A DNA stretch of 64,000 bases, from assembly GCA_905221615.1 (NCBI GenBank), contig CAJNDT010006011.1:1-64000 (forward strand), given 5' to 3'. Of this stretch, positions 1 through 64,000 are shown piece after piece. Source of the stretch: Symbiodinium sp. CCMP2592 (lineage: Eukaryota; Sar; Dinophyceae; Suessiales; Symbiodiniaceae). The position numbers and the translations under genes were made by a program. Under the pieces are notes generated by a model. The model worked only from the letters and a program-made list of their open reading frames with translations. It did no database searches and was not told where the DNA came from. Each line of letters starts with the position of its first letter. The first letter of the stretch is position 1.

Positions 1-1
1 G

Positions 2-250
2 GCGGCGACTTCGCCGTCTAACAAATGGCTGTCCGCCGAAAAGTACGGATCTTGCAAGGTAGAGTTCTACTCTGAGAAATCCTACATCCGAAACTACGAT
101 AACGGCGGCAAGCTGAGGAGCATCATTTCCAGTTGCTGTCCGAAGCATCATGAGGTGATCGAGAAGATGATTCCCTATGTCGAGCAGGGCATCCCGCTCT
201 TGGAGCTCTACAAGCTGCGACAGGACGTCATGAAGTCGCTGGGGGGTTGA
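2..250 (+). CDS. 3' end of an unrecognised protein-coding gene (partial)
   Basis: An open frame enters from the left edge and ends at TGA 248-250, giving 82 codons. The translation is compositionally ordinary (basic and aromatic residues, two Cys, a Cys-Cys-Pro-Lys-His-His stretch near the middle and a leucine-rich, helix-like end finishing KSLGG), with GC-rich third positions like the coding exons further right. I see no family signature, so no function is proposed. The upstream part of the gene lies outside the window, and the border at base 1 may be inside an exon. The following 1.3 kb is AT-richer and repeat-bearing, as expected of a gene end. Confidence 0.6.
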   Translation, partial: AATSPSNKWLSAEKYGSCKVEFYSEKSYIRNYDNGGKLRSIISSCCPKHHEVIEKMIPYVEQGIPLLELYKLRQDVMKSLGG

Positions 251-725
251 AAACCAAAATGTGTTCAGTGCGGGATGATGTGCACCCTGGGTTTTCTGAA
301 CTTTGTAGACTATATAACAATCTGAGTTTCAAGCATATATATGTTGTATATAAACGTGGTTTGTTTTCCCACAGCTCTGAGAAAACCCATGGGTGCTAGT
401 CACGGTGTGTTTCTATATGTCTTTCGTTTACATGTAGAGCACTACATCTGCCACAATGCCATCTAGCATAATGCATCTTTGGCCCTTTTAGTGAGAAGCA
501 CAAAAAGGGTGAACATTCCGGCAGCAGAGGGGCAATGACTGCGAGAAAAAATGTTTCTTGCATTTGTGTGTGTGTGTGAGGTTGAGTGCTTCCTGTTCTG
601 TGTGATATATGTATTTGATCCCTATCATATACTGTATATATAAGCCTTTGTAAACCCGAAACCACCAATAGCCTAAAGCCTCAAAGCAGGTTTACTTGCG
701 ACGGTGATTTTTGTATATGTACTTG
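251..725. other. Spacer without a recognisable gene
   Basis: This AT-rich stretch follows the stop codon at 250. It holds short TG/CA and TA runs (for example 565-580 and 635-642) and ends with the first copies of the motif TTACTTGCGA (about 691-727). The frames that stay open here are short and low in complexity, so I do not call a gene. Confidence 0.5.
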
Positions 726-975
726 CGATGAGTTCTGCTTTTTACCTGTGCGAGTGTTTCCTTTTACATGCGATGTGAGGAGCTTTGTATATTACTTGCG
801 AGATTTTCCTTGTGTGCACCTTTACATGCGATGGGGAGCTTTGTATATTACTTGCGAGATTTTCCTTGTGTGCACCTTTACATGCGATGGGGAGCTTTGT
901 GTTACTTTCGAGATTTTCCTTGTGCAGCTTTACATGCGATGGGGAGCTTTGTGTTACTTGCGAGATCTACCTGCG
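726..975. repeat. 56-bp tandem repeat built around TTACTTGCGAG
   Basis: A unit reading AGCTTTGTATATTACTTGCG, then a GAGATTTTCC core and a TTTACATGCGATGGGG end, starts at 781, 837, 893 and 945, so the first spacings are exactly 56 bases and the last copy is 4 bases shorter. Flanking partial copies carry the same TTACTTGCGA and TTTACATGCGATG cores. The three overlapping open frames across it are products of the repeat and not genes. The same core recurs singly in introns and spacers of the next 12 kb. Confidence 0.9.
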
Positions 976-1004
976 AGTGTGTCTTGCCTTTAAAGCAGTA
1001 TTTC

Positions 1005-1135
1005 ACAAACACCCTCAACCCTCACTAAGCCCTAAAACCCAAAACTAATTTTAAACCCATAAACCCTATATAAACCCCAAAACCCGAAACCCCAAACCCG
1101 ACTCCCCAAACTTAAACCGCAAACCGACAGCCCGG
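1005..1135. repeat. Degenerate CCCTAAA (telomere-like) repeat block
   Basis: Runs of AACCCTAAA/AAACCC variants (for example ACCCTATATAAACCCC) lie on the + strand. Similar blocks occur at about 1680-1702 (as TTTAGGG), 2050-2116, 3184-3247, 3470-3497, 4238-4266, 4935-4982, 6377-6440, 7665-7790, 7965-8130, 9535-9600 and 62740-62785. TTTAGGG is the dinoflagellate telomere unit. Here the copies are short, degenerate and mostly inside introns, so they mark interstitial sequence and not a chromosome end. Confidence 0.8.
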
Positions 1136-1593
1136 ATTCCTTGTGAGCCCCCAAAAAAAACATTCTCCAATGTCTAACACTTTCGAGTTGGAATTGCTTG
1201 AGTGCAGAGAATGCCGGCTGAAGAGGTTTATCGAGGCTTTTTTGCGAGATGATGTTGGAGCCGAAACTTGTGGCCGTGGTCGCTGTTTCCTTTACAGCAG
1301 GAGAGACTCTAGTTTTGCGACGTAGTATCTCCTACACACGATGTGTTCGACACGATGTCACCACCATGTGCCGATGCGGCCTATCCTCACAGTATTTGTA
1401 GAAGGTTTGGATTGTAGATAGCTTCGCATAGATGCTCTGGACTTTTAAAGCATACAACCCAAAGCCATTACCGAGTTTCGGGTGTCAGGCTTTCGGCGCC
1501 GGGGCTAGGCTCTAGGCACATTTTTATCCACAAAGAATAAAGGCTGTTCAATTTGGGTGTTCTAACATATATAGCAAGTTTTGCTTCGCGGCC

Positions 1594-4216
1594 ATGGCAA
1601 CTGTCGACTGCTACCGTGTCTACGTGAAGAATGTCACGTACAGTGCGACGAAGTGGGCCACTAGAAAGAAAAGTAGCTTTGGGTTTAGGGTTTAGGGTTT
1701 AACATATATACTTTATATGTACACAATATGTAGATATAGATAAACTCAATACACGTCTATTGGCCACAATCTGACACTCATTACTTTTCTTTTGTGTCTA
1801 ATTATATATGCTGATATCTACACATATATACAAAGGGTGAGGTTGGTACACATATAGACAGGCATACATATATGTAGTTACATGAGAGAGAGCCGAGGCG
1901 ATCCGGGCGGCGATCGAAGAGCTTGGGGTGCTGGATTGCCGGAACATCCAGGTGGTGAGGGAACGGTACTGGGAGAAGAAGCTGCAGCGGCCAGATCACT
2001 GCAGCATCTTCTTGGAGTTCGCAACTTGGTTTTTTTTATATTACTTGCGACCCCTATATAAACCCTAAACCCTAAACCCTATCAACCCCAAACCCCTAAC
2101 CCCCAAACCCTAAACCAAAGGACTCGCCAGATGCCGCTCAGCTTGCCCGGGCTTCGCTCGACGGGCAATGGCATGGGAAAATGGCGACGAACAAGTACCT
2201 GGTGGCAGAGCTGGCGAAGCCTCCCCCTTCGAAAGCTTCGAAGGAAGACGAGTCGTGGGGCAAGTGGGCACCACCACCAGAACAGCCGCCTTGGAAAGGC
2301 CCTCCGCCCACCCCCCCTCCACTGGGCCAGGCACCACCGCCATCCCAAAGCCCACCAGAGCCCAATGTCCCAGAACCAGCACTCCCACCAAAAGCCAAAG
2401 CGATGCCGACCCAGCCCCCGTACCCACCGCCGCAACACCTTGCACCACCACACCCAAAGGTGCCACCTGAGCAACTTTACGGTTTGGAGACGGTGACGCC
2501 GCAAGCCTGGGAGCTCTGGGTACATGGTGGTCCACGACCCAAAGAATCTTGCATTGCATAGTTCAACAACATGTTTTGTTACACATATCTGCATGTGTTT
2601 TTATATATATGTATATATAATCAACATGTGTACAAAGAGCTATAGGGCAGCTAGGGGGGCCCAATCTAAGAATGCTATATGGCATCATGTGAGAACCCCA
2701 AACGACCCGCCCTAAAAGATTCATAGTTTCATATTCCGACGACAACACCAGCCCCAGGAGGATGCTGCTGCCCCGCTTGCAGAAGGAGCCTTCGATTCGA
2801 ACACCAAGACCGAGGCCTGTGGGGGTGTGTACCCTTACTTGTGAGAAGAAGAACAAACTCCAGAGCCACACAATGAAGTAGAGCTCCCACAAAAAAGGAC
2901 AACAAGCAGCTGCAGCTGGAGCCGGCTGGACCAAACTCGGTGGTGGATGACGGTGCAGTACCCGGGCCGAATCATTTAAGCCATCACCCTGCAAGTAAAA
3001 GAAGGCCCTAAATCGGAACCCCACAAACCTATACACAGCAAACGGTTGCTTCGGTTGCTTATATATACTATATATATAGTGAAAGGAAGCTGTGGCCGAG
3101 AAAGCCCCCGTCGTCGACGTTAAGCCCTGGAATGAGATGACGGCTGCTCGGTTGGCTGTGGCCCTATAAAAACCTTACTTTGCCAGAACCTTCAACCCTA
3201 AACCTTGAACCCTAAACCCCTAAAACCTAAACCCTAACCCTAAACCCAGACAACGATTCCCACCCAAACTTTGTGGTTTTTGAAACCAAAAGCTATATCC
3301 AGTGAATCCTCCCAACTCCAAGCTCTATCCCCACAAGCCCAAGAGCAATATGACTGGGCTCTTCTTCACTCTGGCGACCCTTACACGGGACCAATTCCAG
3401 AGCCTTTTTCTGCGATAGCAGCAACCTCAAAAAAGCCGCTTTATAACCCGGCACCAAACCAATAGAGCCGGTTTAGGGTTTAGGGTTTTTAGGGTTTCTC
3501 TCAAAAATAAAGTGTTCTATGAGCCCACAGCCTTATGTTTAGGAGTGTAGACTTTTTTGTCAACCCTAATTTCTGCCCGAGTCTGTGTGTATTTTTACTT
3601 GCGAAGAAGAAGCGTGTGTGTTTCTTCGATATATAGACAACACAAAACCGAGGAAGAGTTTGGCACTGGCTTCCCACCGGAGCCGCCGATCGCCAAGCCG
3701 AAGCCGTCTGCGAGGAAAGTGGCCCCGGCCGCCGTGGAGCCGCCCGTGGACACGCGGCTGAAGCGGCAGATCGCCGAAGCTGAGCAAGCCAATGAGCCGC
3801 CCAGCAGTGTAGATGAAGATGAAGAAGAGAAAGAGAAGAAGAAGAAGAAAAAGAAAAAAGAGCCCAAAGCCAAGAAGGCAAAAAAGGAGCCGACCCCACC
3901 CCCAAAGGAGCCCAGCCCGACTTCCGAGGGTGAAGGTGAAGCTGTTGAAGAGAACAGGGCTCGGAGCTCGGGGCGGGCTCGTAGCTCGGGGCGGGCTCGT
4001 AGCTCGGGGCGGGCTCGTAGCTACTCTAGGCGGGCTCGTAGCTACTCTAGGCGGGCCAGTAGGAGTCGTGCTCGTAGCTACCGGAGCCAAAGGCGAAGGA
4101 GCTACCATGGTCGCAGCCGTAGCTACGGTCGTCGGCACAGGAGTGCCAGCCGTAGCTACCGCAGGTACAGAGGCGACAGTCGCGGCCGATACCATCGTCG
4201 TTACTACCGCCGTTGA
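1594..4216 (+). CDS. RRM plus RS-domain RNA-binding protein, 7 exons
   Basis: Probable SR-type splicing or mRNA-binding protein. Proposed exons: 1594-1672, 1887-2020, 2121-2519, 2752-2826, 2898-2990, 3086-3157, 3653-4216; these join in phase into 471 codons plus TGA. Residues about 7-90 form an RNA recognition motif: YRVYVKNV resembles RNP2, a helix rich in AEAIRAAIEEL follows, and HCSIFLEF-DSPDAAQLA spans the exon 2/3 joint and resembles RNP1 and helix 2. Then come a proline-rich segment with WGKW, an acidic/lysine tract, and a C-terminal RS domain with three RARSSG and two RARSYSR repeats. Introns 2 and 5 start with GC; the others are GT-AG. Exon borders were chosen by phase and domain continuity, not by RNA data. 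Exon 6 faintly recalls an eEF1B stretch, which I do not rely on. Protein type fairly sure; exact borders less so. Confidence 0.7.
2021..2120 (+). other. GC-AG intron made of telomere-like repeat
   Basis: The 100-base intron runs from GCAACTTGG to ACCAAAG. Splicing it joins the two halves of the RRM (…IFLEF | DSPDAAQLA…) in phase 0. A GT donor 8 bases later would put the downstream exon in a frame without RRM character. The intron body is TTACTTGCGA followed by CCCTAAA-type units. GC donors are known in dinoflagellates; the choice here is inferred. Confidence 0.65.
2991..3085 (+). other. GC-AG intron with GCAAGT donor
   Basis: The donor is GCAAGTAAAAG, a good match to a GT-type donor with T replaced by C. 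The acceptor is …GAAAG at 3085. Both flanking exons (2898-2990 and 3086-3157) are multiples of three and in phase 0 with the rest of the RRM/RS gene. Confidence 0.6.
3158..3652 (+). other. Long intron of the RRM/RS gene, with an open frame inside
   Basis: GT at 3158 and AG at 3651-3652 join exon 6 to the RS-domain exon in phase. The intron carries CCCTAAA blocks near both ends and a TTACTTGCGA copy at about 3596. A 64-codon open frame (3271-3465) between the repeat blocks is rich in Q, S and P. I treat it as intronic sequence, though it could be an alternative exon. Confidence 0.5.
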
Positions 4217-5110
4217 ATATAATGCAGTGCCCTATAACCCCTTAAAACCCTAAACCCTTAAACCCCTGTGCTGTTTGTGTGTCTATAGCATATAGTCTAG
4301 AGGGATAAAGCTTTACACAACAGTAACGGCGATGGCAACAGCACAGTGCTGCACGAGAGACGATGAGACAGGCCGAGCCACTCATTTTTCTCACATTTAA
4401 GCACAATGTGCAGCGACCCCATGGATGTAGTATAAAATTGTAGATGCATAGTCTACAAATAAGCACGTATGTGTGCATATGTATATGTATATGTGTCTTT
4501 ATACATATATCTATATATACATATATGTATATACATAGTCGAACTTACACCACACTACATTATATGTGCCCAGGCAACAAAACCTCGAGGATCCTCAGAA
4601 GGTCGTCTGCACATCCGGATAATTGCGAAGCTGTGCGAGACTCCGACAAGCAAGTGAAGCGGGCGATGGGAAAGAGTTGTAGTCGCAGAGATTGTGGTGG
4701 TGGCTACATACACACGTGCACATGTCTATAGAGTGTATAGAGAACACATGTGAACATGCCTGGGTTGCTTGAAGGGCCTATCAAGTCACACGATAGGACA
4801 AAAAACAGCCCGGCCCGAACCCTAAACCATTTATGAAGATACTGCATACACCACACATGAAGACCTGAATCCCCAAACCGAACATGTAGATTGCAGAACC
4901 TGTATTCATGCATCTATATATAGAGAGAGGGCTTAGGGGCTCAGGGGTCTCGGGGTTTAGGGGTTTAGGGTTTCGGGTTTAGACACACAGTGTGCCGGTC
5001 CCCACACACGAAGCGTAGCGCTTGAAGCTGGGAAACCACTTGTGGGGATCCGATGAGATGCGGCTTAGACCTTACATGCGAGACTCGAACAACACACCGG
5101 AAAGGCACCG
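4217..5110. other. Spacer with unassigned exon-like patch
   Basis: After the RS-protein stop the sequence becomes AT-rich with TATA runs (4480-4545). A GC-richer patch at about 4565-4700 is open in two frames (one reads GRLHIRIIAKLCETPTSK) and may be an exon, but I could not join it to anything. A TTTAGGG-type block lies at 4935-4982. A phrase reading CAGTGTGCCGGTCCCCACAC (4986-5005) recurs in similar form at 6437 and 8928. Confidence 0.4.
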
Positions 5111-5167
5111 GTGGGCAGGTTTTGCAACAATCTCCCCCAAATTTTCCATAGATTTTACAAAAATTTC

Positions 5168-5425
5168 AGCAGATTTTACAAAAAAATCAACAGGTTTTCC
5201 AAAAAATCTCGATGCAGTTTCGATGCAGTTTATATGCAGTTTCGATGCTGTTTCGATGCGGTTTTAAAACTACATACAAACTGCATAGCTTTTACAGCAT
5301 TTCGCGATGCAGTTTGTATGTAGTTTTAAAACCGCATCGAAACAGCATCGAAACTGCATACAAACTGCATCGAAACTGCATCGAGATTTTTTGGAAAACC
5401 TGTTGATTTTTTTGTAAAATCTGCT
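5168..5425. repeat. Near-perfect hairpin: 119-bp arms, 20-base loop
   Basis: The left arm 5168-5286 and right arm 5307-5425 are reverse complements with a single mismatch found by eye (A against G in the TTT-TATGCAG part). The loop is 5287-5306. Each arm itself holds GATGCAGTTTC-type subrepeats. Similarity continues outward weakly on both sides. The arms are neither coding nor LTR-like. This could be a small foldback or MITE-type element, or the template of a long hairpin RNA. Confidence 0.95.
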
Positions 5426-5442
5426 TAAAATCCATTGACAAA

Positions 5443-5704
5443 CTCCCCAGCCCACCCCACCAGCCCCCACCTCCCCCCCACCCACCCACCACCCCACCCC
5501 CCACCCCCATCCCCCACCCCCCACCCCCCAACCACCCACCCACCCCCCACCCCCCACCACACTCCCCACACCCCCCACCCCCCACACTCACACCCCCCAC
5601 CCCCCATCTCCCACCCCCCACCCCCACACCCCCCACCCCCCACCCCCACCCCCACCCCCCACCCCCCACCCCCACACCCCCCACCCCCACCCCCCCCAAC
5701 CCAC
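5443..5704. repeat. C-rich simple repeat (CCCACC)n, 260 bp
   Basis: Almost pure C with regularly spaced A (CCCCCCACCC units). The complementary strand has many closely spaced G-runs and could form G-quadruplexes. The Pro/His/Thr-rich and Gly/Val/Trp-rich open frames on both strands are artefacts of composition. Confidence 0.95.
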
Positions 5705-5830
5705 CGCCCCACATCCAACACTATATACGGTGCTCTGCGAGGATCAATCGTATATTGTATAGCTTTTCGGCTCCAAAAAAGTCTGTCCTTCTCCCTCCCT
5801 GACTAGACAGAACAAAGCCTCTCTTCGAAG

Positions 5831-6200
5831 ATGCCACGACAGGAGACCTGTGTTGTTCTTTTGTTTTTCCGACGAACCACATAGTCACTTTTCTGAATGC
5901 AGAAAAGGAATAGCTATATTCTCGTGTTCCAGGAAGACAGGAGCCGAAGCCGAAGCCGGAGCCGGTCGCCCAGACGAGTGTGGAAATGGGCTTGGCGGAC
6001 CTGTGTCCATCATGGACGACAGCAACTTGGTTGCATTAGATCTATTGTATAGGTTTTGTTTAGGAGAGTAATTTGGCTTTTGAATATTATACATAATCCC
6101 CAAGGGTCTGGTACTGGGTCTGGTGGAGCGAAGCAGCAGCTGAGCAGCAAGACCAGTGAGCTACGACTTGCCAGCACGTTGTACAGAAGTGCATGTACAT
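5831..6200 (+). other. Exon-like patches with RS dipeptides, unassigned
   Basis: An ATG at 5831 opens a short frame (MPRQET). At about 5936-6015 a GC-rich patch reads as five or more Arg-Ser dipeptides followed by PRR in one frame, and as EPKPKPEPVAQTSVEMGLA in another. At about 6105-6195 another patch reads GSGTGSGGAKQQLSSKTSEL. They may be exons of one small gene between the two annotated ones, but I cannot fix phases, so no gene is called. Confidence 0.3.
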
Positions 6201-6692
6201 AATTAAATTGTCTCGTTGCTTTTGCAGACGGAGCTAGATATAAGAGCAGCTGTTTTTCTGCACAGCAGTAACTTCTATACTTTATCGTGCCTGCAAGTGT
6301 GAAGCAAAACAATGAGCCGGGCCGACTCCAGGAGACTGCCTATAAAAGCCCGAGAACCCAACAACTGATGTCATATAAACCCTGAACCCTAAACTATATA
6401 CCTTATATACAGAACCCCGAAACCCTTCAACCTCAAACCTGTGTGCCAGACCCCACACAGAAGCTTGCATGTGTCTTTACACCAGAGCTGGCGAGAAAAT
6501 TATATATACTTGTGTGATTCAAGCTATACTATGACTGTGACGAAACACATTCGGTGTTGTCTGCATGTCAGAGAGAACTTACACTGCGATGACAATTATG
6601 TTTACTTCTATCTGCAGCTGTGAGCACTTCAGCGAGGGGTGCCTTTTTTGTGAGGACAGTATATCATCTTTACTGTTCGTGTTTTCCCTGCG

Positions 6693-8000
6693 ATGGCTGA
6701 AGACAGCCAAGCTCCGGAGGCGCTTTTTGGTTTTTGTGTTTTGTAAAACCAGAGTGTTATATATATATGTATACGAAGGCCGAGGAAGAGCCCCAGGACG
6801 AGCAGGCAGAAGAAGAAGAGCAGGAGGTGCCCATGAAGAAGCCGGCGGCGAAGATCACGATAAAGAAAGAGCCCGGGACCGGGATTTTGAAAAAGCCTGC
6901 AGCAGAAGGAACAACGAAAGCAACAGCAGCAAAGAGCAAGCCCAATCAAAAGCCCACTCCGAAGGCCAACCCAAAGAGCACCCCAAAGGCCAAAGCAAAG
7001 GGCAAAGCAAAGGCGAAGCAAAGGCCCCAGCCAAGGAGAAGAAGAACAAGAACGAGAACAAGAAGGAGAACAAGGGCAAGGAGCAAGAGAAAGGAAGCAA
7101 GCCCAGTAGCAGCAGCAGCAGCAAAAACACTCCCAAGCAGAATGACAACAACAAGAAGCGGAAGCTGGAGGACAACTGGGCTGATGGATTCGAGGAGGTG
7201 GAGGATGCCGCCGAAGAGCAGCCAGAGGAGGAGACACCCACAGACGACGAGGTGCTGGCCATGGAAGACCCGGCGAAGGACTCGGGGAAGATGGACCGCA
7301 GCAAGCAGCACAAGTTCATGAGCCTGCTAAAGGACGGGTCATTGCCAGAATGGCTCGAAGATGCATGGGAGAAGTCCCAGAAGATGAAAACGGGCAAGCG
7401 GCAGAGACAGCGGGAGCTTATCAACAATGCTATCGACCGACGATCCGGTGTTGACACCAGCCTGGTTCTCAACTTTGCCAAACCAATGTTCCACTCCATG
7501 CAGGTGACGACGAAAAGATGGGTATCGGGGGTGATTTCAAGGTGTGCTCGCTTCCTTAAGTGGAGAGGCACTTCGAAGCCGAAGGCGAAGTCGGGGAGTG
7601 TATAAAGTATCTATAGTATATATAGGTCCAGCTTATAGCTATAGTTTTACAATGAGCAAAACCTTGAAACCCTAATACACCACAACCCTTAAACCTTATA
7701 TGTAAACTACGAAGCCATGAACCCTAAAGCCTGCATAAGCCTTACACCTTTAGAAAATTTAAAACCTTCAACCCCATACACCTTGAACTCTGGACCCCAC
7801 CGGCTTTTGTTTTGTAGTTCTAACTGTTTATAGAGGGCTCTACTACATTTATTTTTATTATACCATATATGCATATCTAAAAACACTCTATAAATGCATT
7901 CCCATACAATATATATTATATATAATTGCTATACTATACGTATAATAATGATGACCACAACCCTTCGTGCACCCCAAACCTTAAACCCTGAACCTGTGCA

Positions 8001-8041
<41 letters not shown>

Positions 8042-9165
8042 ACCCCAAACCCCAAAGCCTCAAACGACGAAGCCCTGAACCCTAAAACCTTCAAGCCTCA
8101 AACCCTTAAGCTTGAACCCTAAACCCCTTCGGCTTGTCTTTTCTTCTGTGGGTGGAGCGAGGAGAACTACACGAAGTCCGAGGCGACCAACAAGAAGAAA
8201 ACCCTGGGCAAAATCTTGCTTCAGGGGAAATTCAATCTTAGCAATGAGCAGTTCGAAGCCGCACTCGAGAGTGGCGAGATCATCGCTGTCCGTTCCAAGA
8301 ACGGACCCGATCGTTACATGTGGTCCGAGGATGTGCACAACTCCACTTCAGGGAAGGAGAAGAAGTTTTCCATGGGCTCCGATGCCAAAGCGAAGGATGG
8401 CGAGGCCAAGTTCTTCGAGAAGCAGTCCAAGGATTGGAGGATTGGTTTGTTTGAGGAGAAGAGCGAGGGCAAAGCAAAGCCCCAGAGAGCTCTGACAAAT
8501 GACTCAGAGCAGCTCGCAATCTGCGATGGTACCGTGGCCGCCAGCAGGAACATGACGGAGAAGCTGTGGAAGGCAGCAGATGGGCAGCTTACAAAGGCGA
8601 TCGCGGCCTACAATAAGATCCTTGTCGAGGGCAGAAAGTTGGTTGCTTCCGTGGATGAGAAGCAGGACAAGGACATGTACCAGAGTGTGCGACTTGGACT
8701 GGTTTTGTATTCCTGAAACAACCTTGCCAAAAGCTTCAACTTTTTTATCCTCGCAAGTAAAGTCACCAATTTAACTCGTAAGTAAATACATGGAGGCTTC
8801 AACCTTTGTCTTCGCAAGTAAAGCACAACCTTTAACTCGTAAAAGTAGTCTCTTCAACAACAGTCGCATGTAACCAAAGTGTTGTGCTTTCTCTCGCAAG
8901 TAAACCCAGTGCCCGAACACCGAAACCTGTGTGAGACCCCACAGCTGTAAGGAAGAGCATCGTCCAACAAGCAACAAAATCGAAGCAGGGACTTGAGCAC
9001 CTTCTCTCGTGGCACGAGTACGAGGATGAGAATGAGGACGGGCCGATCACGATCTCATCATATTCCAAGACCATGAGAGAGTCCGGGCGAGTAGCAACTC
9101 ATCTCGAAGAACAAATGGCAGCCGTGAAAGCCAAGTTGACTGTCCGAGCCAAAAAAGGATGCTAG
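6693..9165 (+). CDS. K/E-rich protein of unknown function, 4 exons, one apparent frameshift
   Basis: Proposed exons: 6693-6719 (ATG, MAEDSQAPE), 6779-7503, 8162-8684, 8945-9165 (TAG). Intron 1 is GC-AG; the others are GT-AG. Exon 2 begins with an acidic EEEPQDEQAEEEE stretch, a KKPAAK segment and a long Lys/Ala tract, then continues into an ordered part with NWADGFEEV, LPEWLEDAW and a C-terminal INNAIDRRSG region. Exon 3 adds TLGKILLQGKF and FEAALESGEII, a pattern I associate with a protein family common in dinoflagellates but cannot name. The frame switches in the Lys/Ala tract near 7015-7025. The summed exon length is one base short of a multiple of three, so one base appears lost there. 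The protein would be about 498 residues. It is either a fresh pseudogene or a sequence error. Confidence 0.6.
6720..6778 (+). other. Short GC-AG intron
   Basis: A 59-base intron, GCGCTTTTTGG…ATACGAAG, separates the 9-codon first exon from the acidic second exon in phase 0. It is T-rich with a TATATATATG run before the acceptor. Confidence 0.5.
8000..8042. repeat. (TA)n microsatellite
   Basis: About 20 TA dinucleotides with one TT interruption, inside the large intron 7504-8161, flanked by CCCTAAA-like blocks. Confidence 0.95.
8748..8910. repeat. Spaced CTCGCAAGTAAA motifs
   Basis: CTCGCAAGTAA or close variants occur at about 8750, 8774 (CTCGTAAGTAA), 8810 and 8893, each followed by a short AC-rich spacer with TTCAACC or CAACCTTT. 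They are the reverse complement of TTACTTGCGAG, the core of the 56-bp repeat at 726-975. They lie in intron 8685-8944. Confidence 0.75.
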
Positions 9166-9916
9166 ACAGATTTTGAATGTGTGCAGTTCCGGAGCTGTCG
9201 CCTCTATGTGGTGCAAACGGCGATTCTGAGTTTTGGCGATGAGAGAAAAAAGCAACGGCGATGATGAGAGCTTGAGATTTGGCGCTTTTCTGGTGATTTT
9301 TACATGTGAGCAACGACGTGTATAACTATAACCTTTTGAATCATGTTGGGGTGTTGGTCTTCGTGACTTTCAGCTTCAATTTTAGAGTATATATAACACC
9401 GATGGTGTTGTTGTAGCCTGCTTTGCATGTGTGAGTGCACACATGTGTAAAGCTATACCTCCGAACCTCAAGCATTGAATCAACCATGAAAGTCCATACC
9501 TCCAAAACCCTGTGAAGCTCACAACACAACCTTCGTAACCCCAAACCCTGAACCCTCTATAAACCCTTAAATCCTGAACCTTATATATAAACCCTCACAA
9601 GATTTGTTTCGTCCAGATTGAGGGGCAGTGGACCGTGTGGTTTAGGGGGTTTGGGTTTTGCGGGGTTGGGGCAAAAGCTTTCTGTTGTTGTTTGTATAGT
9701 ATATTTGGTGCCCACACATATATGTATAACTTGCTCACAAGCCTCAGCCTCAATGCTCGGTGTGTCTGACCATGTGTGTCCCGTCCTTATAAAATGTTTT
9801 ATGGCTATAGCGAACAAACCACTGTATGAAATAAGGCACAAAAGTTCAGCTGGCAACAAACACCAACTTTGCATAAAGGTGCTGTTCTGTTTATTTATAT
9901 ATGGAGAGAAGGTACC
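9166..9916. other. Spacer between two genes
   Basis: Moderately AT-rich, with a CCCTAAA-like block at 9535-9600 and no convincing exon. Open frames here overlap on both strands, are short and lack coherent composition. Confidence 0.5.
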
Positions 9917-12202
9917 ATGGAGGATGCAGGGCCCGAGCGAAAGCGACGAAAGGGTGGGGTCCAACAGAGATTGGGCCAGGCGGTGAGTGAGAAGTCCACC
10001 TCAAGTTCTTTGCACGATTTGCTGATGACGTATTTGGCACAAGGCCTCCTGTCGGCCTCTATGATTCATGCAATTGCAGTTGCAGCGGCTGCCGATATTA
10101 GAAATGCAAGGGACGGGAAAATTCTTCCTGATTTGGACAGGCTCAGCAAGGTGAAGCATGGAAAAAATTTGCAATCTTCTATTGACAACCACTTGGCCCA
10201 GCAGTCCAATCTTCCGATGCCGACAGAATTTAATATCCCCTTAGCAGGACAAGTCGAAGGCACGGCGACTTCCATGATATTGCTTCCGCACGAGATTATG
10301 CACCACCTTTGGAAGACGACGACTGGATGGATTACTTCTGTGTTGCCTGATGCGGAGGCTTTGCCTCGGTTTTGGAGATCGTTCAATGGACACCCTTGCA
10401 TGTCAAATCATGCGGTAAAATCGCGAGCTAATTGGATGCAAAGGGCTATTCCCCTTTGCATACACGGCGACGAAGTTCCTGTTTTTGGAGTGGGCAAGAT
10501 ATGGGCTCGCAGTGTTTTGGCTTTTTCATGGGTATCGCTGATGGCCACAGCGGCCGGCCGATCTGCTGCCGATTGCAACCTCTACATTTGGGGCGTTTTT
10601 GAGAAGTTCATTATTCCGGCTGGCGGCGAGGGGGCTGGGACAATGGAAACTTTTTGGCAAGTGATGTATTGGTCTTTCAACATTCTTTACACCGGTAAAT
10701 GGCCTGCTCGGGATTGGCAAGGCAAGAAGCAGCCTGGTGTGTTGTTGTATATGTACACATGTGCCAGAAATCTGGAAACCCTTACATTTTAGGACCCTGT
10801 GGGAACCCTATAAGCTGTAAGCCTTTTTGTCTTTCTTGATTTTTTATGATGTGGGTCCTGTTTTAGATATGTGACTATATACATACACACCCTATGTATG
10901 AGAGCCCTGTTCTCAAATCCAACCCTAACCCAACAGCTTCCTTGATGGTGATGATATATATATATATATACACAGTATATAATATCGTATAAACATATAT
11001 AAGCCACAAAACCACGGACCCGTGGAATCCCAAAGCAGCACGAACCGGATGTGAGAAAAATCACCACACAGTATACGTAAAAAACCCTCTCACCACATGT
11101 AGATATATATATGTAGATATATATGAACCTGTCTCACAAGTAAGAAAATGTTTGTTACACGGCACAGAGGTATGGGGCCAGTACAAAGGAGGGCGAACGA
11201 GCGGGAACCGACCTATGCGGAGGATATTATGGTGTCCTGGTTCAAATGGCTGGCGACTTGGATTATTATGCGAAATGGCTGGAGGTTCCACGATGGAGCA
11301 ATCACAGCAAACCTTGTGCTCTTTGTCGGGCCGCCTTCAAAGGACCACTAACATGGATGGACAATCGTGCAAATTCGCCGTGGCAAGCCTCGTGCCTCAC
11401 CACCACCAACTGGAGATCCCACTGGAATCCATCATGCCAGCTGTATTCTTTACCTGGCTTTTCGGGACTTTGTATCACGATGGACTATATGCATTGTATG
11501 TTTTTGGGGTGGATACAGTTTTTTTATGGCTCCGTGCTCAGCATCGTGGTCCACGATTGTTTGGGTGGGAGTATCTTGGCGAATTTGAAATACTGCGACT
11601 CCTTCATCAAGAAGTACCAGCGAGACAACGAAACCAGATACACATTCCGCCAGCGACTTCTGAAACTTACAATGATACAACCAAAAAAAGGATTCCCCAA
11701 GATGAGAGGAAGAGCTTCCGATATTCAATCTTTGGACAGTGCAATTCTTGCTCTATTCGAAGAGCAAATGGACGAGGGTATCTATCAACACAAGCAAATC
11801 CGGCTCTTTTTGCGGTTGAACCTGCAGCTGGCTGAAATATTGGAAGCTTATGGGCCACGGTACGGCTTCTTGGCTTTACCTGAGGAGCAAGCAAACCTGG
11901 CTTTCAAGCTCGGTTGCCAAATGGCACAGCTCCACAGCAGCCTGCAAGCCCACTACAAAGGGACGGGGGAGAAGCTCTTCAATCTCACAAGTAAGACCCA
12001 CTTCGTTTTGCATAGTCTCCTACTCAGCAGTTTTATTCATCCGTCGATGGTCTGGTGCTACAAGGGAGAGACGACGATGCATCGCCTGCAGATTCTATGG
12101 AAGAGTTGTTTGGCAGGGGTGAAGCACTGGCATGCTTCCAAAAAGGCTGCCCTCAAAGAGAGGCACCTTTTGTTTCTGCGGGGCAAAGTTGGGCGATCGT
12201 GA
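9917..12202 (+). CDS. Transposase-like protein of an expanded dinoflagellate family, 2 exons
   Basis: Exon 1 is 9917-10738 and exon 2 is 11168-12202, joined in phase 0 across a GT-AG intron, giving 618 residues. The ATG lies in GGTACCATGG. Exon 1 (residues 1-274) ends in a conserved-looking block, IPLCIHGDEVPVFGVGKIW, then a Trp-rich part (WPARDWQG). Exon 2 opens with GERAGTDLCGGYYGVLVQMA and GDLDYYAKW, then CALC and the signature MDYMHCMFLGW. The D-x-MH-x3-LG pattern is also found in DDE transposases of CACTA/Plavaka type, and the Asp in HGDEVP could be the first acidic residue. That assignment is inference; the gene model itself is well supported. No terminal inverted repeats were seen, so it may be a domesticated or immobile copy. 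Similarity to a large set of dinoflagellate hypothetical proteins is recalled, not computed. Confidence 0.75.
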
Positions 12203-12655
12203 GAGCTTCTTTCTTTTCTGTCGCGAAAAAAAAGAGTGTCTCTCTGCTATATGTGGTGCTCCTGGTCTTTTGTTTGGGCTTTTGAATCACAGTTGTCGTA
12301 TATACTGGTGTGGATCTTATAAGCAATCTGCATGGATTCTCTTTGGTTAGTTTATGGCTTTGGGCCTGCGAATTTTCGGAAAAGTCCTTACTTCTGCTGT
12401 GGATCCTTTACATGTGGTGTCTGCGATTGCAGAGCAAAACAAACTCATGCCGGTGATTTTTTTAAATCCTTTACATGTGGTGTCTAAGTTTGCAGCCGCA
12501 AATATGAGTTCCATGTTTGTGTTTGCATAATGTTTTTATGTGTTTTGTCATGTTTTTAGCTCACCAGAAAATTTACGTAAATTTGGTCATTTTACACTAA
12601 ATCCTTCGTTTACAGTAAATCAAGCCAAAGTGTAAAATTAGGTAAACAGCAGACT
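12203..12655. other. AT-rich spacer with two TTTACATGTGGTGTCT copies and a palindrome
   Basis: The phrase TCCTTTACATGTGGTGTCT is repeated at about 12406 and 12470. A 16-base palindrome AAATTTACGTAAATTT lies at about 12569-12585, and a TTTTACACTAAA/TTTTACACTTTGG pair flanks the LINE break point. No gene is seen. Confidence 0.6.
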
Positions 12656-15569
12656 CAGGGTAAATTTGAAGGGAAAGCTCCAAAAGCAAAGGTGGGAACT
12701 GCAGCAGGAGTCCGGTGTCGACTACCGAGGCCCAAACAACACAATCATAGAAGCCTTTGATATCAAGAAAGAGTCCTACAAAGTGTTTGGACTGAGTTCG
12801 GGAGGCTTCGGCCCACAGCAAACGGCGGATGCCGATGTCTAGTGATGTTCGTCCTGGCACTGCGGCATCCCAAGGAGCCAGGGCCTGGTAGGAGACCGTC
12901 CACTCTTGGATCAGGGACCACCTGGCTCTGCAGTAGTCCCTCCACAAAACGTGAGTTAAAGAGATAGGTCTCTCAGCAGTAGCCGATTTGGGCAGCATAC
13001 AAACTTGTGTCAGGAGAAACTGCTGCGGGACTCGGAGGCCTCTTTCGAGCTCCTGATAAAATTCAGCGATGTCCTGAAGCATTGGCCAAGTCAATTTCTT
13101 GAGAAGGGACTTGCTCCAGCCGTCCGGTCCTGGGGCAGTGACCCTGCCTTTGGAAAACCTTTGTTGCAGCTGTTCCGGGGAAATGGGGCTCAGGGTAGCG
13201 ACCTGCTGAGCAGCCAGTTCCCGTAGCTTTCCGCGAGCCTGTTGCTCTGCGTGTGGAAGAGGAGGAAGGTCCTCAACTCTAAGTACGCCTTTCCAAGTGC
13301 GGAGCCATAGTTTGGTTCTAGCCAGGGCGCGGACCTCTGCGGACAGATCCCGAAAGGGACGTGCAGTGGTGATTTCACCTTTTTTGATCGTCTTGAAAAG
13401 GGGAGCCATCCCTTTTTCTTGGGCTCCCTGCAACCACGACCTGTACGACTTGGTCTGGGCATCCTGGTGAACTTTAGAGGCCAGCAGAAATTGCTCCTGC
13501 AATAATTGCTGGACGGGCTCAGGAACAGCTGCCTGCTCCGAGAGACAGGCCTGGAGCGTAGAAAGAAAGGAAACAGCCTCCTCCGAGTTGCCCTGCCAGT
13601 GGTCCAGGATCTGCGGCAAATACTCCTGGCATTGCTCTCGACGTTTGGGGTGGTCTCCCTGGCACAGAAATTGTACCCGGTGCCAAAAAGCCTGGCAAGA
13701 GCCTTCCCATGCGAACTGGGACATGCGAGGAACAGCTGGGAGGAATTCAACTTGGAGTTGGCGACCAATACCCTGGGACGTTTGCAAAAGACTGTGCTCC
13801 ACCGAGCTGGAAATGGAAGCCAGTCGATTGCTCAGGGGGTCAGCCGACAAGGTGGTATCGGGCAAAGAGGCGAGGGTCTCCTCAACCTGCATGTAATCAA
13901 GCGGTTCTTCCCTGAAGGAAAGCACAAAGGAGGGAAGCTGTGGAGTGGTGAGCTGGAAAGCGCCCACATTAAGGGCAACTTGGATTGCTGCATGTGGCTT
14001 GAAAGGAACATCCCAGGAGGCATCAACCCGGAGCAAACCTTCCAGGCAGTGTGATACAGCCAGAAAATCAAGCTCATTGTCACCACATGTGGCTTTGTTG
14101 GGCCCAATTGGTTCAAGGGACAAACTTTGAAAAATGGCAGTGTCCAACAATTCCTTCAAAGGCGAGTTCCAATCTCCACCTATCAGGATTGGGCCCCTTA
14201 CAGATTGACGAATTGCGCGCAGAGATGCTAGGATGTCAGAGTTGACCGGGGACCCGAAGCCGGAGGAGGACTGGAGGTACAGGCTAACTACTGTCAAGTC
14301 AGCCCCTTGTGTGCGTAGCGTCACCGCCACGTAGCCGCAGCCTTGGTTGGTATACTGGCCTCGCAAACGGGCTCCCAGGTGGGCTCTAACTAAAACCCCT
14401 ACTCCGCCTCTAGAGCTATTCCGTCGGCCTTCCCCAGGGGCTGCGGGCACAAGGAAGGAGTCAAAGCCCATGGCAGCCATAGACGAAATTTCAGCAACAA
14501 CTTGGGACTCCAAAAGGTGGTGCTCCTGAATCAAGATAACATCCCCTTGAGCTGAAAACCATTGCTTGACTTCGGGCCTCCAAGAAGTGATGTTGCAAGA
14601 TGTGACTCGCATTTGCCTATGCCCCTGTGGCTGCGATTTGCGCAAAACTTCAAAGCCCCGAGCAACAAGCAGGAGCAAAGTCAAGTCAAAAGAACGTTGG
14701 AGGGCCAAGATCTCTTGGCACAGCCACCAACCTAAGCTGCCCTGTTCAACCTGATCAAGAAGGTGGGCAACCAACTCCGAAGTTGCTCCCAACAGACCTG
14801 GGTTCTGGACAGCCTCCCACACCTGGCCTTCGAGTGTTCGCCACTGGCTGTGTGGGCTTGCCGACGGTGGCAACTCAGGTGGCATCTCACAAAGGGCAAG
14901 CTGAGAGAATGGCACCCTAATGTGTTTGGGCTGTTTCGCTCTGCGCCTGGTTTTATTCCGTTTGCGGGTGACCCCAACCTCGGCGTGGCTCCCCGACGCC
15001 TGTAAGCGAGGAAACTCCTCAACTTGAGATGCCGTTGCTGAGGTTGTGGCCACAAAAGCAGAGATTGAAGAAGCACCGGTCACAGGGACCTCATCAAACT
15101 CAGTTGTCGAGAAAGACGGGGGCCAAAATTGGGGTCCAGTGATGAGTTGGGTGTCTTGGGACTGCAGCGGGGTGCTGTGGCGTAATCCTTTGGTAACAGT
15201 CTGCCAGGCACTCAAATCCCCAAAAGAATCCCAGTCTTCCTTACCAGAAAAACCAGGTAACCAAAACTGATCCCATACAAGGTCGGTGTTGCAAAATTGT
15301 GAGTAAGCCTCAACATACCCTGAAACCTTCTCTAAGGACTTGGGCTGCTGAGGTTGGCACTCCCCCAATGAAAACAAATCACTGTACAAAGAAATGGGTC
15401 TCTTAACCGATTCGCCGGAAAACCCGCAGGGCTGAGAGCTGGACGCAGGGGCACAGGAAACATCTTGATCAAGCAGAAGGGCAGGCTGAAATGCACAAGC
15501 AGGTTGCCCACTGTCCCCACTTAAAGGACCTTCCTCGAAAACAGACCTAACCTGAACCCCCAGCCCCAC
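12597..15569 (-). CDS. LINE ORF2: AP endonuclease plus truncated reverse transcriptase
   Basis: The frame continues directly from ORF1 after one TAG. Endonuclease motifs lie at residues about 323 (CNITSW), 347 (QEHH), 464 (GGDWNS, the Asp-Asn pair), 497 (ELDFLAVS) and 527 (PHAA, where active enzymes usually have SDH). Reverse transcriptase motifs are APGPDGWS (about 812), RPISLTHV (about 866) and FLDIKGFYDCV (motif A, about 935). The sequence leaves the family at LSLQIY (about residue 967) and ends 23 codons later in unrelated sequence, so the YxDD box, thumb and any C-terminal zinc knuckle are missing. There is no early ATG; translation would need readthrough of the TAG or reinitiation. Not functional as it stands. 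Confidence 0.85.
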   Translation of the reverse strand: MGLGVQVRSVFEEGPLSGDSGQPACAFQPALLLDQDVSCAPASSSQPCGFSGESVKRPISLYSDLFSLGECQPQQPKSLEKVSGYVEAYSQFCNTDLVWDQFWLPGFSGKEDWDSFGDLSAWQTVTKGLRHSTPLQSQDTQLITGPQFWPPSFSTTEFDEVPVTGASSISAFVATTSATASQVEEFPRLQASGSHAEVGVTRKRNKTRRRAKQPKHIRVPFSQLALCEMPPELPPSASPHSQWRTLEGQVWEAVQNPGLLGATSELVAHLLDQVEQGSLGWWLCQEILALQRSFDLTLLLLVARGFEVLRKSQPQGHRQMRVTSCNITSWRPEVKQWFSAQGDVILIQEHHLLESQVVAEISSMAAMGFDSFLVPAAPGEGRRNSSRGGVGVLVRAHLGARLRGQYTNQGCGYVAVTLRTQGADLTVVSLYLQSSSGFGSPVNSDILASLRAIRQSVRGPILIGGDWNSPLKELLDTAIFQSLSLEPIGPNKATCGDNELDFLAVSHCLEGLLRVDASWDVPFKPHAAIQVALNVGAFQLTTPQLPSFVLSFREEPLDYMQVEETLASLPDTTLSADPLSNRLASISSSVEHSLLQTSQGIGRQLQVEFLPAVPRMSQFAWEGSCQAFWHRVQFLCQGDHPKRREQCQEYLPQILDHWQGNSEEAVSFLSTLQACLSEQAAVPEPVQQLLQEQFLLASKVHQDAQTKSYRSWLQGAQEKGMAPLFKTIKKGEITTARPFRDLSAEVRALARTKLWLRTWKGVLRVEDLPPLPHAEQQARGKLRELAAQQVATLSPISPEQLQQRFSKGRVTAPGPDGWSKSLLKKLTWPMLQDIAEFYQELERGLRVPQQFLLTQVCMLPKSATAERPISLTHVLWRDYCRARWSLIQEWTVSYQALAPWDAAVPGRTSLDIGIRRLLWAEASRTQSKHFVGLFLDIKGFYDCVVWASVVDTGLLLQFPPLLLELSLQIYPESAVYLILHFGLIYCKRRI

Positions 15570-17088
15570 TCCCTAACCTTGCTGCGTGCTACGGCCTCGG
15601 CTCCTGGACCTGGGCTTGGCTTGCTCATGCGGCTCAGTGCCCTTGTGTTCTGGCAGAGTTTGGCTCAGCGGGGCACGGGTCGGAGCCGTCAAACCAGGCT
15701 GGTTTGTGGCTTCAACTTCCATATTCTGCTGCCCATCGTTAAGCTTACCGCGCTGGGCCTCCTCGTAAAGCTCCTTCTGCTCCTGGGTCAGGACAATCCC
15801 AACTTTGGCAAGCGTATCTAGAAGCCCTTCCAAGGGATCGTCCTTGCGCGCGGGGTCCTCCAGACCCAAAGCATCAGCACTGAGTGTGGCTTCCAACTCC
15901 GACTGCATAGCCGTGACTTCAGCTTGCTTGCTCTGCAAATCAGATTGGCAAACCTTCATCTTCTCAAGCAGCTCCTGGTAGGTTGCTTTGGCTCGGTCTA
16001 TGCGAATCTGTAAAGCAGCAGTTTGCTGGATCATCTGTCGCAAGTCCGTAGTGCTCTGCTTAAAGCGACGAGTTGCAATCTCAATCTGCTGAGTCTGCGT
16101 GGGGGCCGGAGGATCAAGTGCTGCAAGGGCTTGCTGGATCGAAGGCGGCAATGACTCCAAGTGCTTCTTGCAAAGGGCCGCAAGGTCTGTTGGCTCCGAC
16201 GCCACCGGCTCAGGGATGCCAGCTTGGCGCATCAGCTTCTTCTGATCATCAGACGCGGAATCCCACAGGTTCTTAGAGGCTTCGGCCTGCTCGTCAAGCC
16301 CACCCTTTGCCCCTTTGCCTTTTCCAGACTGGAGGCCTGGAGGCGGACTCGGCTGCCGGCCTGCTTGGAAACCTGCCTCGCTCAGTTCCTTCTGGACCTC
16401 TGGGGGAAACTTCTGCCAAAGAGTCGTGACGGCTTTGGAGAGGTTGCCCTCATGATTCCTAGGCCGTTGGGGGCTTTGAGTTGCACTCTCAGTGGTTGCG
16501 CTTCTGTCCCTGTTCTTCTTGGGACCCCGCGGGCGCAGTCTTTGAGTGACCGGAGCACCCTGTGTTTTCCAGGCGTTACCACACAGGTTGCAAAAGGGGT
16601 GGTGCTGGACTCTGTCTACGAAAATCCAGCTCTGCTTACCCGCCCTAGAGCAGTGAGGACAGACGATGTAGGGCGTTGCTGCACCCTTGGCACCGTTTTT
16701 TTCCCAAGTCATGGCGAGCAAGCTCAACCTGTGACAACGGCTGAGCAAGTGTTCGGCTTGAAAGCACGTGCAGTATGGCGCTACCCCGCCCCAACCCTTG
16801 CTGGACAGCCAGCCTACGACCTTTAAGGTTGCGGTTTGGGTTCCAGTCAGGGCCTTTAGCAAAAGTAGGGACTCCAGGCTAAAAGGCCACGTCGGCACTG
16901 CAAAGTCTGAGCCGAAAACTTGAGCCAGGATTGAAAATCAACTCCCCCTCATGAACCTGTCGTCGAGAAAAGTACCGGTCCAGTGGCTGCTGTTGCGTAT
17001 TGGGCTCGTAGATCTTCTCACGGTCCACGATAGTCTTATGGCTCTTCCAAAAACGGCTGCGGCTGTACAAAGAGGCGTCAGCACCTAC
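12655..17088 (-). mobile_element. LINE-type non-LTR retrotransposon, 3' part missing
   Basis: The minus strand encodes an ORF1-like protein and an ORF2 with an apurinic-type endonuclease followed by a reverse transcriptase. The element starts next to the stop codon of copia element 1 (about 17088) and is cut off after RT motif A (about 12655), before the expected catalytic [FY]xDD box. No 3' UTR, poly(A) or target duplication is visible. Losing the 3' end while keeping the 5' end is the reverse of normal LINE truncation, so a later deletion or rearrangement is likely. Confidence 0.8.
15573..16712 (-). CDS. LINE ORF1-like protein with zinc ribbon and coiled coil
   Basis: The first ATG (16712-16710, MTWEKNGAKG) gives 379 residues; the frame is open upstream to 16898 and the true start may be there. 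Residues about 16-50 hold two CxxC pairs (CPHC and CNLC) in a zinc-ribbon arrangement. Around 130-170 is a basic Gln/Lys helix and a Pro/Gly/Lys hinge (PPPGLQSGKGKG). Residues about 230-310 are Gln/Glu/Lys heptads typical of a coiled coil. The C-terminus is RS-rich. Such proteins bind LINE RNA as multimers. It ends in TAG (15575-15573), followed in the same frame by ORF2. Confidence 0.7.
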   Translation of the reverse strand: MTWEKNGAKGAATPYIVCPHCSRAGKQSWIFVDRVQHHPFCNLCGNAWKTQGAPVTQRLRPRGPKKNRDRSATTESATQSPQRPRNHEGNLSKAVTTLWQKFPPEVQKELSEAGFQAGRQPSPPPGLQSGKGKGAKGGLDEQAEASKNLWDSASDDQKKLMRQAGIPEPVASEPTDLAALCKKHLESLPPSIQQALAALDPPAPTQTQQIEIATRRFKQSTTDLRQMIQQTAALQIRIDRAKATYQELLEKMKVCQSDLQSKQAEVTAMQSELEATLSADALGLEDPARKDDPLEGLLDTLAKVGIVLTQEQKELYEEAQRGKLNDGQQNMEVEATNQPGLTAPTRAPLSQTLPEHKGTEPHEQAKPRSRSRGRSTQQG

Positions 17089-20000
17089 CAAGCACTCAAA
17101 GCCCTAAGAGCTGTGTGAGCAAAAGCTTCGGGGTAGTGCTGGGTGTTCTTCAGAACGAACATCTTACTATGCTCGTGGTTTCCAGGGCACTTTAATTTAT
17201 CCATGCAGTGAATGAGAACATGACTGTTCGAGCACAACCTCCAAACCTTCTTCACTGGAAGTGCGTCCATTCCAACCATACCGCAGGCACAACCATGCAC
17301 AAGAGCGGTCTCATGCGGATTGATCTTAAGGAATGACTTCGTAAAGGACCATCCCCAGTAAGCACAACGTTGCGGCCACTCAATGACCCAAGTTGCCGAA
17401 TCAGATGTGTTGACTAGCTTCAAGAAGCTCTTCCAGAGCTTTCGGTGGACTGTGAAAAGTCCTTTCATCCTTTCATCATAGTGATCTGCAGATCGGGCTT
17501 GGTGATAGCGCTGCCAAGGCGAACCACCGGTACAGGGCGTCGAGGCCCACACAACAACATGCATGTTCCGACGGTGTGCCGCACGAAGGGCGTGCTCAAT
17601 GAGCTCGATGGTCTCCGGAAGAGTCCCATCCGTTTCTTCCGTCACGGGAATAGCATGGATGCCATAGTGGCTAGCAAGCTTAGTCAACCAGGCTTCTCCA
17701 GAGGTGCAGAACTCGACCATCACAATGTAATGCGGTGTCTGCAACCGACAACGACCAACCAACACACTCCAAGGATCATCGACGCTTGCAGAAAACAGAC
17801 CTTTGAACGCGGCAAACACAAGGCAACGGACCGGGGGCGCATCACCTCGAAGATAGTCACTACGGGTGAGACGTTCCTCAAGACACAACTGTCCTATATG
17901 ATACCAAGTTTGCGCGACACTCAAGTTCTTTGTTTGCAAGTCGGCGACGTTATCTGTTCCTGGGACGTGTGTAACCAGGATCTCGCCGTTCTCAACCTTA
18001 TCTTGCAAGTAGCAAAGACGAAGGTCCACGTGACGCATCCTTCTCAGGAAGCCGGACATCATACTGACCTGGCGAGCGGAAGAGCTGTCCGTAGGCAGGT
18101 ATAGGGGTTGCGCAACGCTTTCGAAAAGGTGGCCCAAAAGCTGCCCCAATCCTACAAGCTCGCGCGCCATCTCAACCATAGCGAAAAGCTCAGACTCCGC
18201 ACTGGAGAGTGCTACGATAGGCTGGAGCCTCGAGTAAGTCTTGATACAATTCCCATTCAGATAAATCACTCCTCCGCTGGTGCTCTTCCGTCCAGTAGAG
18301 CGTTCAGAGGCCCAATTAGCGTCGCTGAATCCAACGAGGGTTGCAGTCCCAGGTTGAGCTTTGGAGTCCTTCTGAAAGACCTGAACAAGATCGGGAACCT
18401 CCAAAAGCCAACGGAGCACTTTACGCATACAATCCTCATGCACAGCGCGCGGACAGGCTTGACCTCTAGACAGCATGGAGTGAAAATAACACAAATCCCC
18501 CCTGGTTTGCACAAGCCAGCCTAGTTTCCCTAGGGTGCTTCTAAAGCGGCTCGCGGCTTCAGGGGAGAGCTCTTCGGAGGGCTTCTCGGGGTCTTCCTTG
18601 TCAAGGATCGATCGGAGGTCTGGTGGTGCAGTGCAGGGCTTCATCTTCCTGCGGTTCTCCTGGCTCCACCCAAAAGCCTCGAAGATCGAATCGACGTATT
18701 CTTTCTTCACAGCCAACAAGATCTCATGGCCACGCTTGATTATCTCACGGCCTAGGAATCCGATCCTGCCGTCCTCATCCAAGCGTCCAGTCAACTTGAC
18801 CTTAAGACGGCCCATGAGGAAGTCTAGAAGCTGTTGGTTTGCCTCTTTCGTTCTTGTGGCTAGCAAGATGTCGTCGACGTACACAAGACAAAGCACAAGG
18901 ATGTCTCCCCAATACCCTTTGTACAACGTAGGTTCAATAAGAGAAGGAAACAATCCCAACTCAGCAAGAAGTCCAGCAAGATGCTTCTGCCACGAAAGGC
19001 CTGCCGATCTCAAGCCATATATGGCTTTCTCCAGGATGACGTAAACCTTAGAGCCATCAAGGTTCTGAAAGCATCCCGGCAACTCAAGCACGGTATCAAG
19101 AACCAACTTGGCATACAAGAAGGCAGTCGAAACGTCAAGTCCCCAAAGGACAAGCGTATCCTGGACAACACGACAGATGAAAGCCTTGAAGGCCTCCACA
19201 GAAGCAGTCTGGCTCGCAATGCCCAAGTCAAGCGCCGAAGGTTGATTGAAAGCAAAGTCTTTTGCAACAAGGCGCGCACGCACAATGTGCTGATCGTCAA
19301 CATCAACCTTGTCAGTGAAGACAAAACGCGACTTAATGATCTTGGCACCTGTCTCCTGGCAGTGGGTCTTAATCTCATCATAGGTGCGGGCGTTGCCGAC
19401 ACCCAAGTTGTGCATAGCAGACACCTCTTTCTGCATGCCAACCCACGTTTTCTCAGGATCCAAAGGCAAGCCACTGACATCATCAACCACAGAAGTGGGC
19501 TTGATGACCCACACCTCCCGATCACCGAAAGGCATGGCTACCCCCTCATCGGGGTTACTGTGCTGAGCGGGTGCTTTTCTCTTAAGCTGGGCAGCAAACA
19601 AGCCGACCTCACCGTAATCAACAGGACTCAGGTGATGCTTCTGGTCCGGAATCACTGAGAACATGAACTGAGGCATGCTCGCACTGTCAAGGACATCCGG
19701 GACCTGAGCAACATCCATGGGCACAGTGTAGTCGTCCATATCAACCTGATCCATCTCAACGTCCCCACCAGGGAGATACTCCTGAGGGAGCTCAGAGTCT
19801 TGGGCTGCTTGTGAGGGTTCGGGCACCAGGTGCTGCAGATCCTCAGGAACAGGAGACCCAGGAAGACTGGGCTCGTAGTCCAAGCTCTCTTCTTCAAACT
19901 CCACAACTTCAGGGTTCGGGTTGATTTTTACTTGAGGCTTTTCAGGGGCTTGTTGCTGTTCAGGATTGTCAAGATCACCGAGCGTATCCCTGATGTAATC

Positions 20001-23000
20001 ACGAAAGCGAACTTTGCAACGCCTAGAGTGGAAGCGCGATCTACCTAAGCATCCCGGACAACGTGCCGTTTTGTTGTTTTCAAGCCATTCAGGCGCCGGT
20101 TGCGGCAACGGGATTGCTTTCCTCGGTAGGGCCACCCCTGGTAGGCTTTCATAATCAGGCTCATCAGGATTAGCCTCGGCGATAGTGGGTAACAAGTTCG
20201 ACGAGAACGTCACTGGGTAGGCCATCTTGAGAGCCCGGGCGACGCATCTTTTCATAGACCCATTTGAGAGTCTGATCATGCAGTGATGCCCTTGCCCACC
20301 AATCACGGGGCCGAGATAGGCACCAATGTCGTATCGACCATCAACTTGTGATGCAAGGTGTTCTGGGGGCTGAATGTACATGATGCAAGCGAAAGGAAAC
20401 AACAAGTGAGGCGTGTGACTCTCACCCAAAGCTCGCTGCAAAGGACTCAACAGTTGACCCTGTGACGTTCCGAACCGGTTGTGTGAAGCAGCCGCATGGC
20501 TGTGAAGCAATTCCATCGCTTCCTCATTTGCCAACAGTTTCAAACCACTCACACCCTTAGCATGAAGCTCGTTGGCCAAAGCTGTTTCTTTAAGCGTTCG
20601 GATCGCTCTCTCAGCTACCGGGGCGTGTCTGTTAGGCGAGGTTTTCGTAGAAACTGAACTCCCACCTGTAATCTCAACGACCTCGGCTGCCATAGCTGCT
20701 AAAAGCGGTTCCCCGTCGTGTACAACATGAACCTCTTTAAGGCCGAATGATTTGAGGAATCTGACTAGCTTCCCCACGGTGACTTTTCGGTTATCTCCCA
20801 CACAAGTCGCAGCTGTCCCTATACAATATGTCGGTACGTGCACCACAGCGATCAAACGGATGCCTCGATACCAGTATTGATCCATCTGCACCTCAAGTGG
20901 GTCGACACTTTTGCGTGTTCGGGCGGGTGAGAGCCCTTTAGATCTTACACAGCTAGGACAGCCACCCCAATAGGGGGTATGACCCTGACGTTGGTGGCGC
21001 AATCTAGCTTCGGCACCGATGTTTTCGGGGAGAGCTTCTTCAGGGTCTACCGGGGGTTTGGTGTTGTTCGGGGTGGTTCTCTCTAACCCTTCACAGTCAT
21101 CACCATCATCATCAAAAAGCTGCTCTAGCTCTTCAACACCAATGGCACCACCCACATCACCTGAATCAAGCAATGGGCAACCGACCGACATGCACGCTGA
21201 ACTACCTACTGGCACGCAGGCTGCACGACCTACCTGCAAGCAAGCTAGACTACCTACCGGAACACAAGCTGGGCAACCTACCTGCACGCAAGCTAGACTA
21301 CCTACCGGAACACAAGCTGGGCAACCTACCTGCACGCAAGCTGGACTACCTAGCTGAACACACGCTGGGCAACCTACCGGCAGCACTTCTCTGACAGCGG
21401 CACTCTGCAAAAGAACTTCACGAGCTCCCTCTTTTGGCTGCTGCTCAAGAGCGGCTAAAGTTACAGGTCGCTGTCGCTGCTGATTTCCTCGACCTCTTCG
21501 AGGTCCACAAGCGGAGGAGGCAAAGGTGCCGGTTTCGCTGCCGTTGCCAAACTGGTCGGCGGCGCCACTGGTATTTCCTCTGGCGTGGGCATCTCGATGG
21601 TATAGTGAACGCCCACTACTGCACGTGGCTTTGGCGCATGCTTGGATGCCGGCATCATCTTCTTTGGTGTAGGCCTTAGTGTGGCTGCCGGCGGCATGAA
21701 CAACGGCCTCGATGTTGGAACTGGCGCCCGGAGAGAAGGCGCTGCTGTTGGCGTTGGCATCGGCGCTGAACTCGGCGCCACTGGTACTGTACTCGGCCTC
21801 GGTGTTGTGGTCGGTCGGGCCGGATAGGGCCTGTAGCGGTAATCCATGGGGATCTGCGGGGGCACGTGCATCTGCATGGGCACCGGAATCTGCATAGGAA
21901 CCTGCATCTGCATTGTTACTGGCACCGACCTTTGAACTGGAACTCGAGGAGGCTCCGGCGTATTCTCCATCAACGGTGGCGCCGGCGGTGGCGCCGGTGG
22001 TCTCGGGGCCTTCCCCTTCTGCTTTGAGGCTGCTGCTTTTGCAAGGGACGCTCTGTGGGCGAAGGTCGCGGCACCCTCCGTGTCCATGAAGCCGAGGCGC
22101 ACTCCTTCTATGGCCGAAAAAGGCATGTGCCTCGTAGGCACCACAGGATCCACCGTCACCACCGGAGGTGTTGCTGTTGCCACCGGCGTTCCCACAGGGG
22201 CCGGCGATGTGACAGGAGCCGGCGTTGCCACAGGACCCGGCGATGTCATAGGAGCCGGCGTTGCCAAAGGAGCCGGCGATGTCATAGGAACCGGCGTTGC
22301 CAAAGGAGCCGGCGATGTCATAGGAGCCGGCGTTGCCAAAGGAGCCGGCGTTGTTGTAGTCGCGCCCTTCGGCGGCTTTGGAATCGCTGCCTTCGGACCC
22401 TTCGGCGGCTTTGGAACCGCTGCTTTCGGAACCTTTGGAGCGGCAGCCTTCGGAGCGGCCCTCGGTGGAGGTGGTGCTGTCCAGATGTTGGGCGGCGCTG
22501 GCGCGGCCTTTGGCGGACTCTTTGGCGGGCTCTTTGGCGGTGTGGTTGGCCCCTTTGGTGGTGTAATCGGAGACTTCGGTGGTGTGGCTGGCCCCTTTGG
22601 AGGCGTACTTGGCACCATAGCTGTTGAGCCTGGGGCCTTCGGTGGAGTCACAGGCTGCTGTGCCCCACGTACTTGGGACAACACTCCCTGCCTCCTTTCG
22701 CTGGCTCGCTGCCTGAACAGGGCTAGATCCGCAATTTTTCCCTGCATAACGACACTCTGGGAGCTGGCTGCGGGCGCACCCGAGCCAGGAGCAATGTTGG
22801 AGGCTGTGGTGCTCGACGTTGGTCTCCACTTGCCCCAACACTCGTCCTCGTCCGTCTCCTCCTCCTGTGCTTCCACGATCATAGGGGCCGTGCTCGGCTC
22901 CGGCACGGGAGGCATAGGAGTCGTATGCGGCTCTGGCATGGGTGGCTTGAGAGGAGCCACCTTCCCACGCCATGCGTACACAGGAGTAGTCACGACCGGG

Positions 23001-25967
23001 CTGTCCGGAGAGTCTTGCCTGGCCAGTGCCCTGGCACCAGCCTTCGTAAGAGCGCCGCGGGGAGAAGCCTCCGATCCTGGCAGAATCAACGGACTCGGCG
23101 GCTCCACCGGGCTGTCTTCGAAAAGGCTCGCAAAACTCATCGGCGGACTCTCTTCCACCTCTGCTGTCGGCAAGTCCGGCTCTGTGAGGTGAGGAGACAA
23201 TTCCGGGGAAGAGACCGGAGTCGGCAGCGCCACGTCGTTGGAGAGCTCCGTCTGCTCCGCCGGCAACCTTTGAACCCGGAAGGTCGAGTTCTCCATGTCC
23301 TGGTCCATCTCGTGGTCGGACCCAGCCATCGTCCCTTACAGGTTCTACTGGGCCTTCAGAGCAAGAGTGGGCTAGGTGAGACGAAGCGACCGACCGACCA
23401 ACACGCGCTCCTACGGTTTCAAGCCCTACTCCTACACCTACAGGGTGAGACGGGACAACAGAACTCACGCTTCCCTTCTCAACCGACTGCACGGAACCAT
23501 CAGTAGAATCAGGCTCAACGTAGGTACAAGCTTTCAGCCACGACGTGTTGGCATACAATTCTGTCTCAAAGCGCAGACCACCCGGAGGATAGGCAACATG
23601 TAACTGAGGATCATAGTCATAATGAAAGATCCTAAAGCCTAAAGACTGCAAAATGCCTGAGCTAAGGATGCTTATCGAATTGGGGGCAATATACGCCTCC
23701 AGCTGCACTCGAATCTCTCTGTAAGCTTGGGTTCCAGAGGGCCCCTCTTCGAAACAAGGGAACCAAAGCTCTAGCAACCCATACCTAGTTATCTCCATAG
23801 TCTGGTCGTTGGCGACACTTACAAAGAGAGGCTCAACCTCAAGCTCTCGGATCAGCTTCGCAGTCACTCCAAGCATGTCTTGGGAAACAAGGTGAACACT
23901 CCCACCGCTATCAATCAAGAGATACGAGGGGTCGTCCCTAGTGACTGCAGGAAGTGCCAAAGTTGGAAAAGCAAGGCACTCTGAAGACCGAGCACGAAGC
24001 TGAGGCTGCGGCGCGGAAGCAAGGCTCAAAGCAATCACTGCTACGGCTACGCAAGCACACGTGAAACATGACTGCCGTGGGCTACTCAAGCATGCAACCA
24101 ACCGACAAATCAAGCATCCTACCATGCAAAACATGAAAAACATGAAAATCAAGGCAGTCATGGTGAAAAACTGTCCCTTCTCAGGCATTGCTTCAGAAAT
24201 CTGCCCTGCCGCGGGCAACAATGACGACATAAGGAGGGCCGCCTTGCCAATCTTCCCGGCACCCTTTGGAGCAGTGGGAGCTGGCGCAGCAGTCGAGGGA
24301 GGTGCAGGAGGGGCCACCTTGGGAGCGGCACTCTCTGTTGCCGCCGCTGCTGTCGCAGCAGCCTTCTCATCGGCAATCCTCTTCCGGCACTCGTTGGCCC
24401 AATGGCCCGGCTTGTGGCAGTAATTGCAAGTGCCCGGCTTCTTCTTTCCAGGAGCCGGCGTTGCAGATCGTGGCCTTCCGCCCTTCTTGCCATCTTTGCC
24501 TTTGTCCTTTCCCTTTCCTCCTTTGTCTTTGCCCTTGCCTTTATCACCATGCTTGCCTTGGCCTTTTCCATGACCTTTTCCTTTGGGCTCGCCACCCTTG
24601 GGCTCACCCTTCTCAGAACGATCAGCACCAAAAGCTGCAAAGCCCTTGGCGTTCGAGGCTTCCTTGTGAAAGTTCAAAACACGAAGCTGCTCATCATAGA
24701 AAACCAAACCGCGCTCAAGCTGCTCCAACGTTGTCAAAGACCCATGTAACAAAAGGTACTTCTTGCAATCATCATGAAGGTGCTTCAAGATGCAGCTGAT
24801 AACATCAGCCTGCTGCAGTTCAAGGTCTGGGTACTTGTTGGCAACGAGCGTGCGGTAGCGAGCAAAATCAGAAATCATATGGCGAAAAATATCCAATGGC
24901 CGTCTCAAGTGCTTTGGTGGCGCGATCAAGAGAGCCTGCTCTCTGAGCGCCTGTCCCTCCACACGAGACCTAACAGACAGTTCTTTGTTCAACTCACGCC
25001 AGAGGTCGTACCCTGCAGCGGCACCGCCTTGACTCAACTCGACAAGCTTGGCTATGTCAACTCCTCGCTGAAAACCAGCGAGAGCCTGCTTCAAGAGGTA
25101 CCACAGCTTAGTGGAACGAGCGGCCTTCCCCTTTGAGAGGCTGATCTGCTGAACCTGAACACCGCTCTCCACAGCCTCTTGCAGTTCCTCCGCGTAGCGG
25201 TCGTCTAAAAGACACAGCCAGGAGGTCAGTTCTTCGCGGTAAGCGGTCCACGTGGAGATTTCCTCATGGCGCGATCTCATCTTGTCTGCTGCCAACTTTG
25301 GCAGGGACGGAATGTAGTTTTCCGCCCTGTTGCTGCGCAAGCCTGTGTCCACATCCATCTTCACAACACCATCAGAGTCAACTCTGATGGCACCCAGGCT
25401 TCCAAGAGCTTCAGCGGGCGTCCCTTGGGACGAACTTGCAGCAACAGGAGCTGCACTTGCGGCCGAACTTGCAGCGTTTGCACTCGCAACGGCGAGCGTC
25501 TTCACCATCTCGGTGAGCTGCGAAATCTGGCCCTGCTGAGCTCGGATCTGTTCATCCTGGGCTTGCAACATCTGCCTGAAAAGGTTGACAGTGTTGTCTT
25601 CTGGACTAGGCACAGTTGCCTGCTGCGGAATCCCTCCTCCGTGAGGGAAAGCTGGTTGCGTTCCAAACTGAGGCTGCTGCTGCTGCTGAAAACCCTGCTG
25701 CAACGGAACTTGCTGAGGCACCTGTGCAAAAGGCACCTGAGGCACTTGACCTGCACTCACAAGAGGTCTGGGTCTACTCACAGGCCGGTGTGCTGTCGGA
25801 CTGTTCCGAGCAGGGAGGGACCTTCCACGAGTCCGCGAGCCAGGTGCACTCAACTCTTGAGGGGTTGAGGGAAAGCCAGAAGAAACTCCACTAGCACGAC
25901 TAGCACTTCGCCCTGAACTCCGTCCTCTTGGGGAACGGTCGCGGCTAGGCTCGGCTCGTGGGTCCAT
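17085..25967 (-). CDS. Element 1 Gag-Pol polyprotein with C-terminal methyltransferase-like domain
   Basis: The first ATG (25967) is 33 bases after the PBS and gives 2960 residues. Order with rough positions: RS/Gln-rich Gag start; capsid-like helical part (220-430); GKGKGK basic tract; CCHC knuckle CNYCHKPGHWANEC (512); two hydrophobic segments (598-625, 630-650); protease LLIDSGGSVH (683); biased stretch (880-1500, see overlapping ORF); integrase HHCC in H-X4-H-X6-C-X2-C form (1655) and core D, D, E (1695, 1747, 1780); reverse transcriptase with VYVDDILL (2358); RNase H with SDANWAS and SSAESEL (2548-2640); and a last domain with VEFCTSGEAW (2747), STPCTGGSPW (2810), EWPQRC (2860) and CPGNHEHSK (2925). 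Membrane segments between knuckle and protease are unusual for copia. All other catalytic motifs look intact. Confidence 0.92.
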   Translation of the reverse strand: MDPRAEPSRDRSPRGRSSGRSASRASGVSSGFPSTPQELSAPGSRTRGRSLPARNSPTAHRPVSRPRPLVSAGQVPQVPFAQVPQQVPLQQGFQQQQQPQFGTQPAFPHGGGIPQQATVPSPEDNTVNLFRQMLQAQDEQIRAQQGQISQLTEMVKTLAVASANAASSAASAAPVAASSSQGTPAEALGSLGAIRVDSDGVVKMDVDTGLRSNRAENYIPSLPKLAADKMRSRHEEISTWTAYREELTSWLCLLDDRYAEELQEAVESGVQVQQISLSKGKAARSTKLWYLLKQALAGFQRGVDIAKLVELSQGGAAAGYDLWRELNKELSVRSRVEGQALREQALLIAPPKHLRRPLDIFRHMISDFARYRTLVANKYPDLELQQADVISCILKHLHDDCKKYLLLHGSLTTLEQLERGLVFYDEQLRVLNFHKEASNAKGFAAFGADRSEKGEPKGGEPKGKGHGKGQGKHGDKGKGKDKGGKGKDKGKDGKKGGRPRSATPAPGKKKPGTCNYCHKPGHWANECRKRIADEKAAATAAAATESAAPKVAPPAPPSTAAPAPTAPKGAGKIGKAALLMSSLLPAAGQISEAMPEKGQFFTMTALIFMFFMFCMVGCLICRLVACLSSPRQSCFTCACVAVAVIALSLASAPQPQLRARSSECLAFPTLALPAVTRDDPSYLLIDSGGSVHLVSQDMLGVTAKLIRELEVEPLFVSVANDQTMEITRYGLLELWFPCFEEGPSGTQAYREIRVQLEAYIAPNSISILSSGILQSLGFRIFHYDYDPQLHVAYPPGGLRFETELYANTSWLKACTYVEPDSTDGSVQSVEKGSVSSVVPSHPVGVGVGLETVGARVGRSVASSHLAHSCSEGPVEPVRDDGWVRPRDGPGHGELDLPGSKVAGGADGALQRRGAADSGLFPGIVSSPHRAGLADSRGGRESADEFCEPFRRQPGGAAESVDSARIGGFSPRRSYEGWCQGTGQARLSGQPGRDYSCVRMAWEGGSSQATHARAAYDSYASRAGAEHGPYDRGSTGGGDGRGRVLGQVETNVEHHSLQHCSWLGCARSQLPECRYAGKNCGSSPVQAASQRKEAGSVVPSTWGTAACDSTEGPRLNSYGAKYASKGASHTTEVSDYTTKGANHTAKEPAKESAKGRASAAQHLDSTTSTEGRSEGCRSKGSESSGSKAAEGSEGSDSKAAEGRDYNNAGSFGNAGSYDIAGSFGNAGSYDIAGSFGNAGSYDIAGSCGNAGSCHIAGPCGNAGGNSNTSGGDGGSCGAYEAHAFFGHRRSAPRLHGHGGCRDLRPQSVPCKSSSLKAEGEGPETTGATAGATVDGEYAGASSSSSSKVGASNNADAGSYADSGAHADARAPADPHGLPLQALSGPTDHNTEAEYSTSGAEFSADANANSSAFSPGASSNIEAVVHAAGSHTKAYTKEDDAGIQACAKATCSSGRSLYHRDAHARGNTSGAADQFGNGSETGTFASSACGPRRGRGNQQRQRPVTLAALEQQPKEGAREVLLQSAAVREVLPVGCPACVQLGSPACVQVGCPACVPVGSLACVQVGCPACVPVGSLACLQVGRAACVPVGSSACMSVGCPLLDSGDVGGAIGVEELEQLFDDDGDDCEGLERTTPNNTKPPVDPEEALPENIGAEARLRHQRQGHTPYWGGCPSCVRSKGLSPARTRKSVDPLEVQMDQYWYRGIRLIAVVHVPTYCIGTAATCVGDNRKVTVGKLVRFLKSFGLKEVHVVHDGEPLLAAMAAEVVEITGGSSVSTKTSPNRHAPVAERAIRTLKETALANELHAKGVSGLKLLANEEAMELLHSHAAASHNRFGTSQGQLLSPLQRALGESHTPHLLFPFACIMYIQPPEHLASQVDGRYDIGAYLGPVIGGQGHHCMIRLSNGSMKRCVARALKMAYPVTFSSNLLPTIAEANPDEPDYESLPGVALPRKAIPLPQPAPEWLENNKTARCPGCLGRSRFHSRRCKVRFRDYIRDTLGDLDNPEQQQAPEKPQVKINPNPEVVEFEEESLDYEPSLPGSPVPEDLQHLVPEPSQAAQDSELPQEYLPGGDVEMDQVDMDDYTVPMDVAQVPDVLDSASMPQFMFSVIPDQKHHLSPVDYGEVGLFAAQLKRKAPAQHSNPDEGVAMPFGDREVWVIKPTSVVDDVSGLPLDPEKTWVGMQKEVSAMHNLGVGNARTYDEIKTHCQETGAKIIKSRFVFTDKVDVDDQHIVRARLVAKDFAFNQPSALDLGIASQTASVEAFKAFICRVVQDTLVLWGLDVSTAFLYAKLVLDTVLELPGCFQNLDGSKVYVILEKAIYGLRSAGLSWQKHLAGLLAELGLFPSLIEPTLYKGYWGDILVLCLVYVDDILLATRTKEANQQLLDFLMGRLKVKLTGRLDEDGRIGFLGREIIKRGHEILLAVKKEYVDSIFEAFGWSQENRRKMKPCTAPPDLRSILDKEDPEKPSEELSPEAASRFRSTLGKLGWLVQTRGDLCYFHSMLSRGQACPRAVHEDCMRKVLRWLLEVPDLVQVFQKDSKAQPGTATLVGFSDANWASERSTGRKSTSGGVIYLNGNCIKTYSRLQPIVALSSAESELFAMVEMARELVGLGQLLGHLFESVAQPLYLPTDSSSARQVSMMSGFLRRMRHVDLRLCYLQDKVENGEILVTHVPGTDNVADLQTKNLSVAQTWYHIGQLCLEERLTRSDYLRGDAPPVRCLVFAAFKGLFSASVDDPWSVLVGRCRLQTPHYIVMVEFCTSGEAWLTKLASHYGIHAIPVTEETDGTLPETIELIEHALRAAHRRNMHVVVWASTPCTGGSPWQRYHQARSADHYDERMKGLFTVHRKLWKSFLKLVNTSDSATWVIEWPQRCAYWGWSFTKSFLKINPHETALVHGCACGMVGMDALPVKKVWRLCSNSHVLIHCMDKLKCPGNHEHSKMFVLKNTQHYPEAFAHTALRALSAW
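21175..21380. repeat. 48-bp tandem repeat inside element 1
   Basis: Units reading ACTACCTACCGGAACACAAG then CTGGGCAACCTACCTGCACG repeat about four times. In the polyprotein frame they encode VGCPACVPVGSLACVQ, a Cys-rich repeat with two cysteines per 8 residues. They lie just downstream of the overlapping ORF. Confidence 0.85.
21461..23329 (-). CDS. Overlapping +1-frame ORF in element 1 (622 codons)
   Basis: It starts with ATG at 23329 and ends with TGA after …VEEISSDSDL. It lies wholly inside the polyprotein ORF, offset by +1, between protease and integrase. The N-terminus is acidic (MAGSDHEMDQDMENSTFRVQ); an ECWGKWRP motif lies near residue 166; the middle is rich in Pro/Ala/Thr/Lys (PPKSP and TPAPMTSPAP repeats); then comes an ordered-looking patch (AIEGVRLGFMDTEGAATFAH), a Met/Gln/Pro part and an acidic end. 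In the polyprotein frame the same bases give Gly/Ser/Ala/Asn repeats with little protein character. A similar ORF sits at the same place and in the same frame in elements 2, 3 and 4. Function unknown; expression unproven. Confidence 0.6.
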   Translation of the reverse strand: MAGSDHEMDQDMENSTFRVQRLPAEQTELSNDVALPTPVSSPELSPHLTEPDLPTAEVEESPPMSFASLFEDSPVEPPSPLILPGSEASPRGALTKAGARALARQDSPDSPVVTTPVYAWRGKVAPLKPPMPEPHTTPMPPVPEPSTAPMIVEAQEEETDEDECWGKWRPTSSTTASNIAPGSGAPAASSQSVVMQGKIADLALFRQRASERRQGVLSQVRGAQQPVTPPKAPGSTAMVPSTPPKGPATPPKSPITPPKGPTTPPKSPPKSPPKAAPAPPNIWTAPPPPRAAPKAAAPKVPKAAVPKPPKGPKAAIPKPPKGATTTTPAPLATPAPMTSPAPLATPVPMTSPAPLATPAPMTSPGPVATPAPVTSPAPVGTPVATATPPVVTVDPVVPTRHMPFSAIEGVRLGFMDTEGAATFAHRASLAKAAASKQKGKAPRPPAPPPAPPLMENTPEPPRVPVQRSVPVTMQMQVPMQIPVPMQMHVPPQIPMDYRYRPYPARPTTTPRPSTVPVAPSSAPMPTPTAAPSLRAPVPTSRPLFMPPAATLRPTPKKMMPASKHAPKPRAVVGVHYTIEMPTPEEIPVAPPTSLATAAKPAPLPPPLVDLEEVEEISSDSDL

Positions 25968-25984
25968 GGCTCTGAGGAGCAACC

Positions 25985-26000
25985 TTGAGCTTCGCTACCA
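25985..26000 (-). other. Element 1 primer-binding site
   Basis: It reads TGGTAGCGAAGCTCAA on the minus strand. It matches the PBS of the other three elements except one base in the first 12. The typical copia PBS, TGGTATCAGAGC, pairs with initiator methionyl-tRNA; here the same tRNA type is inferred. Confidence 0.8.
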
Positions 26001-26590
26001 CGTTAAAACCCAAACGCGCCTTGAGGCACACTTCTAGGTTTAGTAAAAGGAGGTGCAAGCCGACTGACTGACTACGTCACGCAAGACTACAGCAGTGAAA
26101 AGCAAACAGCACTTTTACACCTTTCGTTGCAACCAACTGTTCACCACGCGCTTGTCACGCAGTGCAAGTCTTGAGCCAAGTGAAACGGAGCGCGGACAGA
26201 GACTTCAGCACACTCACTTCCGAGGTAAGTCCTAAGGACTCCTAACGGCTTCTCTGCACTGGCAACTCTGCTACACGGTCCAGGTGTTCCCCGGACTTCG
26301 TCTAGAAGTCCGTTCTCACAGCAAACTGAAAACACTCTGTTGTTCATCATGCTTCAGGAAAGTTCAGGGAAACACCATTCTTCGTGAAAACTCGTGAGGA
26401 AAATCTCCGGTTGGACACGCTTCTGATACTGATCACTTTCACCGCAAGGTGAGACAGGAAGCGTGAGCGCAGCGACCGACAGACAGACAACTTTTCTCTA
26501 CTCCTACCGTTCATAGCTACACCTAAGGTTCTCTAAAACTCACAAAGGAGAAAACGGAATGTGTTCCTGACCTTGGCGAGACACAGGGGC
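26001..26590 (-). repeat. Element 1 5' LTR (outer edge estimated)
   Basis: The LTR ends …GTTTTAACG on the minus strand directly before the PBS. It contains TTGGCTCAAG (26170-26179, read on the minus strand), 169 bases from the PBS border, as do the other LTRs here. Because no second LTR is present the outer border is uncertain; a + strand …GACACA at about 26584-26589 would give a TG start. Confidence 0.6.
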
Positions 26591-26611
26591 ACCATTATAG
26601 GATTGAATATC

Positions 26612-28637
26612 AACTGAAACTCAATGTTCGAAACCTGGGTCTCAACTCTTTAGGATCGCCAGAGTTCGAGTGGAGGCAAAGAAGTGCACTGGTTACCTGG
26701 AAGAGAGTCGCCGTAACTGATAACTCTCTTGGTCCTAGCTTCTTTTACTGGGCAAGACGCACCAATGCCATGGAAACCGTGCCACTTCTCACAATCAGGC
26801 TCCCCTCACCTCTTTACGATCCAAGGCTGCGCGATTCCAGACCCGGCTGTTTTGGAGGACCCCGAATTGGTGGCGGAGCTGCGTAGCCAAGACTGTCCGT
26901 CCAAGCCAGAGCCGCCTACATCCACAGGACGAGTGTTCGAATCCAAGATTTGGAATTTAGAGTTCCAAACCCAGGGACTCCGAACTAAGAGTTCGGAGCA
27001 TCGAAGTTCCTTTGAACCCTGCGTTCGAACTTTGAGTTGAACTTAACTCTGAACTTCTTGAACTGAGCATAGGTTTTTGGAGTGTTCCGGAACCCAGGGT
27101 TCGAACTCCCGGGGGGCCCGGGGGGGGGGGGGAGAACATATAACTCCGGAACTCAGGGTTGAACCCTGGGTTCGAACTTCTCGAACCCAGGTTGAACCTG
27201 GAGTTTGAACTCTAAGTTCAAACCCTGGGTTCGGGAACTCTATGTTCGAACCCGGGGTTCGGGAACTCTATGTTCGAACCCTGGGTTCGGGAACTCTATG
27301 TTCGAACCCGGGGTTTGGAGAACTCCACGTTCGAACCCCGGGTTCGGGAACTCCTCCCCCCTTCCCAGAGAGTCCGAACCCTGGGTTCGGAACTCTATGT
27401 TCGAACCTGGGGTTTGGGGAACTCTATACCGGAACCCCGGGTTCCGGAACCCCCCCCCGTCCCCCAGCGAGTTCGAACCCTGGGTTCGGGAACTCTATGT
27501 TTGGAACCCGGTGTTTGGGGAACTCTATGTTGGAACCTCCGGGTTCTGGAATTCGTCCCCTTCTGGGGCGTTCGAACCCTGGGTTCCGGAACTCCACGTT
27601 TGGGGGGGCTGCGCCCCCTCCAACCCCCCCGCTGTTTTAGAAGCTTGCCGAAAACAAAGAAAAAGACTGCCAATGACCAGTCCCTGCCACAAAAGAAGAA
27701 AAAGCCACACGAAACCGCTTTATGGGTGGTTTTTGCGAAGAAATGTAAGAAAGACAAAACAAAGAAAAAGATTGTCAAGGAGGAGGAGTTGAAAAAGACT
27801 GCCAAGGACCTGTCCCTGCCACAAAAGAAGAAGAAGCCACACGAAACCACTTTATGGGGGGTTTGGGCGAAGAAATACAAGAAATACAAAACAAAGAAAA
27901 AGATTGTCAAATGACGAGGAGTCTTTCTTCTCAAGGGGGCTTCAGAAGGACATGAAGTCCCTACGAGAATGTTAAAGGCGCGAACAAATGAACCGGTTCC
28001 AGACTCCCAGAGTTCGAACGGGGTTCGAACACCAACCACCAACAAAAGGAGAAGAAGCCACACCGAATCGCTTTGTGGGGGGTTTTGCGAATAAATTACT
28101 GAGAGCACACTACAATGACAGAAACCACAAACTCAACTGCAAGCACAATAAAAGAAGAAGAAGACACACGAAATCGCTAATGGGGGTTTTGCGAAAAAAT
28201 AAAATGAGAGAACAAGAAGCAATGATAGAAGAGTTCGAAATCTGGGTTCGGAAACTCCATGTTCGAACTCTGGGTTCGGAAACTCAATGTTCGAAACCTG
28301 GGTTTCAACTCCGACTGGGTTTGGAAACTCGTATGTTCAATCCCTGGGTTCAAACTCTTCGCCTTTCAGAGTTCAACTCCAGGTTCAACTCCAGTTCAAG
28401 AAGTTCAGTTGAGTTCAACTTGGAGTTCAACTCAAAGTTCGAACGCAGGGTTTGGAGGGAACTTCGATGTTTGAACCCTGGGTTCGAGGCTCCGAACTCT
28501 TAGTTCGGAGTTCTAGAACCCTGGGTTCGGAACTCTAAGTTCCAAACCTTGGGTTCGAACACCCCCCCAAAAACCTATGTTGTCTTGAACTGGAGTTGAA
28601 CCTGGAGTTGAACTCTGAAAGGCGAAGAGTTTGAACC
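26612..28637. repeat. Left arm of a large foldback-type inverted repeat
   Basis: From 27065 (GAGCATAGGTTTTTGG) onward the sequence is the reverse complement of three pieces further right: 56659-57494, then 47930-48042, then 38075-38319. At 27205-27600 it contains GGAACTCTATGTTCGAACCC-type minisatellite units. The part at 26945-27065 is also complementary to about 28380-28560, so this arm folds on itself. Lys-rich open frames (27640-27910, for example ETALWVVFAKK and ETTLWGVWAKK) come from a duplicated subunit and I do not call them genes. The three copia insertions to the right all lie within or beside the other arm. Confidence 0.85.
27205..27600. repeat. GTTCGAACCCNGGGTTCGGGAACTC minisatellite
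   Basis: About ten diverged units near 27-30 bases, each with a TTCGAACC palindromic core, some separated by C-runs (27350-27365, 27448-27465). The mirror copy is at 57000-57390. Short open frames in all phases read FEPGVRELYV-type repeats. Confidence 0.9.
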
Positions 28638-28642
28638 CAGGG
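28638..28642. other. Element 2 target-site duplication CAGGG (with 38070-38074)
   Basis: CAGGG lies directly outside both LTRs. A 5-bp duplication is normal for copia integrase. Confidence 0.95.
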
Positions 28643-29007
28643 CGTTAAAAACCTACAAGGCGAACAGCCCTTCAGGTTTGAGGCAAACAAGTTCCAAGCA
28701 CCCTTGCAAGCAAAGCAAGCTCACAAAACACTCGGACAGTTCACACTTTCAGCACGCACAGCTCACTGCTGGTCTCACGTGTCTTGAGCCAAACGACAGT
28801 AGTCGTGGCACCTCTTAAAAGCTCCCAAGCACTACAAAACAAGGGAAAACAGGTTGAGGCTACCGCAAAACCGTCACGCAAGCTCAAACTACGTTCTACA
28901 GGCACTGACCACCTGAAACTAGCAAAAACTGTACAACTATACAGGTACCGAGGAAAACTCTGTGTCGCACCTAAAAACACTACTGGGCAGAGCACTGGTT
29001 TTCTACA
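28643..29007 (-). repeat. Element 2 3' LTR
   Basis: It begins TGTAGAAAACC after a G-rich polypurine tract and ends …GGTTTTTAACG. TTTGGCTCAAG on the minus strand is at 28783-28793, 140 bases before the LTR end. The 3' accessory ORF ends inside it, at 28980. Confidence 0.95.
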
Positions 29008-29465
29008 CCCCCCCACGACGCAGTAGCTGTCGGAGGTACCAGGTGGAGTTCCCTTAAACAGTACTCGCACGCCACTTTAGTAGCGATGCGATTCGGAATC
29101 GCGTTCCTGAGGCCGTGGCAGTCCCTACGCACGTGGAAACAGTCTCCGTAAGCAGAAGTAAAGACAGCCATCTTCTGGCCCGACCTTGGCAGAAACGAAA
29201 GAAGGTCCTGCACAGTCTTGACGCGGGAGCTCTCGGTACGCAGTTTCTGCAAGCACACTCCAAGCGCAACACCCACAAGTAGTGGGACAAGCACAACAGT
29301 GAGAAGCCCTACACTCGGAACTTCGAGAAGCTTCTCTTGCACTTCCACAACCAGGCCAAACACCATGGCACGCTCGGCAGCGAAAGGGACCAGAGACATC
29401 TTAAACGTCCTGGCAAAGAAAGAAAACACCGGAAAGTTTGAGCAAACGGGCTGCGCAGCAAACAT
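28980..29465 (-). CDS. Element 2 accessory 3' ORF: membrane segment plus Cys/His motif
   Basis: The ATG at 29465 (42 bases after the pol stop) gives 161 residues; a second ATG at 29399 is possible. Residues about 52-72 (VGLLTVVLVPLLVGVALGVCL) are a clear membrane segment. Residues about 100-138 read GDCFHVRRDCHGLR, then ACEYCLREL: Cys-x2-His, Cys-x-Gly and CxxC, a possible zinc site. The last codons cross the polypurine tract and end 28 bases into the 3' LTR. Element 4 has an ORF of the same layout in the same place; element 3 has none. Possible roles such as membrane targeting are guesswork. I do not recognise it as an envelope protein. Confidence 0.7.
   Translation of the reverse strand: MFAAQPVCSNFPVFSFFARTFKMSLVPFAAERAMVFGLVVEVQEKLLEVPSVGLLTVVLVPLLVGVALGVCLQKLRTESSRVKTVQDLLSFLPRSGQKMAVFTSAYGDCFHVRRDCHGLRNAIPNRIATKVACEYCLRELHLVPPTATASWGGVENQCSAQ
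29008..29016 (-). other. Element 2 polypurine tract
   Basis: GTGGGGGGG on the minus strand directly abuts the 3' LTR start. It lies inside the accessory ORF, coding Trp-Gly-Gly-Val. Confidence 0.85.
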
Positions 29466-29507
29466 GTAGCAACATGTCCTCGACAACGACAAGACTCTCG
29501 TAAAAAG

Positions 29508-32500
29508 TCAAGAGCGCAACGCTTCGAAGAAGGACTTTACAAGCTCTACCGGGTAGTGCTGTGTATTCTTGAGGTCGAAGTCCTTCGAGTGCTCATGCTT
29601 CCCAGAGCAACGATAGACACGAATGCTCTCAGCGACTGCTGGGTGTGTGGTAACAACACGCCATCGCTTGGCGATCAGAAGATGATCGCGGCCCCGCATA
29701 TCAAGCGCACAACCATCAACTGGAACGTCGTGCAAAACGTAGGGGCGTGAGGAAAGAAAATGCTCAGTCTGGCGCCAAGACCAGTAAGCACAAGCACGCG
29801 GCCACTCAATGGCCCAAGCATGCACAAAGCTAGTAAGCTCGACCAAGCTTCTCCAGAGCTTCCGGTGAAGCCTCCAGTGCTGAGCCAACCGCCCTCGGCG
29901 ATAAGCTGGATCACGGGCACGCAGCCTCTGATACGGGCAGCCTCCTGTGCACGGGGTACTAGCCCACAAGAAGACAAAACCCTTCTTCTTGATCTGCTCA
30001 GCAAAGATGGCTTTGAGCTCAAGCAAGGTCTGTGCACTGGCACCATCATCACGCTCACTCACAGTAAGCACATTCACCCAGTTTAAGTTCTGGCTAGCCG
30101 CTCTCATCGATGATTCAACGGGGGCACAGAACTCAATCACCAACCAAGAGGCATGCGGCATGGCGACAAAACGGTCACGCAAGCTAACATGGTTCTTACC
30201 AACAAGCATTGCACCGCACAACGCAACAAAGCCATCAAGCACACAAGCAATAACGGCAACGTCACGCAAGCCAAGTCCCCACATGTGCTTCAAGGTAACA
30301 GTCCAACTCAGAGGTTTGGTGAACAAATCTGCAACATTGGCTTCACCGCGTACGCCAAAGATAAAAATCTGCTTTTGCCTGAGCTGGTCTTGGATAAAGC
30401 ACGCCCTAAGGTCAATGTGCCTCACCTTCCTCAGCCCATCAGCCTTGCTGATAGCAACTGCAGCCTCGCTGTCACAGAAAAGATGGGGCTTTGGCAGATC
30501 TGCCCATCCAAAGACATGCGAGATGGCGCGGCGGATAGAGAGAGCCTCTTTCGCGCCCTCCACAAGCCCATAGAGTTCGCTCTCGGCAGAACTCAAGGCA
30601 ACAGCCTGTTGCAGACGACTCCAGGCCTTCAAACAGAAGCCTCCCAACATCACGCACCCTCCGCTGATGCTCTTCCTGTCAACATTCTTCTCGCTACCCC
30701 AGGAAGCGTCCACATAGCAATCAAGGCGCAGGTTCTCTTCATCAACCGGGTTCACTACCTGCTTAAAACCCTGAATATACTTCAAGTAACGCAACATAGC
30801 TCTCATAGCTCTCTCGTGCTTTTCGAGTGGATTCGCCTGGCCTCGGGCCAGCATGCTCACGTAGTAGACCACATCCACCCTCGTCATCGCAAGCCATGAC
30901 AGCCTTCCCAGGGAACTGCGAAACCTCGCAGCAGCTTCAGAAGACAGGGATTTCTCCAAACAAGGATCTTCTTTGTCGTACAACTCCTTTAGGTTGGGCG
31001 GCGTGCCACACGCGGTCACCTTTGAGTTCCCGAAGAAACCCTTGTAGATTTCCTCGTAGTAGGAATCGGACATGGTGACACACAGGGAGTCACTCGAATG
31101 CTCTCGGGCAATCTGTCTTCCAAGAAAGGTGATCTGACCGTCGCGGTCCAGATCGGCTGTGACCTTCACCTTCACAGCGGTCTTCAGCTGCTCCACCACA
31201 TGGTAGATAGCTTCATCGCTGTCTCCTGTGATGAGAAGATCATCAACGTAGCAAAGAACAACCACACGCTGGCCTCCAAGCACAGAGCCTGAAAACAAAC
31301 AAGCCTCAGTCTCACAGGGCTCCAGGTCACAGAGCTTCTTCAGCAGCTTTGCCAGGTGACGCGACCAGGTCTGAGCTGCGACTCTTAGACCATATAGGGC
31401 CTTCTTAAGGCGCAAGTAGCCACGGCGGCCGTCCTTGCCCTTCACTCCGTCTGGCAGCCTGACCACAATGTGGCCATCTTCCTCGTCGAGGTCCGCGAAG
31501 AGAAACGCGGTGCTCACATCCAACCCGACGATGTTCCTCCTCTTGGAACCCGCGTAGAAAAGAAAAGTTCGCAGCGCTTCTGCAGAGCTTGTGGCAGCAG
31601 AGATGCCAAGCTGTGCTGCGGTCGCTCCCTGCGCAAAGTCACGAGCAACTACCCGACACCTGACAAGCGGATTCTCCTTCCCCTCAACACGCTCTACTTT
31701 GGCATTGGAGACCCACCTTGTAGAGATCACTTTCTGCTTCGGATCAACATGCCACACAACATCACCGACAGCAAGCGACTCAAGAGCACGAAGTTCACGC
31801 AACATGCCTTCATAGGTCAAGCCAATATCAAGCAGGTGCCCCGTCACATCATCCTTTGCAGAAGCTGGCACTTCGACAAGCAGCTTCTCCCCCCCAAGCT
31901 CGACAACCTGAGGAGTAACAACCTTGGTGGCGGCTCCCGCAAAACAAACCGACGCACCAGCAAAGGAGATGGACTCTCGGTACATCATACTGGACACCAT
32001 GGCCTCCCGCTCTTCTTCAGGGAGTGCCTCAAGAGGTTCAGGATCAACTTGCATGAAATCAAGCTCGCCTGGGCTCGGGGCCTCGATCTGCTCGAGTTCT
32101 TCTCCGAGCTCTACTTCATTCTCAACTCCAGGCAGACTGGGCTCATACTCAGCCAAATCCTCATCCAACGGAAAATTCGGGAACGGATCAAGATCATCCG
32201 GCACCTCAAGCCCAAGATCAACACCAAATCCAGCACCCAAATCATCACGCCCGGTCACTTCTTCTTCAATTGGGGCCTGATCGAGGATTGCCCGGCTGGG
32301 ATCGAAAGAGTTTCTCACAAACTCAGCGTATCGATCACGGCACTTCTGGGTGTGCCAGGCCTTATCTGCTGGAAAACCGCGCAGCCGGCAAGCTCGGCAC
32401 CTTGGGGTTCTCCCGTTTTCTTCAATCCACTCTGGTGGTGGTCCTCGGGTTGCGGTGTTCGGCAACGGGAGGTCGCGCACATTGTCACCACTGCTCTCGG

Positions 32501-35500
32501 GGAGCTTCTTCTGTGAATCATCCTTTCTTCCGGGCAACATGCGACAAACACCTTTCAAGCTCGACACCTCAAAAGTGAGAGGAACCAACATCCGGATTCT
32601 TGCGCTTCTCGCAATCTTCAAAGTGCCATCCCGCAGCCTAAACTGCACAATGTGGCTTCCACTTCCGACCTCTGGTCCAAGGTAGGCGGCGTGGCCGTAA
32701 CGGCCGGTGATTTTATCACGCAAAGAGGGAGGAGGAGTGGCAAGCACAGCAGCACCCCAAACATAGGCGGCATGCGGTCCACGGGTGGTCTTCAAGCACC
32801 GCTGTTCTGGGGACAGCGCTGATCCAGGATGCACCTGGTACCGGTTGTAGACCTGGGCAACGTGCATCAAAAGATACGTAACACCCTTCCCGCAGGGCTC
32901 CAAACCGACCTGTTCCAACCCAGCACAAAGTGTGTTTGCACCTTCCTTGATGGTCCTAACCGCACGCTCTGCAACAACAGCATGCCAACCAACAGGGGCA
33001 TCCACAACCTCGATGGCACCAGCGGTCAAACCATCAGCAAAACTTTGCGCAAGGTTCTTCACAACACCCTCAATGTCCGACTTCACACTCACCGTCAACT
33101 CACTGGGAGCAACACCAACCAAGCCAACGCTACGACTCCATGCCGACATGTCACTCAACATGGCTTCCTTGGCTGCTGGGCCTCGGGATCCGCTCACCTC
33201 ACGATACGGAACCACACCGAGGGCAAAAGCACCAACCAAAACCAACACTAGGAAGGCGAGGCCCTTGTAGAAAAACTTATCTATCTGCACCTCTCTCATC
33301 CCTGAGTCCTGGGGCCGATCCTGGCTTCTGGCGGGTTCAAGCCCACGACCTTGCACGCACTGCGGGCAAGACGCATTGTACGGCACATGCGATCTAAGAA
33401 CATGTTCTCGCTCTAGCTTACCCCAACTCTCCTGCAACAACAGTTCCCGATCCCCTCTAAGCAACCATGCTTCACTCTGGCTATCATGGGCCTCGCTCCG
33501 GTCACGCTGTGGTCGGTCCTGGCCAACATGCTCAAGCAACTCACCATGCTGCAAATCATGCTCACTCAAACCACCAACACATGCATGCTCACCAAGCTCA
33601 ACGGCAACATCATGCTCACATGCAAACGCAACCTTTTCTTGCATCAGAAGCGAGAGTCCCAAGGAAGAAGGACCATCGGATATTCCTGGATGGTGGGCGT
33701 CCTCGGAAGATTGGCGGGCGTCCTTGGAGGATCCTTGTGCACCGCCATGGCTCACTCTATCTCGATGCTCTCGAGCTCCACCACCTCGCCCTGCGAGTTG
33801 TAGATCTTGCCGTCGTCCCCGATGTGAAGCTCCTCGGCTCTCCTCTCTGCTGGGGGCTCCTCGGCTCTCGTCTCGGCTGGGGTTTCCCTGGCCCTTGTAT
33901 CCACCGGCACACTGGACACTGGTGACCATGGCGGCAGACTGGACACAGGTGACCACTCTGAGGGCGCAGAGGCCCCTCGTCCGGCTGACCTCGGGTCTCT
34001 CGGTGGCGTGGGAAGCCTCCTCCGCGGCGGTACCGGTGGTGGGGGATTGATCTCCATGCCTCCCTCCACCTTCAGCTGTGGCACCTTCACTGCACGCGCG
34101 GCCTCCACCTTGGCTCGTGCGGGTGGTGTTCTCGGTTGCGGTACCATTGGCGATCCTGGTGGTCCTGGGGGTTCCTTGATGACTTCTGAAACCGTGACCT
34201 CCACGAAAGGAACTTCCAGGCCTTTGATTTGCGCGAAGTGGTCCTTGACATGTCTTTCCAATGTCCTCCGCACCGGAGGCCCCTTGTGCTCCTCGGCCTT
34301 CTTCTTCATGGCGTTGTTGATGGCCTTCATGAGGTAGCCCTGCTTCTTCTTTTCCTTGGCTCGCTGCGAAAGCATTCTCAGCGCAGTCTCCGTCTGCCCG
34401 GGAATCCCGCGCTGGGCCCGGCTCTTCAAGACGATCTTCCGGACCTTGGCTGGCATTGCCTTCACCACGGGCGGCTTGGGCTGCCTCTTCACCAGTGGCT
34501 GTGGTGGGTCCTTTGACCCCGAAGACGGCTCCGCCTTTGCTCTGGCCACACTGCCCTTGGGCTTCTTGACCTCTGGCACCCCGATCGCTTCGGCGACCCT
34601 CTTCTTGGCCTCTGTGGCTGCCTTCTTCTCTGCCTCCACGGCCTCTGTGGCTGCCTTCTTCTCTGCCTCCGTGGCCTCTGTGGCTGCTTTCTTCTCTGTC
34701 TCCGCGGCCTCTGTGGCTGCTTTCTTCTCTGCCTCCTCGGCCTCTGTGGCTGCTTTCTTCTTTGCCTCGGCCTTGGCGGCTCTCTTCTTCTTTGCTTCCT
34801 CTGCTTCCTTGGCCCACTGGGCGCTCTCCTGGCGCTCCTTCACGAACCTCTCCGCCGCTGCTTTCGCAGCTGCCTTTGCCTGCTCTGCCGTCTTCTTCTT
34901 CACTTCCGCGGCTGGCACCAAAAGCAGGTTCTGGCCCGGCGTAAGACCCACCATCGAGGTTGCCGTAAAGGCGATCGTGGATCCCTCGAAATCCTCGTGA
35001 GTCCTCGTAACAGTCGCCGCGTGCTGCTCCGTCAGGTGGCGGCGACCCGAAAGGCGCCACTCCTGCTCCGAGTCGGAGGAGGACTCCTCGGGTGCCCGGT
35101 TGCTCCTCCTCATCCTTCTTAGAAGGCCTTCCCGACGAAGGAGCACAGCCGTCACTACGCTTCAAGCTCGCTCGGGCGGCAACTGCAACGGAAAGGTCAA
35201 GCTCAACAGCACTCGAGAAAACCCATCCGCAATTGGAGACCCATCTCGTGCGAAGAACGTACCCAGCGGCCTCAACTTTAAAACTTGGCAGGAAATCCAC
35301 AACCCAGCTCTTGCCCAGCAAACGCCCTAAGGACAGCAGGTTAAACTTCACAGGAGCAACAAGCACTTGGAGTTCTGTTACCACCGTCTCGCCCGAAACC
35401 AAAACGAAAGGAACCCTGACAACCGCAGACCTCCGAACTCCAATGCTGTCACCCGTTGCAGAAACACACTCACTGGCAGACTCACTGTGGCTCACAACGT

Positions 35501-37424
35501 GCACCCGGCTCAAAGTGTCCTCGTTGATGATGTGGGCCGACGCGCCGGAGTCAACGAGCCACCAATCCATGGTGTCATGCTGCTGGCTGGCTGCTGCTGT
35601 CTCGTGCGCTACCATGCCATGGTCAGATCTACCTACCACATGCAACATGTCATGCTCAACGACATTTTGAAAATCTGCAACAAAACGACCTGCTTCCAAG
35701 CTCAACTCTGGGGACTCTGCAAGCTCGACTGTGGTTCTGTCTGGGACCTGGTGGGACTCTGCAAGCTCGACTGTGGTTCTGTTTGGGACACCGCGGGACT
35801 CTGCAAGCTCAACTGTGGCTCTGTTTGGGTTGTCACAAGGAAAATTCTCAAGCGCAACATGCAACATGGAACCCTCAAGCGCAACAGGCTCACCGCCTTC
35901 AAGCACAACAGGCTCCGACCAAGCACACTCATAAGATGCAACGAACTCCTCCCAATCCTCCTGGGAAAAATCCGAGCAATCATCCTCATCAAGCTCAACA
36001 ACCGGACAACTCAGATCAACCGCAGCTGCGAAAATCTGAGGCTCCAAAGAGGCAGCCGCGACCTGCGGCTCAAGCAAAGCAGCTGCTGATGCTCTTTCCC
36101 TCTTGGGCTTGGGACACTTATTCGAGTAGTGCCCGAACTGGTCACAGTTGTAACACTTGACGTTCTTCAAGCGCTCTGCTTTCTCCTTCTCCTTATCCTT
36201 GTCACTTCCAGAACCTTGCTTGCCGTCCTTTGCGGCTGCAGTCTTCCCCTTGTCCTTGCCTTTGTCCTTCCCACCTTTCCCTTTTTCTTCCTTTCCTTTC
36301 TCATTACCTTTCTTGTTGTCCTTTCCTTTGTCCTTTCCTTTTCCTTTTTCTTCCTTTCCTTTGTCACCCTTCTTGCCCTTTCCCTTGTCTCCGAAGGTCA
36401 AAGCATTCGCGTGATCCTTTGCTGCTCCCTTTCCTTCCTTCTCTTGGAAATTCAGGATCTTAAGGTTGGCATCATAGAACTTCAGAGCAGTCTCAAGCTG
36501 GTCCATGGAGTCAACCCTAGCATGCAAAAGAACATACTTCTTCACTTCGACATCAAGATTTCTCAAAACAATCATGCAACGGTCTGCCTCACTCAACGCA
36601 AGATCTGGGAACCCTGCAGTCAAGCGGGTAAACTTGGCAAGCTCCAACTGGATGTTTCGAAACATGTCAAGTGGACGATTGGCAGGAGTGCTCGCACGGT
36701 ACTGCAGGGCCTCATTCCGAAGCGCCGAAGCCTCGATGCGGCTCGCAACAGACAACTCCTGATGCAACCTCCTTATGCACTCGTACCCAGCTGGGGAGCC
36801 AAGCTGCTCCTTCTCTACTTGCTTAACCAAGTCAAGCCCACGAGCAAACCCTTGCAACGCTTGCTTCAGGTACAAGAAGGTCCTAGTTGAACGCACGCTC
36901 TGTCCCTTTTCAAGCGATGACTGCTTGATGGTGACCTCAGAAGCAATCGAACGATGAAGCTCCTCCGGGATCCTATCATCAAAGAGAGCAATCCACGGCA
37001 GGAATTGCTCCAGGAACTCAGCCCATCCTTCGATCTCCGAGCGACGGCCTTTGCTCATCTTTCCACCATCAATAGCAGGCAGCTTAGGAACATAAGCTTC
37101 AGCTTTGGGATTCCTGATGGGAGCACCTCCCTCATCAACCTCCATTTTCCCCGACGAATCGGAGATGGAGCTAAGCTCTCCACCGTGGCCCTTGCCTCTC
37201 GCAGTAGGTGGCGCAGGCACTTCCCTGCTCACAAGAGCCTGAACTAGAGACGTAAGCTGAGCAACTTGCTGCTGCTGCTGCTGCACCGTCTGGTACAGAA
37301 ACGTCTCCACGGTGGGTGGTGATGGTGCATTCACTGGCGAAACTCCACCAAACTCTGGCAAACCTGGTGGCGGTGGCAACACACCTCCAAGAGGGTTCGG
37401 CGAGCCAGCTGGGCTTCCCACCAC
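29508..37424 (-). CDS. Element 2 Gag-Pol polyprotein with C-terminal methyltransferase-like domain
   Basis: The open frame has 2638 codons from a GTG (37424); the likely true Gag start is an out-of-frame ATG at 37603. Order: helical Gag (130-330); Lys/Gly tract; CCHC CYNCDQFGHYSNKC (423); an acidic part with TTVELAES repeats (525-570); protease WLVDSGASAH (618); biased, Arg/Glu/Gly-rich stretch (770-1225); integrase H-X4-H-X6-C-X2-C (1341) with core Asp (1379) and VAERAVRTIKE (1485); reverse transcriptase with CYVDDLLIT (2055); RNase H YVDASWGSEK (2236) and SSAESEL; then the extra domain with VIEFCAPVES (2429), STPCTGGCPYQ (2487), EWPRACAYW (2538), KRWRVV (2587) and CSGKHEHSK (2606). The enzymatic motifs are intact, consistent with recent mobility. 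Confidence 0.92.
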   Translation of the reverse strand: MVGSPAGSPNPLGGVLPPPPGLPEFGGVSPVNAPSPPTVETFLYQTVQQQQQQVAQLTSLVQALVSREVPAPPTARGKGHGGELSSISDSSGKMEVDEGGAPIRNPKAEAYVPKLPAIDGGKMSKGRRSEIEGWAEFLEQFLPWIALFDDRIPEELHRSIASEVTIKQSSLEKGQSVRSTRTFLYLKQALQGFARGLDLVKQVEKEQLGSPAGYECIRRLHQELSVASRIEASALRNEALQYRASTPANRPLDMFRNIQLELAKFTRLTAGFPDLALSEADRCMIVLRNLDVEVKKYVLLHARVDSMDQLETALKFYDANLKILNFQEKEGKGAAKDHANALTFGDKGKGKKGDKGKEEKGKGKDKGKDNKKGNEKGKEEKGKGGKDKGKDKGKTAAAKDGKQGSGSDKDKEKEKAERLKNVKCYNCDQFGHYSNKCPKPKRERASAAALLEPQVAAASLEPQIFAAAVDLSCPVVELDEDDCSDFSQEDWEEFVASYECAWSEPVVLEGGEPVALEGSMLHVALENFPCDNPNRATVELAESRGVPNRTTVELAESHQVPDRTTVELAESPELSLEAGRFVADFQNVVEHDMLHVVGRSDHGMVAHETAAASQQHDTMDWWLVDSGASAHIINEDTLSRVHVVSHSESASECVSATGDSIGVRRSAVVRVPFVLVSGETVVTELQVLVAPVKFNLLSLGRLLGKSWVVDFLPSFKVEAAGYVLRTRWVSNCGWVFSSAVELDLSVAVAARASLKRSDGCAPSSGRPSKKDEEEQPGTRGVLLRLGAGVAPFGSPPPDGAARGDCYEDSRGFRGIHDRLYGNLDGGSYAGPEPAFGASRGSEEEDGRAGKGSCESSGGEVREGAPGERPVGQGSRGSKEEESRQGRGKEESSHRGRGGREESSHRGRGDREESSHRGHGGREEGSHRGRGGREEGSHRGQEEGRRSDRGARGQEAQGQCGQSKGGAVFGVKGPTTATGEEAAQAARGEGNASQGPEDRLEEPGPARDSRADGDCAENAFAASQGKEEAGLPHEGHQQRHEEEGRGAQGASGAEDIGKTCQGPLRANQRPGSSFRGGHGFRSHQGTPRTTRIANGTATENTTRTSQGGGRACSEGATAEGGGRHGDQSPTTGTAAEEASHATERPEVSRTRGLCALRVVTCVQSAAMVTSVQCAGGYKGQGNPSRDESRGAPSREESRGASHRGRRQDLQLAGRGGGAREHRDRVSHGGAQGSSKDARQSSEDAHHPGISDGPSSLGLSLLMQEKVAFACEHDVAVELGEHACVGGLSEHDLQHGELLEHVGQDRPQRDRSEAHDSQSEAWLLRGDRELLLQESWGKLEREHVLRSHVPYNASCPQCVQGRGLEPARSQDRPQDSGMREVQIDKFFYKGLAFLVLVLVGAFALGVVPYREVSGSRGPAAKEAMLSDMSAWSRSVGLVGVAPSELTVSVKSDIEGVVKNLAQSFADGLTAGAIEVVDAPVGWHAVVAERAVRTIKEGANTLCAGLEQVGLEPCGKGVTYLLMHVAQVYNRYQVHPGSALSPEQRCLKTTRGPHAAYVWGAAVLATPPPSLRDKITGRYGHAAYLGPEVGSGSHIVQFRLRDGTLKIARSARIRMLVPLTFEVSSLKGVCRMLPGRKDDSQKKLPESSGDNVRDLPLPNTATRGPPPEWIEENGRTPRCRACRLRGFPADKAWHTQKCRDRYAEFVRNSFDPSRAILDQAPIEEEVTGRDDLGAGFGVDLGLEVPDDLDPFPNFPLDEDLAEYEPSLPGVENEVELGEELEQIEAPSPGELDFMQVDPEPLEALPEEEREAMVSSMMYRESISFAGASVCFAGAATKVVTPQVVELGGEKLLVEVPASAKDDVTGHLLDIGLTYEGMLRELRALESLAVGDVVWHVDPKQKVISTRWVSNAKVERVEGKENPLVRCRVVARDFAQGATAAQLGISAATSSAEALRTFLFYAGSKRRNIVGLDVSTAFLFADLDEEDGHIVVRLPDGVKGKDGRRGYLRLKKALYGLRVAAQTWSRHLAKLLKKLCDLEPCETEACLFSGSVLGGQRVVVLCYVDDLLITGDSDEAIYHVVEQLKTAVKVKVTADLDRDGQITFLGRQIAREHSSDSLCVTMSDSYYEEIYKGFFGNSKVTACGTPPNLKELYDKEDPCLEKSLSSEAAARFRSSLGRLSWLAMTRVDVVYYVSMLARGQANPLEKHERAMRAMLRYLKYIQGFKQVVNPVDEENLRLDCYVDASWGSEKNVDRKSISGGCVMLGGFCLKAWSRLQQAVALSSAESELYGLVEGAKEALSIRRAISHVFGWADLPKPHLFCDSEAAVAISKADGLRKVRHIDLRACFIQDQLRQKQIFIFGVRGEANVADLFTKPLSWTVTLKHMWGLGLRDVAVIACVLDGFVALCGAMLVGKNHVSLRDRFVAMPHASWLVIEFCAPVESSMRAASQNLNWVNVLTVSERDDGASAQTLLELKAIFAEQIKKKGFVFLWASTPCTGGCPYQRLRARDPAYRRGRLAQHWRLHRKLWRSLVELTSFVHAWAIEWPRACAYWSWRQTEHFLSSRPYVLHDVPVDGCALDMRGRDHLLIAKRWRVVTTHPAVAESIRVYRCSGKHEHSKDFDLKNTQHYPVELVKSFFEALRS
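33752..35113 (-). CDS. Overlapping +1-frame ORF in element 2 (453 codons)
   Basis: The ATG at 35113 opens MRRSNRAPEESSSDSEQEW; it ends VVELESIEIE-stop at 33752. It is +1 relative to the polyprotein, between protease and integrase. The middle is an Ala/Lys/Glu helix with 15-residue repeats (EAEKKAATEA, 34600-34760), followed by a basic segment (KVRKIVLKSRAQRGIPGQ) and an ordered-looking stretch (RTLERHVKDHFAQIKGLEVP), then a Pro-rich part and an acidic end. The polyprotein frame over the same bases gives EESSHRGRGGR-type repeats. Coherent helix and domain-like segments make this the more protein-like frame. Expression unproven. Confidence 0.6.
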   Translation of the reverse strand: MRRSNRAPEESSSDSEQEWRLSGRRHLTEQHAATVTRTHEDFEGSTIAFTATSMVGLTPGQNLLLVPAAEVKKKTAEQAKAAAKAAAERFVKERQESAQWAKEAEEAKKKRAAKAEAKKKAATEAEEAEKKAATEAAETEKKAATEATEAEKKAATEAVEAEKKAATEAKKRVAEAIGVPEVKKPKGSVARAKAEPSSGSKDPPQPLVKRQPKPPVVKAMPAKVRKIVLKSRAQRGIPGQTETALRMLSQRAKEKKKQGYLMKAINNAMKKKAEEHKGPPVRRTLERHVKDHFAQIKGLEVPFVEVTVSEVIKEPPGPPGSPMVPQPRTPPARAKVEAARAVKVPQLKVEGGMEINPPPPVPPRRRLPTPPRDPRSAGRGASAPSEWSPVSSLPPWSPVSSVPVDTRARETPAETRAEEPPAERRAEELHIGDDGKIYNSQGEVVELESIEIE

Positions 37425-37603
37425 CGGACTTCCGGAGCCGACAAGTTCGACACCGGACTCAAGGCAGCACCCCGAGGCACACTGCTTGCTCTCGGCCTCT
37501 GGTAAGGCGGCGCAGCGTCTGACCTACTATTCCTTCGGATCATACCAGGCTCACCTGGCACATCACCGATGTTGAAGTAGCTTGGCCTGCCACGGCCTTC
37601 CAT
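37331..37603 (-). CDS. Probable Gag N-terminus of element 2, out of frame with the polyprotein
   Basis: The ATG at 37603 (102 bases after the PBS) starts MEGRGRPSYFNIGDVPGEPG and continues Arg/Ser/Pro-rich, like the Gag start of elements 1 and 4. The frame runs to 37331, but the main polyprotein frame, open from about 37520 and entered by GTG at 37424, is shifted by one base. The two overlap at about 37331-37520, so a single indel, a frameshift signal or splicing would be needed to join them. Confidence 0.55.
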   Translation of the reverse strand: MEGRGRPSYFNIGDVPGEPGMIRRNSRSDAAPPYQRPRASSVPRGAALSPVSNLSAPEVRWWEAQLARRTLLEVCCHRHQVCQSLVEFRQ

Positions 37604-37688
37604 TTCTCACAAGCACAACCAAGCAAGCAACACGCCTCAAGTCAACGTATTGGGCTCTTTCTTTTGGTTGCAAGGCAACGAGCGTTCA

Positions 37689-37704
37689 CCACGCTCCGCT
37701 ACCA
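37689..37704 (-). other. Element 2 primer-binding site
   Basis: TGGTAGCGGAGCGTGG on the minus strand, directly after the LTR end …TTTTTAACG. The same 16 bases follow the 5' LTR of element 4. Confidence 0.85.
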
Positions 37705-38069
37705 CGTTAAAAACCTACAAGGCGAACAGCCCTTCAGGTTTGAGGCAAACAAGTTCCAAGCACCCTTGCAAGCAAAGCAAGCTCACAAAACACTCGGACA
37801 GTTCACACTTTCAGCACGCACAGCTCACTGCTGGTCTCACGTGTCTTGAGCCAAACGACAGTAGTCGTGGCACCTCTTAAAAGCTCCCAAGCACTACAAA
37901 ACAAGGGAAAACAGGTTGAGGCTACCGCAAAACCGTCACGCAAGCTCAAACTACGTTCTACAGGCACTGACCACCTGAAACTAGCAAAAACTGTACAACT
38001 ATACAGGTACCGAGGAAAACTCTGTGTCGCACCTAAAAACACTACTGGGCAGAGCACTGGTTTTCTACA
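37705..38069 (-). repeat. Element 2 5' LTR
   Basis: Same 365-bp sequence as the 3' copy, with TTTGGCTCAAG (minus strand) at 37845-37855. The PBS TGGTAGCGGAGCGTGG follows at 37704-37689. Confidence 0.95.
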
Positions 38070-38074
38070 CAGGG

Positions 38075-38319
38075 TTTGAATTCCGAACCCAGTCGTCTCG
38101 AATATGAGTTTCCGAACCATGGAGTTTTCGAACCCAGAGTTCGAACTCTTCTATCATTGCTTCTTGTTTTCTCATTTTGTTTCTTCGCAAAAAACCCCCA
38201 TTAGCGATTTCGTGTGCCTTCTTCTTTTGAGTGCTTGCAGTTAAGTTTGTGGTTTCTGTCATTGTCGTGTGCTCTTAGTAATTTATCTCGCAAAACCCCC
38301 CGCAAAGCCATCTCTATGG
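38075..38319. repeat. Right foldback arm, piece 1
   Basis: Reverse complement of roughly 28060-28320, including TTTCTTCGCAAAAAACCCCC and the AGCAATGATAGAAGAG phrase. It lies between the TSDs of elements 2 and 3, with no gene. Confidence 0.85.
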
Positions 38320-38324
38320 CTTCT

Positions 38325-38559
38325 TGTGAAAATCCCATTTGACCTTGGATGTCCTGATGTTTTCGGCATGCCTGAAGCTGTGAGGAGTGCTTTTGAGTTA
38401 GGAAGTGACTGCACGTTCGTTTCGTCTCGTTTCGTTAGTGCTTGAAGTGTTTTGCTTGGAGACAGACAGCTGCAAGGTGTTTCACTGTCAGTCAGAGCCC
38501 GACGCGACTCCGCTTTGGCTCAAGAAAAAGACCGAGTGCTGCGCGCTCTGTTTTTCACA
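38325..38559 (+). repeat. Element 3 5' LTR
   Basis: TG…CA, 235 bp. TTTGGCTCAAG is at 38514-38524, 35 bases before the LTR end. The LTR starts with TGTGAA, whose TGA serves as the pol stop codon in the 3' copy. Confidence 0.97.
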
Positions 38560-38574
38560 TGGTAGCGGAGCTCC
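38560..38574 (+). other. Element 3 primer-binding site
   Basis: TGGTAGCGGAGCTCC directly follows the LTR end CA. The first 12 bases are identical to those of elements 2 and 4. Confidence 0.9.
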
Positions 38575-38603
38575 TGAGGACTTAGAAGGAGCTTTACAGC
38601 GCC

Positions 38604-41600
38604 ATGGCCTCGCCCTTGCCAGGTGGGAGTAGTGAGACTCCTGCTCAGAACGTCCCTGTGCCTGAGGAAGGCATGGACTTCGACCTGTTTGGACCAGGAC
38701 CCGTGGGACCTGTAGGACCTGTGAACAGTCCTGTTGGGTCGCCGACAGCTCAGCAAGCAGCAGCGGCTGCACCTGCGAGTGGTTCTGCAACAGTGCCAGA
38801 AGGTGTTAGTGGTCCGGCTGTAGCGCCGGCAGCTCCTGCTCAGTGTCCGGTTCCTCCGAACCCTGCGTTGGGAGGTGAACAACTGCAGCAGTTGATGTTG
38901 CAGATGCTGAACAACCAGAACACGGCTTTACAGCAACAGCAGAATCAGATGAACTTTCTGATGCAAGCTCAGAGTGCTCAGTTGACCCTCTTGAACCGCC
39001 GTTTGGACGAGGAAGAAGCCAGACGGAAAGCCGACGAGGATCGGCGAAAGGTGTCTTCGGACCCCTTTGCAGCTGCAGTGGCTGCTAGCAGTTCTGGAGC
39101 AGCGCCGACGGCGCCTACTGGGTCGCTTGTTGCCCCTCCGAGTGGGCCTGCTGCGAGTTCTGGAAGCTTTTCGAGTTTTGGTGGTCGTGCAGAGAAGTAT
39201 CTGCCACCCCTGCCTCTCATCAATGCTGGTGAGATGAAGCAAGGCCGGATCCGCGAGCTTGAGGAGTTCCACCGCTTTCTGGAAGTGCTGTCCAGCTGGC
39301 TAGCATTGACCGATGACGCCTTTGTTGGCGAGCTAAGGCAGTGCTTGTTTGTTGCTGGTGAGATCCAGCAGGTTACTTTGCCCAGTGACACTGCGGGAAG
39401 AAGTGCACGTCTTTTTTACCTGTTGCAGCAAGCTTTGGCAAAGTGGGACAGAGGATTGGAGATCCTCCGGAGTGTTTCGACACGCCAGAGCAATGCAGCT
39501 GCAGGATATGAGGGTGTGAGAGAGCTTTACCGGCAGTACTCTGTGAACAGCCGCATGGAGGCGGTGTATATCAGAGACGAAATGCTAAAGCTCCACACAA
39601 AGACTGCAGCGCTGAAGCGCCCTCTGGAAGTTGTGCGTTTCCTCGAGGACGAAATCTCCAAGGGAGATAAAAAGCTGGTGCGTTTTCCCGACCTCTGCTT
39701 GAACGCCGCCGACAGATCGGCCATTTTGCTGCAAGCTGTGTCAGTGCAAGCGAGAGAGTACTTGGTGCTGCATGGCAAGACTGGCAGTTGGACCGAGATG
39801 GCGGAGAGTCTTCGTTTTTACGAGGAGCAGCTGCGCATGGTGGAGCTGCCAAGTGGTGGTTTGCGTGGCCTCAAAGGAGACAAAGGCGGGAAAGACGGCA
39901 AAGGCGCGAAAGGAGGAAAAGCCGGCGGTGCCAAGGACAAGTCCCAGATTGTCTGCTGGTACTGCGAGAAGAAAGGGCACTATCAAGAAGAGTGCCGCCA
40001 GAGGATCGCAGATGAGAAGAAGCAGGGCAAAGGCGACAAGAGCAACAAGCCCAAGGGCAAAGGCCAGGGCGACAAAGACAAAGGAAAGGGCAAAGAGAAA
40101 GGCAAAGGCAAGCATGGCAAGGATAAGGGCAAGGACAAGAAGACCAAGAAGCAGCACGCCCGTGCTGTAGCGGATGGCGAAGCAGAAGAGGAGCCGGAGG
40201 GAGAGACTGTGATGGCCCTTCGCGCTTCTGGCGAGTTGATTCCGGTTGATGCCCGCGGTGGCGTCTTGAGGACGACTCCTTCGACACCTGAGGTGCCTGC
40301 TGCGGCGCACCGAGTGACCGTTGAGCACAGAGTGTGCTTAGTTGGCATTGAGTCGCAAGATAGCTACTGGCTAGTGGATAGCGGTGCTACTTCTCATTGC
40401 ATGTCGGTCTCCTGCTTCGAGAAGTATGAAGTCCTTCGCACTTATGATTTTAAGCCCACGCTGTCGAATGCCTCCAACGACATGATTGAAGTGTTGAAGG
40501 TGTGTGACGTTCGCGTTCGTTTTGGGAAGCTTGTGGTGGTGCTAGAGCATTGCTTGATCACGAACCTAGATTTCAATGTCTTGTCACCGTTTGTGGCTTG
40601 GCAGAGAGGATGGCACACCATGCTCACCAACACACCTCATATTTTCAACAAGAAGAACAAGAAACGCATTCGGTTGACTGTCAAGGATCGCGCTTGGTAC
40701 GCGGTTGCTGCTTTGAAGGATTCTGGGGATAAGATGGAGGTTGATGCTTTGAAGCCCTCGTCGTCCCCGAAAGCAACGGAAAAGCCTGAAACCACGAAAC
40801 CCCCGAAAGCCACGGAAAAGCCTGAAACCGCGAAACCCCCGAAAGCCACGAAAGCCCAGAAAGCCCAGAAAGCTCAGGAGCAAAGGTCTTTGGAGTCTGT
40901 GAAGAGCCTAGAGTACACGCCTTTTAAGTTTCTGCTGAGGAGCTTGAGGACGCACGGTGGTAGTGCCGTTTCGGTCTGTGAGGGTGCTGCTCTGGAGTCT
41001 CTTGAACGCTGTGAGCTTGACCGCTTTGGCTGTGGTAGCAGAAGTGGCAAGAAAGATTCTGAGGCTCAGCCGTCGTGGACCGCTGGGTCGATGATGATAA
41101 GTGTTGTGAGCTTGTGGTGCATGGCTTGCGTTGGCGTGCTGTGCTCCCTGTGGACCTTAGTGAGTGAGTGTGCTTGCGAGGTTTCAGGGTTAGGGTTTCT
41201 TCAGGATTTGCGAGGCGGTTCCCTGCGGAGGCTGCAAGGTAGTGCAGTGCGTGTCGTGAGGGAGTGTGCGTGCAAGGTTTCAGGACCAGGGTTTTGTCAG
41301 GATTTGCAAGGCGGTTCCCTGCGGAGGCTGCGAGGTAGTGCAGTGAGTGTCGCGAGTTCTGTGCAAGGTGGTTTCAAGTGGAGACTGCAAGGGTGCGCAA
41401 GGGTCGTGCATCGTAGTTTGGTGCTCAAGCTTCTGTTTTTCACGCTCCTCGTGGTGTGCGATGGGGCGTCGACGAAAGAAGCAGCCAGAGCCCCAGGTAT
41501 CCTCGACGGACGAGGAACAAAGGTCGTCGCAGGCGGCTATTATGTCGCAGAGGGTGGCGGACCTAACCGCCATGAAGTCTGCTGCGTCTGCCCGACGATC

Positions 41601-44600
41601 CGATGTGGTGACGGTCGCAGCGGTGATAGAAAGCACGGCTCGAGAAGAGAGAGAGCGGCAAATGATGGAGGAGCACGACGAGCTCACCAAAATTTCTCGC
41701 GAGTGGCACAAAATGGCCGTGCCTTCACAGCCAAAATCGCCACAGCAGAAATCGCCGCTGCCGTCAAAGCTGGAGGAAGAAGAGGAGGAAGAAGGCTGGG
41801 GCAAATGGCGCCCCGAGTCTGGTGTGGCCACGGACGTTGCCGAGGCCCCGGATGCTGCAGAGAAATCTGTCGAGAAAGTGCCCAAGCGCAAGAAGAAGCG
41901 GGCATCTCGTGCGACAAAGGAAGCCACGAAGGCCTTGAAGAAGGTCCGTGGTGCGGCAAAGAAGGCCACGAAGGCCTTGAAGGAGGCTGCAGCAGACGAG
42001 GAAGCCGAGGCGGACCCTGTGGACCCTACTTTTCCGAATCCACATTTGTATGTCGCGCCCACCTCGAAGAAGAAGGCCCGGAGGCCCGAGCGGAGGCCCG
42101 AGCGGAAGCCAGCGGATGGTGGTCCAGTGACGATGGGCTACAATCGCCAGCTGATGCAGGTGGTGCGGACGGAGAAGAAGGTCGTGAAGGCCAAGCGGCT
42201 TGTGAGAAAGAAGCAGCACTCCCGTGCTGTAGCGAAGGGCAAGGCGCTTGCCGAAGGTGCCCTGGAATGGGTGCAAAGCCGTTTGGACGAAAGATCCGAA
42301 GGACGGCCGGCCCAGGAGCCGGAGCAGGGTGCAGTGGACCTCCTTGTGGCAGTGGGGACTGCGGAAACCACGGTCGATGCCCAAGAAGCTGTTCCTGTAC
42401 CTGCGAAGAAAAAGCGGAAGAAGAAGAAGGCCGCTGTCGAAGCGGTTGTGGACGCCGCTGCCGAAGCGGTTGTGGAAGCCGCGGCCGAGGCTGTGGTGGA
42501 AAAGGTGGCACCAGCTGCTGCCGAGGAGGAGGTGCCGATGACACCGGCGCCCTCAGATCCACGTGGAAAGCCTCGTTTGGCTCCAAAGCCAAAGACAGCG
42601 ACCAGGCCGGCTGTGACCTTGAAGCCGGCCGTTATTGTGATTCCGGATGGGCCACCGCCGCCCAAAGTGATTCCGGATGGGCCACCGCCGCCCAAAGTGA
42701 AACCGTCCAGATCGCCGGCCAAAGTTTCTCCCTCGCCGCCAAAGCCTTCGAAAAGAGCCGTGCCAGCGGCACCGGAGACCCCTGGAGTGGATCCTGCTTT
42801 GGTGCCAGTGAAGGCGATGCCAGTGAGGCCGGTGGCGCCTCCGAAGATGGTGCCTGTGAAGGCTATGCCGGCCTTGCCAGCGCCAGCAGCGCCAACAGTG
42901 CCGCTGCCGCCGTTGCCGCCCCCGCCGTTGGGGTACCAAGGATCGTTTTTGCTGGGACCGCAGCCGCCTCTGGGATACCACAGATCGCTTTTGCTGCAAG
43001 CCCCGCCGACCGATCCAAAGAGCAAGGCACCGATCCGCCCAACACAACGGGTACTCGGTGGTTCGTATGGCCCTCCAGACCAAGGGTCAACGCAACATGG
43101 ACGCGGCTCCAAGAGGCGCTCCCGCTCTGTCTCTATCTGAGACCTACCGTGCGACCAACCGCAGGGTGCAAAAAGATTCGTTTTAAGAGGAAGTGGAAGC
43201 GATCGTCTGCGAGAGTAGGTTGCTTTGAGTGTGGTGAGTGTCCGGGTGTGCTCGGTAGAAAGGGTGAAGTTTTGAGGTTGCAGCGCTATAGGGTTTTACG
43301 GGTTTTTGGGAAGGGTTTTGCAAGTGAGTGTGAGGCCCAGAACCCCATGGAAGCCTGGAGGCCCAGTGCCGTGCTGCAAGTGTTTTGCGAGGGTTTTGTG
43401 AGAAAGGCTCAGGCTCTACTTAAAGCCTTGGGGCCCTCTGTGCGAGTGTGTTTGCCAGGGTACGCGCAAGAAGCCCCGAGAGCCCAAGCCCCCAAAACGT
43501 CCAAAGTCACCGAGGCACCGAGAGTCAGCAAAGCACCGAAAGTCCCCGAAGCACCGAAAGCCAGCAAAGCACCGAGAGCCAGCAAAGCACCGAGAGCCCC
43601 ACCGAAGCAAGCACCGAGAGCCAGCAAAGCACCGAGAGCCTCTGAAGCCGTGGAGTGTTTTGTGCTGGTTGGTGTGCGGCGTCTGCGGTCCTTGTGCTGT
43701 TGTGGCTTGGAGCGTGTGCGTGGCTTGTGGTTGTGTTGTGCTTGTGGCTGGGATGACCTAAGGTCGGAGCCTTTGAAGGTGAAAGGTGGCTGTGATGAGA
43801 AAGTGTCTGAGCCGCCACACCGTTTGTGCATGATGCGTGGACTTCCGGTGGAAGTGACGATTTCCGATGAAGAGTTGATTCCGGATGGTGATCCACCAAG
43901 ACAGGCGGAACCCGCCCAAGCCTCAGCTCCAGCACCGGTTGGTGAAGCCGAGTCTGCTGCTGAAGATGCTGGGGATATTTCTGAAGAAGAGGAACTTCAT
44001 GTTCCACTGGAGGATAAAGAGTATCAGGAGCACGTTGCTCGGGGCCATCAGCCCTATCTGCCTTCGTGTTCTTTGTGTGTGTCCAGTCGAGGAGTGATTC
44101 CAGCGCGAAGGCGCAAAGATCCTTCAATTCCGCAAGCAAGCTTCTTAAGCGACTTCTTGTTCTTTACGAAAGACCTGAGAGTGTGCATTGTGGTGCACGA
44201 GCTTAGCGGATATTGTTTCGCTGTGCCCTACCCCACAGGAGGTGATCCAGGGCATGTTGCACGGTGTATAAACGCCGAGCTGGCCGCCGCAGGTATTCAA
44301 GGTCAGCATGTTGTGCTGAGGATGGATAATGAAGCGTCTCTGATCTCGCTTTGGAACAAGGTGGGAAAAGACCGCTCATACCCAGGCCTCTCGTTGCACA
44401 TAGACGCGGTGCCGAAAGGACGGCCGCAGTCGAAAGGGCTTGTGGAGGTAGGTGTGCGACACTTGAAGGAAGCCTTCTGGGTGAATTGGTTGACGCTAGA
44501 AACGACGCTGGAGAAGAAGCTCCGGCTGGGTGGTTTGTTGTACAAGGAAGCTTTGAGATATGTTGCCAGGACAAGGAACCTGCATGCGACCTCGAAGTCG

Positions 44601-47600
44601 CAAACCACGCCAATTGAAAGGCTGAGACGCCAACATCTTCCAGTAACGAAGACGTTTCCTTTTGGGTGCAAGGGTTTTGCCAAACCTGCGAAGCAGAAGC
44701 CTGAGAATCGAGGCCGCCGCCTCATCCCGTGTATGTACCTAGGGCCTGCTAAGCCAAATGGTGGAGGAGTGCGTGTGCTCCCTCTTGATCGGCCTGATGA
44801 GGTCGAAGTGATGTCGGCCTTTCGGCCGGACCAGCCTTACCTGTATCCTGAGGAGTTGGTGGTACAAGCCGCTGATTCGGGTGCCCCTTCTAGGCAAGAC
44901 AACGTTTTAGAGCGTCCTGTTTCCTTAGACCTGAAGCCCCCCGAAGCCTTTCAGCCTGGAGAGCCTAAGGGTAATCTAGTTGAGAGGGGGAGTGCGGAGC
45001 CGGAGGCTCCAGCTGAGCTCTTGGAGGATGAGCTTATGGACTATGATCCTTCTCCAGTTGAGGAGGAAGAGGTACTCCCTGAAGGTCCCCCTGCAGGAGA
45101 GAACGAGGCCCCACCTTTGTACGATGTGGACATGCAGCCGGCCGACGATGATGATCCCATGGAGGTGGCGATCAGCTGGCTGGAGGACCATGCTTTGTAC
45201 TCCATGTGTTCTAGACCTGAGGTTGTGTTCGCGGCAAAGGACGCTAAAGGGTCTAGGGCGGCCAAGTTGGAGTTTACTTTGAAGTTTGGAGGGTCCAAGG
45301 TGAAGGTTGAGGTTCCTTCTGGGGCTGCTGATGAGTATACTGGGGAGGTTCTTGAGGAGAAGAAACTTGGGGAAGGGATGCGTCTTGAAATGGAGGAACT
45401 GGACCACTTTGGTGTGTGCCAGGTTGTGTCTGAGAAGGAGGCGTTTCGCCTTGTGCGGGAAGCTAAGAGGAGAGTGCTTTCCACCAGGTGGGTGTTGCAC
45501 TACAAGGACGGGCACAAGCGTGTGCGCTGCCGTTTGGTTGTGCGTGACTTTAAAGGGCCCACCTCTGCTTTAGCTGATGGCATCTATTCTCCTACTACTA
45601 CCTTAGAGTCTGTGAGGTGTCTGTTGGGGATGTATGCGCATTTCGGAGGGAAGGTGATTTCGGGAGATATTTCTGTGGCCTTCATGCAGGCTAAGCTGTT
45701 TTCTACTGAGGTGGTGAAGCTGCCGGAGAACTGTAGGACAGTGTCAGGTGAACGTGTGCATTGTCTGCTGAAGCGTGCCATGAATGGTTTGCGGATTGGG
45801 CCTTTGGCTTGGTTTCGTGAGCTAGGAGAAACACTGAGAAAACTTGGTTTCTTTGTTACTGCCGACAGCACTGTGTATCGCAAGGTGATCAAGGAGAAAG
45901 GCAAGGATGCCATTGTGTTGGTGTTGGCCTATGTAGATGACATCTTGGTTTTCAGCACGGTTGCGAGTGTAGCTGAGAAAGTGTTTGAGGAACTGAGTAA
46001 AGTGTTCAAGATGAAGCGCACGGGAACGCTTCAACCGGGAGAGAAATCGGTGATCTCCTTCCTTGGGAGAAACATTTATCAGAGGAAGACCGGAGACTTG
46101 TACTTCGGACTCAAACCCGGGATGCTCCATAGCTGTGCGGAAGAGTATCAAATCACGAAGGGAGCGAAACTCCCCAAGCTTGAGCGTTTGTGGACCAGTC
46201 TGGAATCCACCCCGATCACGCATGAGGCCTATCAGCGCTACCGGCGCGTGTTGGGCAAACTGTCGTGGCTAGCTTTGACAAGAGCTGATTTGCAGTTTGT
46301 TGTAGGTTTTCTGGCCCGGAGCCAGAGCAACCCAGACTCCAGAAGTGAAGCGTGTATTCGAGCTGTGCTGCGTTGGATTCTCACGCTTGGGAATCGGGTT
46401 CAGCGGATCCCGGCACAGTGGGTGAACTATCGCCCTTCGGAAAGTACGCGTGTGATCGATTGTTTCTGTGATGCTAGCTGGAATTTGCCCTCTGTGAGTG
46501 GGGCGATTATCTGCTGGCAGTGCAACCTGCTGAAGAGTTTTAGCCGTAAACAGACGGTTGTGGCCCTGAGCAGTGCCGAGGCTGAATTGAGTGCTTTGGT
46601 AGAGACTGTGAAAGAGGCTTTGTTTGCAGGGTTGCTTCAACAGTCGTTTTTGGAGGGATTGCCTGAGGATGATACCGGAAGCTTTTGGATCCGGATTTGT
46701 ACCGATTCTGAGTCGGCAAAGGCGATTGCTTCAATGGAGGGACTCTTGAGAAGGGTTCGTCACCTGGAGTTGCGGTGTGCTTTCCTGCAGCAGATGGTTC
46801 AGTCGGGGAGAGTGATCCTCGAGTTTGTGGCCGGAGCATATAATGCCTCCGACGGCCTGACCAAGAGTATGGTCTTTCAGGAGCAGCTGGACAACCTCTA
46901 CGAGGTAACCGGTTTGGTTTCTTTTGAAGACGAGTTGGGTGAGTTTGAGCTGGAACGCCTGACTGCAGAAGAGCCGGTAAACCGTTCTTTTGTTCCTGAG
47001 GAGTACGTTTCACTGTGTGAAGCTGTGGCGAAGAACCAGGTCACCTTTGTGGTCGTTGAACTGTTCTGCCAGGAAGAAAGTGCCTTACAGAAGGCATGTG
47101 AGAAGCTTGAGATTCCCTATGTGGGTGTCACTGAAAAGCTTGACTTTTGTTCTGAGCAGACGCAGTGTTTTCTGAAGGAGTTGTTTTCTGTGTTGAGTTG
47201 TGGCTTGAAGACGAAGATCTACTGCCATATCTCCACTCCCTGTACCACTGGGTGTCGTTTGCGTTACCGCGGGTGGCGCAAGTACAGTCAAGAGAAGTGG
47301 GAAGAGAAGAAGAAGTTGCATCAGCGTGCTTGGGAACTTCTTGAAGGTTTGTTGAAACCGGTTGCTCGGAGTGAACGCTTGTTGTTGACTCAAGAGTGGC
47401 CTCTGCAGAACGACCTCTGGAAGGACCCGCGGTATCTTCAGGTTGCTTCAGAATTGGGGCTTTCTGAGGGTATTGTGGTAGACCGCTGTGCGTACGACTG
47501 TGTGTTTAAACGGTGGTACTTTGCCACGAACAGTAAACGCTGGGTCAAAGTGTTTCCTAAACGGGAATGTGACCAAGTGCATGAACATGTACAGGTGGAA

Positions 47601-47699
47601 TTAAAAGATTCAGGGTTCTATCCTGAAAAGCTAGGTCTAGAGCTTGTAAAGTGTGCTCAAAAGACACTAGGTGCCGCATCAGTCCAAGAGGGGGTGTGA
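38604..47699 (+). CDS. Element 3 Gag-Pol polyprotein with C-terminal methyltransferase-like domain
   Basis: The ATG 44 bases after the PBS gives 3031 residues. Order: Pro/Ala-rich Gag start; Gln-rich coil (95-145); helical capsid-like part (200-410); CCHC CWYCEKKGHYQEEC (451); Lys/Gly tract; protease WLVDSGATSH (589); a hydrophobic segment MMISVVSLWCMACVGVLCSL (828-848) followed by a 32-residue Cys-bearing duplication (ECACEVSGLGF / ECACKVSGPGF); biased stretch (950-1510); SKAPRA repeats (1640-1680); integrase H-X4-H-X6-C-X2-C (1811), core near 1850, MDNEA (1906) and Glu (1945); reverse transcriptase AYVDDILVF (2442); RNase H CDASWN (2622), SSAEAEL; and the extra domain with VVELFCQEES (2816), STPCTTGC (2877), EWPLQN (2931) and CDQVHEHV (2990). 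The last domain is the most diverged of the four. Translation ends in the LTR. Confidence 0.93.
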   Translation: MASPLPGGSSETPAQNVPVPEEGMDFDLFGPGPVGPVGPVNSPVGSPTAQQAAAAAPASGSATVPEGVSGPAVAPAAPAQCPVPPNPALGGEQLQQLMLQMLNNQNTALQQQQNQMNFLMQAQSAQLTLLNRRLDEEEARRKADEDRRKVSSDPFAAAVAASSSGAAPTAPTGSLVAPPSGPAASSGSFSSFGGRAEKYLPPLPLINAGEMKQGRIRELEEFHRFLEVLSSWLALTDDAFVGELRQCLFVAGEIQQVTLPSDTAGRSARLFYLLQQALAKWDRGLEILRSVSTRQSNAAAGYEGVRELYRQYSVNSRMEAVYIRDEMLKLHTKTAALKRPLEVVRFLEDEISKGDKKLVRFPDLCLNAADRSAILLQAVSVQAREYLVLHGKTGSWTEMAESLRFYEEQLRMVELPSGGLRGLKGDKGGKDGKGAKGGKAGGAKDKSQIVCWYCEKKGHYQEECRQRIADEKKQGKGDKSNKPKGKGQGDKDKGKGKEKGKGKHGKDKGKDKKTKKQHARAVADGEAEEEPEGETVMALRASGELIPVDARGGVLRTTPSTPEVPAAAHRVTVEHRVCLVGIESQDSYWLVDSGATSHCMSVSCFEKYEVLRTYDFKPTLSNASNDMIEVLKVCDVRVRFGKLVVVLEHCLITNLDFNVLSPFVAWQRGWHTMLTNTPHIFNKKNKKRIRLTVKDRAWYAVAALKDSGDKMEVDALKPSSSPKATEKPETTKPPKATEKPETAKPPKATKAQKAQKAQEQRSLESVKSLEYTPFKFLLRSLRTHGGSAVSVCEGAALESLERCELDRFGCGSRSGKKDSEAQPSWTAGSMMISVVSLWCMACVGVLCSLWTLVSECACEVSGLGFLQDLRGGSLRRLQGSAVRVVRECACKVSGPGFCQDLQGGSLRRLRGSAVSVASSVQGGFKWRLQGCARVVHRSLVLKLLFFTLLVVCDGASTKEAARAPGILDGRGTKVVAGGYYVAEGGGPNRHEVCCVCPTIRCGDGRSGDRKHGSRRERAANDGGARRAHQNFSRVAQNGRAFTAKIATAEIAAAVKAGGRRGGRRLGQMAPRVWCGHGRCRGPGCCREICRESAQAQEEAGISCDKGSHEGLEEGPWCGKEGHEGLEGGCSRRGSRGGPCGPYFSESTFVCRAHLEEEGPEARAEARAEASGWWSSDDGLQSPADAGGADGEEGREGQAACEKEAALPCCSEGQGACRRCPGMGAKPFGRKIRRTAGPGAGAGCSGPPCGSGDCGNHGRCPRSCSCTCEEKAEEEEGRCRSGCGRRCRSGCGSRGRGCGGKGGTSCCRGGGADDTGALRSTWKASFGSKAKDSDQAGCDLEAGRYCDSGWATAAQSDSGWATAAQSETVQIAGQSFSLAAKAFEKSRASGTGDPWSGSCFGASEGDASEAGGASEDGACEGYAGLASASSANSAAAAVAAPAVGVPRIVFAGTAAASGIPQIAFAASPADRSKEQGTDPPNTTGTRWFVWPSRPRVNATWTRLQEALPLCLYLRPTVRPTAGCKKIRFKRKWKRSSARVGCFECGECPGVLGRKGEVLRLQRYRVLRVFGKGFASECEAQNPMEAWRPSAVLQVFCEGFVRKAQALLKALGPSVRVCLPGYAQEAPRAQAPKTSKVTEAPRVSKAPKVPEAPKASKAPRASKAPRAPPKQAPRASKAPRASEAVECFVLVGVRRLRSLCCCGLERVRGLWLCCACGWDDLRSEPLKVKGGCDEKVSEPPHRLCMMRGLPVEVTISDEELIPDGDPPRQAEPAQASAPAPVGEAESAAEDAGDISEEEELHVPLEDKEYQEHVARGHQPYLPSCSLCVSSRGVIPARRRKDPSIPQASFLSDFLFFTKDLRVCIVVHELSGYCFAVPYPTGGDPGHVARCINAELAAAGIQGQHVVLRMDNEASLISLWNKVGKDRSYPGLSLHIDAVPKGRPQSKGLVEVGVRHLKEAFWVNWLTLETTLEKKLRLGGLLYKEALRYVARTRNLHATSKSQTTPIERLRRQHLPVTKTFPFGCKGFAKPAKQKPENRGRRLIPCMYLGPAKPNGGGVRVLPLDRPDEVEVMSAFRPDQPYLYPEELVVQAADSGAPSRQDNVLERPVSLDLKPPEAFQPGEPKGNLVERGSAEPEAPAELLEDELMDYDPSPVEEEEVLPEGPPAGENEAPPLYDVDMQPADDDDPMEVAISWLEDHALYSMCSRPEVVFAAKDAKGSRAAKLEFTLKFGGSKVKVEVPSGAADEYTGEVLEEKKLGEGMRLEMEELDHFGVCQVVSEKEAFRLVREAKRRVLSTRWVLHYKDGHKRVRCRLVVRDFKGPTSALADGIYSPTTTLESVRCLLGMYAHFGGKVISGDISVAFMQAKLFSTEVVKLPENCRTVSGERVHCLLKRAMNGLRIGPLAWFRELGETLRKLGFFVTADSTVYRKVIKEKGKDAIVLVLAYVDDILVFSTVASVAEKVFEELSKVFKMKRTGTLQPGEKSVISFLGRNIYQRKTGDLYFGLKPGMLHSCAEEYQITKGAKLPKLERLWTSLESTPITHEAYQRYRRVLGKLSWLALTRADLQFVVGFLARSQSNPDSRSEACIRAVLRWILTLGNRVQRIPAQWVNYRPSESTRVIDCFCDASWNLPSVSGAIICWQCNLLKSFSRKQTVVALSSAEAELSALVETVKEALFAGLLQQSFLEGLPEDDTGSFWIRICTDSESAKAIASMEGLLRRVRHLELRCAFLQQMVQSGRVILEFVAGAYNASDGLTKSMVFQEQLDNLYEVTGLVSFEDELGEFELERLTAEEPVNRSFVPEEYVSLCEAVAKNQVTFVVVELFCQEESALQKACEKLEIPYVGVTEKLDFCSEQTQCFLKELFSVLSCGLKTKIYCHISTPCTTGCRLRYRGWRKYSQEKWEEKKKLHQRAWELLEGLLKPVARSERLLLTQEWPLQNDLWKDPRYLQVASELGLSEGIVVDRCAYDCVFKRWYFATNSKRWVKVFPKRECDQVHEHVQVELKDSGFYPEKLGLELVKCAQKTLGAASVQEGV
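41461..43140 (+). CDS. Overlapping +1-frame ORF in element 3 (559 codons)
   Basis: The ATG at 41461 opens MGRRRKKQPEPQVSSTDEEQ; it ends RRSRSVSI-stop. It is +1 relative to the polyprotein, between protease and integrase, like those in the other elements. It carries an N-terminal helix (VADLTAMKSAASARRSD), a Glu run followed by GWGKWRPESG (about residue 112-121), Lys/Ala helices (KEATKALKKVRGAAKK), a Pro/Val-rich part with two IPDGPPPPKV repeats and a basic Ser/Arg end. The WGKWRP motif is shared with the element 1 ORF. The polyprotein frame here reads as Gly/Ala/Cys/Arg-rich low complexity. Confidence 0.6.
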   Translation: MGRRRKKQPEPQVSSTDEEQRSSQAAIMSQRVADLTAMKSAASARRSDVVTVAAVIESTAREERERQMMEEHDELTKISREWHKMAVPSQPKSPQQKSPLPSKLEEEEEEEGWGKWRPESGVATDVAEAPDAAEKSVEKVPKRKKKRASRATKEATKALKKVRGAAKKATKALKEAAADEEAEADPVDPTFPNPHLYVAPTSKKKARRPERRPERKPADGGPVTMGYNRQLMQVVRTEKKVVKAKRLVRKKQHSRAVAKGKALAEGALEWVQSRLDERSEGRPAQEPEQGAVDLLVAVGTAETTVDAQEAVPVPAKKKRKKKKAAVEAVVDAAAEAVVEAAAEAVVEKVAPAAAEEEVPMTPAPSDPRGKPRLAPKPKTATRPAVTLKPAVIVIPDGPPPPKVIPDGPPPPKVKPSRSPAKVSPSPPKPSKRAVPAAPETPGVDPALVPVKAMPVRPVAPPKMVPVKAMPALPAPAAPTVPLPPLPPPPLGYQGSFLLGPQPPLGYHRSLLLQAPPTDPKSKAPIRPTQRVLGGSYGPPDQGSTQHGRGSKRRSRSVSI

Positions 47700-47929
47700 A
47701 AATCCCATTTGACCTTGGATGTCCTGATGTTTTCGGCATGCCTGAAGCTGTGAGGAGTGCTTTTGAGTTAGGAAGTGACTGCACGTTCGTTTCGTCTCGT
47801 TTCGTTAGTGCTTGAAGTGTTTTGCTTGGAGACAGACAGCTGCAAGGTGTTTCACTGTCAGTCAGAGCCCGACGCGACTCCGCTTTGGCTCAAGAAAAAG
47901 ACCGAGTGCTGCGCGCTCTGTTTTTCACA
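47695..47929 (+). repeat. Element 3 3' LTR
   Basis: Same 235 bp, preceded by the polypurine tract AAGAGGGGG (47686-47694). TTTGGCTCAAG is at 47884-47894. The pol stop TGA is 47697-47699, inside the LTR. Confidence 0.97.
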
Positions 47930-48042
47930 CTTCTTCTCCTGTTGTTTGGTGATTGTTGGTGTTCGAACCCCGTTCGAACTCTGGGGGGAATTATAGAACC
48001 CGGTTCATTTGTTCGCACCTTTAGCATTCTCGTAGGAGACTT
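47930..48042. repeat. Right foldback arm, piece 2
   Basis: Reverse complement of about 27955-28055 (TTCATTTGTTCGC, CATTCTCGTAGG). It begins with the element 3 TSD and stops where the truncated element 4 LTR begins. Confidence 0.85.
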
Positions 48043-48376
48043 CATCAAGGATGAGCCTGCAGTTTGAAAGGATCCTCAAGGGAATCTTTGTGAAGTGCTT
48101 GAAGTGGTTAGCAGAAGCACTAGTGTCTCTGAGGGGCCTGAGTTGGTTGTGCGAGTTTGGTTGCAAGCTGTAGTTCAGAAGTTTGCTGCAGTGAAAGTGT
48201 GACCGAACTGCTTGGCTCAAGCGCGAGTGTGAAAAGAAGTCCAAGTGCAACGCTTCGCTTTGCAGTTTGTCCTGAGCCACTTCGTGAAGTTTGTTTTCCG
48301 ACTGGGAGAGCTTCGTAAGCTTTTGGTTGCAACTTCAAGGTTTTGAACTTGGTTGTGACGGTCCCGAAGTTTTTCG
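48043..48376 (+). repeat. Element 4 5' LTR remnant
   Basis: Homology with the 3' LTR starts at CAAGGATGAG and ends at GAAGTTTTTCG before the PBS. TTGGCTCAAG is at 48212-48221, 155 bases before the end. Confidence 0.85.
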
Positions 48377-48392
48377 TGGTAGCGGAGCGTGG
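48377..48392 (+). other. Element 4 primer-binding site
   Basis: TGGTAGCGGAGCGTGG, identical over 16 bases to element 2. Confidence 0.85.
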
Positions 48393-48454
48393 CTCCTGGC
48401 TACGCTTCAGCAGAGGACGTGCTTGGTTGTTGCTTGAGAAAAGTGTGAGTGACA

Positions 48455-48628
48455 ATGAGAAGACCAGTGTCTCTGCCAGCCGGTGGGGATGACTCTTCGT
48501 TGTCCAGCTTGGGTGGTGGAAGTCGTGGAAGGAACCGCAGTCCTCCCAGAAGGCCTGCTGACTTGCCTCTGCAGACTCGAGGTCGTTCGCCTTCAAAGGG
48601 CTCGTGCTTCTTCGAGGGCGCCTTCTAG
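48455..48628 (+). CDS. Probable Gag N-terminus of element 4, out of frame with the polyprotein
   Basis: The ATG at 48455 starts MRRPVSLPAGGDDSSLSSLG and continues GRNRSPPRRPADLPLQ, a sensible Arg/Ser-rich Gag start, then stops at TAG 48626-48628. The main frame is +1 to it and becomes Gag-like from about 48600 (RASSRAPSRTSVPQRAP). One missing or extra base near 48600 would unite them. Confidence 0.55.
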   Translation: MRRPVSLPAGGDDSSLSSLGGGSRGRNRSPPRRPADLPLQTRGRSPSKGSCFFEGAF

Positions 48629-51600
48629 GACCTCAGTCCCGCAGAGAGCGCCTACGCCTACCCCGAGTGCGTTTGGTTCACCTACGGCACCACAGCAAGT
48701 GCAACAGCAAGCAACGAGTTCTGGAAGTGCGCCGCAGGCGCAACCTGTGACGCAGTCTCCTGCGCCAACCTCTGGAGCTTTTACTGCTGACGCGGCCTTG
48801 AGTGTGATCCAGGCCCAGTCGAGCCAGATCCAAGCACAGTCTGTTCAGATCAGCGAGTTGATGCAGATTGTGAAGGGTCTTGGAAGACTTCAAGAGCAAA
48901 CTTTGGCTGCAGCTAGCCCTAAGGCTGCAGAAGAGAAGAGTGGTGAAGAGCCTGCTCCAATGGAGGTCGACAAAGACACCGGAGGAGTGAGGCACAACAA
49001 AGCAGAGCAGTACTTGCCAAAGATTCCCATGTTGAACTTTGAGAAGATGGTTTCGCGGTCCAGCGAGATCAACTACTGGACCGAGTTTGTTGAGGGAATC
49101 AGTTCTTGGCTTGCGTTGTTGGACGACTTCTACCCCGTCGAGCTTTACAGGGCGAGCATCACTGAAGAGGTGGTGCGTCAAGACACCTTGGAGAAGGGAC
49201 CAGCTGCGAGAAGCGCAAGGTTCCACAACTTGTTGAAGCAGAGTTTGGGAACGTTCCAGCGTGGACTGGATATCGTTCGCCAGGCAGAGCAGCAGCAGTT
49301 GGGGTCAGCTTGTGGGTACGAGGCCTTCAGAAAGCTGAACCTGGAGTTCGGGATACAGTCCCGGATGGAAGCGAGTGCGATTAGAGAGTCTGTCCTGAAC
49401 TACCGTCCCGGAAAACATCTGCAGCGCCCTTTGGACATTTATCGGGCGGTCGAAGCAGAGCTCTTGAGAACAGACAGGAATTTGAGTTCCTATCCGTCTG
49501 TGCGCCTATCGGAAGCTGAGAAGGTGATGCTCCACTTCAAGTGCATGCCGGAGAACTGCAAGCACTACGTTCTCTTGCACGGGAAGAGTGAGACTCTTGA
49601 GCAGGTCCTTGCGTCGATCAAGTTTTATGACTCCCACCTTCGGCTCATCGGGTATGAGAAGGAGACTGGGAAGGCCGCTTGGACTGAAGAGATGGTGGCT
49701 GCCTTCGAGAAGGGCAAAGGAAAAGGAAAGAAAGGAAAAGGAAAGGAGAAAGGAAAAGACAAAGGCAAGAGCACGAGCCCAGACAAGAAGGGAAAAGGAA
49801 AAGGTGAGAAGGGAAGGTCGCAGTCTGCTTCGCCTACCAAGGGGAAGTGCTTCAACTGCGGTGAGAAGGGGCACTTTGCTCGAGACTGTCCCAAGCCGCG
49901 GAAGAACGAGAATGGTGACGACAAGGCCTCTGCGAAGGCCAAAGCAAAGAGCGCAGCAGCAAAGAGTACAGCGACGACGCCGCAAGTGACGATGACGTTT
50001 TTGGTTGGAGCTTTGGAGCCGCAGCCCGGCCCTTTCCAAGCGCGTGGTCGAGAAGGTTTTCTTTCACAAGGGCATGGTCACGGTGATTTTCCTGAACAGC
50101 GGCATGATCGAGATCTTTTTCATGAAGAATGGCATGTTTCGGGAGATTTTTTACAACAGCACGAAGGGCATGGTCGTTTTGCACAACAGCATGGTCACGT
50201 TGCAGAACAGCATGGTCACGTTGCAGAACAGCATGGCCACGTTGCAGAACAGCATGGTCACGTTGCAGAACAGCATGGTCACGTTGCAGAACAGCAAGAA
50301 CATGGTCAGCTAGCAGCTTTGCGTGGTCACGTTCGCTTTGCAGAAGACACAGGGCATGAGAACGTTGAGCGTGGTCAGTTGTTTCCACAGCATGTTGTCG
50401 AGCAGGTGAACAGCATTGGAGCCTCCACGTTTTCTTTTGAAGAGCAGTGTGCTTGGTTGATAGACTCTGGAGCTTCATGTCACTTGATCGGGGAGGGCAT
50501 GCTAGATGGTGGCCACGTCGAGGTCCTGGAGGAGCGTCCGGTGAGTGTTGAGTGCAGCCTTGCTTCCGGAGAGCCAATAGTTTTGCGTAGGAGAGTTTCC
50601 GTGAGAGCCTGCTTTATCACTGATGTAGAGGGGCTCGTTTGCGCTACTTTGAGTGCTCTCGTTGCGCCAAGCTGCAACCACGCAATCCTCTCTACCGGCC
50701 AAATGGCTCAGAGGGGCTGGCAGGTGTCGATCTGTGCTTCAGGTGTTGTGGTGTCCTTAAGTAACGGCAACCAAGAAGTGAAGCTAGGAACGACAGTTTA
50801 CAGCAACGTTGGCTGGTGCTACAGCATTCCCACAAAGAGCTACAGAAGGGCCTTCTCTGCTGAGATCTCGCTCCCGGGCGATGGACGTGGACTGGGGAAC
50901 GAACTCCGAGGCGGAGGCCGAGGAGGGGATCCCCAGGGCGATGGACTTCGCGAACTACCTCACTGGGGTGGTGAGGGGGACGCTGAGCATCGGGACTTGG
51001 TCGCGGGTGACTACGCCGAAGTCGACCTCGTCGTCGAGCCAGTCAACCTCGCCGCCGGAGGATGTGAGGGAGCCGGGCGGGACACCAATGGTGGAGGAGG
51101 CGACGCCGTTTCCTCTGGATGTGGAGGAGATCGTCGCCCCGCAGGTCTCTGTCACGACAGAGGCACAGGGAGCTCAGGAGCTGGGCGAGGAGATCGCTGG
51201 TCCAGCTGTGAGCCTTACCGCGACGGTCGAGGAGCTCCCGAAGGTTCCAAGGCCGAAGAAAAGGCCTCAACTTCCGGTGTTACCATACCCGGCCACTTCT
51301 CTGACACCACAGGAGACAAGGGCAGAAGTGCAGCCGGTGGCAAAGGCAGCGGCTCTGGGGTGGGGCCTCCATGGCCTCAATCTTCCGAGGCCTCCTCCGG
51401 CGATCGTTTTGAGGCCAAGGTTGGTGGATCTCAATCCCCCGCCATCGCCGCCAGTGGGACCGCTGGTGGAGACGAGGCCGGGGAGACGTCTGCCGGAGCC
51501 GCCAGCAGTTCCGAGAAGGTCGAGGACACCGGTGAGGCGGAGGACCAGGCCGAGAGGATCACGGAGCCCGGCCTCGGAGAGCGATCTGGAGCTCCTGTAG

Positions 51601-54600
51601 GTGCCAGCCCGGAGTTTTATGATGGAAAGGAAAAGAGCGCCGAACCTTCTGATGCGTGGTGGATTGCAAGTGACAGAGATGTGCTTCCTAAGTTCAGCTT
51701 GTTTGAGCATGAGTTGCGGTCGCATGTTCCATACAGCAGTTCCTGCGAAGTGTGCGTGAGAGCTAGGGGTTTGAAGAAAGCCCGCCAAAGGACCGATGTG
51801 CACCAGAACGAGGTACAGCTTGATCAGTTCTGGCATGGGTCGCTGAAGTTCTTGATCATTGTGCATTCTAGGTCTTTTGCCATAGGTTGCGTGAATGGTG
51901 ATAGGCCGAAGGAAGCGATTGTTGCAGACATGTCTCAGTGGCTTTTGCATTTCGGTTTGTCCAACAAAGACTGCCTCTTCACTTGTGACGCTGTGGGTTA
52001 CATGCGTGCGTTGTGGCAGCAGCTCCTGCAGGATCACCCAACATTCCAAGGTACCATCGAGCAGTTCGCAGCAGGCCGTCACGCCCCTGTGGCGGAACGC
52101 GGGGTTCGAGCTTTGAGAGAAGTTGCCAGCGGGATTTTGTTGCAGATGCAGGACAGCTTTGTTGGGTTGAGGAACAATCGGAAAGCCTTTAGCTTGTTGT
52201 TTGCCCATGCTTGCGCAGTGCATAACAGATACAACACCATGTCTGGATCCATGTTGTCGCCTTTGCAGAGACTGAGAGGGAACCAGCACAAAGCACACCA
52301 AACCTACGTTTTCGGTGGGACTGTTCTTGTTGCGCCACCACCAAGCAAAGCAGCAGCAATCACAGGTCGATTTGCGTATGGAGCCTACCTGGGACCTGTT
52401 CTGGGGAAGGCTTCACATTGGGCTTCGATCCAGCTGAGGCCGGGAGAGGTTGAGATCCTGCCATCACCTGCCGTGAAGATGTTGTTGCCAGTGAGATACG
52501 ACCTTGAGTTGCTTGGGTTGCTTGGGAAGAGGTCTGGGAGCATTGTGCATCGACCGCCGCGCTTGCCTGACATTGAGCGTGTCGATGATGAGTTGACCGT
52601 GTTGCCGTTGAGCTTGACTGAAGATGGGAACCCTCCAAAGGATTGGTTGCTTGAGCATGGTCGAACCCGTCGTTGCTTGGCTTGTGAGCGTGGCATGTTC
52701 CATGGAGTGAAACATTCAGTGACCTGTCGGAAGCGTTATCGTGCGTGGCTTGAGGAGCAGCGTGAGAATCAGCCGGCAGCCGCCGGACGACAGGGAGGCG
52801 AGGAACCTTCAGACGTAGTGCCAGAGCCCATTGGGATGGATGATGAGGACCCGAGAGTTGAGGTGGAACTTCCCGATGACTATGATGATGTTGAGGTTCG
52901 GGATCCTTGGATGCCATCGGTTGATGATTATCTCCCCTCTGGGTCACCTCCTTCTGTAGCTTCTGAGGCCGAGCCTTCGGAGGAACAGGGAGAAGCAGAA
53001 GAGGATGAAGCCCGAGGCGTCGGTGAAATCCCGATGGATGTTGATGCATGTTGGTCGGTTGCCTCTTATGATGCACTTGATGCTGTTCCACTTGAGTTTG
53101 CGGAGAACTTTGCTGTTGGAGTCGAGTGTCGGGCGAGCGTGTTTTCGAGCATTGAAGATGATGGTTGGACAGAACTGAAGATGCGTGACCGCATCATCTA
53201 CCTCCAGAAACCTAGTTTCGTGAGGGACGATGCCACTGATAAACCGCTCGATCCCACGAAGACCCGCGAGGGAATGACCAAGGAGATTCGAGCACTCGAT
53301 TCACTTCGAGTTGGAGACGTTGTGACCAAGCGCGAGGCGGATGAGTACTGTCGGGATCATGGGATTCGGATCCTCTCCACTCGGTGGGTTGCGGTGGAGA
53401 AGAAGGACGGAGAAACAAAGGAGGACATCGTGCGTGCCAGAGTGGTCGCACGTGATTACGCCAGCGGTAGTCCTACGGCGGCCGAGCTGGGGATCTCAAG
53501 TCCTACCTCGTCCAATGAAGCGTTCCGGTCCTTCCTTGTTTTCGTCTCTGCGACTGATTCGGACATTGTGCTTGCCGACGTTTCAACAGCCTTCTTGTTT
53601 GCGCTCATTGTGTCGCCTGAGTGTGTGATGCTACCACCAAACATTCGCTTCAGTGACAACTCAAGAGTTTTCATGAAGTTGCGGAAAGCACTTTATGGAT
53701 TGCGATCGGCGTCACTTGCGTGGTACAAGCATCTGAGCGAGCTTGTTAAAGAGATGGGCTTGCATGCGTCGGATACAGAGAAGAGCGTGTTTTCGGGAGA
53801 GTACGAGTTCAAGGGAAAGAAAGTTTGGATGCTTTTGCTTGCTTACGTCGACGATTTGATGATTGCTTGTAAGGACAGAGAAGCAGCACTCAATTTGATC
53901 GAGCGCCTGGGGCGTTCGGTGAAGATCAAGGTCACAGGGATCCTGTCCCGTGACAAGAAGATCGACTTCTTGGGGAGAGTGATCCAGAAAGTTGAATGGG
54001 GGCTCATGTTGGGGCTTCCAGAGGGCTACTTCACTTCGGTGTATGAGTCCTACGGCATAAAACGGGGGAGCCCAACGCCGCCAGATCTTAGAAAAATATT
54101 GGATGAATCCCTGGAGAAACCCGATTCCCAGAAACCGTTGTCCACGGAAGCGGCGACGAAATATCGCTCAGCAGTGGGCAAGATCAGTTGGGCGGGGCAA
54201 ACGAGAATAGACTTGACCTACTTCATCAGTGTTCTGAGCCGAGGCCAGTCAACGCCTTTGGTTGTACATGAAGCCTGCCTTCGGGCTTTCCTCAGGTATC
54301 TGATTTCGGTGGATCACCTCAAACAACTCATGAGTGCCGAGGAGTGTTCTGGAAGGGTCGAAGCTTACGTCGATTCGAACTGGGCCCCCGAACGGAATAA
54401 CGATCGGAGGTCCCTGTCGGGATGTGTTATCCTCGTCGATGGCTTCCCCATCAAGGCATTTACCCGGACACAGACCAGCGTGGCAATGTCGAGCGCAGAA
54501 GCAGAGTTGGTTGCGATCACCGAGGGAGCCAAGGAAGCGGTAGGAGTTGTTGCTTTGGTTCAGCACATCTGGGGAATGTTTCGCACCTGTCAGGAGCCAC

Positions 54601-55625
54601 CCGCGATCTACTCAGACTCGCAAGCCGCCATCAATATTGGATCCATGCATGGTTTGCTTCGTCGAGTCAGGCACATTGATCTTCGCGTGTGTTGGACTCA
54701 GGCTGCGATTCAGGATAAGTTGATCACGTTGTCTTGGGTTCCTGGAGCCCAGAACCCCGCTGATATCTTCACGAAAGCGCTGGGAAAGCCACAAGTGCAT
54801 TGGGAAAAGCTTGGGATCATCGAGCATCTGCCGCGGCAATCTCTCTTGTTGCTTGACCTTGATTTTGATAACGAGGTGCTCTGCACGATGCTTGGAAGAG
54901 TGGTGTCTGCCCCCGTCCTTGAGCGCTTTAGTCGCCAGCTTGACGAGGTGAACCCTTTGAGAAACCGTTGGGTTGTGGTTGAGTTCTGCACCTCAGTGAA
55001 CTCCGGCATGAAGGTTTCTGCCGAGACCTTCAGAGATCTGAAGGTGATTTGCATCACGGAAGAGGAGAATGGACAGTCTGAGGACACTATCGCGTTGACT
55101 CGAAGCTTTATCGTGCGCATGGTTGAACACAAGGTGCGTGTGCTTGTTTGGTCTTCGACCCCGTGCACAGGTGGATGCTTGTGGCAGCATCTTCATATGG
55201 GCAGAGCTGGACACGATGCCCGCCTCAGGAAACTGTGGGGCATCCAGCGCATGCTTTGGAAGAACCTCTGCCTGTTGGTGTCACCAGTTGAAGGGATTAG
55301 TGCCGAGCTTCAGCCGTACTTTGCAGTCGAGTGGCCCAAGACGTGCCAGTACTGGAGTTGGAAAGACGTTAAGAAGATGCTTGCGAGCCGCGAGCGTCCT
55401 GTGATTACCAGCTTCGTTGATGGCTGTGCTGTCGGCATGATTGGAGCAGATGGAGCATTGATTCACAAGCGTTGGCGCGTGGACACCGACTTCGAGCCAC
55501 TTGCTTGCGCGTTGAACAGCATTCGTTGCACCAAGGACCATGTTCATTCAGAGAACTTCAATCTTCGCGAGACGCAGCACTACCCTGTTGCCTTGTGTGA
55601 CAAAGTGTTGCAATCTTTGAAGTGA
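48483..55625 (+). CDS. Element 4 Gag-Pol polyprotein with C-terminal methyltransferase-like domain
   Basis: 2380 codons from GTG 48483; the first ~40 are probably not translated in this frame (see the ATG at 48455). Order: Gln/Ser/Pro part; helical Gag (160-400); CCHC CFNCGEKGHFARDC (456); a His-rich tandem repeat HGHVAEQ (565-600); protease WLIDSGASCH (657); biased stretch (800-1040); integrase H-X4-H-X6-C-X2-C (1076), core Asp (1114), CDAVGY and VAERGVRALRE (1203); reverse transcriptase AYVDDLMIA (1787); RNase H YVDSNWAPER (1962), YSDSQAA (2043); and the extra domain with VVEFCTSVNSG (2165), STPCTGGCLWQ (2223), EWPKTCQYW (2283), KRWRVD (2329) and KDHVHSENF (2350). All catalytic signatures are present despite the LTR damage. 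Confidence 0.92.
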   Translation: MGMTLRCPAWVVEVVEGTAVLPEGLLTCLCRLEVVRLQRARASSRAPSRTSVPQRAPTPTPSAFGSPTAPQQVQQQATSSGSAPQAQPVTQSPAPTSGAFTADAALSVIQAQSSQIQAQSVQISELMQIVKGLGRLQEQTLAAASPKAAEEKSGEEPAPMEVDKDTGGVRHNKAEQYLPKIPMLNFEKMVSRSSEINYWTEFVEGISSWLALLDDFYPVELYRASITEEVVRQDTLEKGPAARSARFHNLLKQSLGTFQRGLDIVRQAEQQQLGSACGYEAFRKLNLEFGIQSRMEASAIRESVLNYRPGKHLQRPLDIYRAVEAELLRTDRNLSSYPSVRLSEAEKVMLHFKCMPENCKHYVLLHGKSETLEQVLASIKFYDSHLRLIGYEKETGKAAWTEEMVAAFEKGKGKGKKGKGKEKGKDKGKSTSPDKKGKGKGEKGRSQSASPTKGKCFNCGEKGHFARDCPKPRKNENGDDKASAKAKAKSAAAKSTATTPQVTMTFLVGALEPQPGPFQARGREGFLSQGHGHGDFPEQRHDRDLFHEEWHVSGDFLQQHEGHGRFAQQHGHVAEQHGHVAEQHGHVAEQHGHVAEQHGHVAEQQEHGQLAALRGHVRFAEDTGHENVERGQLFPQHVVEQVNSIGASTFSFEEQCAWLIDSGASCHLIGEGMLDGGHVEVLEERPVSVECSLASGEPIVLRRRVSVRACFITDVEGLVCATLSALVAPSCNHAILSTGQMAQRGWQVSICASGVVVSLSNGNQEVKLGTTVYSNVGWCYSIPTKSYRRAFSAEISLPGDGRGLGNELRGGGRGGDPQGDGLRELPHWGGEGDAEHRDLVAGDYAEVDLVVEPVNLAAGGCEGAGRDTNGGGGDAVSSGCGGDRRPAGLCHDRGTGSSGAGRGDRWSSCEPYRDGRGAPEGSKAEEKASTSGVTIPGHFSDTTGDKGRSAAGGKGSGSGVGPPWPQSSEASSGDRFEAKVGGSQSPAIAASGTAGGDEAGETSAGAASSSEKVEDTGEAEDQAERITEPGLGERSGAPVGASPEFYDGKEKSAEPSDAWWIASDRDVLPKFSLFEHELRSHVPYSSSCEVCVRARGLKKARQRTDVHQNEVQLDQFWHGSLKFLIIVHSRSFAIGCVNGDRPKEAIVADMSQWLLHFGLSNKDCLFTCDAVGYMRALWQQLLQDHPTFQGTIEQFAAGRHAPVAERGVRALREVASGILLQMQDSFVGLRNNRKAFSLLFAHACAVHNRYNTMSGSMLSPLQRLRGNQHKAHQTYVFGGTVLVAPPPSKAAAITGRFAYGAYLGPVLGKASHWASIQLRPGEVEILPSPAVKMLLPVRYDLELLGLLGKRSGSIVHRPPRLPDIERVDDELTVLPLSLTEDGNPPKDWLLEHGRTRRCLACERGMFHGVKHSVTCRKRYRAWLEEQRENQPAAAGRQGGEEPSDVVPEPIGMDDEDPRVEVELPDDYDDVEVRDPWMPSVDDYLPSGSPPSVASEAEPSEEQGEAEEDEARGVGEIPMDVDACWSVASYDALDAVPLEFAENFAVGVECRASVFSSIEDDGWTELKMRDRIIYLQKPSFVRDDATDKPLDPTKTREGMTKEIRALDSLRVGDVVTKREADEYCRDHGIRILSTRWVAVEKKDGETKEDIVRARVVARDYASGSPTAAELGISSPTSSNEAFRSFLVFVSATDSDIVLADVSTAFLFALIVSPECVMLPPNIRFSDNSRVFMKLRKALYGLRSASLAWYKHLSELVKEMGLHASDTEKSVFSGEYEFKGKKVWMLLLAYVDDLMIACKDREAALNLIERLGRSVKIKVTGILSRDKKIDFLGRVIQKVEWGLMLGLPEGYFTSVYESYGIKRGSPTPPDLRKILDESLEKPDSQKPLSTEAATKYRSAVGKISWAGQTRIDLTYFISVLSRGQSTPLVVHEACLRAFLRYLISVDHLKQLMSAEECSGRVEAYVDSNWAPERNNDRRSLSGCVILVDGFPIKAFTRTQTSVAMSSAEAELVAITEGAKEAVGVVALVQHIWGMFRTCQEPPAIYSDSQAAINIGSMHGLLRRVRHIDLRVCWTQAAIQDKLITLSWVPGAQNPADIFTKALGKPQVHWEKLGIIEHLPRQSLLLLDLDFDNEVLCTMLGRVVSAPVLERFSRQLDEVNPLRNRWVVVEFCTSVNSGMKVSAETFRDLKVICITEEENGQSEDTIALTRSFIVRMVEHKVRVLVWSSTPCTGGCLWQHLHMGRAGHDARLRKLWGIQRMLWKNLCLLVSPVEGISAELQPYFAVEWPKTCQYWSWKDVKKMLASRERPVITSFVDGCAVGMIGADGALIHKRWRVDTDFEPLACALNSIRCTKDHVHSENFNLRETQHYPVALCDKVLQSLK
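50175..50300 (+). repeat. 21-bp tandem repeat encoding HGHVAEQ
   Basis: CAGCATGGTCACGTTGCAGA-type units repeat five to six times almost unchanged between the CCHC knuckle and the protease of element 4. The product is a His-rich tract that could bind metal. The near identity of units indicates recent expansion. Confidence 0.95.
50881..51600 (+). CDS. Overlapping +1-frame ORF in element 4 (239 codons)
   Basis: The ATG at 50881 opens MDVDWGTNSEAEAEEGIPRA; it ends SPASESDLELL-stop. It is +1 relative to the polyprotein, between protease and integrase. It has an acidic start, a short ordered patch (MDFANYLTGVVRGTLSIGTW), a Ser/Thr/Pro part, PRPKKRPQLP, a Pro-rich region (RPPPAIVLRPRLVDLNPPP) and an Arg-rich then acidic end. 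The shortest of the four. The polyprotein frame gives Gly/Asp-rich sequence with no domain look. Confidence 0.6.
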   Translation: MDVDWGTNSEAEAEEGIPRAMDFANYLTGVVRGTLSIGTWSRVTTPKSTSSSSQSTSPPEDVREPGGTPMVEEATPFPLDVEEIVAPQVSVTTEAQGAQELGEEIAGPAVSLTATVEELPKVPRPKKRPQLPVLPYPATSLTPQETRAEVQPVAKAAALGWGLHGLNLPRPPPAIVLRPRLVDLNPPPSPPVGPLVETRPGRRLPEPPAVPRRSRTPVRRRTRPRGSRSPASESDLELL

Positions 55626-55731
55626 GCCCAATACGTCGCGTCCTCAGCTTAGACTCAGAGACGCCGCAGACCCGCAGCTGGTAACCTCGAGCTGAGTGCC
55701 AGTTAGAGTTTCTTTCTTTTAGTGACGAGCC

Positions 55732-56100
55732 ATGGACGAGCTTCTTTGGCTTCTACTTGCCACGGCAACAGTGTCCGCTGCGGTGGCCAGTTTGGTCACT
55801 TGGTGCTTGGTTGCTCCCCGGAAGTCGGTTAGTTTGAAAACGCAAGTCAGACTTGACGATCCGGATGAGTCAGAAGAAGATCTTTCGACAGCTTTGCCTA
55901 CTACAACTTTGGACGAACACAGCAAGTTCTTCCTTTCCTCAGCTGGCAAGACTTTGCACCTCTTTCCAACGTGCCCAGGTCGCCACGCCAGGCTGAAGAC
56001 CTTTCGGGTGTGCATCAATTGCATCAACCGCCTTGATTCTGCACCAACTGTCGGAACGAAGCAACCTCCAAGAGGGGGTAAAGGAATTCGACACCGTTGA
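55732..56100 (+). CDS. Element 4 accessory 3' ORF: membrane segment plus Cys/His motif
   Basis: The ATG is 106 bases after the pol stop and gives 122 residues. Residues 4-28 (LLWLLLATATVSAAVASL…) form a membrane segment or signal anchor, followed by an acidic linker (DDPDESEEDLS). Residues about 62-103 read FFLSSAGKTLHLFPTCPGRH…CINCINRL, matching the element 2 ORF in spacing: Ser-x2-Gly, His, Cys-x-Gly, then CxxC. It crosses the polypurine tract (56069-56078) and ends 22 bases into the 3' LTR. The two ORFs are very diverged outside this pattern, which argues that the pattern is kept by selection. Confidence 0.65.
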   Translation: MDELLWLLLATATVSAAVASLVTWCLVAPRKSVSLKTQVRLDDPDESEEDLSTALPTTTLDEHSKFFLSSAGKTLHLFPTCPGRHARLKTFRVCINCINRLDSAPTVGTKQPPRGGKGIRHR

Positions 56101-56658
56101 TGTGGGATGGAGCTTGCTTCGCATGGTTGCTTAAGTAAGTTGTCGTTTGTTTTTGCCCTGAAGAACCAACACCTGTCAGCAGCGAGAGCAAAAGTGTTTC
56201 AAGTCGAGTTTTCTTTCACGTCTGAGCAAGTAGAGAATTTCATGCAGAACGGCATGGTATTTGCATGTTTTGAGCATGTTTGAGCATGTCTGAAGAGTCT
56301 TGAGCTTGTTTTGTGCCAACTGCCTCAAGGATGAGACTGCAGTTTGAAAGGATCCTCAAGGGAATCTTTGTGAAGTGCTTGAAGTGCTTAGCAGAAGCAC
56401 TAGTGTCTCTGAGGGGCCTGAGTTGGTTGTGCGAGTTTGGTTGCAAGCTGTAGTTCAGAAGTTTTGCTGCAGTGAAAGCGTGACCGAACTGCTTGGCTCA
56501 AGCGCGAGTGTGAAAAAGAAGTCCGAGTGCAACGCTTCGCTTTGCAGTTTGTCCTGAGCCACTTCGTGAAGTTTGTTTTCCGACTGGGAGAGCTTCGTGA
56601 GCTTTTGGTTGCAACTTCAAGGTTTTGAACTTGGTTGTGACGGTCCCGAAGTTTTTCG
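56079..56658 (+). repeat. Element 4 3' LTR
   Basis: It follows the polypurine tract CAAGAGGGGG (56069-56078) and would begin TAAAGG, so the usual TG is altered or the border is 1-2 bases off. It ends …TTTTTCG. TTGGCTCAAG is at 56493-56502. The accessory ORF stops at 56100, inside it. Confidence 0.75.
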
Positions 56659-57494
56659 CTCTTGAGAAGAAAGACTCCTTGTCATTGACAATCTTTTTCT
56701 TTGTTTTGTCTTTCTTTTACTTCTTCGCCAAAACCCCCCATAAAGTGGTTTCGTGTGGCTTCTTCTTCTTTTGTGGCAGGGACTGGTCCTTGGCAGTCTT
56801 TTTCAACTCCTCCTCCTTGACAATCTTTTTCTTTGTTTTGTCTTTCTTATATTTCTTCGCAAAAACCACCCATAAAGCGGTTTCGTGTGGCTTCTTCTTC
56901 TTTTGTGGCAGGGACTGGTCATTGGCAGTCTTTTTCTTTGTTTTCGGCAAGCTTCTAAAAACAGCGGGGGGGTTGGGGGGGGCGCAGCCACCCCAAACGT
57001 GGAGTTCCGGAACCCAGGGTTCGAACGCCCCAGGGGGGGGACGAATTCCAGAAGCCGAGGTTCCAACATAGAGTTCCCCAAACCCCGGGTTCCAACATAG
57101 AGTTCCCGAACCCAGGGTTCGAACTTGCTGGGGGACGGGGGGGGGGTTCCGAAACCCGGGGTTCCGGTATAGAGTTCCCCAAACCCCAGGTTCGAACATA
57201 GAGTTCCGAACCCAGGGTTCGGACTCTCTGGGAAGGGGGGAGGAGTTCCCGAACCCGGGGTTCGAACGTGGAGTTCTCCAAACCCCGGGTTCGAACATAG
57301 AGTTCCCGAACCCAGGGTTCGAACATAGAGTTCCCGAACCCCGGGTTCGAACATAGAGTTCCCGAACCCAGGGTTTGAACATAGAGTTCAGGGTTCAACC
57401 CTGAGTTCCGGAGTTATATGTTCTCCCCCCGCCCCCCCCGGGCCCCCCGGGAGTTCGAACCCTGGGTTCCGGAACACTCCAAAAACCTATGCTC
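56659..57494. repeat. Right foldback arm, piece 3
   Basis: Reverse complement of about 27065-27935, from CTTGAGAAGAAAGACTCC to CACTCCAAAAACCTATGCTC. It includes the minisatellite (57000-57390) and G- and C-runs at 57130-57150 and 57424-57450. Similarity to the left arm stops at 57494/27065. Confidence 0.9.
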
Positions 57495-58790
57495 CTATGG
57501 GCCTTGCCCAGTTTTGCGAACCGGTTCTGCAGCTCCAGGAGACGCAAAGCTTCGATCTGTCTTGGTGCGAGTTGGCGCGCCCCGCGGTCATTTTGGATGA
57601 GTTATCTGGCCTCTCCTCGGGGCTCGGGCTCGGCAAGGGTTGCGGGCGCCCACCGGGCGCAAAGTTACTCCTGGTAAAGGACCGCAAATTGACTCAGAAT
57701 TGACTCCCCCTTGTTGCTGCATTGCAGTACTCACTTGGTGCGTGCCCTGATTGACTCTCGGAGCAACTACCCTTTCCTCTCCATACGCGGTGTTGAGCCG
57801 CAATCCAATGGACGGCCAATGCCTCCTCTTGCGCCTCAACGTGTCCGTCCCGGCGAAAGCAGGCTGTACCCTTCAGTACGAGGTTGCCCAGCGAATGGTG
57901 GATGTCATCAGTTGCGGTCGGGTGCTTATGCACGACCCCGAGTTTGACCCTTGCATGTTTGTTCAATTGGGGGCGTACTCTGGCACCTTCCGCCTGATGC
58001 ACCGGAATCTGTGGCCCTAGTAGGCTTGGGCGTTACTCCCTCCTTCCAGATTCAACCAACTGGGCTGCTGCGCAGTGCGCTTAGCCCCCTCCGCAATCGG
58101 GCCTCGGCAGGCTGGCAACTCCCGCAAGTCTTGGTTTTCTGGCTGCGGGGGCCCCTAAGGCGGTTCTTCGGCTTGGCCGGGGTGGTACAAGCTTAAAGAC
58201 CGGCGTGCGCAAGTCATGCATGCTCTGCTCAAGAGCCTCGACCACGAGAGTGAGGCCTACGTGCATTTCTCGACGGAACACACCTTGGGGCCTTATCCTG
58301 CCCATGAGCGCTGGCGCAAGGAAGGACAGAAGTTCTTGGACATGGGTGGCGTTGGGGCCTGGGCAGATATTTTCATAACGCCACAACTACTTCCGGAAAT
58401 ACATGCTGCGCCCAAGGCACGACCTCGGTATAACGACCGCCAGATGCGCGACTACTACCGCAAAAGCAAGTTCCGGCCGGCTCCTCTATTCCTTGTGCGA
58501 AGATTCTTCGGACGCACGTTTGGCCCACCCGGTTGCGCCAGACAAGGGGGGACGTCATATAGATGTCTACCTGCTTGGCCCAACTACGGATTCAGACGGC
58601 ATCCGGCATCCCGCGCACTATGCCACTATGCACTGTCCCCAAGATTCTGGTCTTTCGTTTGGACTTCTGGACTTTGCGTGCGCGACTTCCCTAACAAGGC
58701 ACGAGGGTTGTCCGTTGTCCGTCGGGATTAGAACGGCTGCCGGAGCTTTACTTGGGCTCCACTCGTTGTCTTGGGCGGCTTGAGACGACG
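57495..58790 (+). pseudogene. Decayed coding-like sequence, unrecognised
   Basis: Successive frames carry protein-like stretches interrupted by stops and shifts: LQETQSFDLSWCELARPAVI (57530-57600), NVSVPAKAGCTLQYEVAQRM (57840-57900) with FDPCMFVQLGAYSGTF, then ESEAYVHFSTEHTLGPYPAH (58247-58310) and HIDVYLLGPTTDSDG (58560-58610). GC content is coding-like. I recognise no family. It begins exactly where the foldback arm ends, so it may be the host sequence the repeat inserted into. Confidence 0.35.
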
Positions 58791-59465
58791 GTCCTCTGTC
58801 GCTTTAGCTTGAGGTCGTTGAGAGCGAGGCCCCCTTTTTTCTACGCTGAACGGCTAATGCTGACCAAGTCCGCACGCCGCAGCTAGTACGTAGCTTCCTC
58901 TTATTACGTTTCACCGCTGTTTTCGTGTGTTTGTTTCGCGTGTTTAGGATGTTTCTTGGGACCGAGCGCTGCAGCCGCAGCCGCCGAGGCCCGCCGACGC
59001 CAAAAAAACGGCCCTGAGAGTCGTGGAGAGCCCTGAAGGCTGATCGTGAGAGCGCCCGGGATATCGGCCTCCAAAATCGCATCTGCTGCTTTCATCCTGG
59101 GGATCCGTGGGGCAGCGTCCCCTGAGAAACTTTTTAAAGCAAAACAAAAATTACGGGTGACTGCAAGGCAAATTTTCAATAATAATACCCAAGCGGGAAA
59201 GTCTTTTATTCGGTCCGCATCTAGAATCCAAGTTGCTTCCGCTGCGTTGGCTATGGTTCTCCCGGCAAGCACGCCTGCAGGTGCTTGCGTAGGCTTTCCG
59301 CAGTGCGCGCGAACATCGCCCTCAAACCCATCCGCGACGGTATTGGCGCTGCGTGGAACTTGTTCCCAAAGAACCTGTATGTGGGACCTAGCTGCCAGAT
59401 GGAGGAGGGATCGAGGCCCGAGATCGAAGTCTGCCGGGAATCGAAGCTAGGAGCTGCTCGGAAGG
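58791..59465 (+). other. Possible isolated exon (about 59290-59450)
   Basis: One frame at 59285-59476 reads NIALKPIRDGIGAAWNLFPK followed by NLYVGPSCQMEEGSRPEIE, which looks like genuine protein and not repeat. No partner exon was found. The rest of the interval, including an A-rich patch at 59130-59200, shows nothing recognisable. Confidence 0.3.
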
Positions 59466-59650
59466 CGGTCCGGTAAGCTGCTCGGAGGGTCAGCCGGTAA
59501 GCAACTCGGAGGGTCAGCTGGTAAGCTGCTCGGTAGGTCCGGTAGGTCGGCTGGTAAGTTCGGAGGGTTGGTGGGTAAAGCTGCTCGGACGGCCGGCTGG
59601 TAAGCTACTCGGACGGCCGGCTGGTAAGCTACTCGACAGCTGCTCGTAAG
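59466..59650. repeat. Minisatellite of CTCGGAGGGTCAGCCGGTAAG type
   Basis: About seven units of 22-28 bases with core CTCGGACGGCCGGCTGGTAA and variants. The last three are almost identical. Confidence 0.85.
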
Positions 59651-61300
59651 CTGATCGCGAGCTCGCGAACGGCGACTTCGAAGTGCCGCGCGCGAAAAGC
59701 ACCTTTAAATATTGTTTTGCAAGCATTTTAGAGCCCCTAAGATCTTTCGAGCTGCGGGCCGTATGCCCGCGAATCGACAGTGCTCCGAAGTACGGAATTC
59801 TGCCCTATGTCTCGAACCTAGGCCTGTAGCTATCACAGAGTGGAGCGCTGGAACACGAATCGTGTCAGAGCAGAGGAAATTCCGTCGCTCGAAACTCCAC
59901 ACCAGGAGGCCAGGAGGTGTCGCAGCCAGTCAGACTGTATGCACTGGACATTGCATGTATTTTGTGCAAAACAATCATTTGACACTGCTGTGCGCTTTGC
60001 AGACAGCAGGTGTGCTTGATCTGCAAGCAGAAACACATTCAAAGCCAACTCGGAAAGAGTGTGTATTGAGCTGCTGCGATCGAAGCGCAGACTTTTCGAA
60101 GAAAGCGAATTGCACACTTGCTGATGGCTGTGACGGAAGTAGCTTTGTTTGTTGAGATTCCTTTTGAGCGCGATCGAAGCTGTTTTTGGCACATCGCCGC
60201 ACAGGCTTTTCGAAACTGATGGCCGTGACGGAAGAAGCTTTGTTTGTTGAGACAAGTTGAAAGTGCAGGGGTGCAACGTGGTGCAAGAGCCTTCTCGTGC
60301 ACACTGATTGAGGAAATGTTTTAAAGTTGCTCCAACTGTCCGAGCGAGCTGGCAACCGAACTTGAAACTTGCTTTGAAACTTTCTTCACAACGGAGCTGT
60401 CGATGTGTTGACGATTTGGGTGCAGTTGTGCCAACCGATCTGCATCACGTGCTGGACCGCAGCTGCATCCACCTTGCTTGCCAGTTTGAAAGACTCCGTG
60501 GATGTGTATCTGGAACTCTCCGCCAGCTTGCTAGCGTCGCTGTTTGCGGCAACGATGGTTCCACATCTGCGGATGCAGACTTTGGCGCAAACAGGTGTTC
60601 GAACTTCGAAGTGCAAGCAGCCACATTCACTGCGGTCTGCGAGTTTGGGCATGCCGGATCTTCCGCACCAGTTGTTTTGTGGTTGTCGTTTGACAGAAAC
60701 CCCGGTTCATTTTGCCGCTTCAGCGAATGTCGGATCAACGGATCACTACATGATTCTGCCGCATGGTGATTTTTTCCAGACCCGCAGAAGCTCATCTCGA
60801 GACCGAGCAAAAAGCACACGTGCGCAGGCGCTGCGCAAGGAGCTTTGTCTTCTTTGCTGCGCGCGGCCTCAATGATACTCGCACGCCGACCCACCCGCAG
60901 TCGTAATTTCAATCCCTTAGACTTAGACGCCGGATCAACAAGCATCCATCATGGTTTCCTTGATGGACCGGAACGTGCCAAGCTGTGCAGGCAACGAGTG
61001 CCCGCTTTCCTGGCTCGCCCAGCACGCGGTATTTGTGTTTACTCAAACGTGTTTACCGCTTTGCTCAGCAGTAGCTTCACACATGTTGTTGCAGCAGACA
61101 TGTGGGAGCTTTACGTTTTTTCACATGCTGGCCTAGAGGTATTGCAATAGGCATGCGCTGGACAATTTTCAGCGTTTTGCTTGCTTTCGCATTTCACATT
61201 TGGGCATCTTTCCATGACGGTAGCATCTCATCATCTAGCGCTAGGCTTTGCGGTTAGGCTGTGCGCGCTGGCTGTTGCCGGCGGATGGCTTGGTGTGGTC
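59651..61300. other. Non-coding-looking interval with a local duplication
   Basis: The phrase TGTGACGGAAG(T/A)AGCTTTGTTTGTTGAGA, with flanking CGATCGAAGC and CTTTTCGAA, occurs twice at about 60080-60155 and 60165-60255. Open frames of 60-160 codons overlap on both strands without domain signatures, so no gene is called. Confidence 0.4.
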
Positions 61301-63960
61301 GCATGGACTGATGTTCATACTGTGACGGCAGCAGTGAGGTACAGGATCTGCTGCGAAAGGACAGTGGCCCCAAGCTTCATGTCGTGCATTTGCTGCAGTC
61401 ATGGGTGCTAGATCGGTGGACACTTGGAGGTTGTGCCGATTCTTGATGGCAATATCAGCTACGTGCAGCTACATGCAGTATGAGCTTCGAGTTGTGTGAG
61501 ACACAAAACTTCTTGTGCGTTTTTTTGCTGCGATTCTGGGTGCTTGCTCAGTGGTTGCATGGGTGCGGCCGATTCGGACGGCGACAGCAGTGCGGTAGTG
61601 GATCTGATGCTAGATGTGCGGCTGATCTAAGCTTCCTGTGGGCATTTGCCGCAGTCTTGCTTGACGGAGCTGTAGCCACTTGAGGCGCTGGGGGCTTGAT
61701 GTGGCGATAGCTGTGGCGTGTACCGTAAGGTCCAGCAGACCCCAGCTTGTGCTTTGCAATGGCTACAAACCTCGGTTATTGAGCAGTGGTCACACGAGTA
61801 ATGCCGACTGTTACGGCGGTGGCGACAACATCGTGGTGCAGGCCCAGTTCTGTGCGGTGCAACAGACCTTTCTTCTGCTCAGCCTTTTGCTGGGTTGACG
61901 GGTCAGTGACGATCATGACAACATGGCGGCGTGATGCCGTGCCATGTGATGCAGGCGACAGCAGTGCTTTACAGGATCAGCCGTGAGATGTGCAGCTAAC
62001 CCAGGCTTCCGGTGATTCCGGTGGACTTGCTGCCTGTTTTTTGTGATGGATCCGCCGTGTTCTGCAAATCCAAGTATCTGATCTGGCTTCTACTGCAATC
62101 CTGGTCACGGGTTCGTGGTCGCATGTGGTGATGCCGACTTTGCGGCAACAGCAGTGCAGTACAGAAGCAGCTGCAAGAAGGGCAGCAGATCCAAGCTCTT
62201 GTGGTGCATTTCCTGAAATCAGATTGGCTCATGTCTTGTGCCGGTGTGGGCGCTTCACAGTCTGCAGGGCTCAGGCCGCCTGGGCATTGCGACGGTCGGA
62301 GCGCTTCTGCTCTACTGTGCTTTTCCGCTAGCTGGCATTTCGCATCATCGTAGGTTGCGGGGCTCACGCAAGAAGGACCTCGGCGCTATGGCTATGTCAT
62401 ATTGACATGCCTGAGTTGCTTCCTTGGCCATCGGAGAAACTACAAACAGTGCGTTGTGAGGCCTTTGCCGAAACCGACAAGTATGTCGGTCCGGCTCCGC
62501 TGATGGGCCATGCGCCGTGCGTTGTTGAGCGTCGTTCCGCGTTCAGTATAATGGGCGTGTTCTGGGGCGCTGCCGCCTTCAATACAAACACACATGCTGT
62601 AGGGTAGTGACATTCATCGTGATACGTGGTTTTGCCTTTGCTACCGACCTGGGTGAGGGATCTGCGTTCAGCTGGGGCCATGCCGGTTCTGGCCGACGAC
62701 AGCAGTGGCATGCAGCACCAGCTGCGAGATGTGAGACTTGAACCCCTAAACCCTGAAACCCCCAAGCCCTAAACCCGAAAACACCTCAACCCTTGACCCA
62801 GCCCTAGTCTCAGTTCTTCGAGACACTCGGAATGCTTCTAACTCCGCGTTAGGCGCAATATGTCGCAATCCTGGGTGATGGCCCCGGCCTCACTTGTGGG
62901 GACCACTGCAGCGTCAGCCACGGGATGTACAGCAGATCCAAGCTTCTGAGCACGCGTTTGTTGTGTAATCCTGGGTGATGGATGCTAGGCCACACCTGGG
63001 ACCACGCTCCTAGTGATAGTAGTCCTAGTGGTGACAATAGTGGCGCAGCATTAGCAGCGAGATCTGGAGCAGATCCAAAATTCTGTTTGCGCATTTGCTG
63101 CAACCCAGGGCGAAGGACTCGCGATCCCTTGGCGCTATGTTCGCAGCGATGGCCCGTTGAGAGTAGCATCAGCTGCGAAATGTGCAGCAGATCCAAGCTT
63201 CTGAAGTTGTGCACATTTGCTGCTGCTCTGGTGCAGGATTTGCAGTCACGTGGAGCCTTGCTTTCAGCGGCAGCCGCAGCAATGGCGTGCAGCATCAGGC
63301 GCGAGATGAGCAACGGATCCAAAAGCTTCCTCTCAGTGCGCGTTTGTTGCAATCCAGGGTGATGAATCGGTTGTTGCTCCTGCTGGTTCTGTGCGGCGAC
63401 AACAGTGGTGTGCCGTACCAGCTGCGATCCAAGCTTGTGATCGCGCATTTCCTGCAACCTTGGGTGAAGGATCAATGGTCATATTGCGGGGAGCCGATGT
63501 GCGCCTTGCTGGCGGCACTTGGTATAATGCAGCATTTCCACTCCCAAGCCCGTGTCAACAGGTCAAGTGAAGCTCTTTGAAGCCCAAGACCTTCCCTACC
63601 CCCACTTTGCCTGTTTTTACACAGTACGCAACAAAGTTGTGTGGCCAAGATTTGTATATTGCGAAAAACTACCAGTTCCGATAGGAAGGATGTTGGTCAT
63701 CAGGCTGATTCGTAGCCCGTTCCCATGGAGTACGCTGCAGTGCTGGTGCCAGCACGGGGATGCAGCGTCAGCTGGTGAGATGCGCAGCAGGTGCCAGCTG
63801 TGGGCGGCACATCTGCGGCAGTCCTGGGTGATGGCCCGGGGCCACGGGACCATCTGTTGCCAGATTTGAAGCATCCAAGCTTCCGAGTGCGCGTTTGCTA
63901 CTGCAGTGGAGTATCTCCAAGCCTTTCACTGCGGGTTTGTTACCGGGTTTGAATCTGTGC
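61301..63960. repeat. Diverged satellite array, about 120-bp units
   Basis: Recurring blocks carry CAGCAGTG, CAGCTGCGAGATGTGCAGCA, GATCCAAGCTTCTGAG and TTTGCTGCAATCCTGGGTGA in that order. Good copies lie near 62905, 63040, 63165, 63290 and 63410, spaced about 120 bases; older ones lie near 61335, 61585, 61960, 62150, 62700 and 63750. The short open frames across it read repeated SKLLS and CCNPG phrases and are not genes. Confidence 0.8.
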
Positions 63961-64000
63961 TTACATAGGGCCATGGCATGGGGTTCATCAGAGATAAACC

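What the first reader, a model, noticed from the sequence alone, without database searches (positions are those of the whole stretch)
21461..51600. Four copia elements each hide a +1-frame ORF at the same place inside the polyprotein gene
Seen: element 1 (23329-21461, 622 codons), element 2 (35113-33752, 453), element 3 (41461-43140, 559) and element 4 (50881-51600, 239). Each starts with ATG, lies between protease and integrase, is offset +1 to the polyprotein, and ends shortly before the integrase zinc motif. N-termini are charged (MAGSDHEMDQ, MRRSNRAPEESSSDSE, MGRRRKKQPEP, MDVDWGTNSEAEAEE). Three of the C-termini are acidic and the fourth is RSRSVSI. In this frame there are helix-like and ordered patches, while the polyprotein frame yields repeats of Gly, Ser, Arg or Asn. 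Inference: a conserved accessory gene overprinted on pol, with the polyprotein frame merely kept free of stops as a linker. Caution: GC-rich low-complexity DNA is often open in several frames.
Basis: partly seen in the sequence, partly recalled or inferred. Interest (0 to 1): 0.88.

Follow-up and report, generated by a model that had tools for sequence, protein, structure and literature searches.

The report
Hidden gene nested inside retrotransposon polyprotein
Four jumping genes, apparently from a dinoflagellate alga, each seem to carry a second gene written in another reading frame inside their main polyprotein gene; selection preserves the hidden protein (clearly in three of the four), while the main gene's own reading there is only kept free of stop signals.

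Summary
All four +1 ORFs are at the stated places. Relatives from the window's own 1.1-Gb genome decide the matter. In the E2 family, differences in the flanking pol domains fall on pol codon position 3 (pos 1:pos 3 = 5:49). Inside the ORF they fall on position 1, the ORF's wobble base (134:52; Fisher p = 3.5e-17). Two-frame counts give the ORF a dN/dS-like ratio of 0.33 and pol about 0.9, so the amino-acid constraint lies in the +1 frame. ORF-silent changes that would put a stop into pol are missing (E2-L017: 0 of 77, 6.9 expected). E3 shows the same. E4-type ORFs keep 41-50% amino-acid identity where the pol frame keeps 15-32%. E1 is weaker (0.60-0.85). Five of six loci fetched from further integrase groups also carry such an ORF; the sixth has no continuous pol frame. 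So this is a nested accessory gene of 239-622 codons in a pol spacer, comparable to HBV preS/S in the polymerase spacer. Expression, RNA route and function are unproven; no other species could be searched.

The parts
21461..23329 (-). E1 nested +1 ORF, 622 codons; Pro/Ala-rich, acidic tail DLEEVEEISSDSDL; motif WGKWRP
   Evidence: own-genome relatives (weaker constraint, ORF NN/SN 0.60-0.85)
33752..35113 (-). E2 nested +1 ORF, 453 codons; Lys/Ala/Glu-rich predicted helical stretch, basic (net +20), acidic tail
   Evidence: ORF NN/SN 0.24-0.49, pol frame unconstrained, stops avoided; model
41461..43140 (+). E3 nested +1 ORF, 559 codons; basic (net +35), motif WGKWRP, tail SKRRSRSVSI
   Evidence: ORF NN/SN 0.26-0.64
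50881..51600 (+). E4 nested +1 ORF, 239 codons; MDVDWG start, PVLPYP, WGLHGL, RSRTPVRRR motifs
   Evidence: 41-50% aa identity across families, pol frame 15-32%
17085..25967 (-). E1 pol ORF (gag, protease, linker, integrase, RT, RNase H, C-terminal domain), 2960 codons
   Evidence: RT by Pfam, the other domain names by eye and by comparison of the elements
29508..37145 (-). E2 pol ORF, 2545 codons, zinc knuckle and RVT_2
38604..47699 (+). E3 pol ORF, 3031 codons, RVT_2
48489..55625 (+). E4 pol ORF, 2378 codons, zinc knuckle and RVT_2
37705..38070 (-). E2 5' LTR (366 nt, identical to the 3' LTR)
28643..29008 (-). E2 3' LTR
38325..38559 (+). E3 5' LTR (235 nt, identical to the 3' LTR)
47695..47929 (+). 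E3 3' LTR
48039..48376 (+). E4 5' LTR (97% identical to the 3' LTR)
56319..56658 (+). E4 3' LTR
26170..26179 (-). 10-mer TTGGCTCAAG in the E1 leader (3' end of the dinoflagellate spliced leader, recalled)
   Evidence: kept in E1 relatives L076 and L080
37845..37854 (-). same 10-mer in the E2 5' LTR (also 28783-28792 in the 3' LTR)
   Evidence: one base off in L079, segment deleted in L078
38515..38524 (+). same 10-mer in the E3 5' LTR (also 47885-47894)
   Evidence: kept in L077
48212..48221 (+). same 10-mer in the E4 5' LTR (also 56493-56502)
   Evidence: kept in L074 and L075

Best explanation
Each element carries a true accessory protein gene wholly nested, in the +1 frame, in a spacer of pol between protease and integrase. 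SHOWN: the four ORFs; purifying selection on their amino acids in E2, E3 and the E4 group; no amino-acid constraint seen in the pol frame of the same bases; avoidance of stops in that pol frame; the same layout in eight element families of one genome. STRONGLY SUGGESTED: the gene starts at its own ATG, because in the E4 group the conserved protein begins there and the conserved protease end stops just before it. INFERRED: pol is translated straight through as one chain, so the hidden gene's other frame becomes a 240-620-residue unconstrained spacer. INFERRED: the ORF is made from a shorter mRNA, perhaps by spliced-leader trans-splicing of the element's RNA. INFERRED: the product is a mostly disordered, proline-rich, in E2 and E3 strongly basic protein that works in the nucleus or on nucleic acid (import, chromatin tethering or RNA handling). 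Of these inferences, own start codon about 80%, trans-spliced mRNA about 40%, nuclear or nucleic-acid role about 45%. The confidence given is for the nested gene itself.
For: E2 family, 12 disjoint pairs (24 of 28 rows): mismatches at pol positions 1/2/3 are 134/45/52 in the ORF, 3/8/20 before it and 2/12/29 after it; Fisher p = 3.5e-17 for ORF against flanks. Per-site rates by (ORF, pol) class: silent-in-ORF/changing-in-pol 0.029, changing-in-both 0.0097, changing-in-ORF/silent-in-pol 0.0107. Similar with CpG sites left out in 7 pairs. E2-L017: 77 ORF-silent differences, none makes a pol stop, 6.9 expected; seven other, not independent, pairs also 0. E3 family: ORF NN/SN 0.24-0.55 in 15 pairs, 6 of 6 rows intact in both frames. 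E4 group: ORF amino-acid identity 0.50/0.45/0.41 against 0.32/0.21/0.15 in the pol frame over the same columns. Protease end NVGWCYS(I/V)P is conserved in the pol frame and the conserved ORF protein starts 5-18 residues later. Second codon position lowest in G+C, as in the rest of pol, sits in the +1 frame in E2, E3 and E4. Further families: 5 of 6 fetched loci.
Against: E1 is weak: ORF NN/SN 0.60-0.85, and one pair (E1-L064, 28/20/24 at ORF positions 1/2/3) shows no wobble excess; with two frame-shifted copies included E1 pairs reach 1.16. The one pair of family d gives 0.91 on 34 differences, and family e 0.33-0.91. Distant E4 pairs give NN/SN 0.70-1.12, probably saturated. The pol ratio SN/SS is 0.39 pooled, which could hint at some pol constraint, but rests on 81 sites and 6 differences. 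17 of 28 E2-family rows are disrupted or truncated. No RNA, ribosome or peptide data exist here. A splice-acceptor test upstream of the window's four ATGs was not significant overall (0.036, 0.35, 0.67, 0.45). The four ORF proteins are mostly not alignable with one another and match no Pfam family at E up to 0.1. Only one genome could be searched, and the copies were chosen by me, mostly among those without stops.
Confidence: 0.88

Rival explanations
1. By-product: the linker is low-complexity, GC-rich DNA poor in the codons that make +1 stops, and the +1 frame is open by chance.
For: Shuffles of the linker's own codons give mean longest +1 stretches of 143-349 codons; E2 alone is not beyond the synonymous shuffle (P = 0.124), and some other frames of E1 and E2 are long too.
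Against: Substitutions are spaced on the ORF's codons and not on pol's; E4-type ORF proteins are 41-50% identical across families while the pol frame is 15-32%. Chance openness predicts neither.
Confidence: 0.04
2. The ORF is real but is made by +1 frameshifting at the end of protease, as a Gag-protease-ORF fusion, and not from its own ATG.
For: In all four E3-family copies with an open frame over 1,500 codons (L070-L073), the gag-protease frame is continuous with the ORF through an indel near 116 nt upstream. ORFs sit directly after protease.
Against: In E1 the +1 frame is open for only 3 codons before the ATG, in E2 17. In the E4 group the +1 frame before the ATG contains stops and the conserved ORF protein begins at the ATG (M[DE][VA]DWG). 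ATG is present in 26 of 28 E2-family rows. No search for slippery sites was made.
Confidence: 0.12
3. The constraint is on RNA (packaging signal or structure), not on a protein.
For: Overlap with an essential genomic RNA makes this possible in principle.
Against: The pattern has a period of three, in the ORF's register, and is explained by ORF synonymy; the register changes at the ORF's ends; CpG effects do not explain it. No RNA fold test was run.
Confidence: 0.02
4. Frame-switch relic: the linker was once read in the +1 frame by pol itself, and paired indels moved pol to another frame; the ORF is a fossil.
For: Base composition by codon position fits the +1 frame in three of four elements.
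Against: Selection on the ORF is visible between closely related copies; eight families share the same offset and a stop of their own, with an ATG.
Confidence: 0.03

Closest known systems
Hepatitis B virus preS/S gene inside the polymerase (P) spacer and RT
   Same: [quoted passage not shown]
   Different: Here it is an LTR retrotransposon, apparently of an alga; the gene lies only in the spacer and not over RT; and 453, 559 and 622 codons exceed the 400-aa S overlap that the paper calls the longest known of any animal virus. No sequence relation was tested and no envelope role is claimed.
Additional ORFs (aORFs) of plant LTR retrotransposons (Grande, RIRE2, Retand, env-like ORFs)
   Same: Conserved extra ORF of unknown or accessory function in many copies of a family.
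   Different: Those reviewed in PMC7264820 (part 1 of 3 read, plus a term search) most often lie between pol and the 3' LTR; the term 'overlap' does not occur in its main text. Here the ORF is inside pol, sense, fully overlapping.
Retroviral accessory genes in overlapping frames (tat, rev, vif; deltaretroviral overprinted genes)
   Same: Accessory proteins made from alternate frames, typically from spliced mRNAs (recalled; PMC3744397 seen only as a listing with the start of its abstract).
   Different: Those overlaps are, as recalled, mostly partial or with env; no homology found or tested.
DNMT-bearing retrotransposons of Symbiodinium (PMC5890265)
   Same: Dinoflagellate retroelements with added coding capacity (passages read).
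   Different: Those are LINE and DIRS elements with a methyltransferase; that paper says that Symbiodinium Copia lacks any DNMT domain.

Membership tests
Ty1/copia LTR retrotransposon | RVT_2-type reverse transcriptase | tested here: met
   PF07727 above cut-off in 4 of 4 pol ORFs
Ty1/copia LTR retrotransposon | Flanking LTRs | tested here: met
   3 of 4: E2 and E3 identical, E4 97%. For E1 no LTR pair was found by a flank comparison
Ty1/copia LTR retrotransposon | Integrase ahead of RT | tested here: inconclusive
   A conserved stretch that I read by eye as integrase (zinc-type motif, recalled) lies before RT in all four, but no Pfam integrase model matched at E 1e-3
Overlapping (nested) protein-coding gene | Second ORF longer than expected given the first frame | tested here: met
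   3 of 4 elements below 0.05 by synonymous shuffle, 4 of 4 by codon shuffle; 5 of 5 further loci whose pol frame is open through the linker, both shuffles
Overlapping (nested) protein-coding gene | Purifying selection on amino acids of the second frame | tested here: met
   E2, E3, E4 group; E1 weak, families d and e too few differences
Overlapping (nested) protein-coding gene | Translation of both frames | not testable with these tools
   no RNA, ribosome or peptide data
HBV-like polymerase-spacer overlap (works like) | Nested gene lies on a spacer dispensable in sequence | tested here: met
   E2 family: pol NN/NS 0.91 pooled, 0.96-1.84 in six deep pairs, yet stops avoided
HBV-like polymerase-spacer overlap (works like) | Nested product is an envelope protein | not tested
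   no transmembrane prediction run; Pfam finds nothing in the ORF proteins
Plant-type aORF | Located between pol and the 3' LTR | tested here: not met
   ORFs lie inside pol

The most novel reading that the evidence does not exclude
A whole clade of dinoflagellate copia elements lives with a large nested accessory gene in pol: ribosomes making Gag-Pol read 240-620 residues of functionless sequence through it, selected only for lacking stops, while the true product is made from its own trans-spliced mRNA cut from the same RNA, whose LTR mimics the spliced leader.
Probability: 0.35. Interest if true: 0.88.

Novelty: new variant of a known kind. Interest (0 to 1): 0.78.

Why it matters
Long nested genes are well known in compact viruses. 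Here one sits in large elements of a 1.1-Gb genome where space is not scarce, so genome compression is an unlikely reason. It gives a clean natural case of one frame kept for its amino acids and the other kept only open, which makes the origin and cost of overlapping genes measurable over many copies. It also means that annotation that takes one ORF per stretch would miss a constrained product of these elements, and it points to an unstudied accessory function in the class that PMC5890265 (passages) calls the most abundant retrotransposons of Symbiodinium genomes.

Tried and rejected
Protein-database search for relatives elsewhere could not be made (switched off). Three viral-contig scans found no relative. 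One genome-contig scan gave one weak RT-region hit in a MAG (L001), not used. So conservation outside this genome is untested.

Within-element tandem repeats were tried as a substitution record. Mismatches at ORF positions 1/2/3 were 78/37/40 in E1, 16/7/13 in E2, 6/2/10 in E3 and none in E4; pairs are not independent; not used.

Codon-usage scoring, leave-one-out, favours the +1 frame in total in E1-E3 and is level in E4; per-codon differences are small in E1 and E4. Kept as minor support only and not cited as evidence.

Splice-acceptor search upstream of the ATGs gave no significant excess. The ATG-free stretch upstream (171, 113, 340 and 178 nt; 10%, 22%, 2% and 6% of positions in the same pol ORF have as long a gap) is suggestive only, and in relatives L042, L045 and L050 it is only 69-71 nt. 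Single-sequence AlphaFold2 of the E2 ORF has mean pLDDT 60 and pTM 0.24; read only as helical and disordered stretches.

Shared motifs among the ORF families: E1 and E3 share WGKWRP and an IADL...RR stretch, in swapped order (hhalign E 3e-5 and 6e-4). E2 and E4 share NPPP...RRLPxPP (9e-4); the other four family pairs gave nothing. A WGGWKP in family d was seen by eye. Suggestive of common origin, not shown; low complexity may inflate these.


Full report
WHAT IS THERE. The window holds four copia-type elements, called here E1 (pol 25967-17085, minus strand), E2 (37145-29508, minus), E3 (38604-47699, plus) and E4 (48489-55625, plus). Each has one unbroken pol ORF of 2378-3031 codons with an RVT_2 reverse transcriptase in 4 of 4. 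E2 and E3 have identical LTRs and E4 has LTRs 97% alike, so they are young; no LTR pair was found for E1.

CHANCE. Conditional on the pol protein sequence, reshuffling synonymous codons in the protease-to-integrase linker gives as long a +1 stretch with P = 0.001, 0.124, 0.011 and 0.021 (E1-E4). Shuffling codons gives 0.001, 0.030, 0.001 and 0.020. Collapsing tandem repeats weakens this a little (0.002, 0.145, 0.022, 0.041 synonymous; 0.001, 0.065, 0.001, 0.024 codon). Other frames are mostly unremarkable, but not all: E2 +2 is at 0.044 (codon 0.008), one antisense frame of E1 at 0.005 or less, one antisense frame of E2 at 0.025, and a third-type antisense frame of E1 and E3 at 0.035 and 0.015 by the codon shuffle only. 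Turned round, the ORF's own codons in random order would put on average 6-22 stops into the pol frame; there are none. So openness alone points to constraint in both frames but does not say which proteins matter.

THE DECISIVE TEST. The window is part of a 1.098-Gb assembly (G000:C5149). A search with the E2 ORF gave 73 matches; 28 rows (E2 and 27 other copies) were aligned. Against E2, mismatches in the protease and integrase parts fall mainly on pol codon position 3, while inside the ORF they fall mainly on pol position 1, the ORF's third position. For 12 disjoint closest pairs (24 of 28 rows; L015, L028 and L029 dropped as partial, one row left unpaired, pairs at or below 0.4% divergence not used) the counts at pol positions 1/2/3 are 134/45/52 in the ORF, 3/8/20 in the 290 nt before and 2/12/29 in the 442 nt after. 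ORF against flanks, positions 1 and 3: Fisher p = 3.5e-17. These pairs include broken copies.

TWO-FRAME COUNTS. Each difference was classed as silent (S) or changing (N) in the ORF and in pol, per available site, with transitions weighted. Pooled E2 pairs: NN 0.0097, NS 0.0107, SN 0.0291 (first letter ORF). The ORF ratio NN/SN is 0.33 and the pol ratio NN/NS 0.91. Six deep pairs give 0.35-0.42 for the ORF and 0.96-1.84 for pol. A second pol ratio, SN/SS, is 0.39 pooled but rests on 81 sites and 6 differences. Leaving out CpG sites changed little in the seven pairs tried. Codon-aware alignments of intact copies give NN/SN 0.24-0.49 for the E2 family in 14 of 15 pairs (the other has none), 0.26-0.64 for E3 (15 pairs), 0.26-0.41 for the three close E4-type pairs printed and 0.60-0.85 for E1 (6 pairs). 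In this codon-aware set two frame-shifted E1 copies (L061, L062) were left out; with them E1 pairs reach 1.16. Pol NN/NS is 0.75-1.88 apart from two very small pairs (0 and 0.57).

POL IS KEPT OPEN, NOT KEPT. Between E2 and L017 there are 77 ORF-silent differences; by opportunity 6.9 should have made a stop in pol, and none did. E2-L019, E2-L014, L011-L017 and L007-L019 also show 0 against 5.8-6.8 expected; these pairs share sequences and are not independent. The pooled pairs, broken copies included, show 2.5 where the SN rate predicts about 12. E3-L065 shows 1 against 5.9 and L043-L045 0 against 4.7. E1 is uneven (0 of 4.0, 3 of 3.4, 2 of 6.3 and others), and distant E4 pairs show 1-3.5 against 6-9. 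So pol is selected to have no stop while its residues drift. This is best explained by translation through the region.

DEEPER COMPARISON. The E4 ORF search gave 36 matches and 30 loci. E4 itself (L031) and five of the other loci, chosen for intact ORFs, were compared. ORF proteins of two further families (L042, L043, L045; L049, L050) are 41-50% identical in amino acids to E4 and to each other, against 15-32% for the pol frame over the same columns. Conserved pieces include M[DE][VA]DWG at the start, PVLPYP, WGLHGL, [IL]N.PP and, at the end, RSR[ST]P. The protease end NVGWCYS(I/V)P is conserved in the pol frame and the ORF's conserved start follows 5-18 residues later; before the ATG the +1 frame has stops. 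This places the start of the protein at the ATG.

HOW WIDESPREAD. The E3 ORF search gave 78 matches (78 of 2665 candidates scored) and the E1 ORF search 129 rows (71 of 18925 candidates scored); many E3 and about twenty E1 copies are full-length or nearly so without stops in the ORF frame. To look beyond relatives of the four ORFs, the E4 integrase region was searched (141 matches) and six loci from three integrase groups not yet sampled were fetched. Five of six have a +1 stretch of 320-466 open codons at the same place (synonymous P 0.002-0.028, codon P 0.002); in two of these (L083, L084) pol is open through linker and integrase but not back into gag. The sixth, L085, has no continuous pol frame and says nothing. 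Family e (L081, L082, L086) gives ORF NN/SN 0.33-0.91 and the one family d pair 0.91, on few differences. In all, eight families show the layout (E1-E4, two E4-like, d and e); none with pol open through the linker was seen without it, but the sample is small and was chosen by me.

DEAD AND ODD COPIES. Of 28 E2-family rows, 11 are intact in both frames. Of the other 17, 9 have more stops in the pol frame, 5 more in the ORF frame (L013, L020, L021, L024, L027), 2 equal numbers and 1 is only truncated; after an indel the labels rotate. In E3-family copies L070-L073, all four with an open frame over 1,500 codons, the gag-protease frame runs on into the ORF through an indel near 116 nt upstream, so that the ORF ends that chain. 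Whether these copies are functional is unknown.

PRODUCT. The proteins are rich in Pro, Ala and charged residues. E3 has net charge +35, E2 +20, E1 +7 and E4 -2. No Pfam family matches the four ORFs (E up to 0.1) or four relatives (E up to 1). The E2 model is low in confidence, with a long helix at 68-176 and disorder elsewhere. A nuclear or nucleic-acid role is inferred from composition alone.

EXPRESSION. Not shown. All four leaders or LTRs carry TTGGCTCAAG, which equals the 3' end of the dinoflagellate spliced leader as I recall it. By base count about 0.12 such 10-mers are expected in both strands of 64 kb; seven are seen, all at these places. Relatives keep it in 5 of 7 fetched leaders; one differs by a base and one has lost the segment. 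Three more occur in the other loci, against about 0.5 expected; those were not looked at. This suggests that the element RNA is a substrate of leader trans-splicing, and hence a possible way to a shorter ORF mRNA. The search for an acceptor upstream of the ORFs was not significant.

HOST.

LITERATURE. PMC9093120 (passages) gives the HBV parallel. PMC7264820 (part 1 of 3 and a term search) reviews additional ORFs of plant LTR elements, most often between pol and the 3' LTR. PMC5890265 (passages) reports methyltransferases in Symbiodinium LINE and DIRS elements and says that Copia there lacks any. PMC3229502 and PMC6050394 were seen as passages for spliced-leader relicts. Nine searches bearing on such a gene (listings only, for the first 15 of 243) showed none; the library lacks most subscription journals, so this is not proof of novelty.

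VERDICT. It is a new variant of a known kind: a nested overlapping gene in the spacer of a reverse-transcribing element's polyprotein.

Noticed in passing
[not shown]
   Followed up: partly
26170-26179 (-), 37845-37854 (-), 28783-28792 (-), 38515-38524, 47885-47894, 48212-48221, 56493-56502: TTGGCTCAAG, the 3' end of the dinoflagellate spliced leader as recalled, in the LTR or leader of all four elements and 5 of 7 fetched relatives; perhaps the R-region boundary of a trans-spliced genomic RNA.
   Followed up: partly
L070-L073 (E3-family copies): Gag-protease frame continuous with the +1 ORF through an indel near 116 nt upstream of its ATG, leaving integrase-RT in another frame; all four copies with an open frame over 1,500 codons.
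   Followed up: partly
22086-23192 (+): Antisense ORF of 368 codons over the E1 linker; an antisense stretch of 418 codons there is longer than in shuffles (P at most 0.005). No comparative test made.
   Followed up: no
27206-27935 and 56661-57390: Inverted repeat of about 730 nt, 97% identical, on either side of the E2-E3-E4 block; nature unknown.
   Followed up: no
5164-5429: Near-perfect inverted repeat (126-nt arms, 14-nt loop, 98%), followed by a short-period repeat array.
   Followed up: no
12597-14885 (-): ORF of 762 codons with an endonuclease/exonuclease/phosphatase match just above its cut-off (PF03372, E 1.5e-5), perhaps part of a LINE.
   Followed up: no
L084, family d +1 ORF (1071-2471, -): The ORF holds a Cys/His-rich stretch (CEYCMVCGKHATEAHLMSDSHNHH) that looks like a zinc finger by eye; no Pfam match at E up to 1.
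   Followed up: partly
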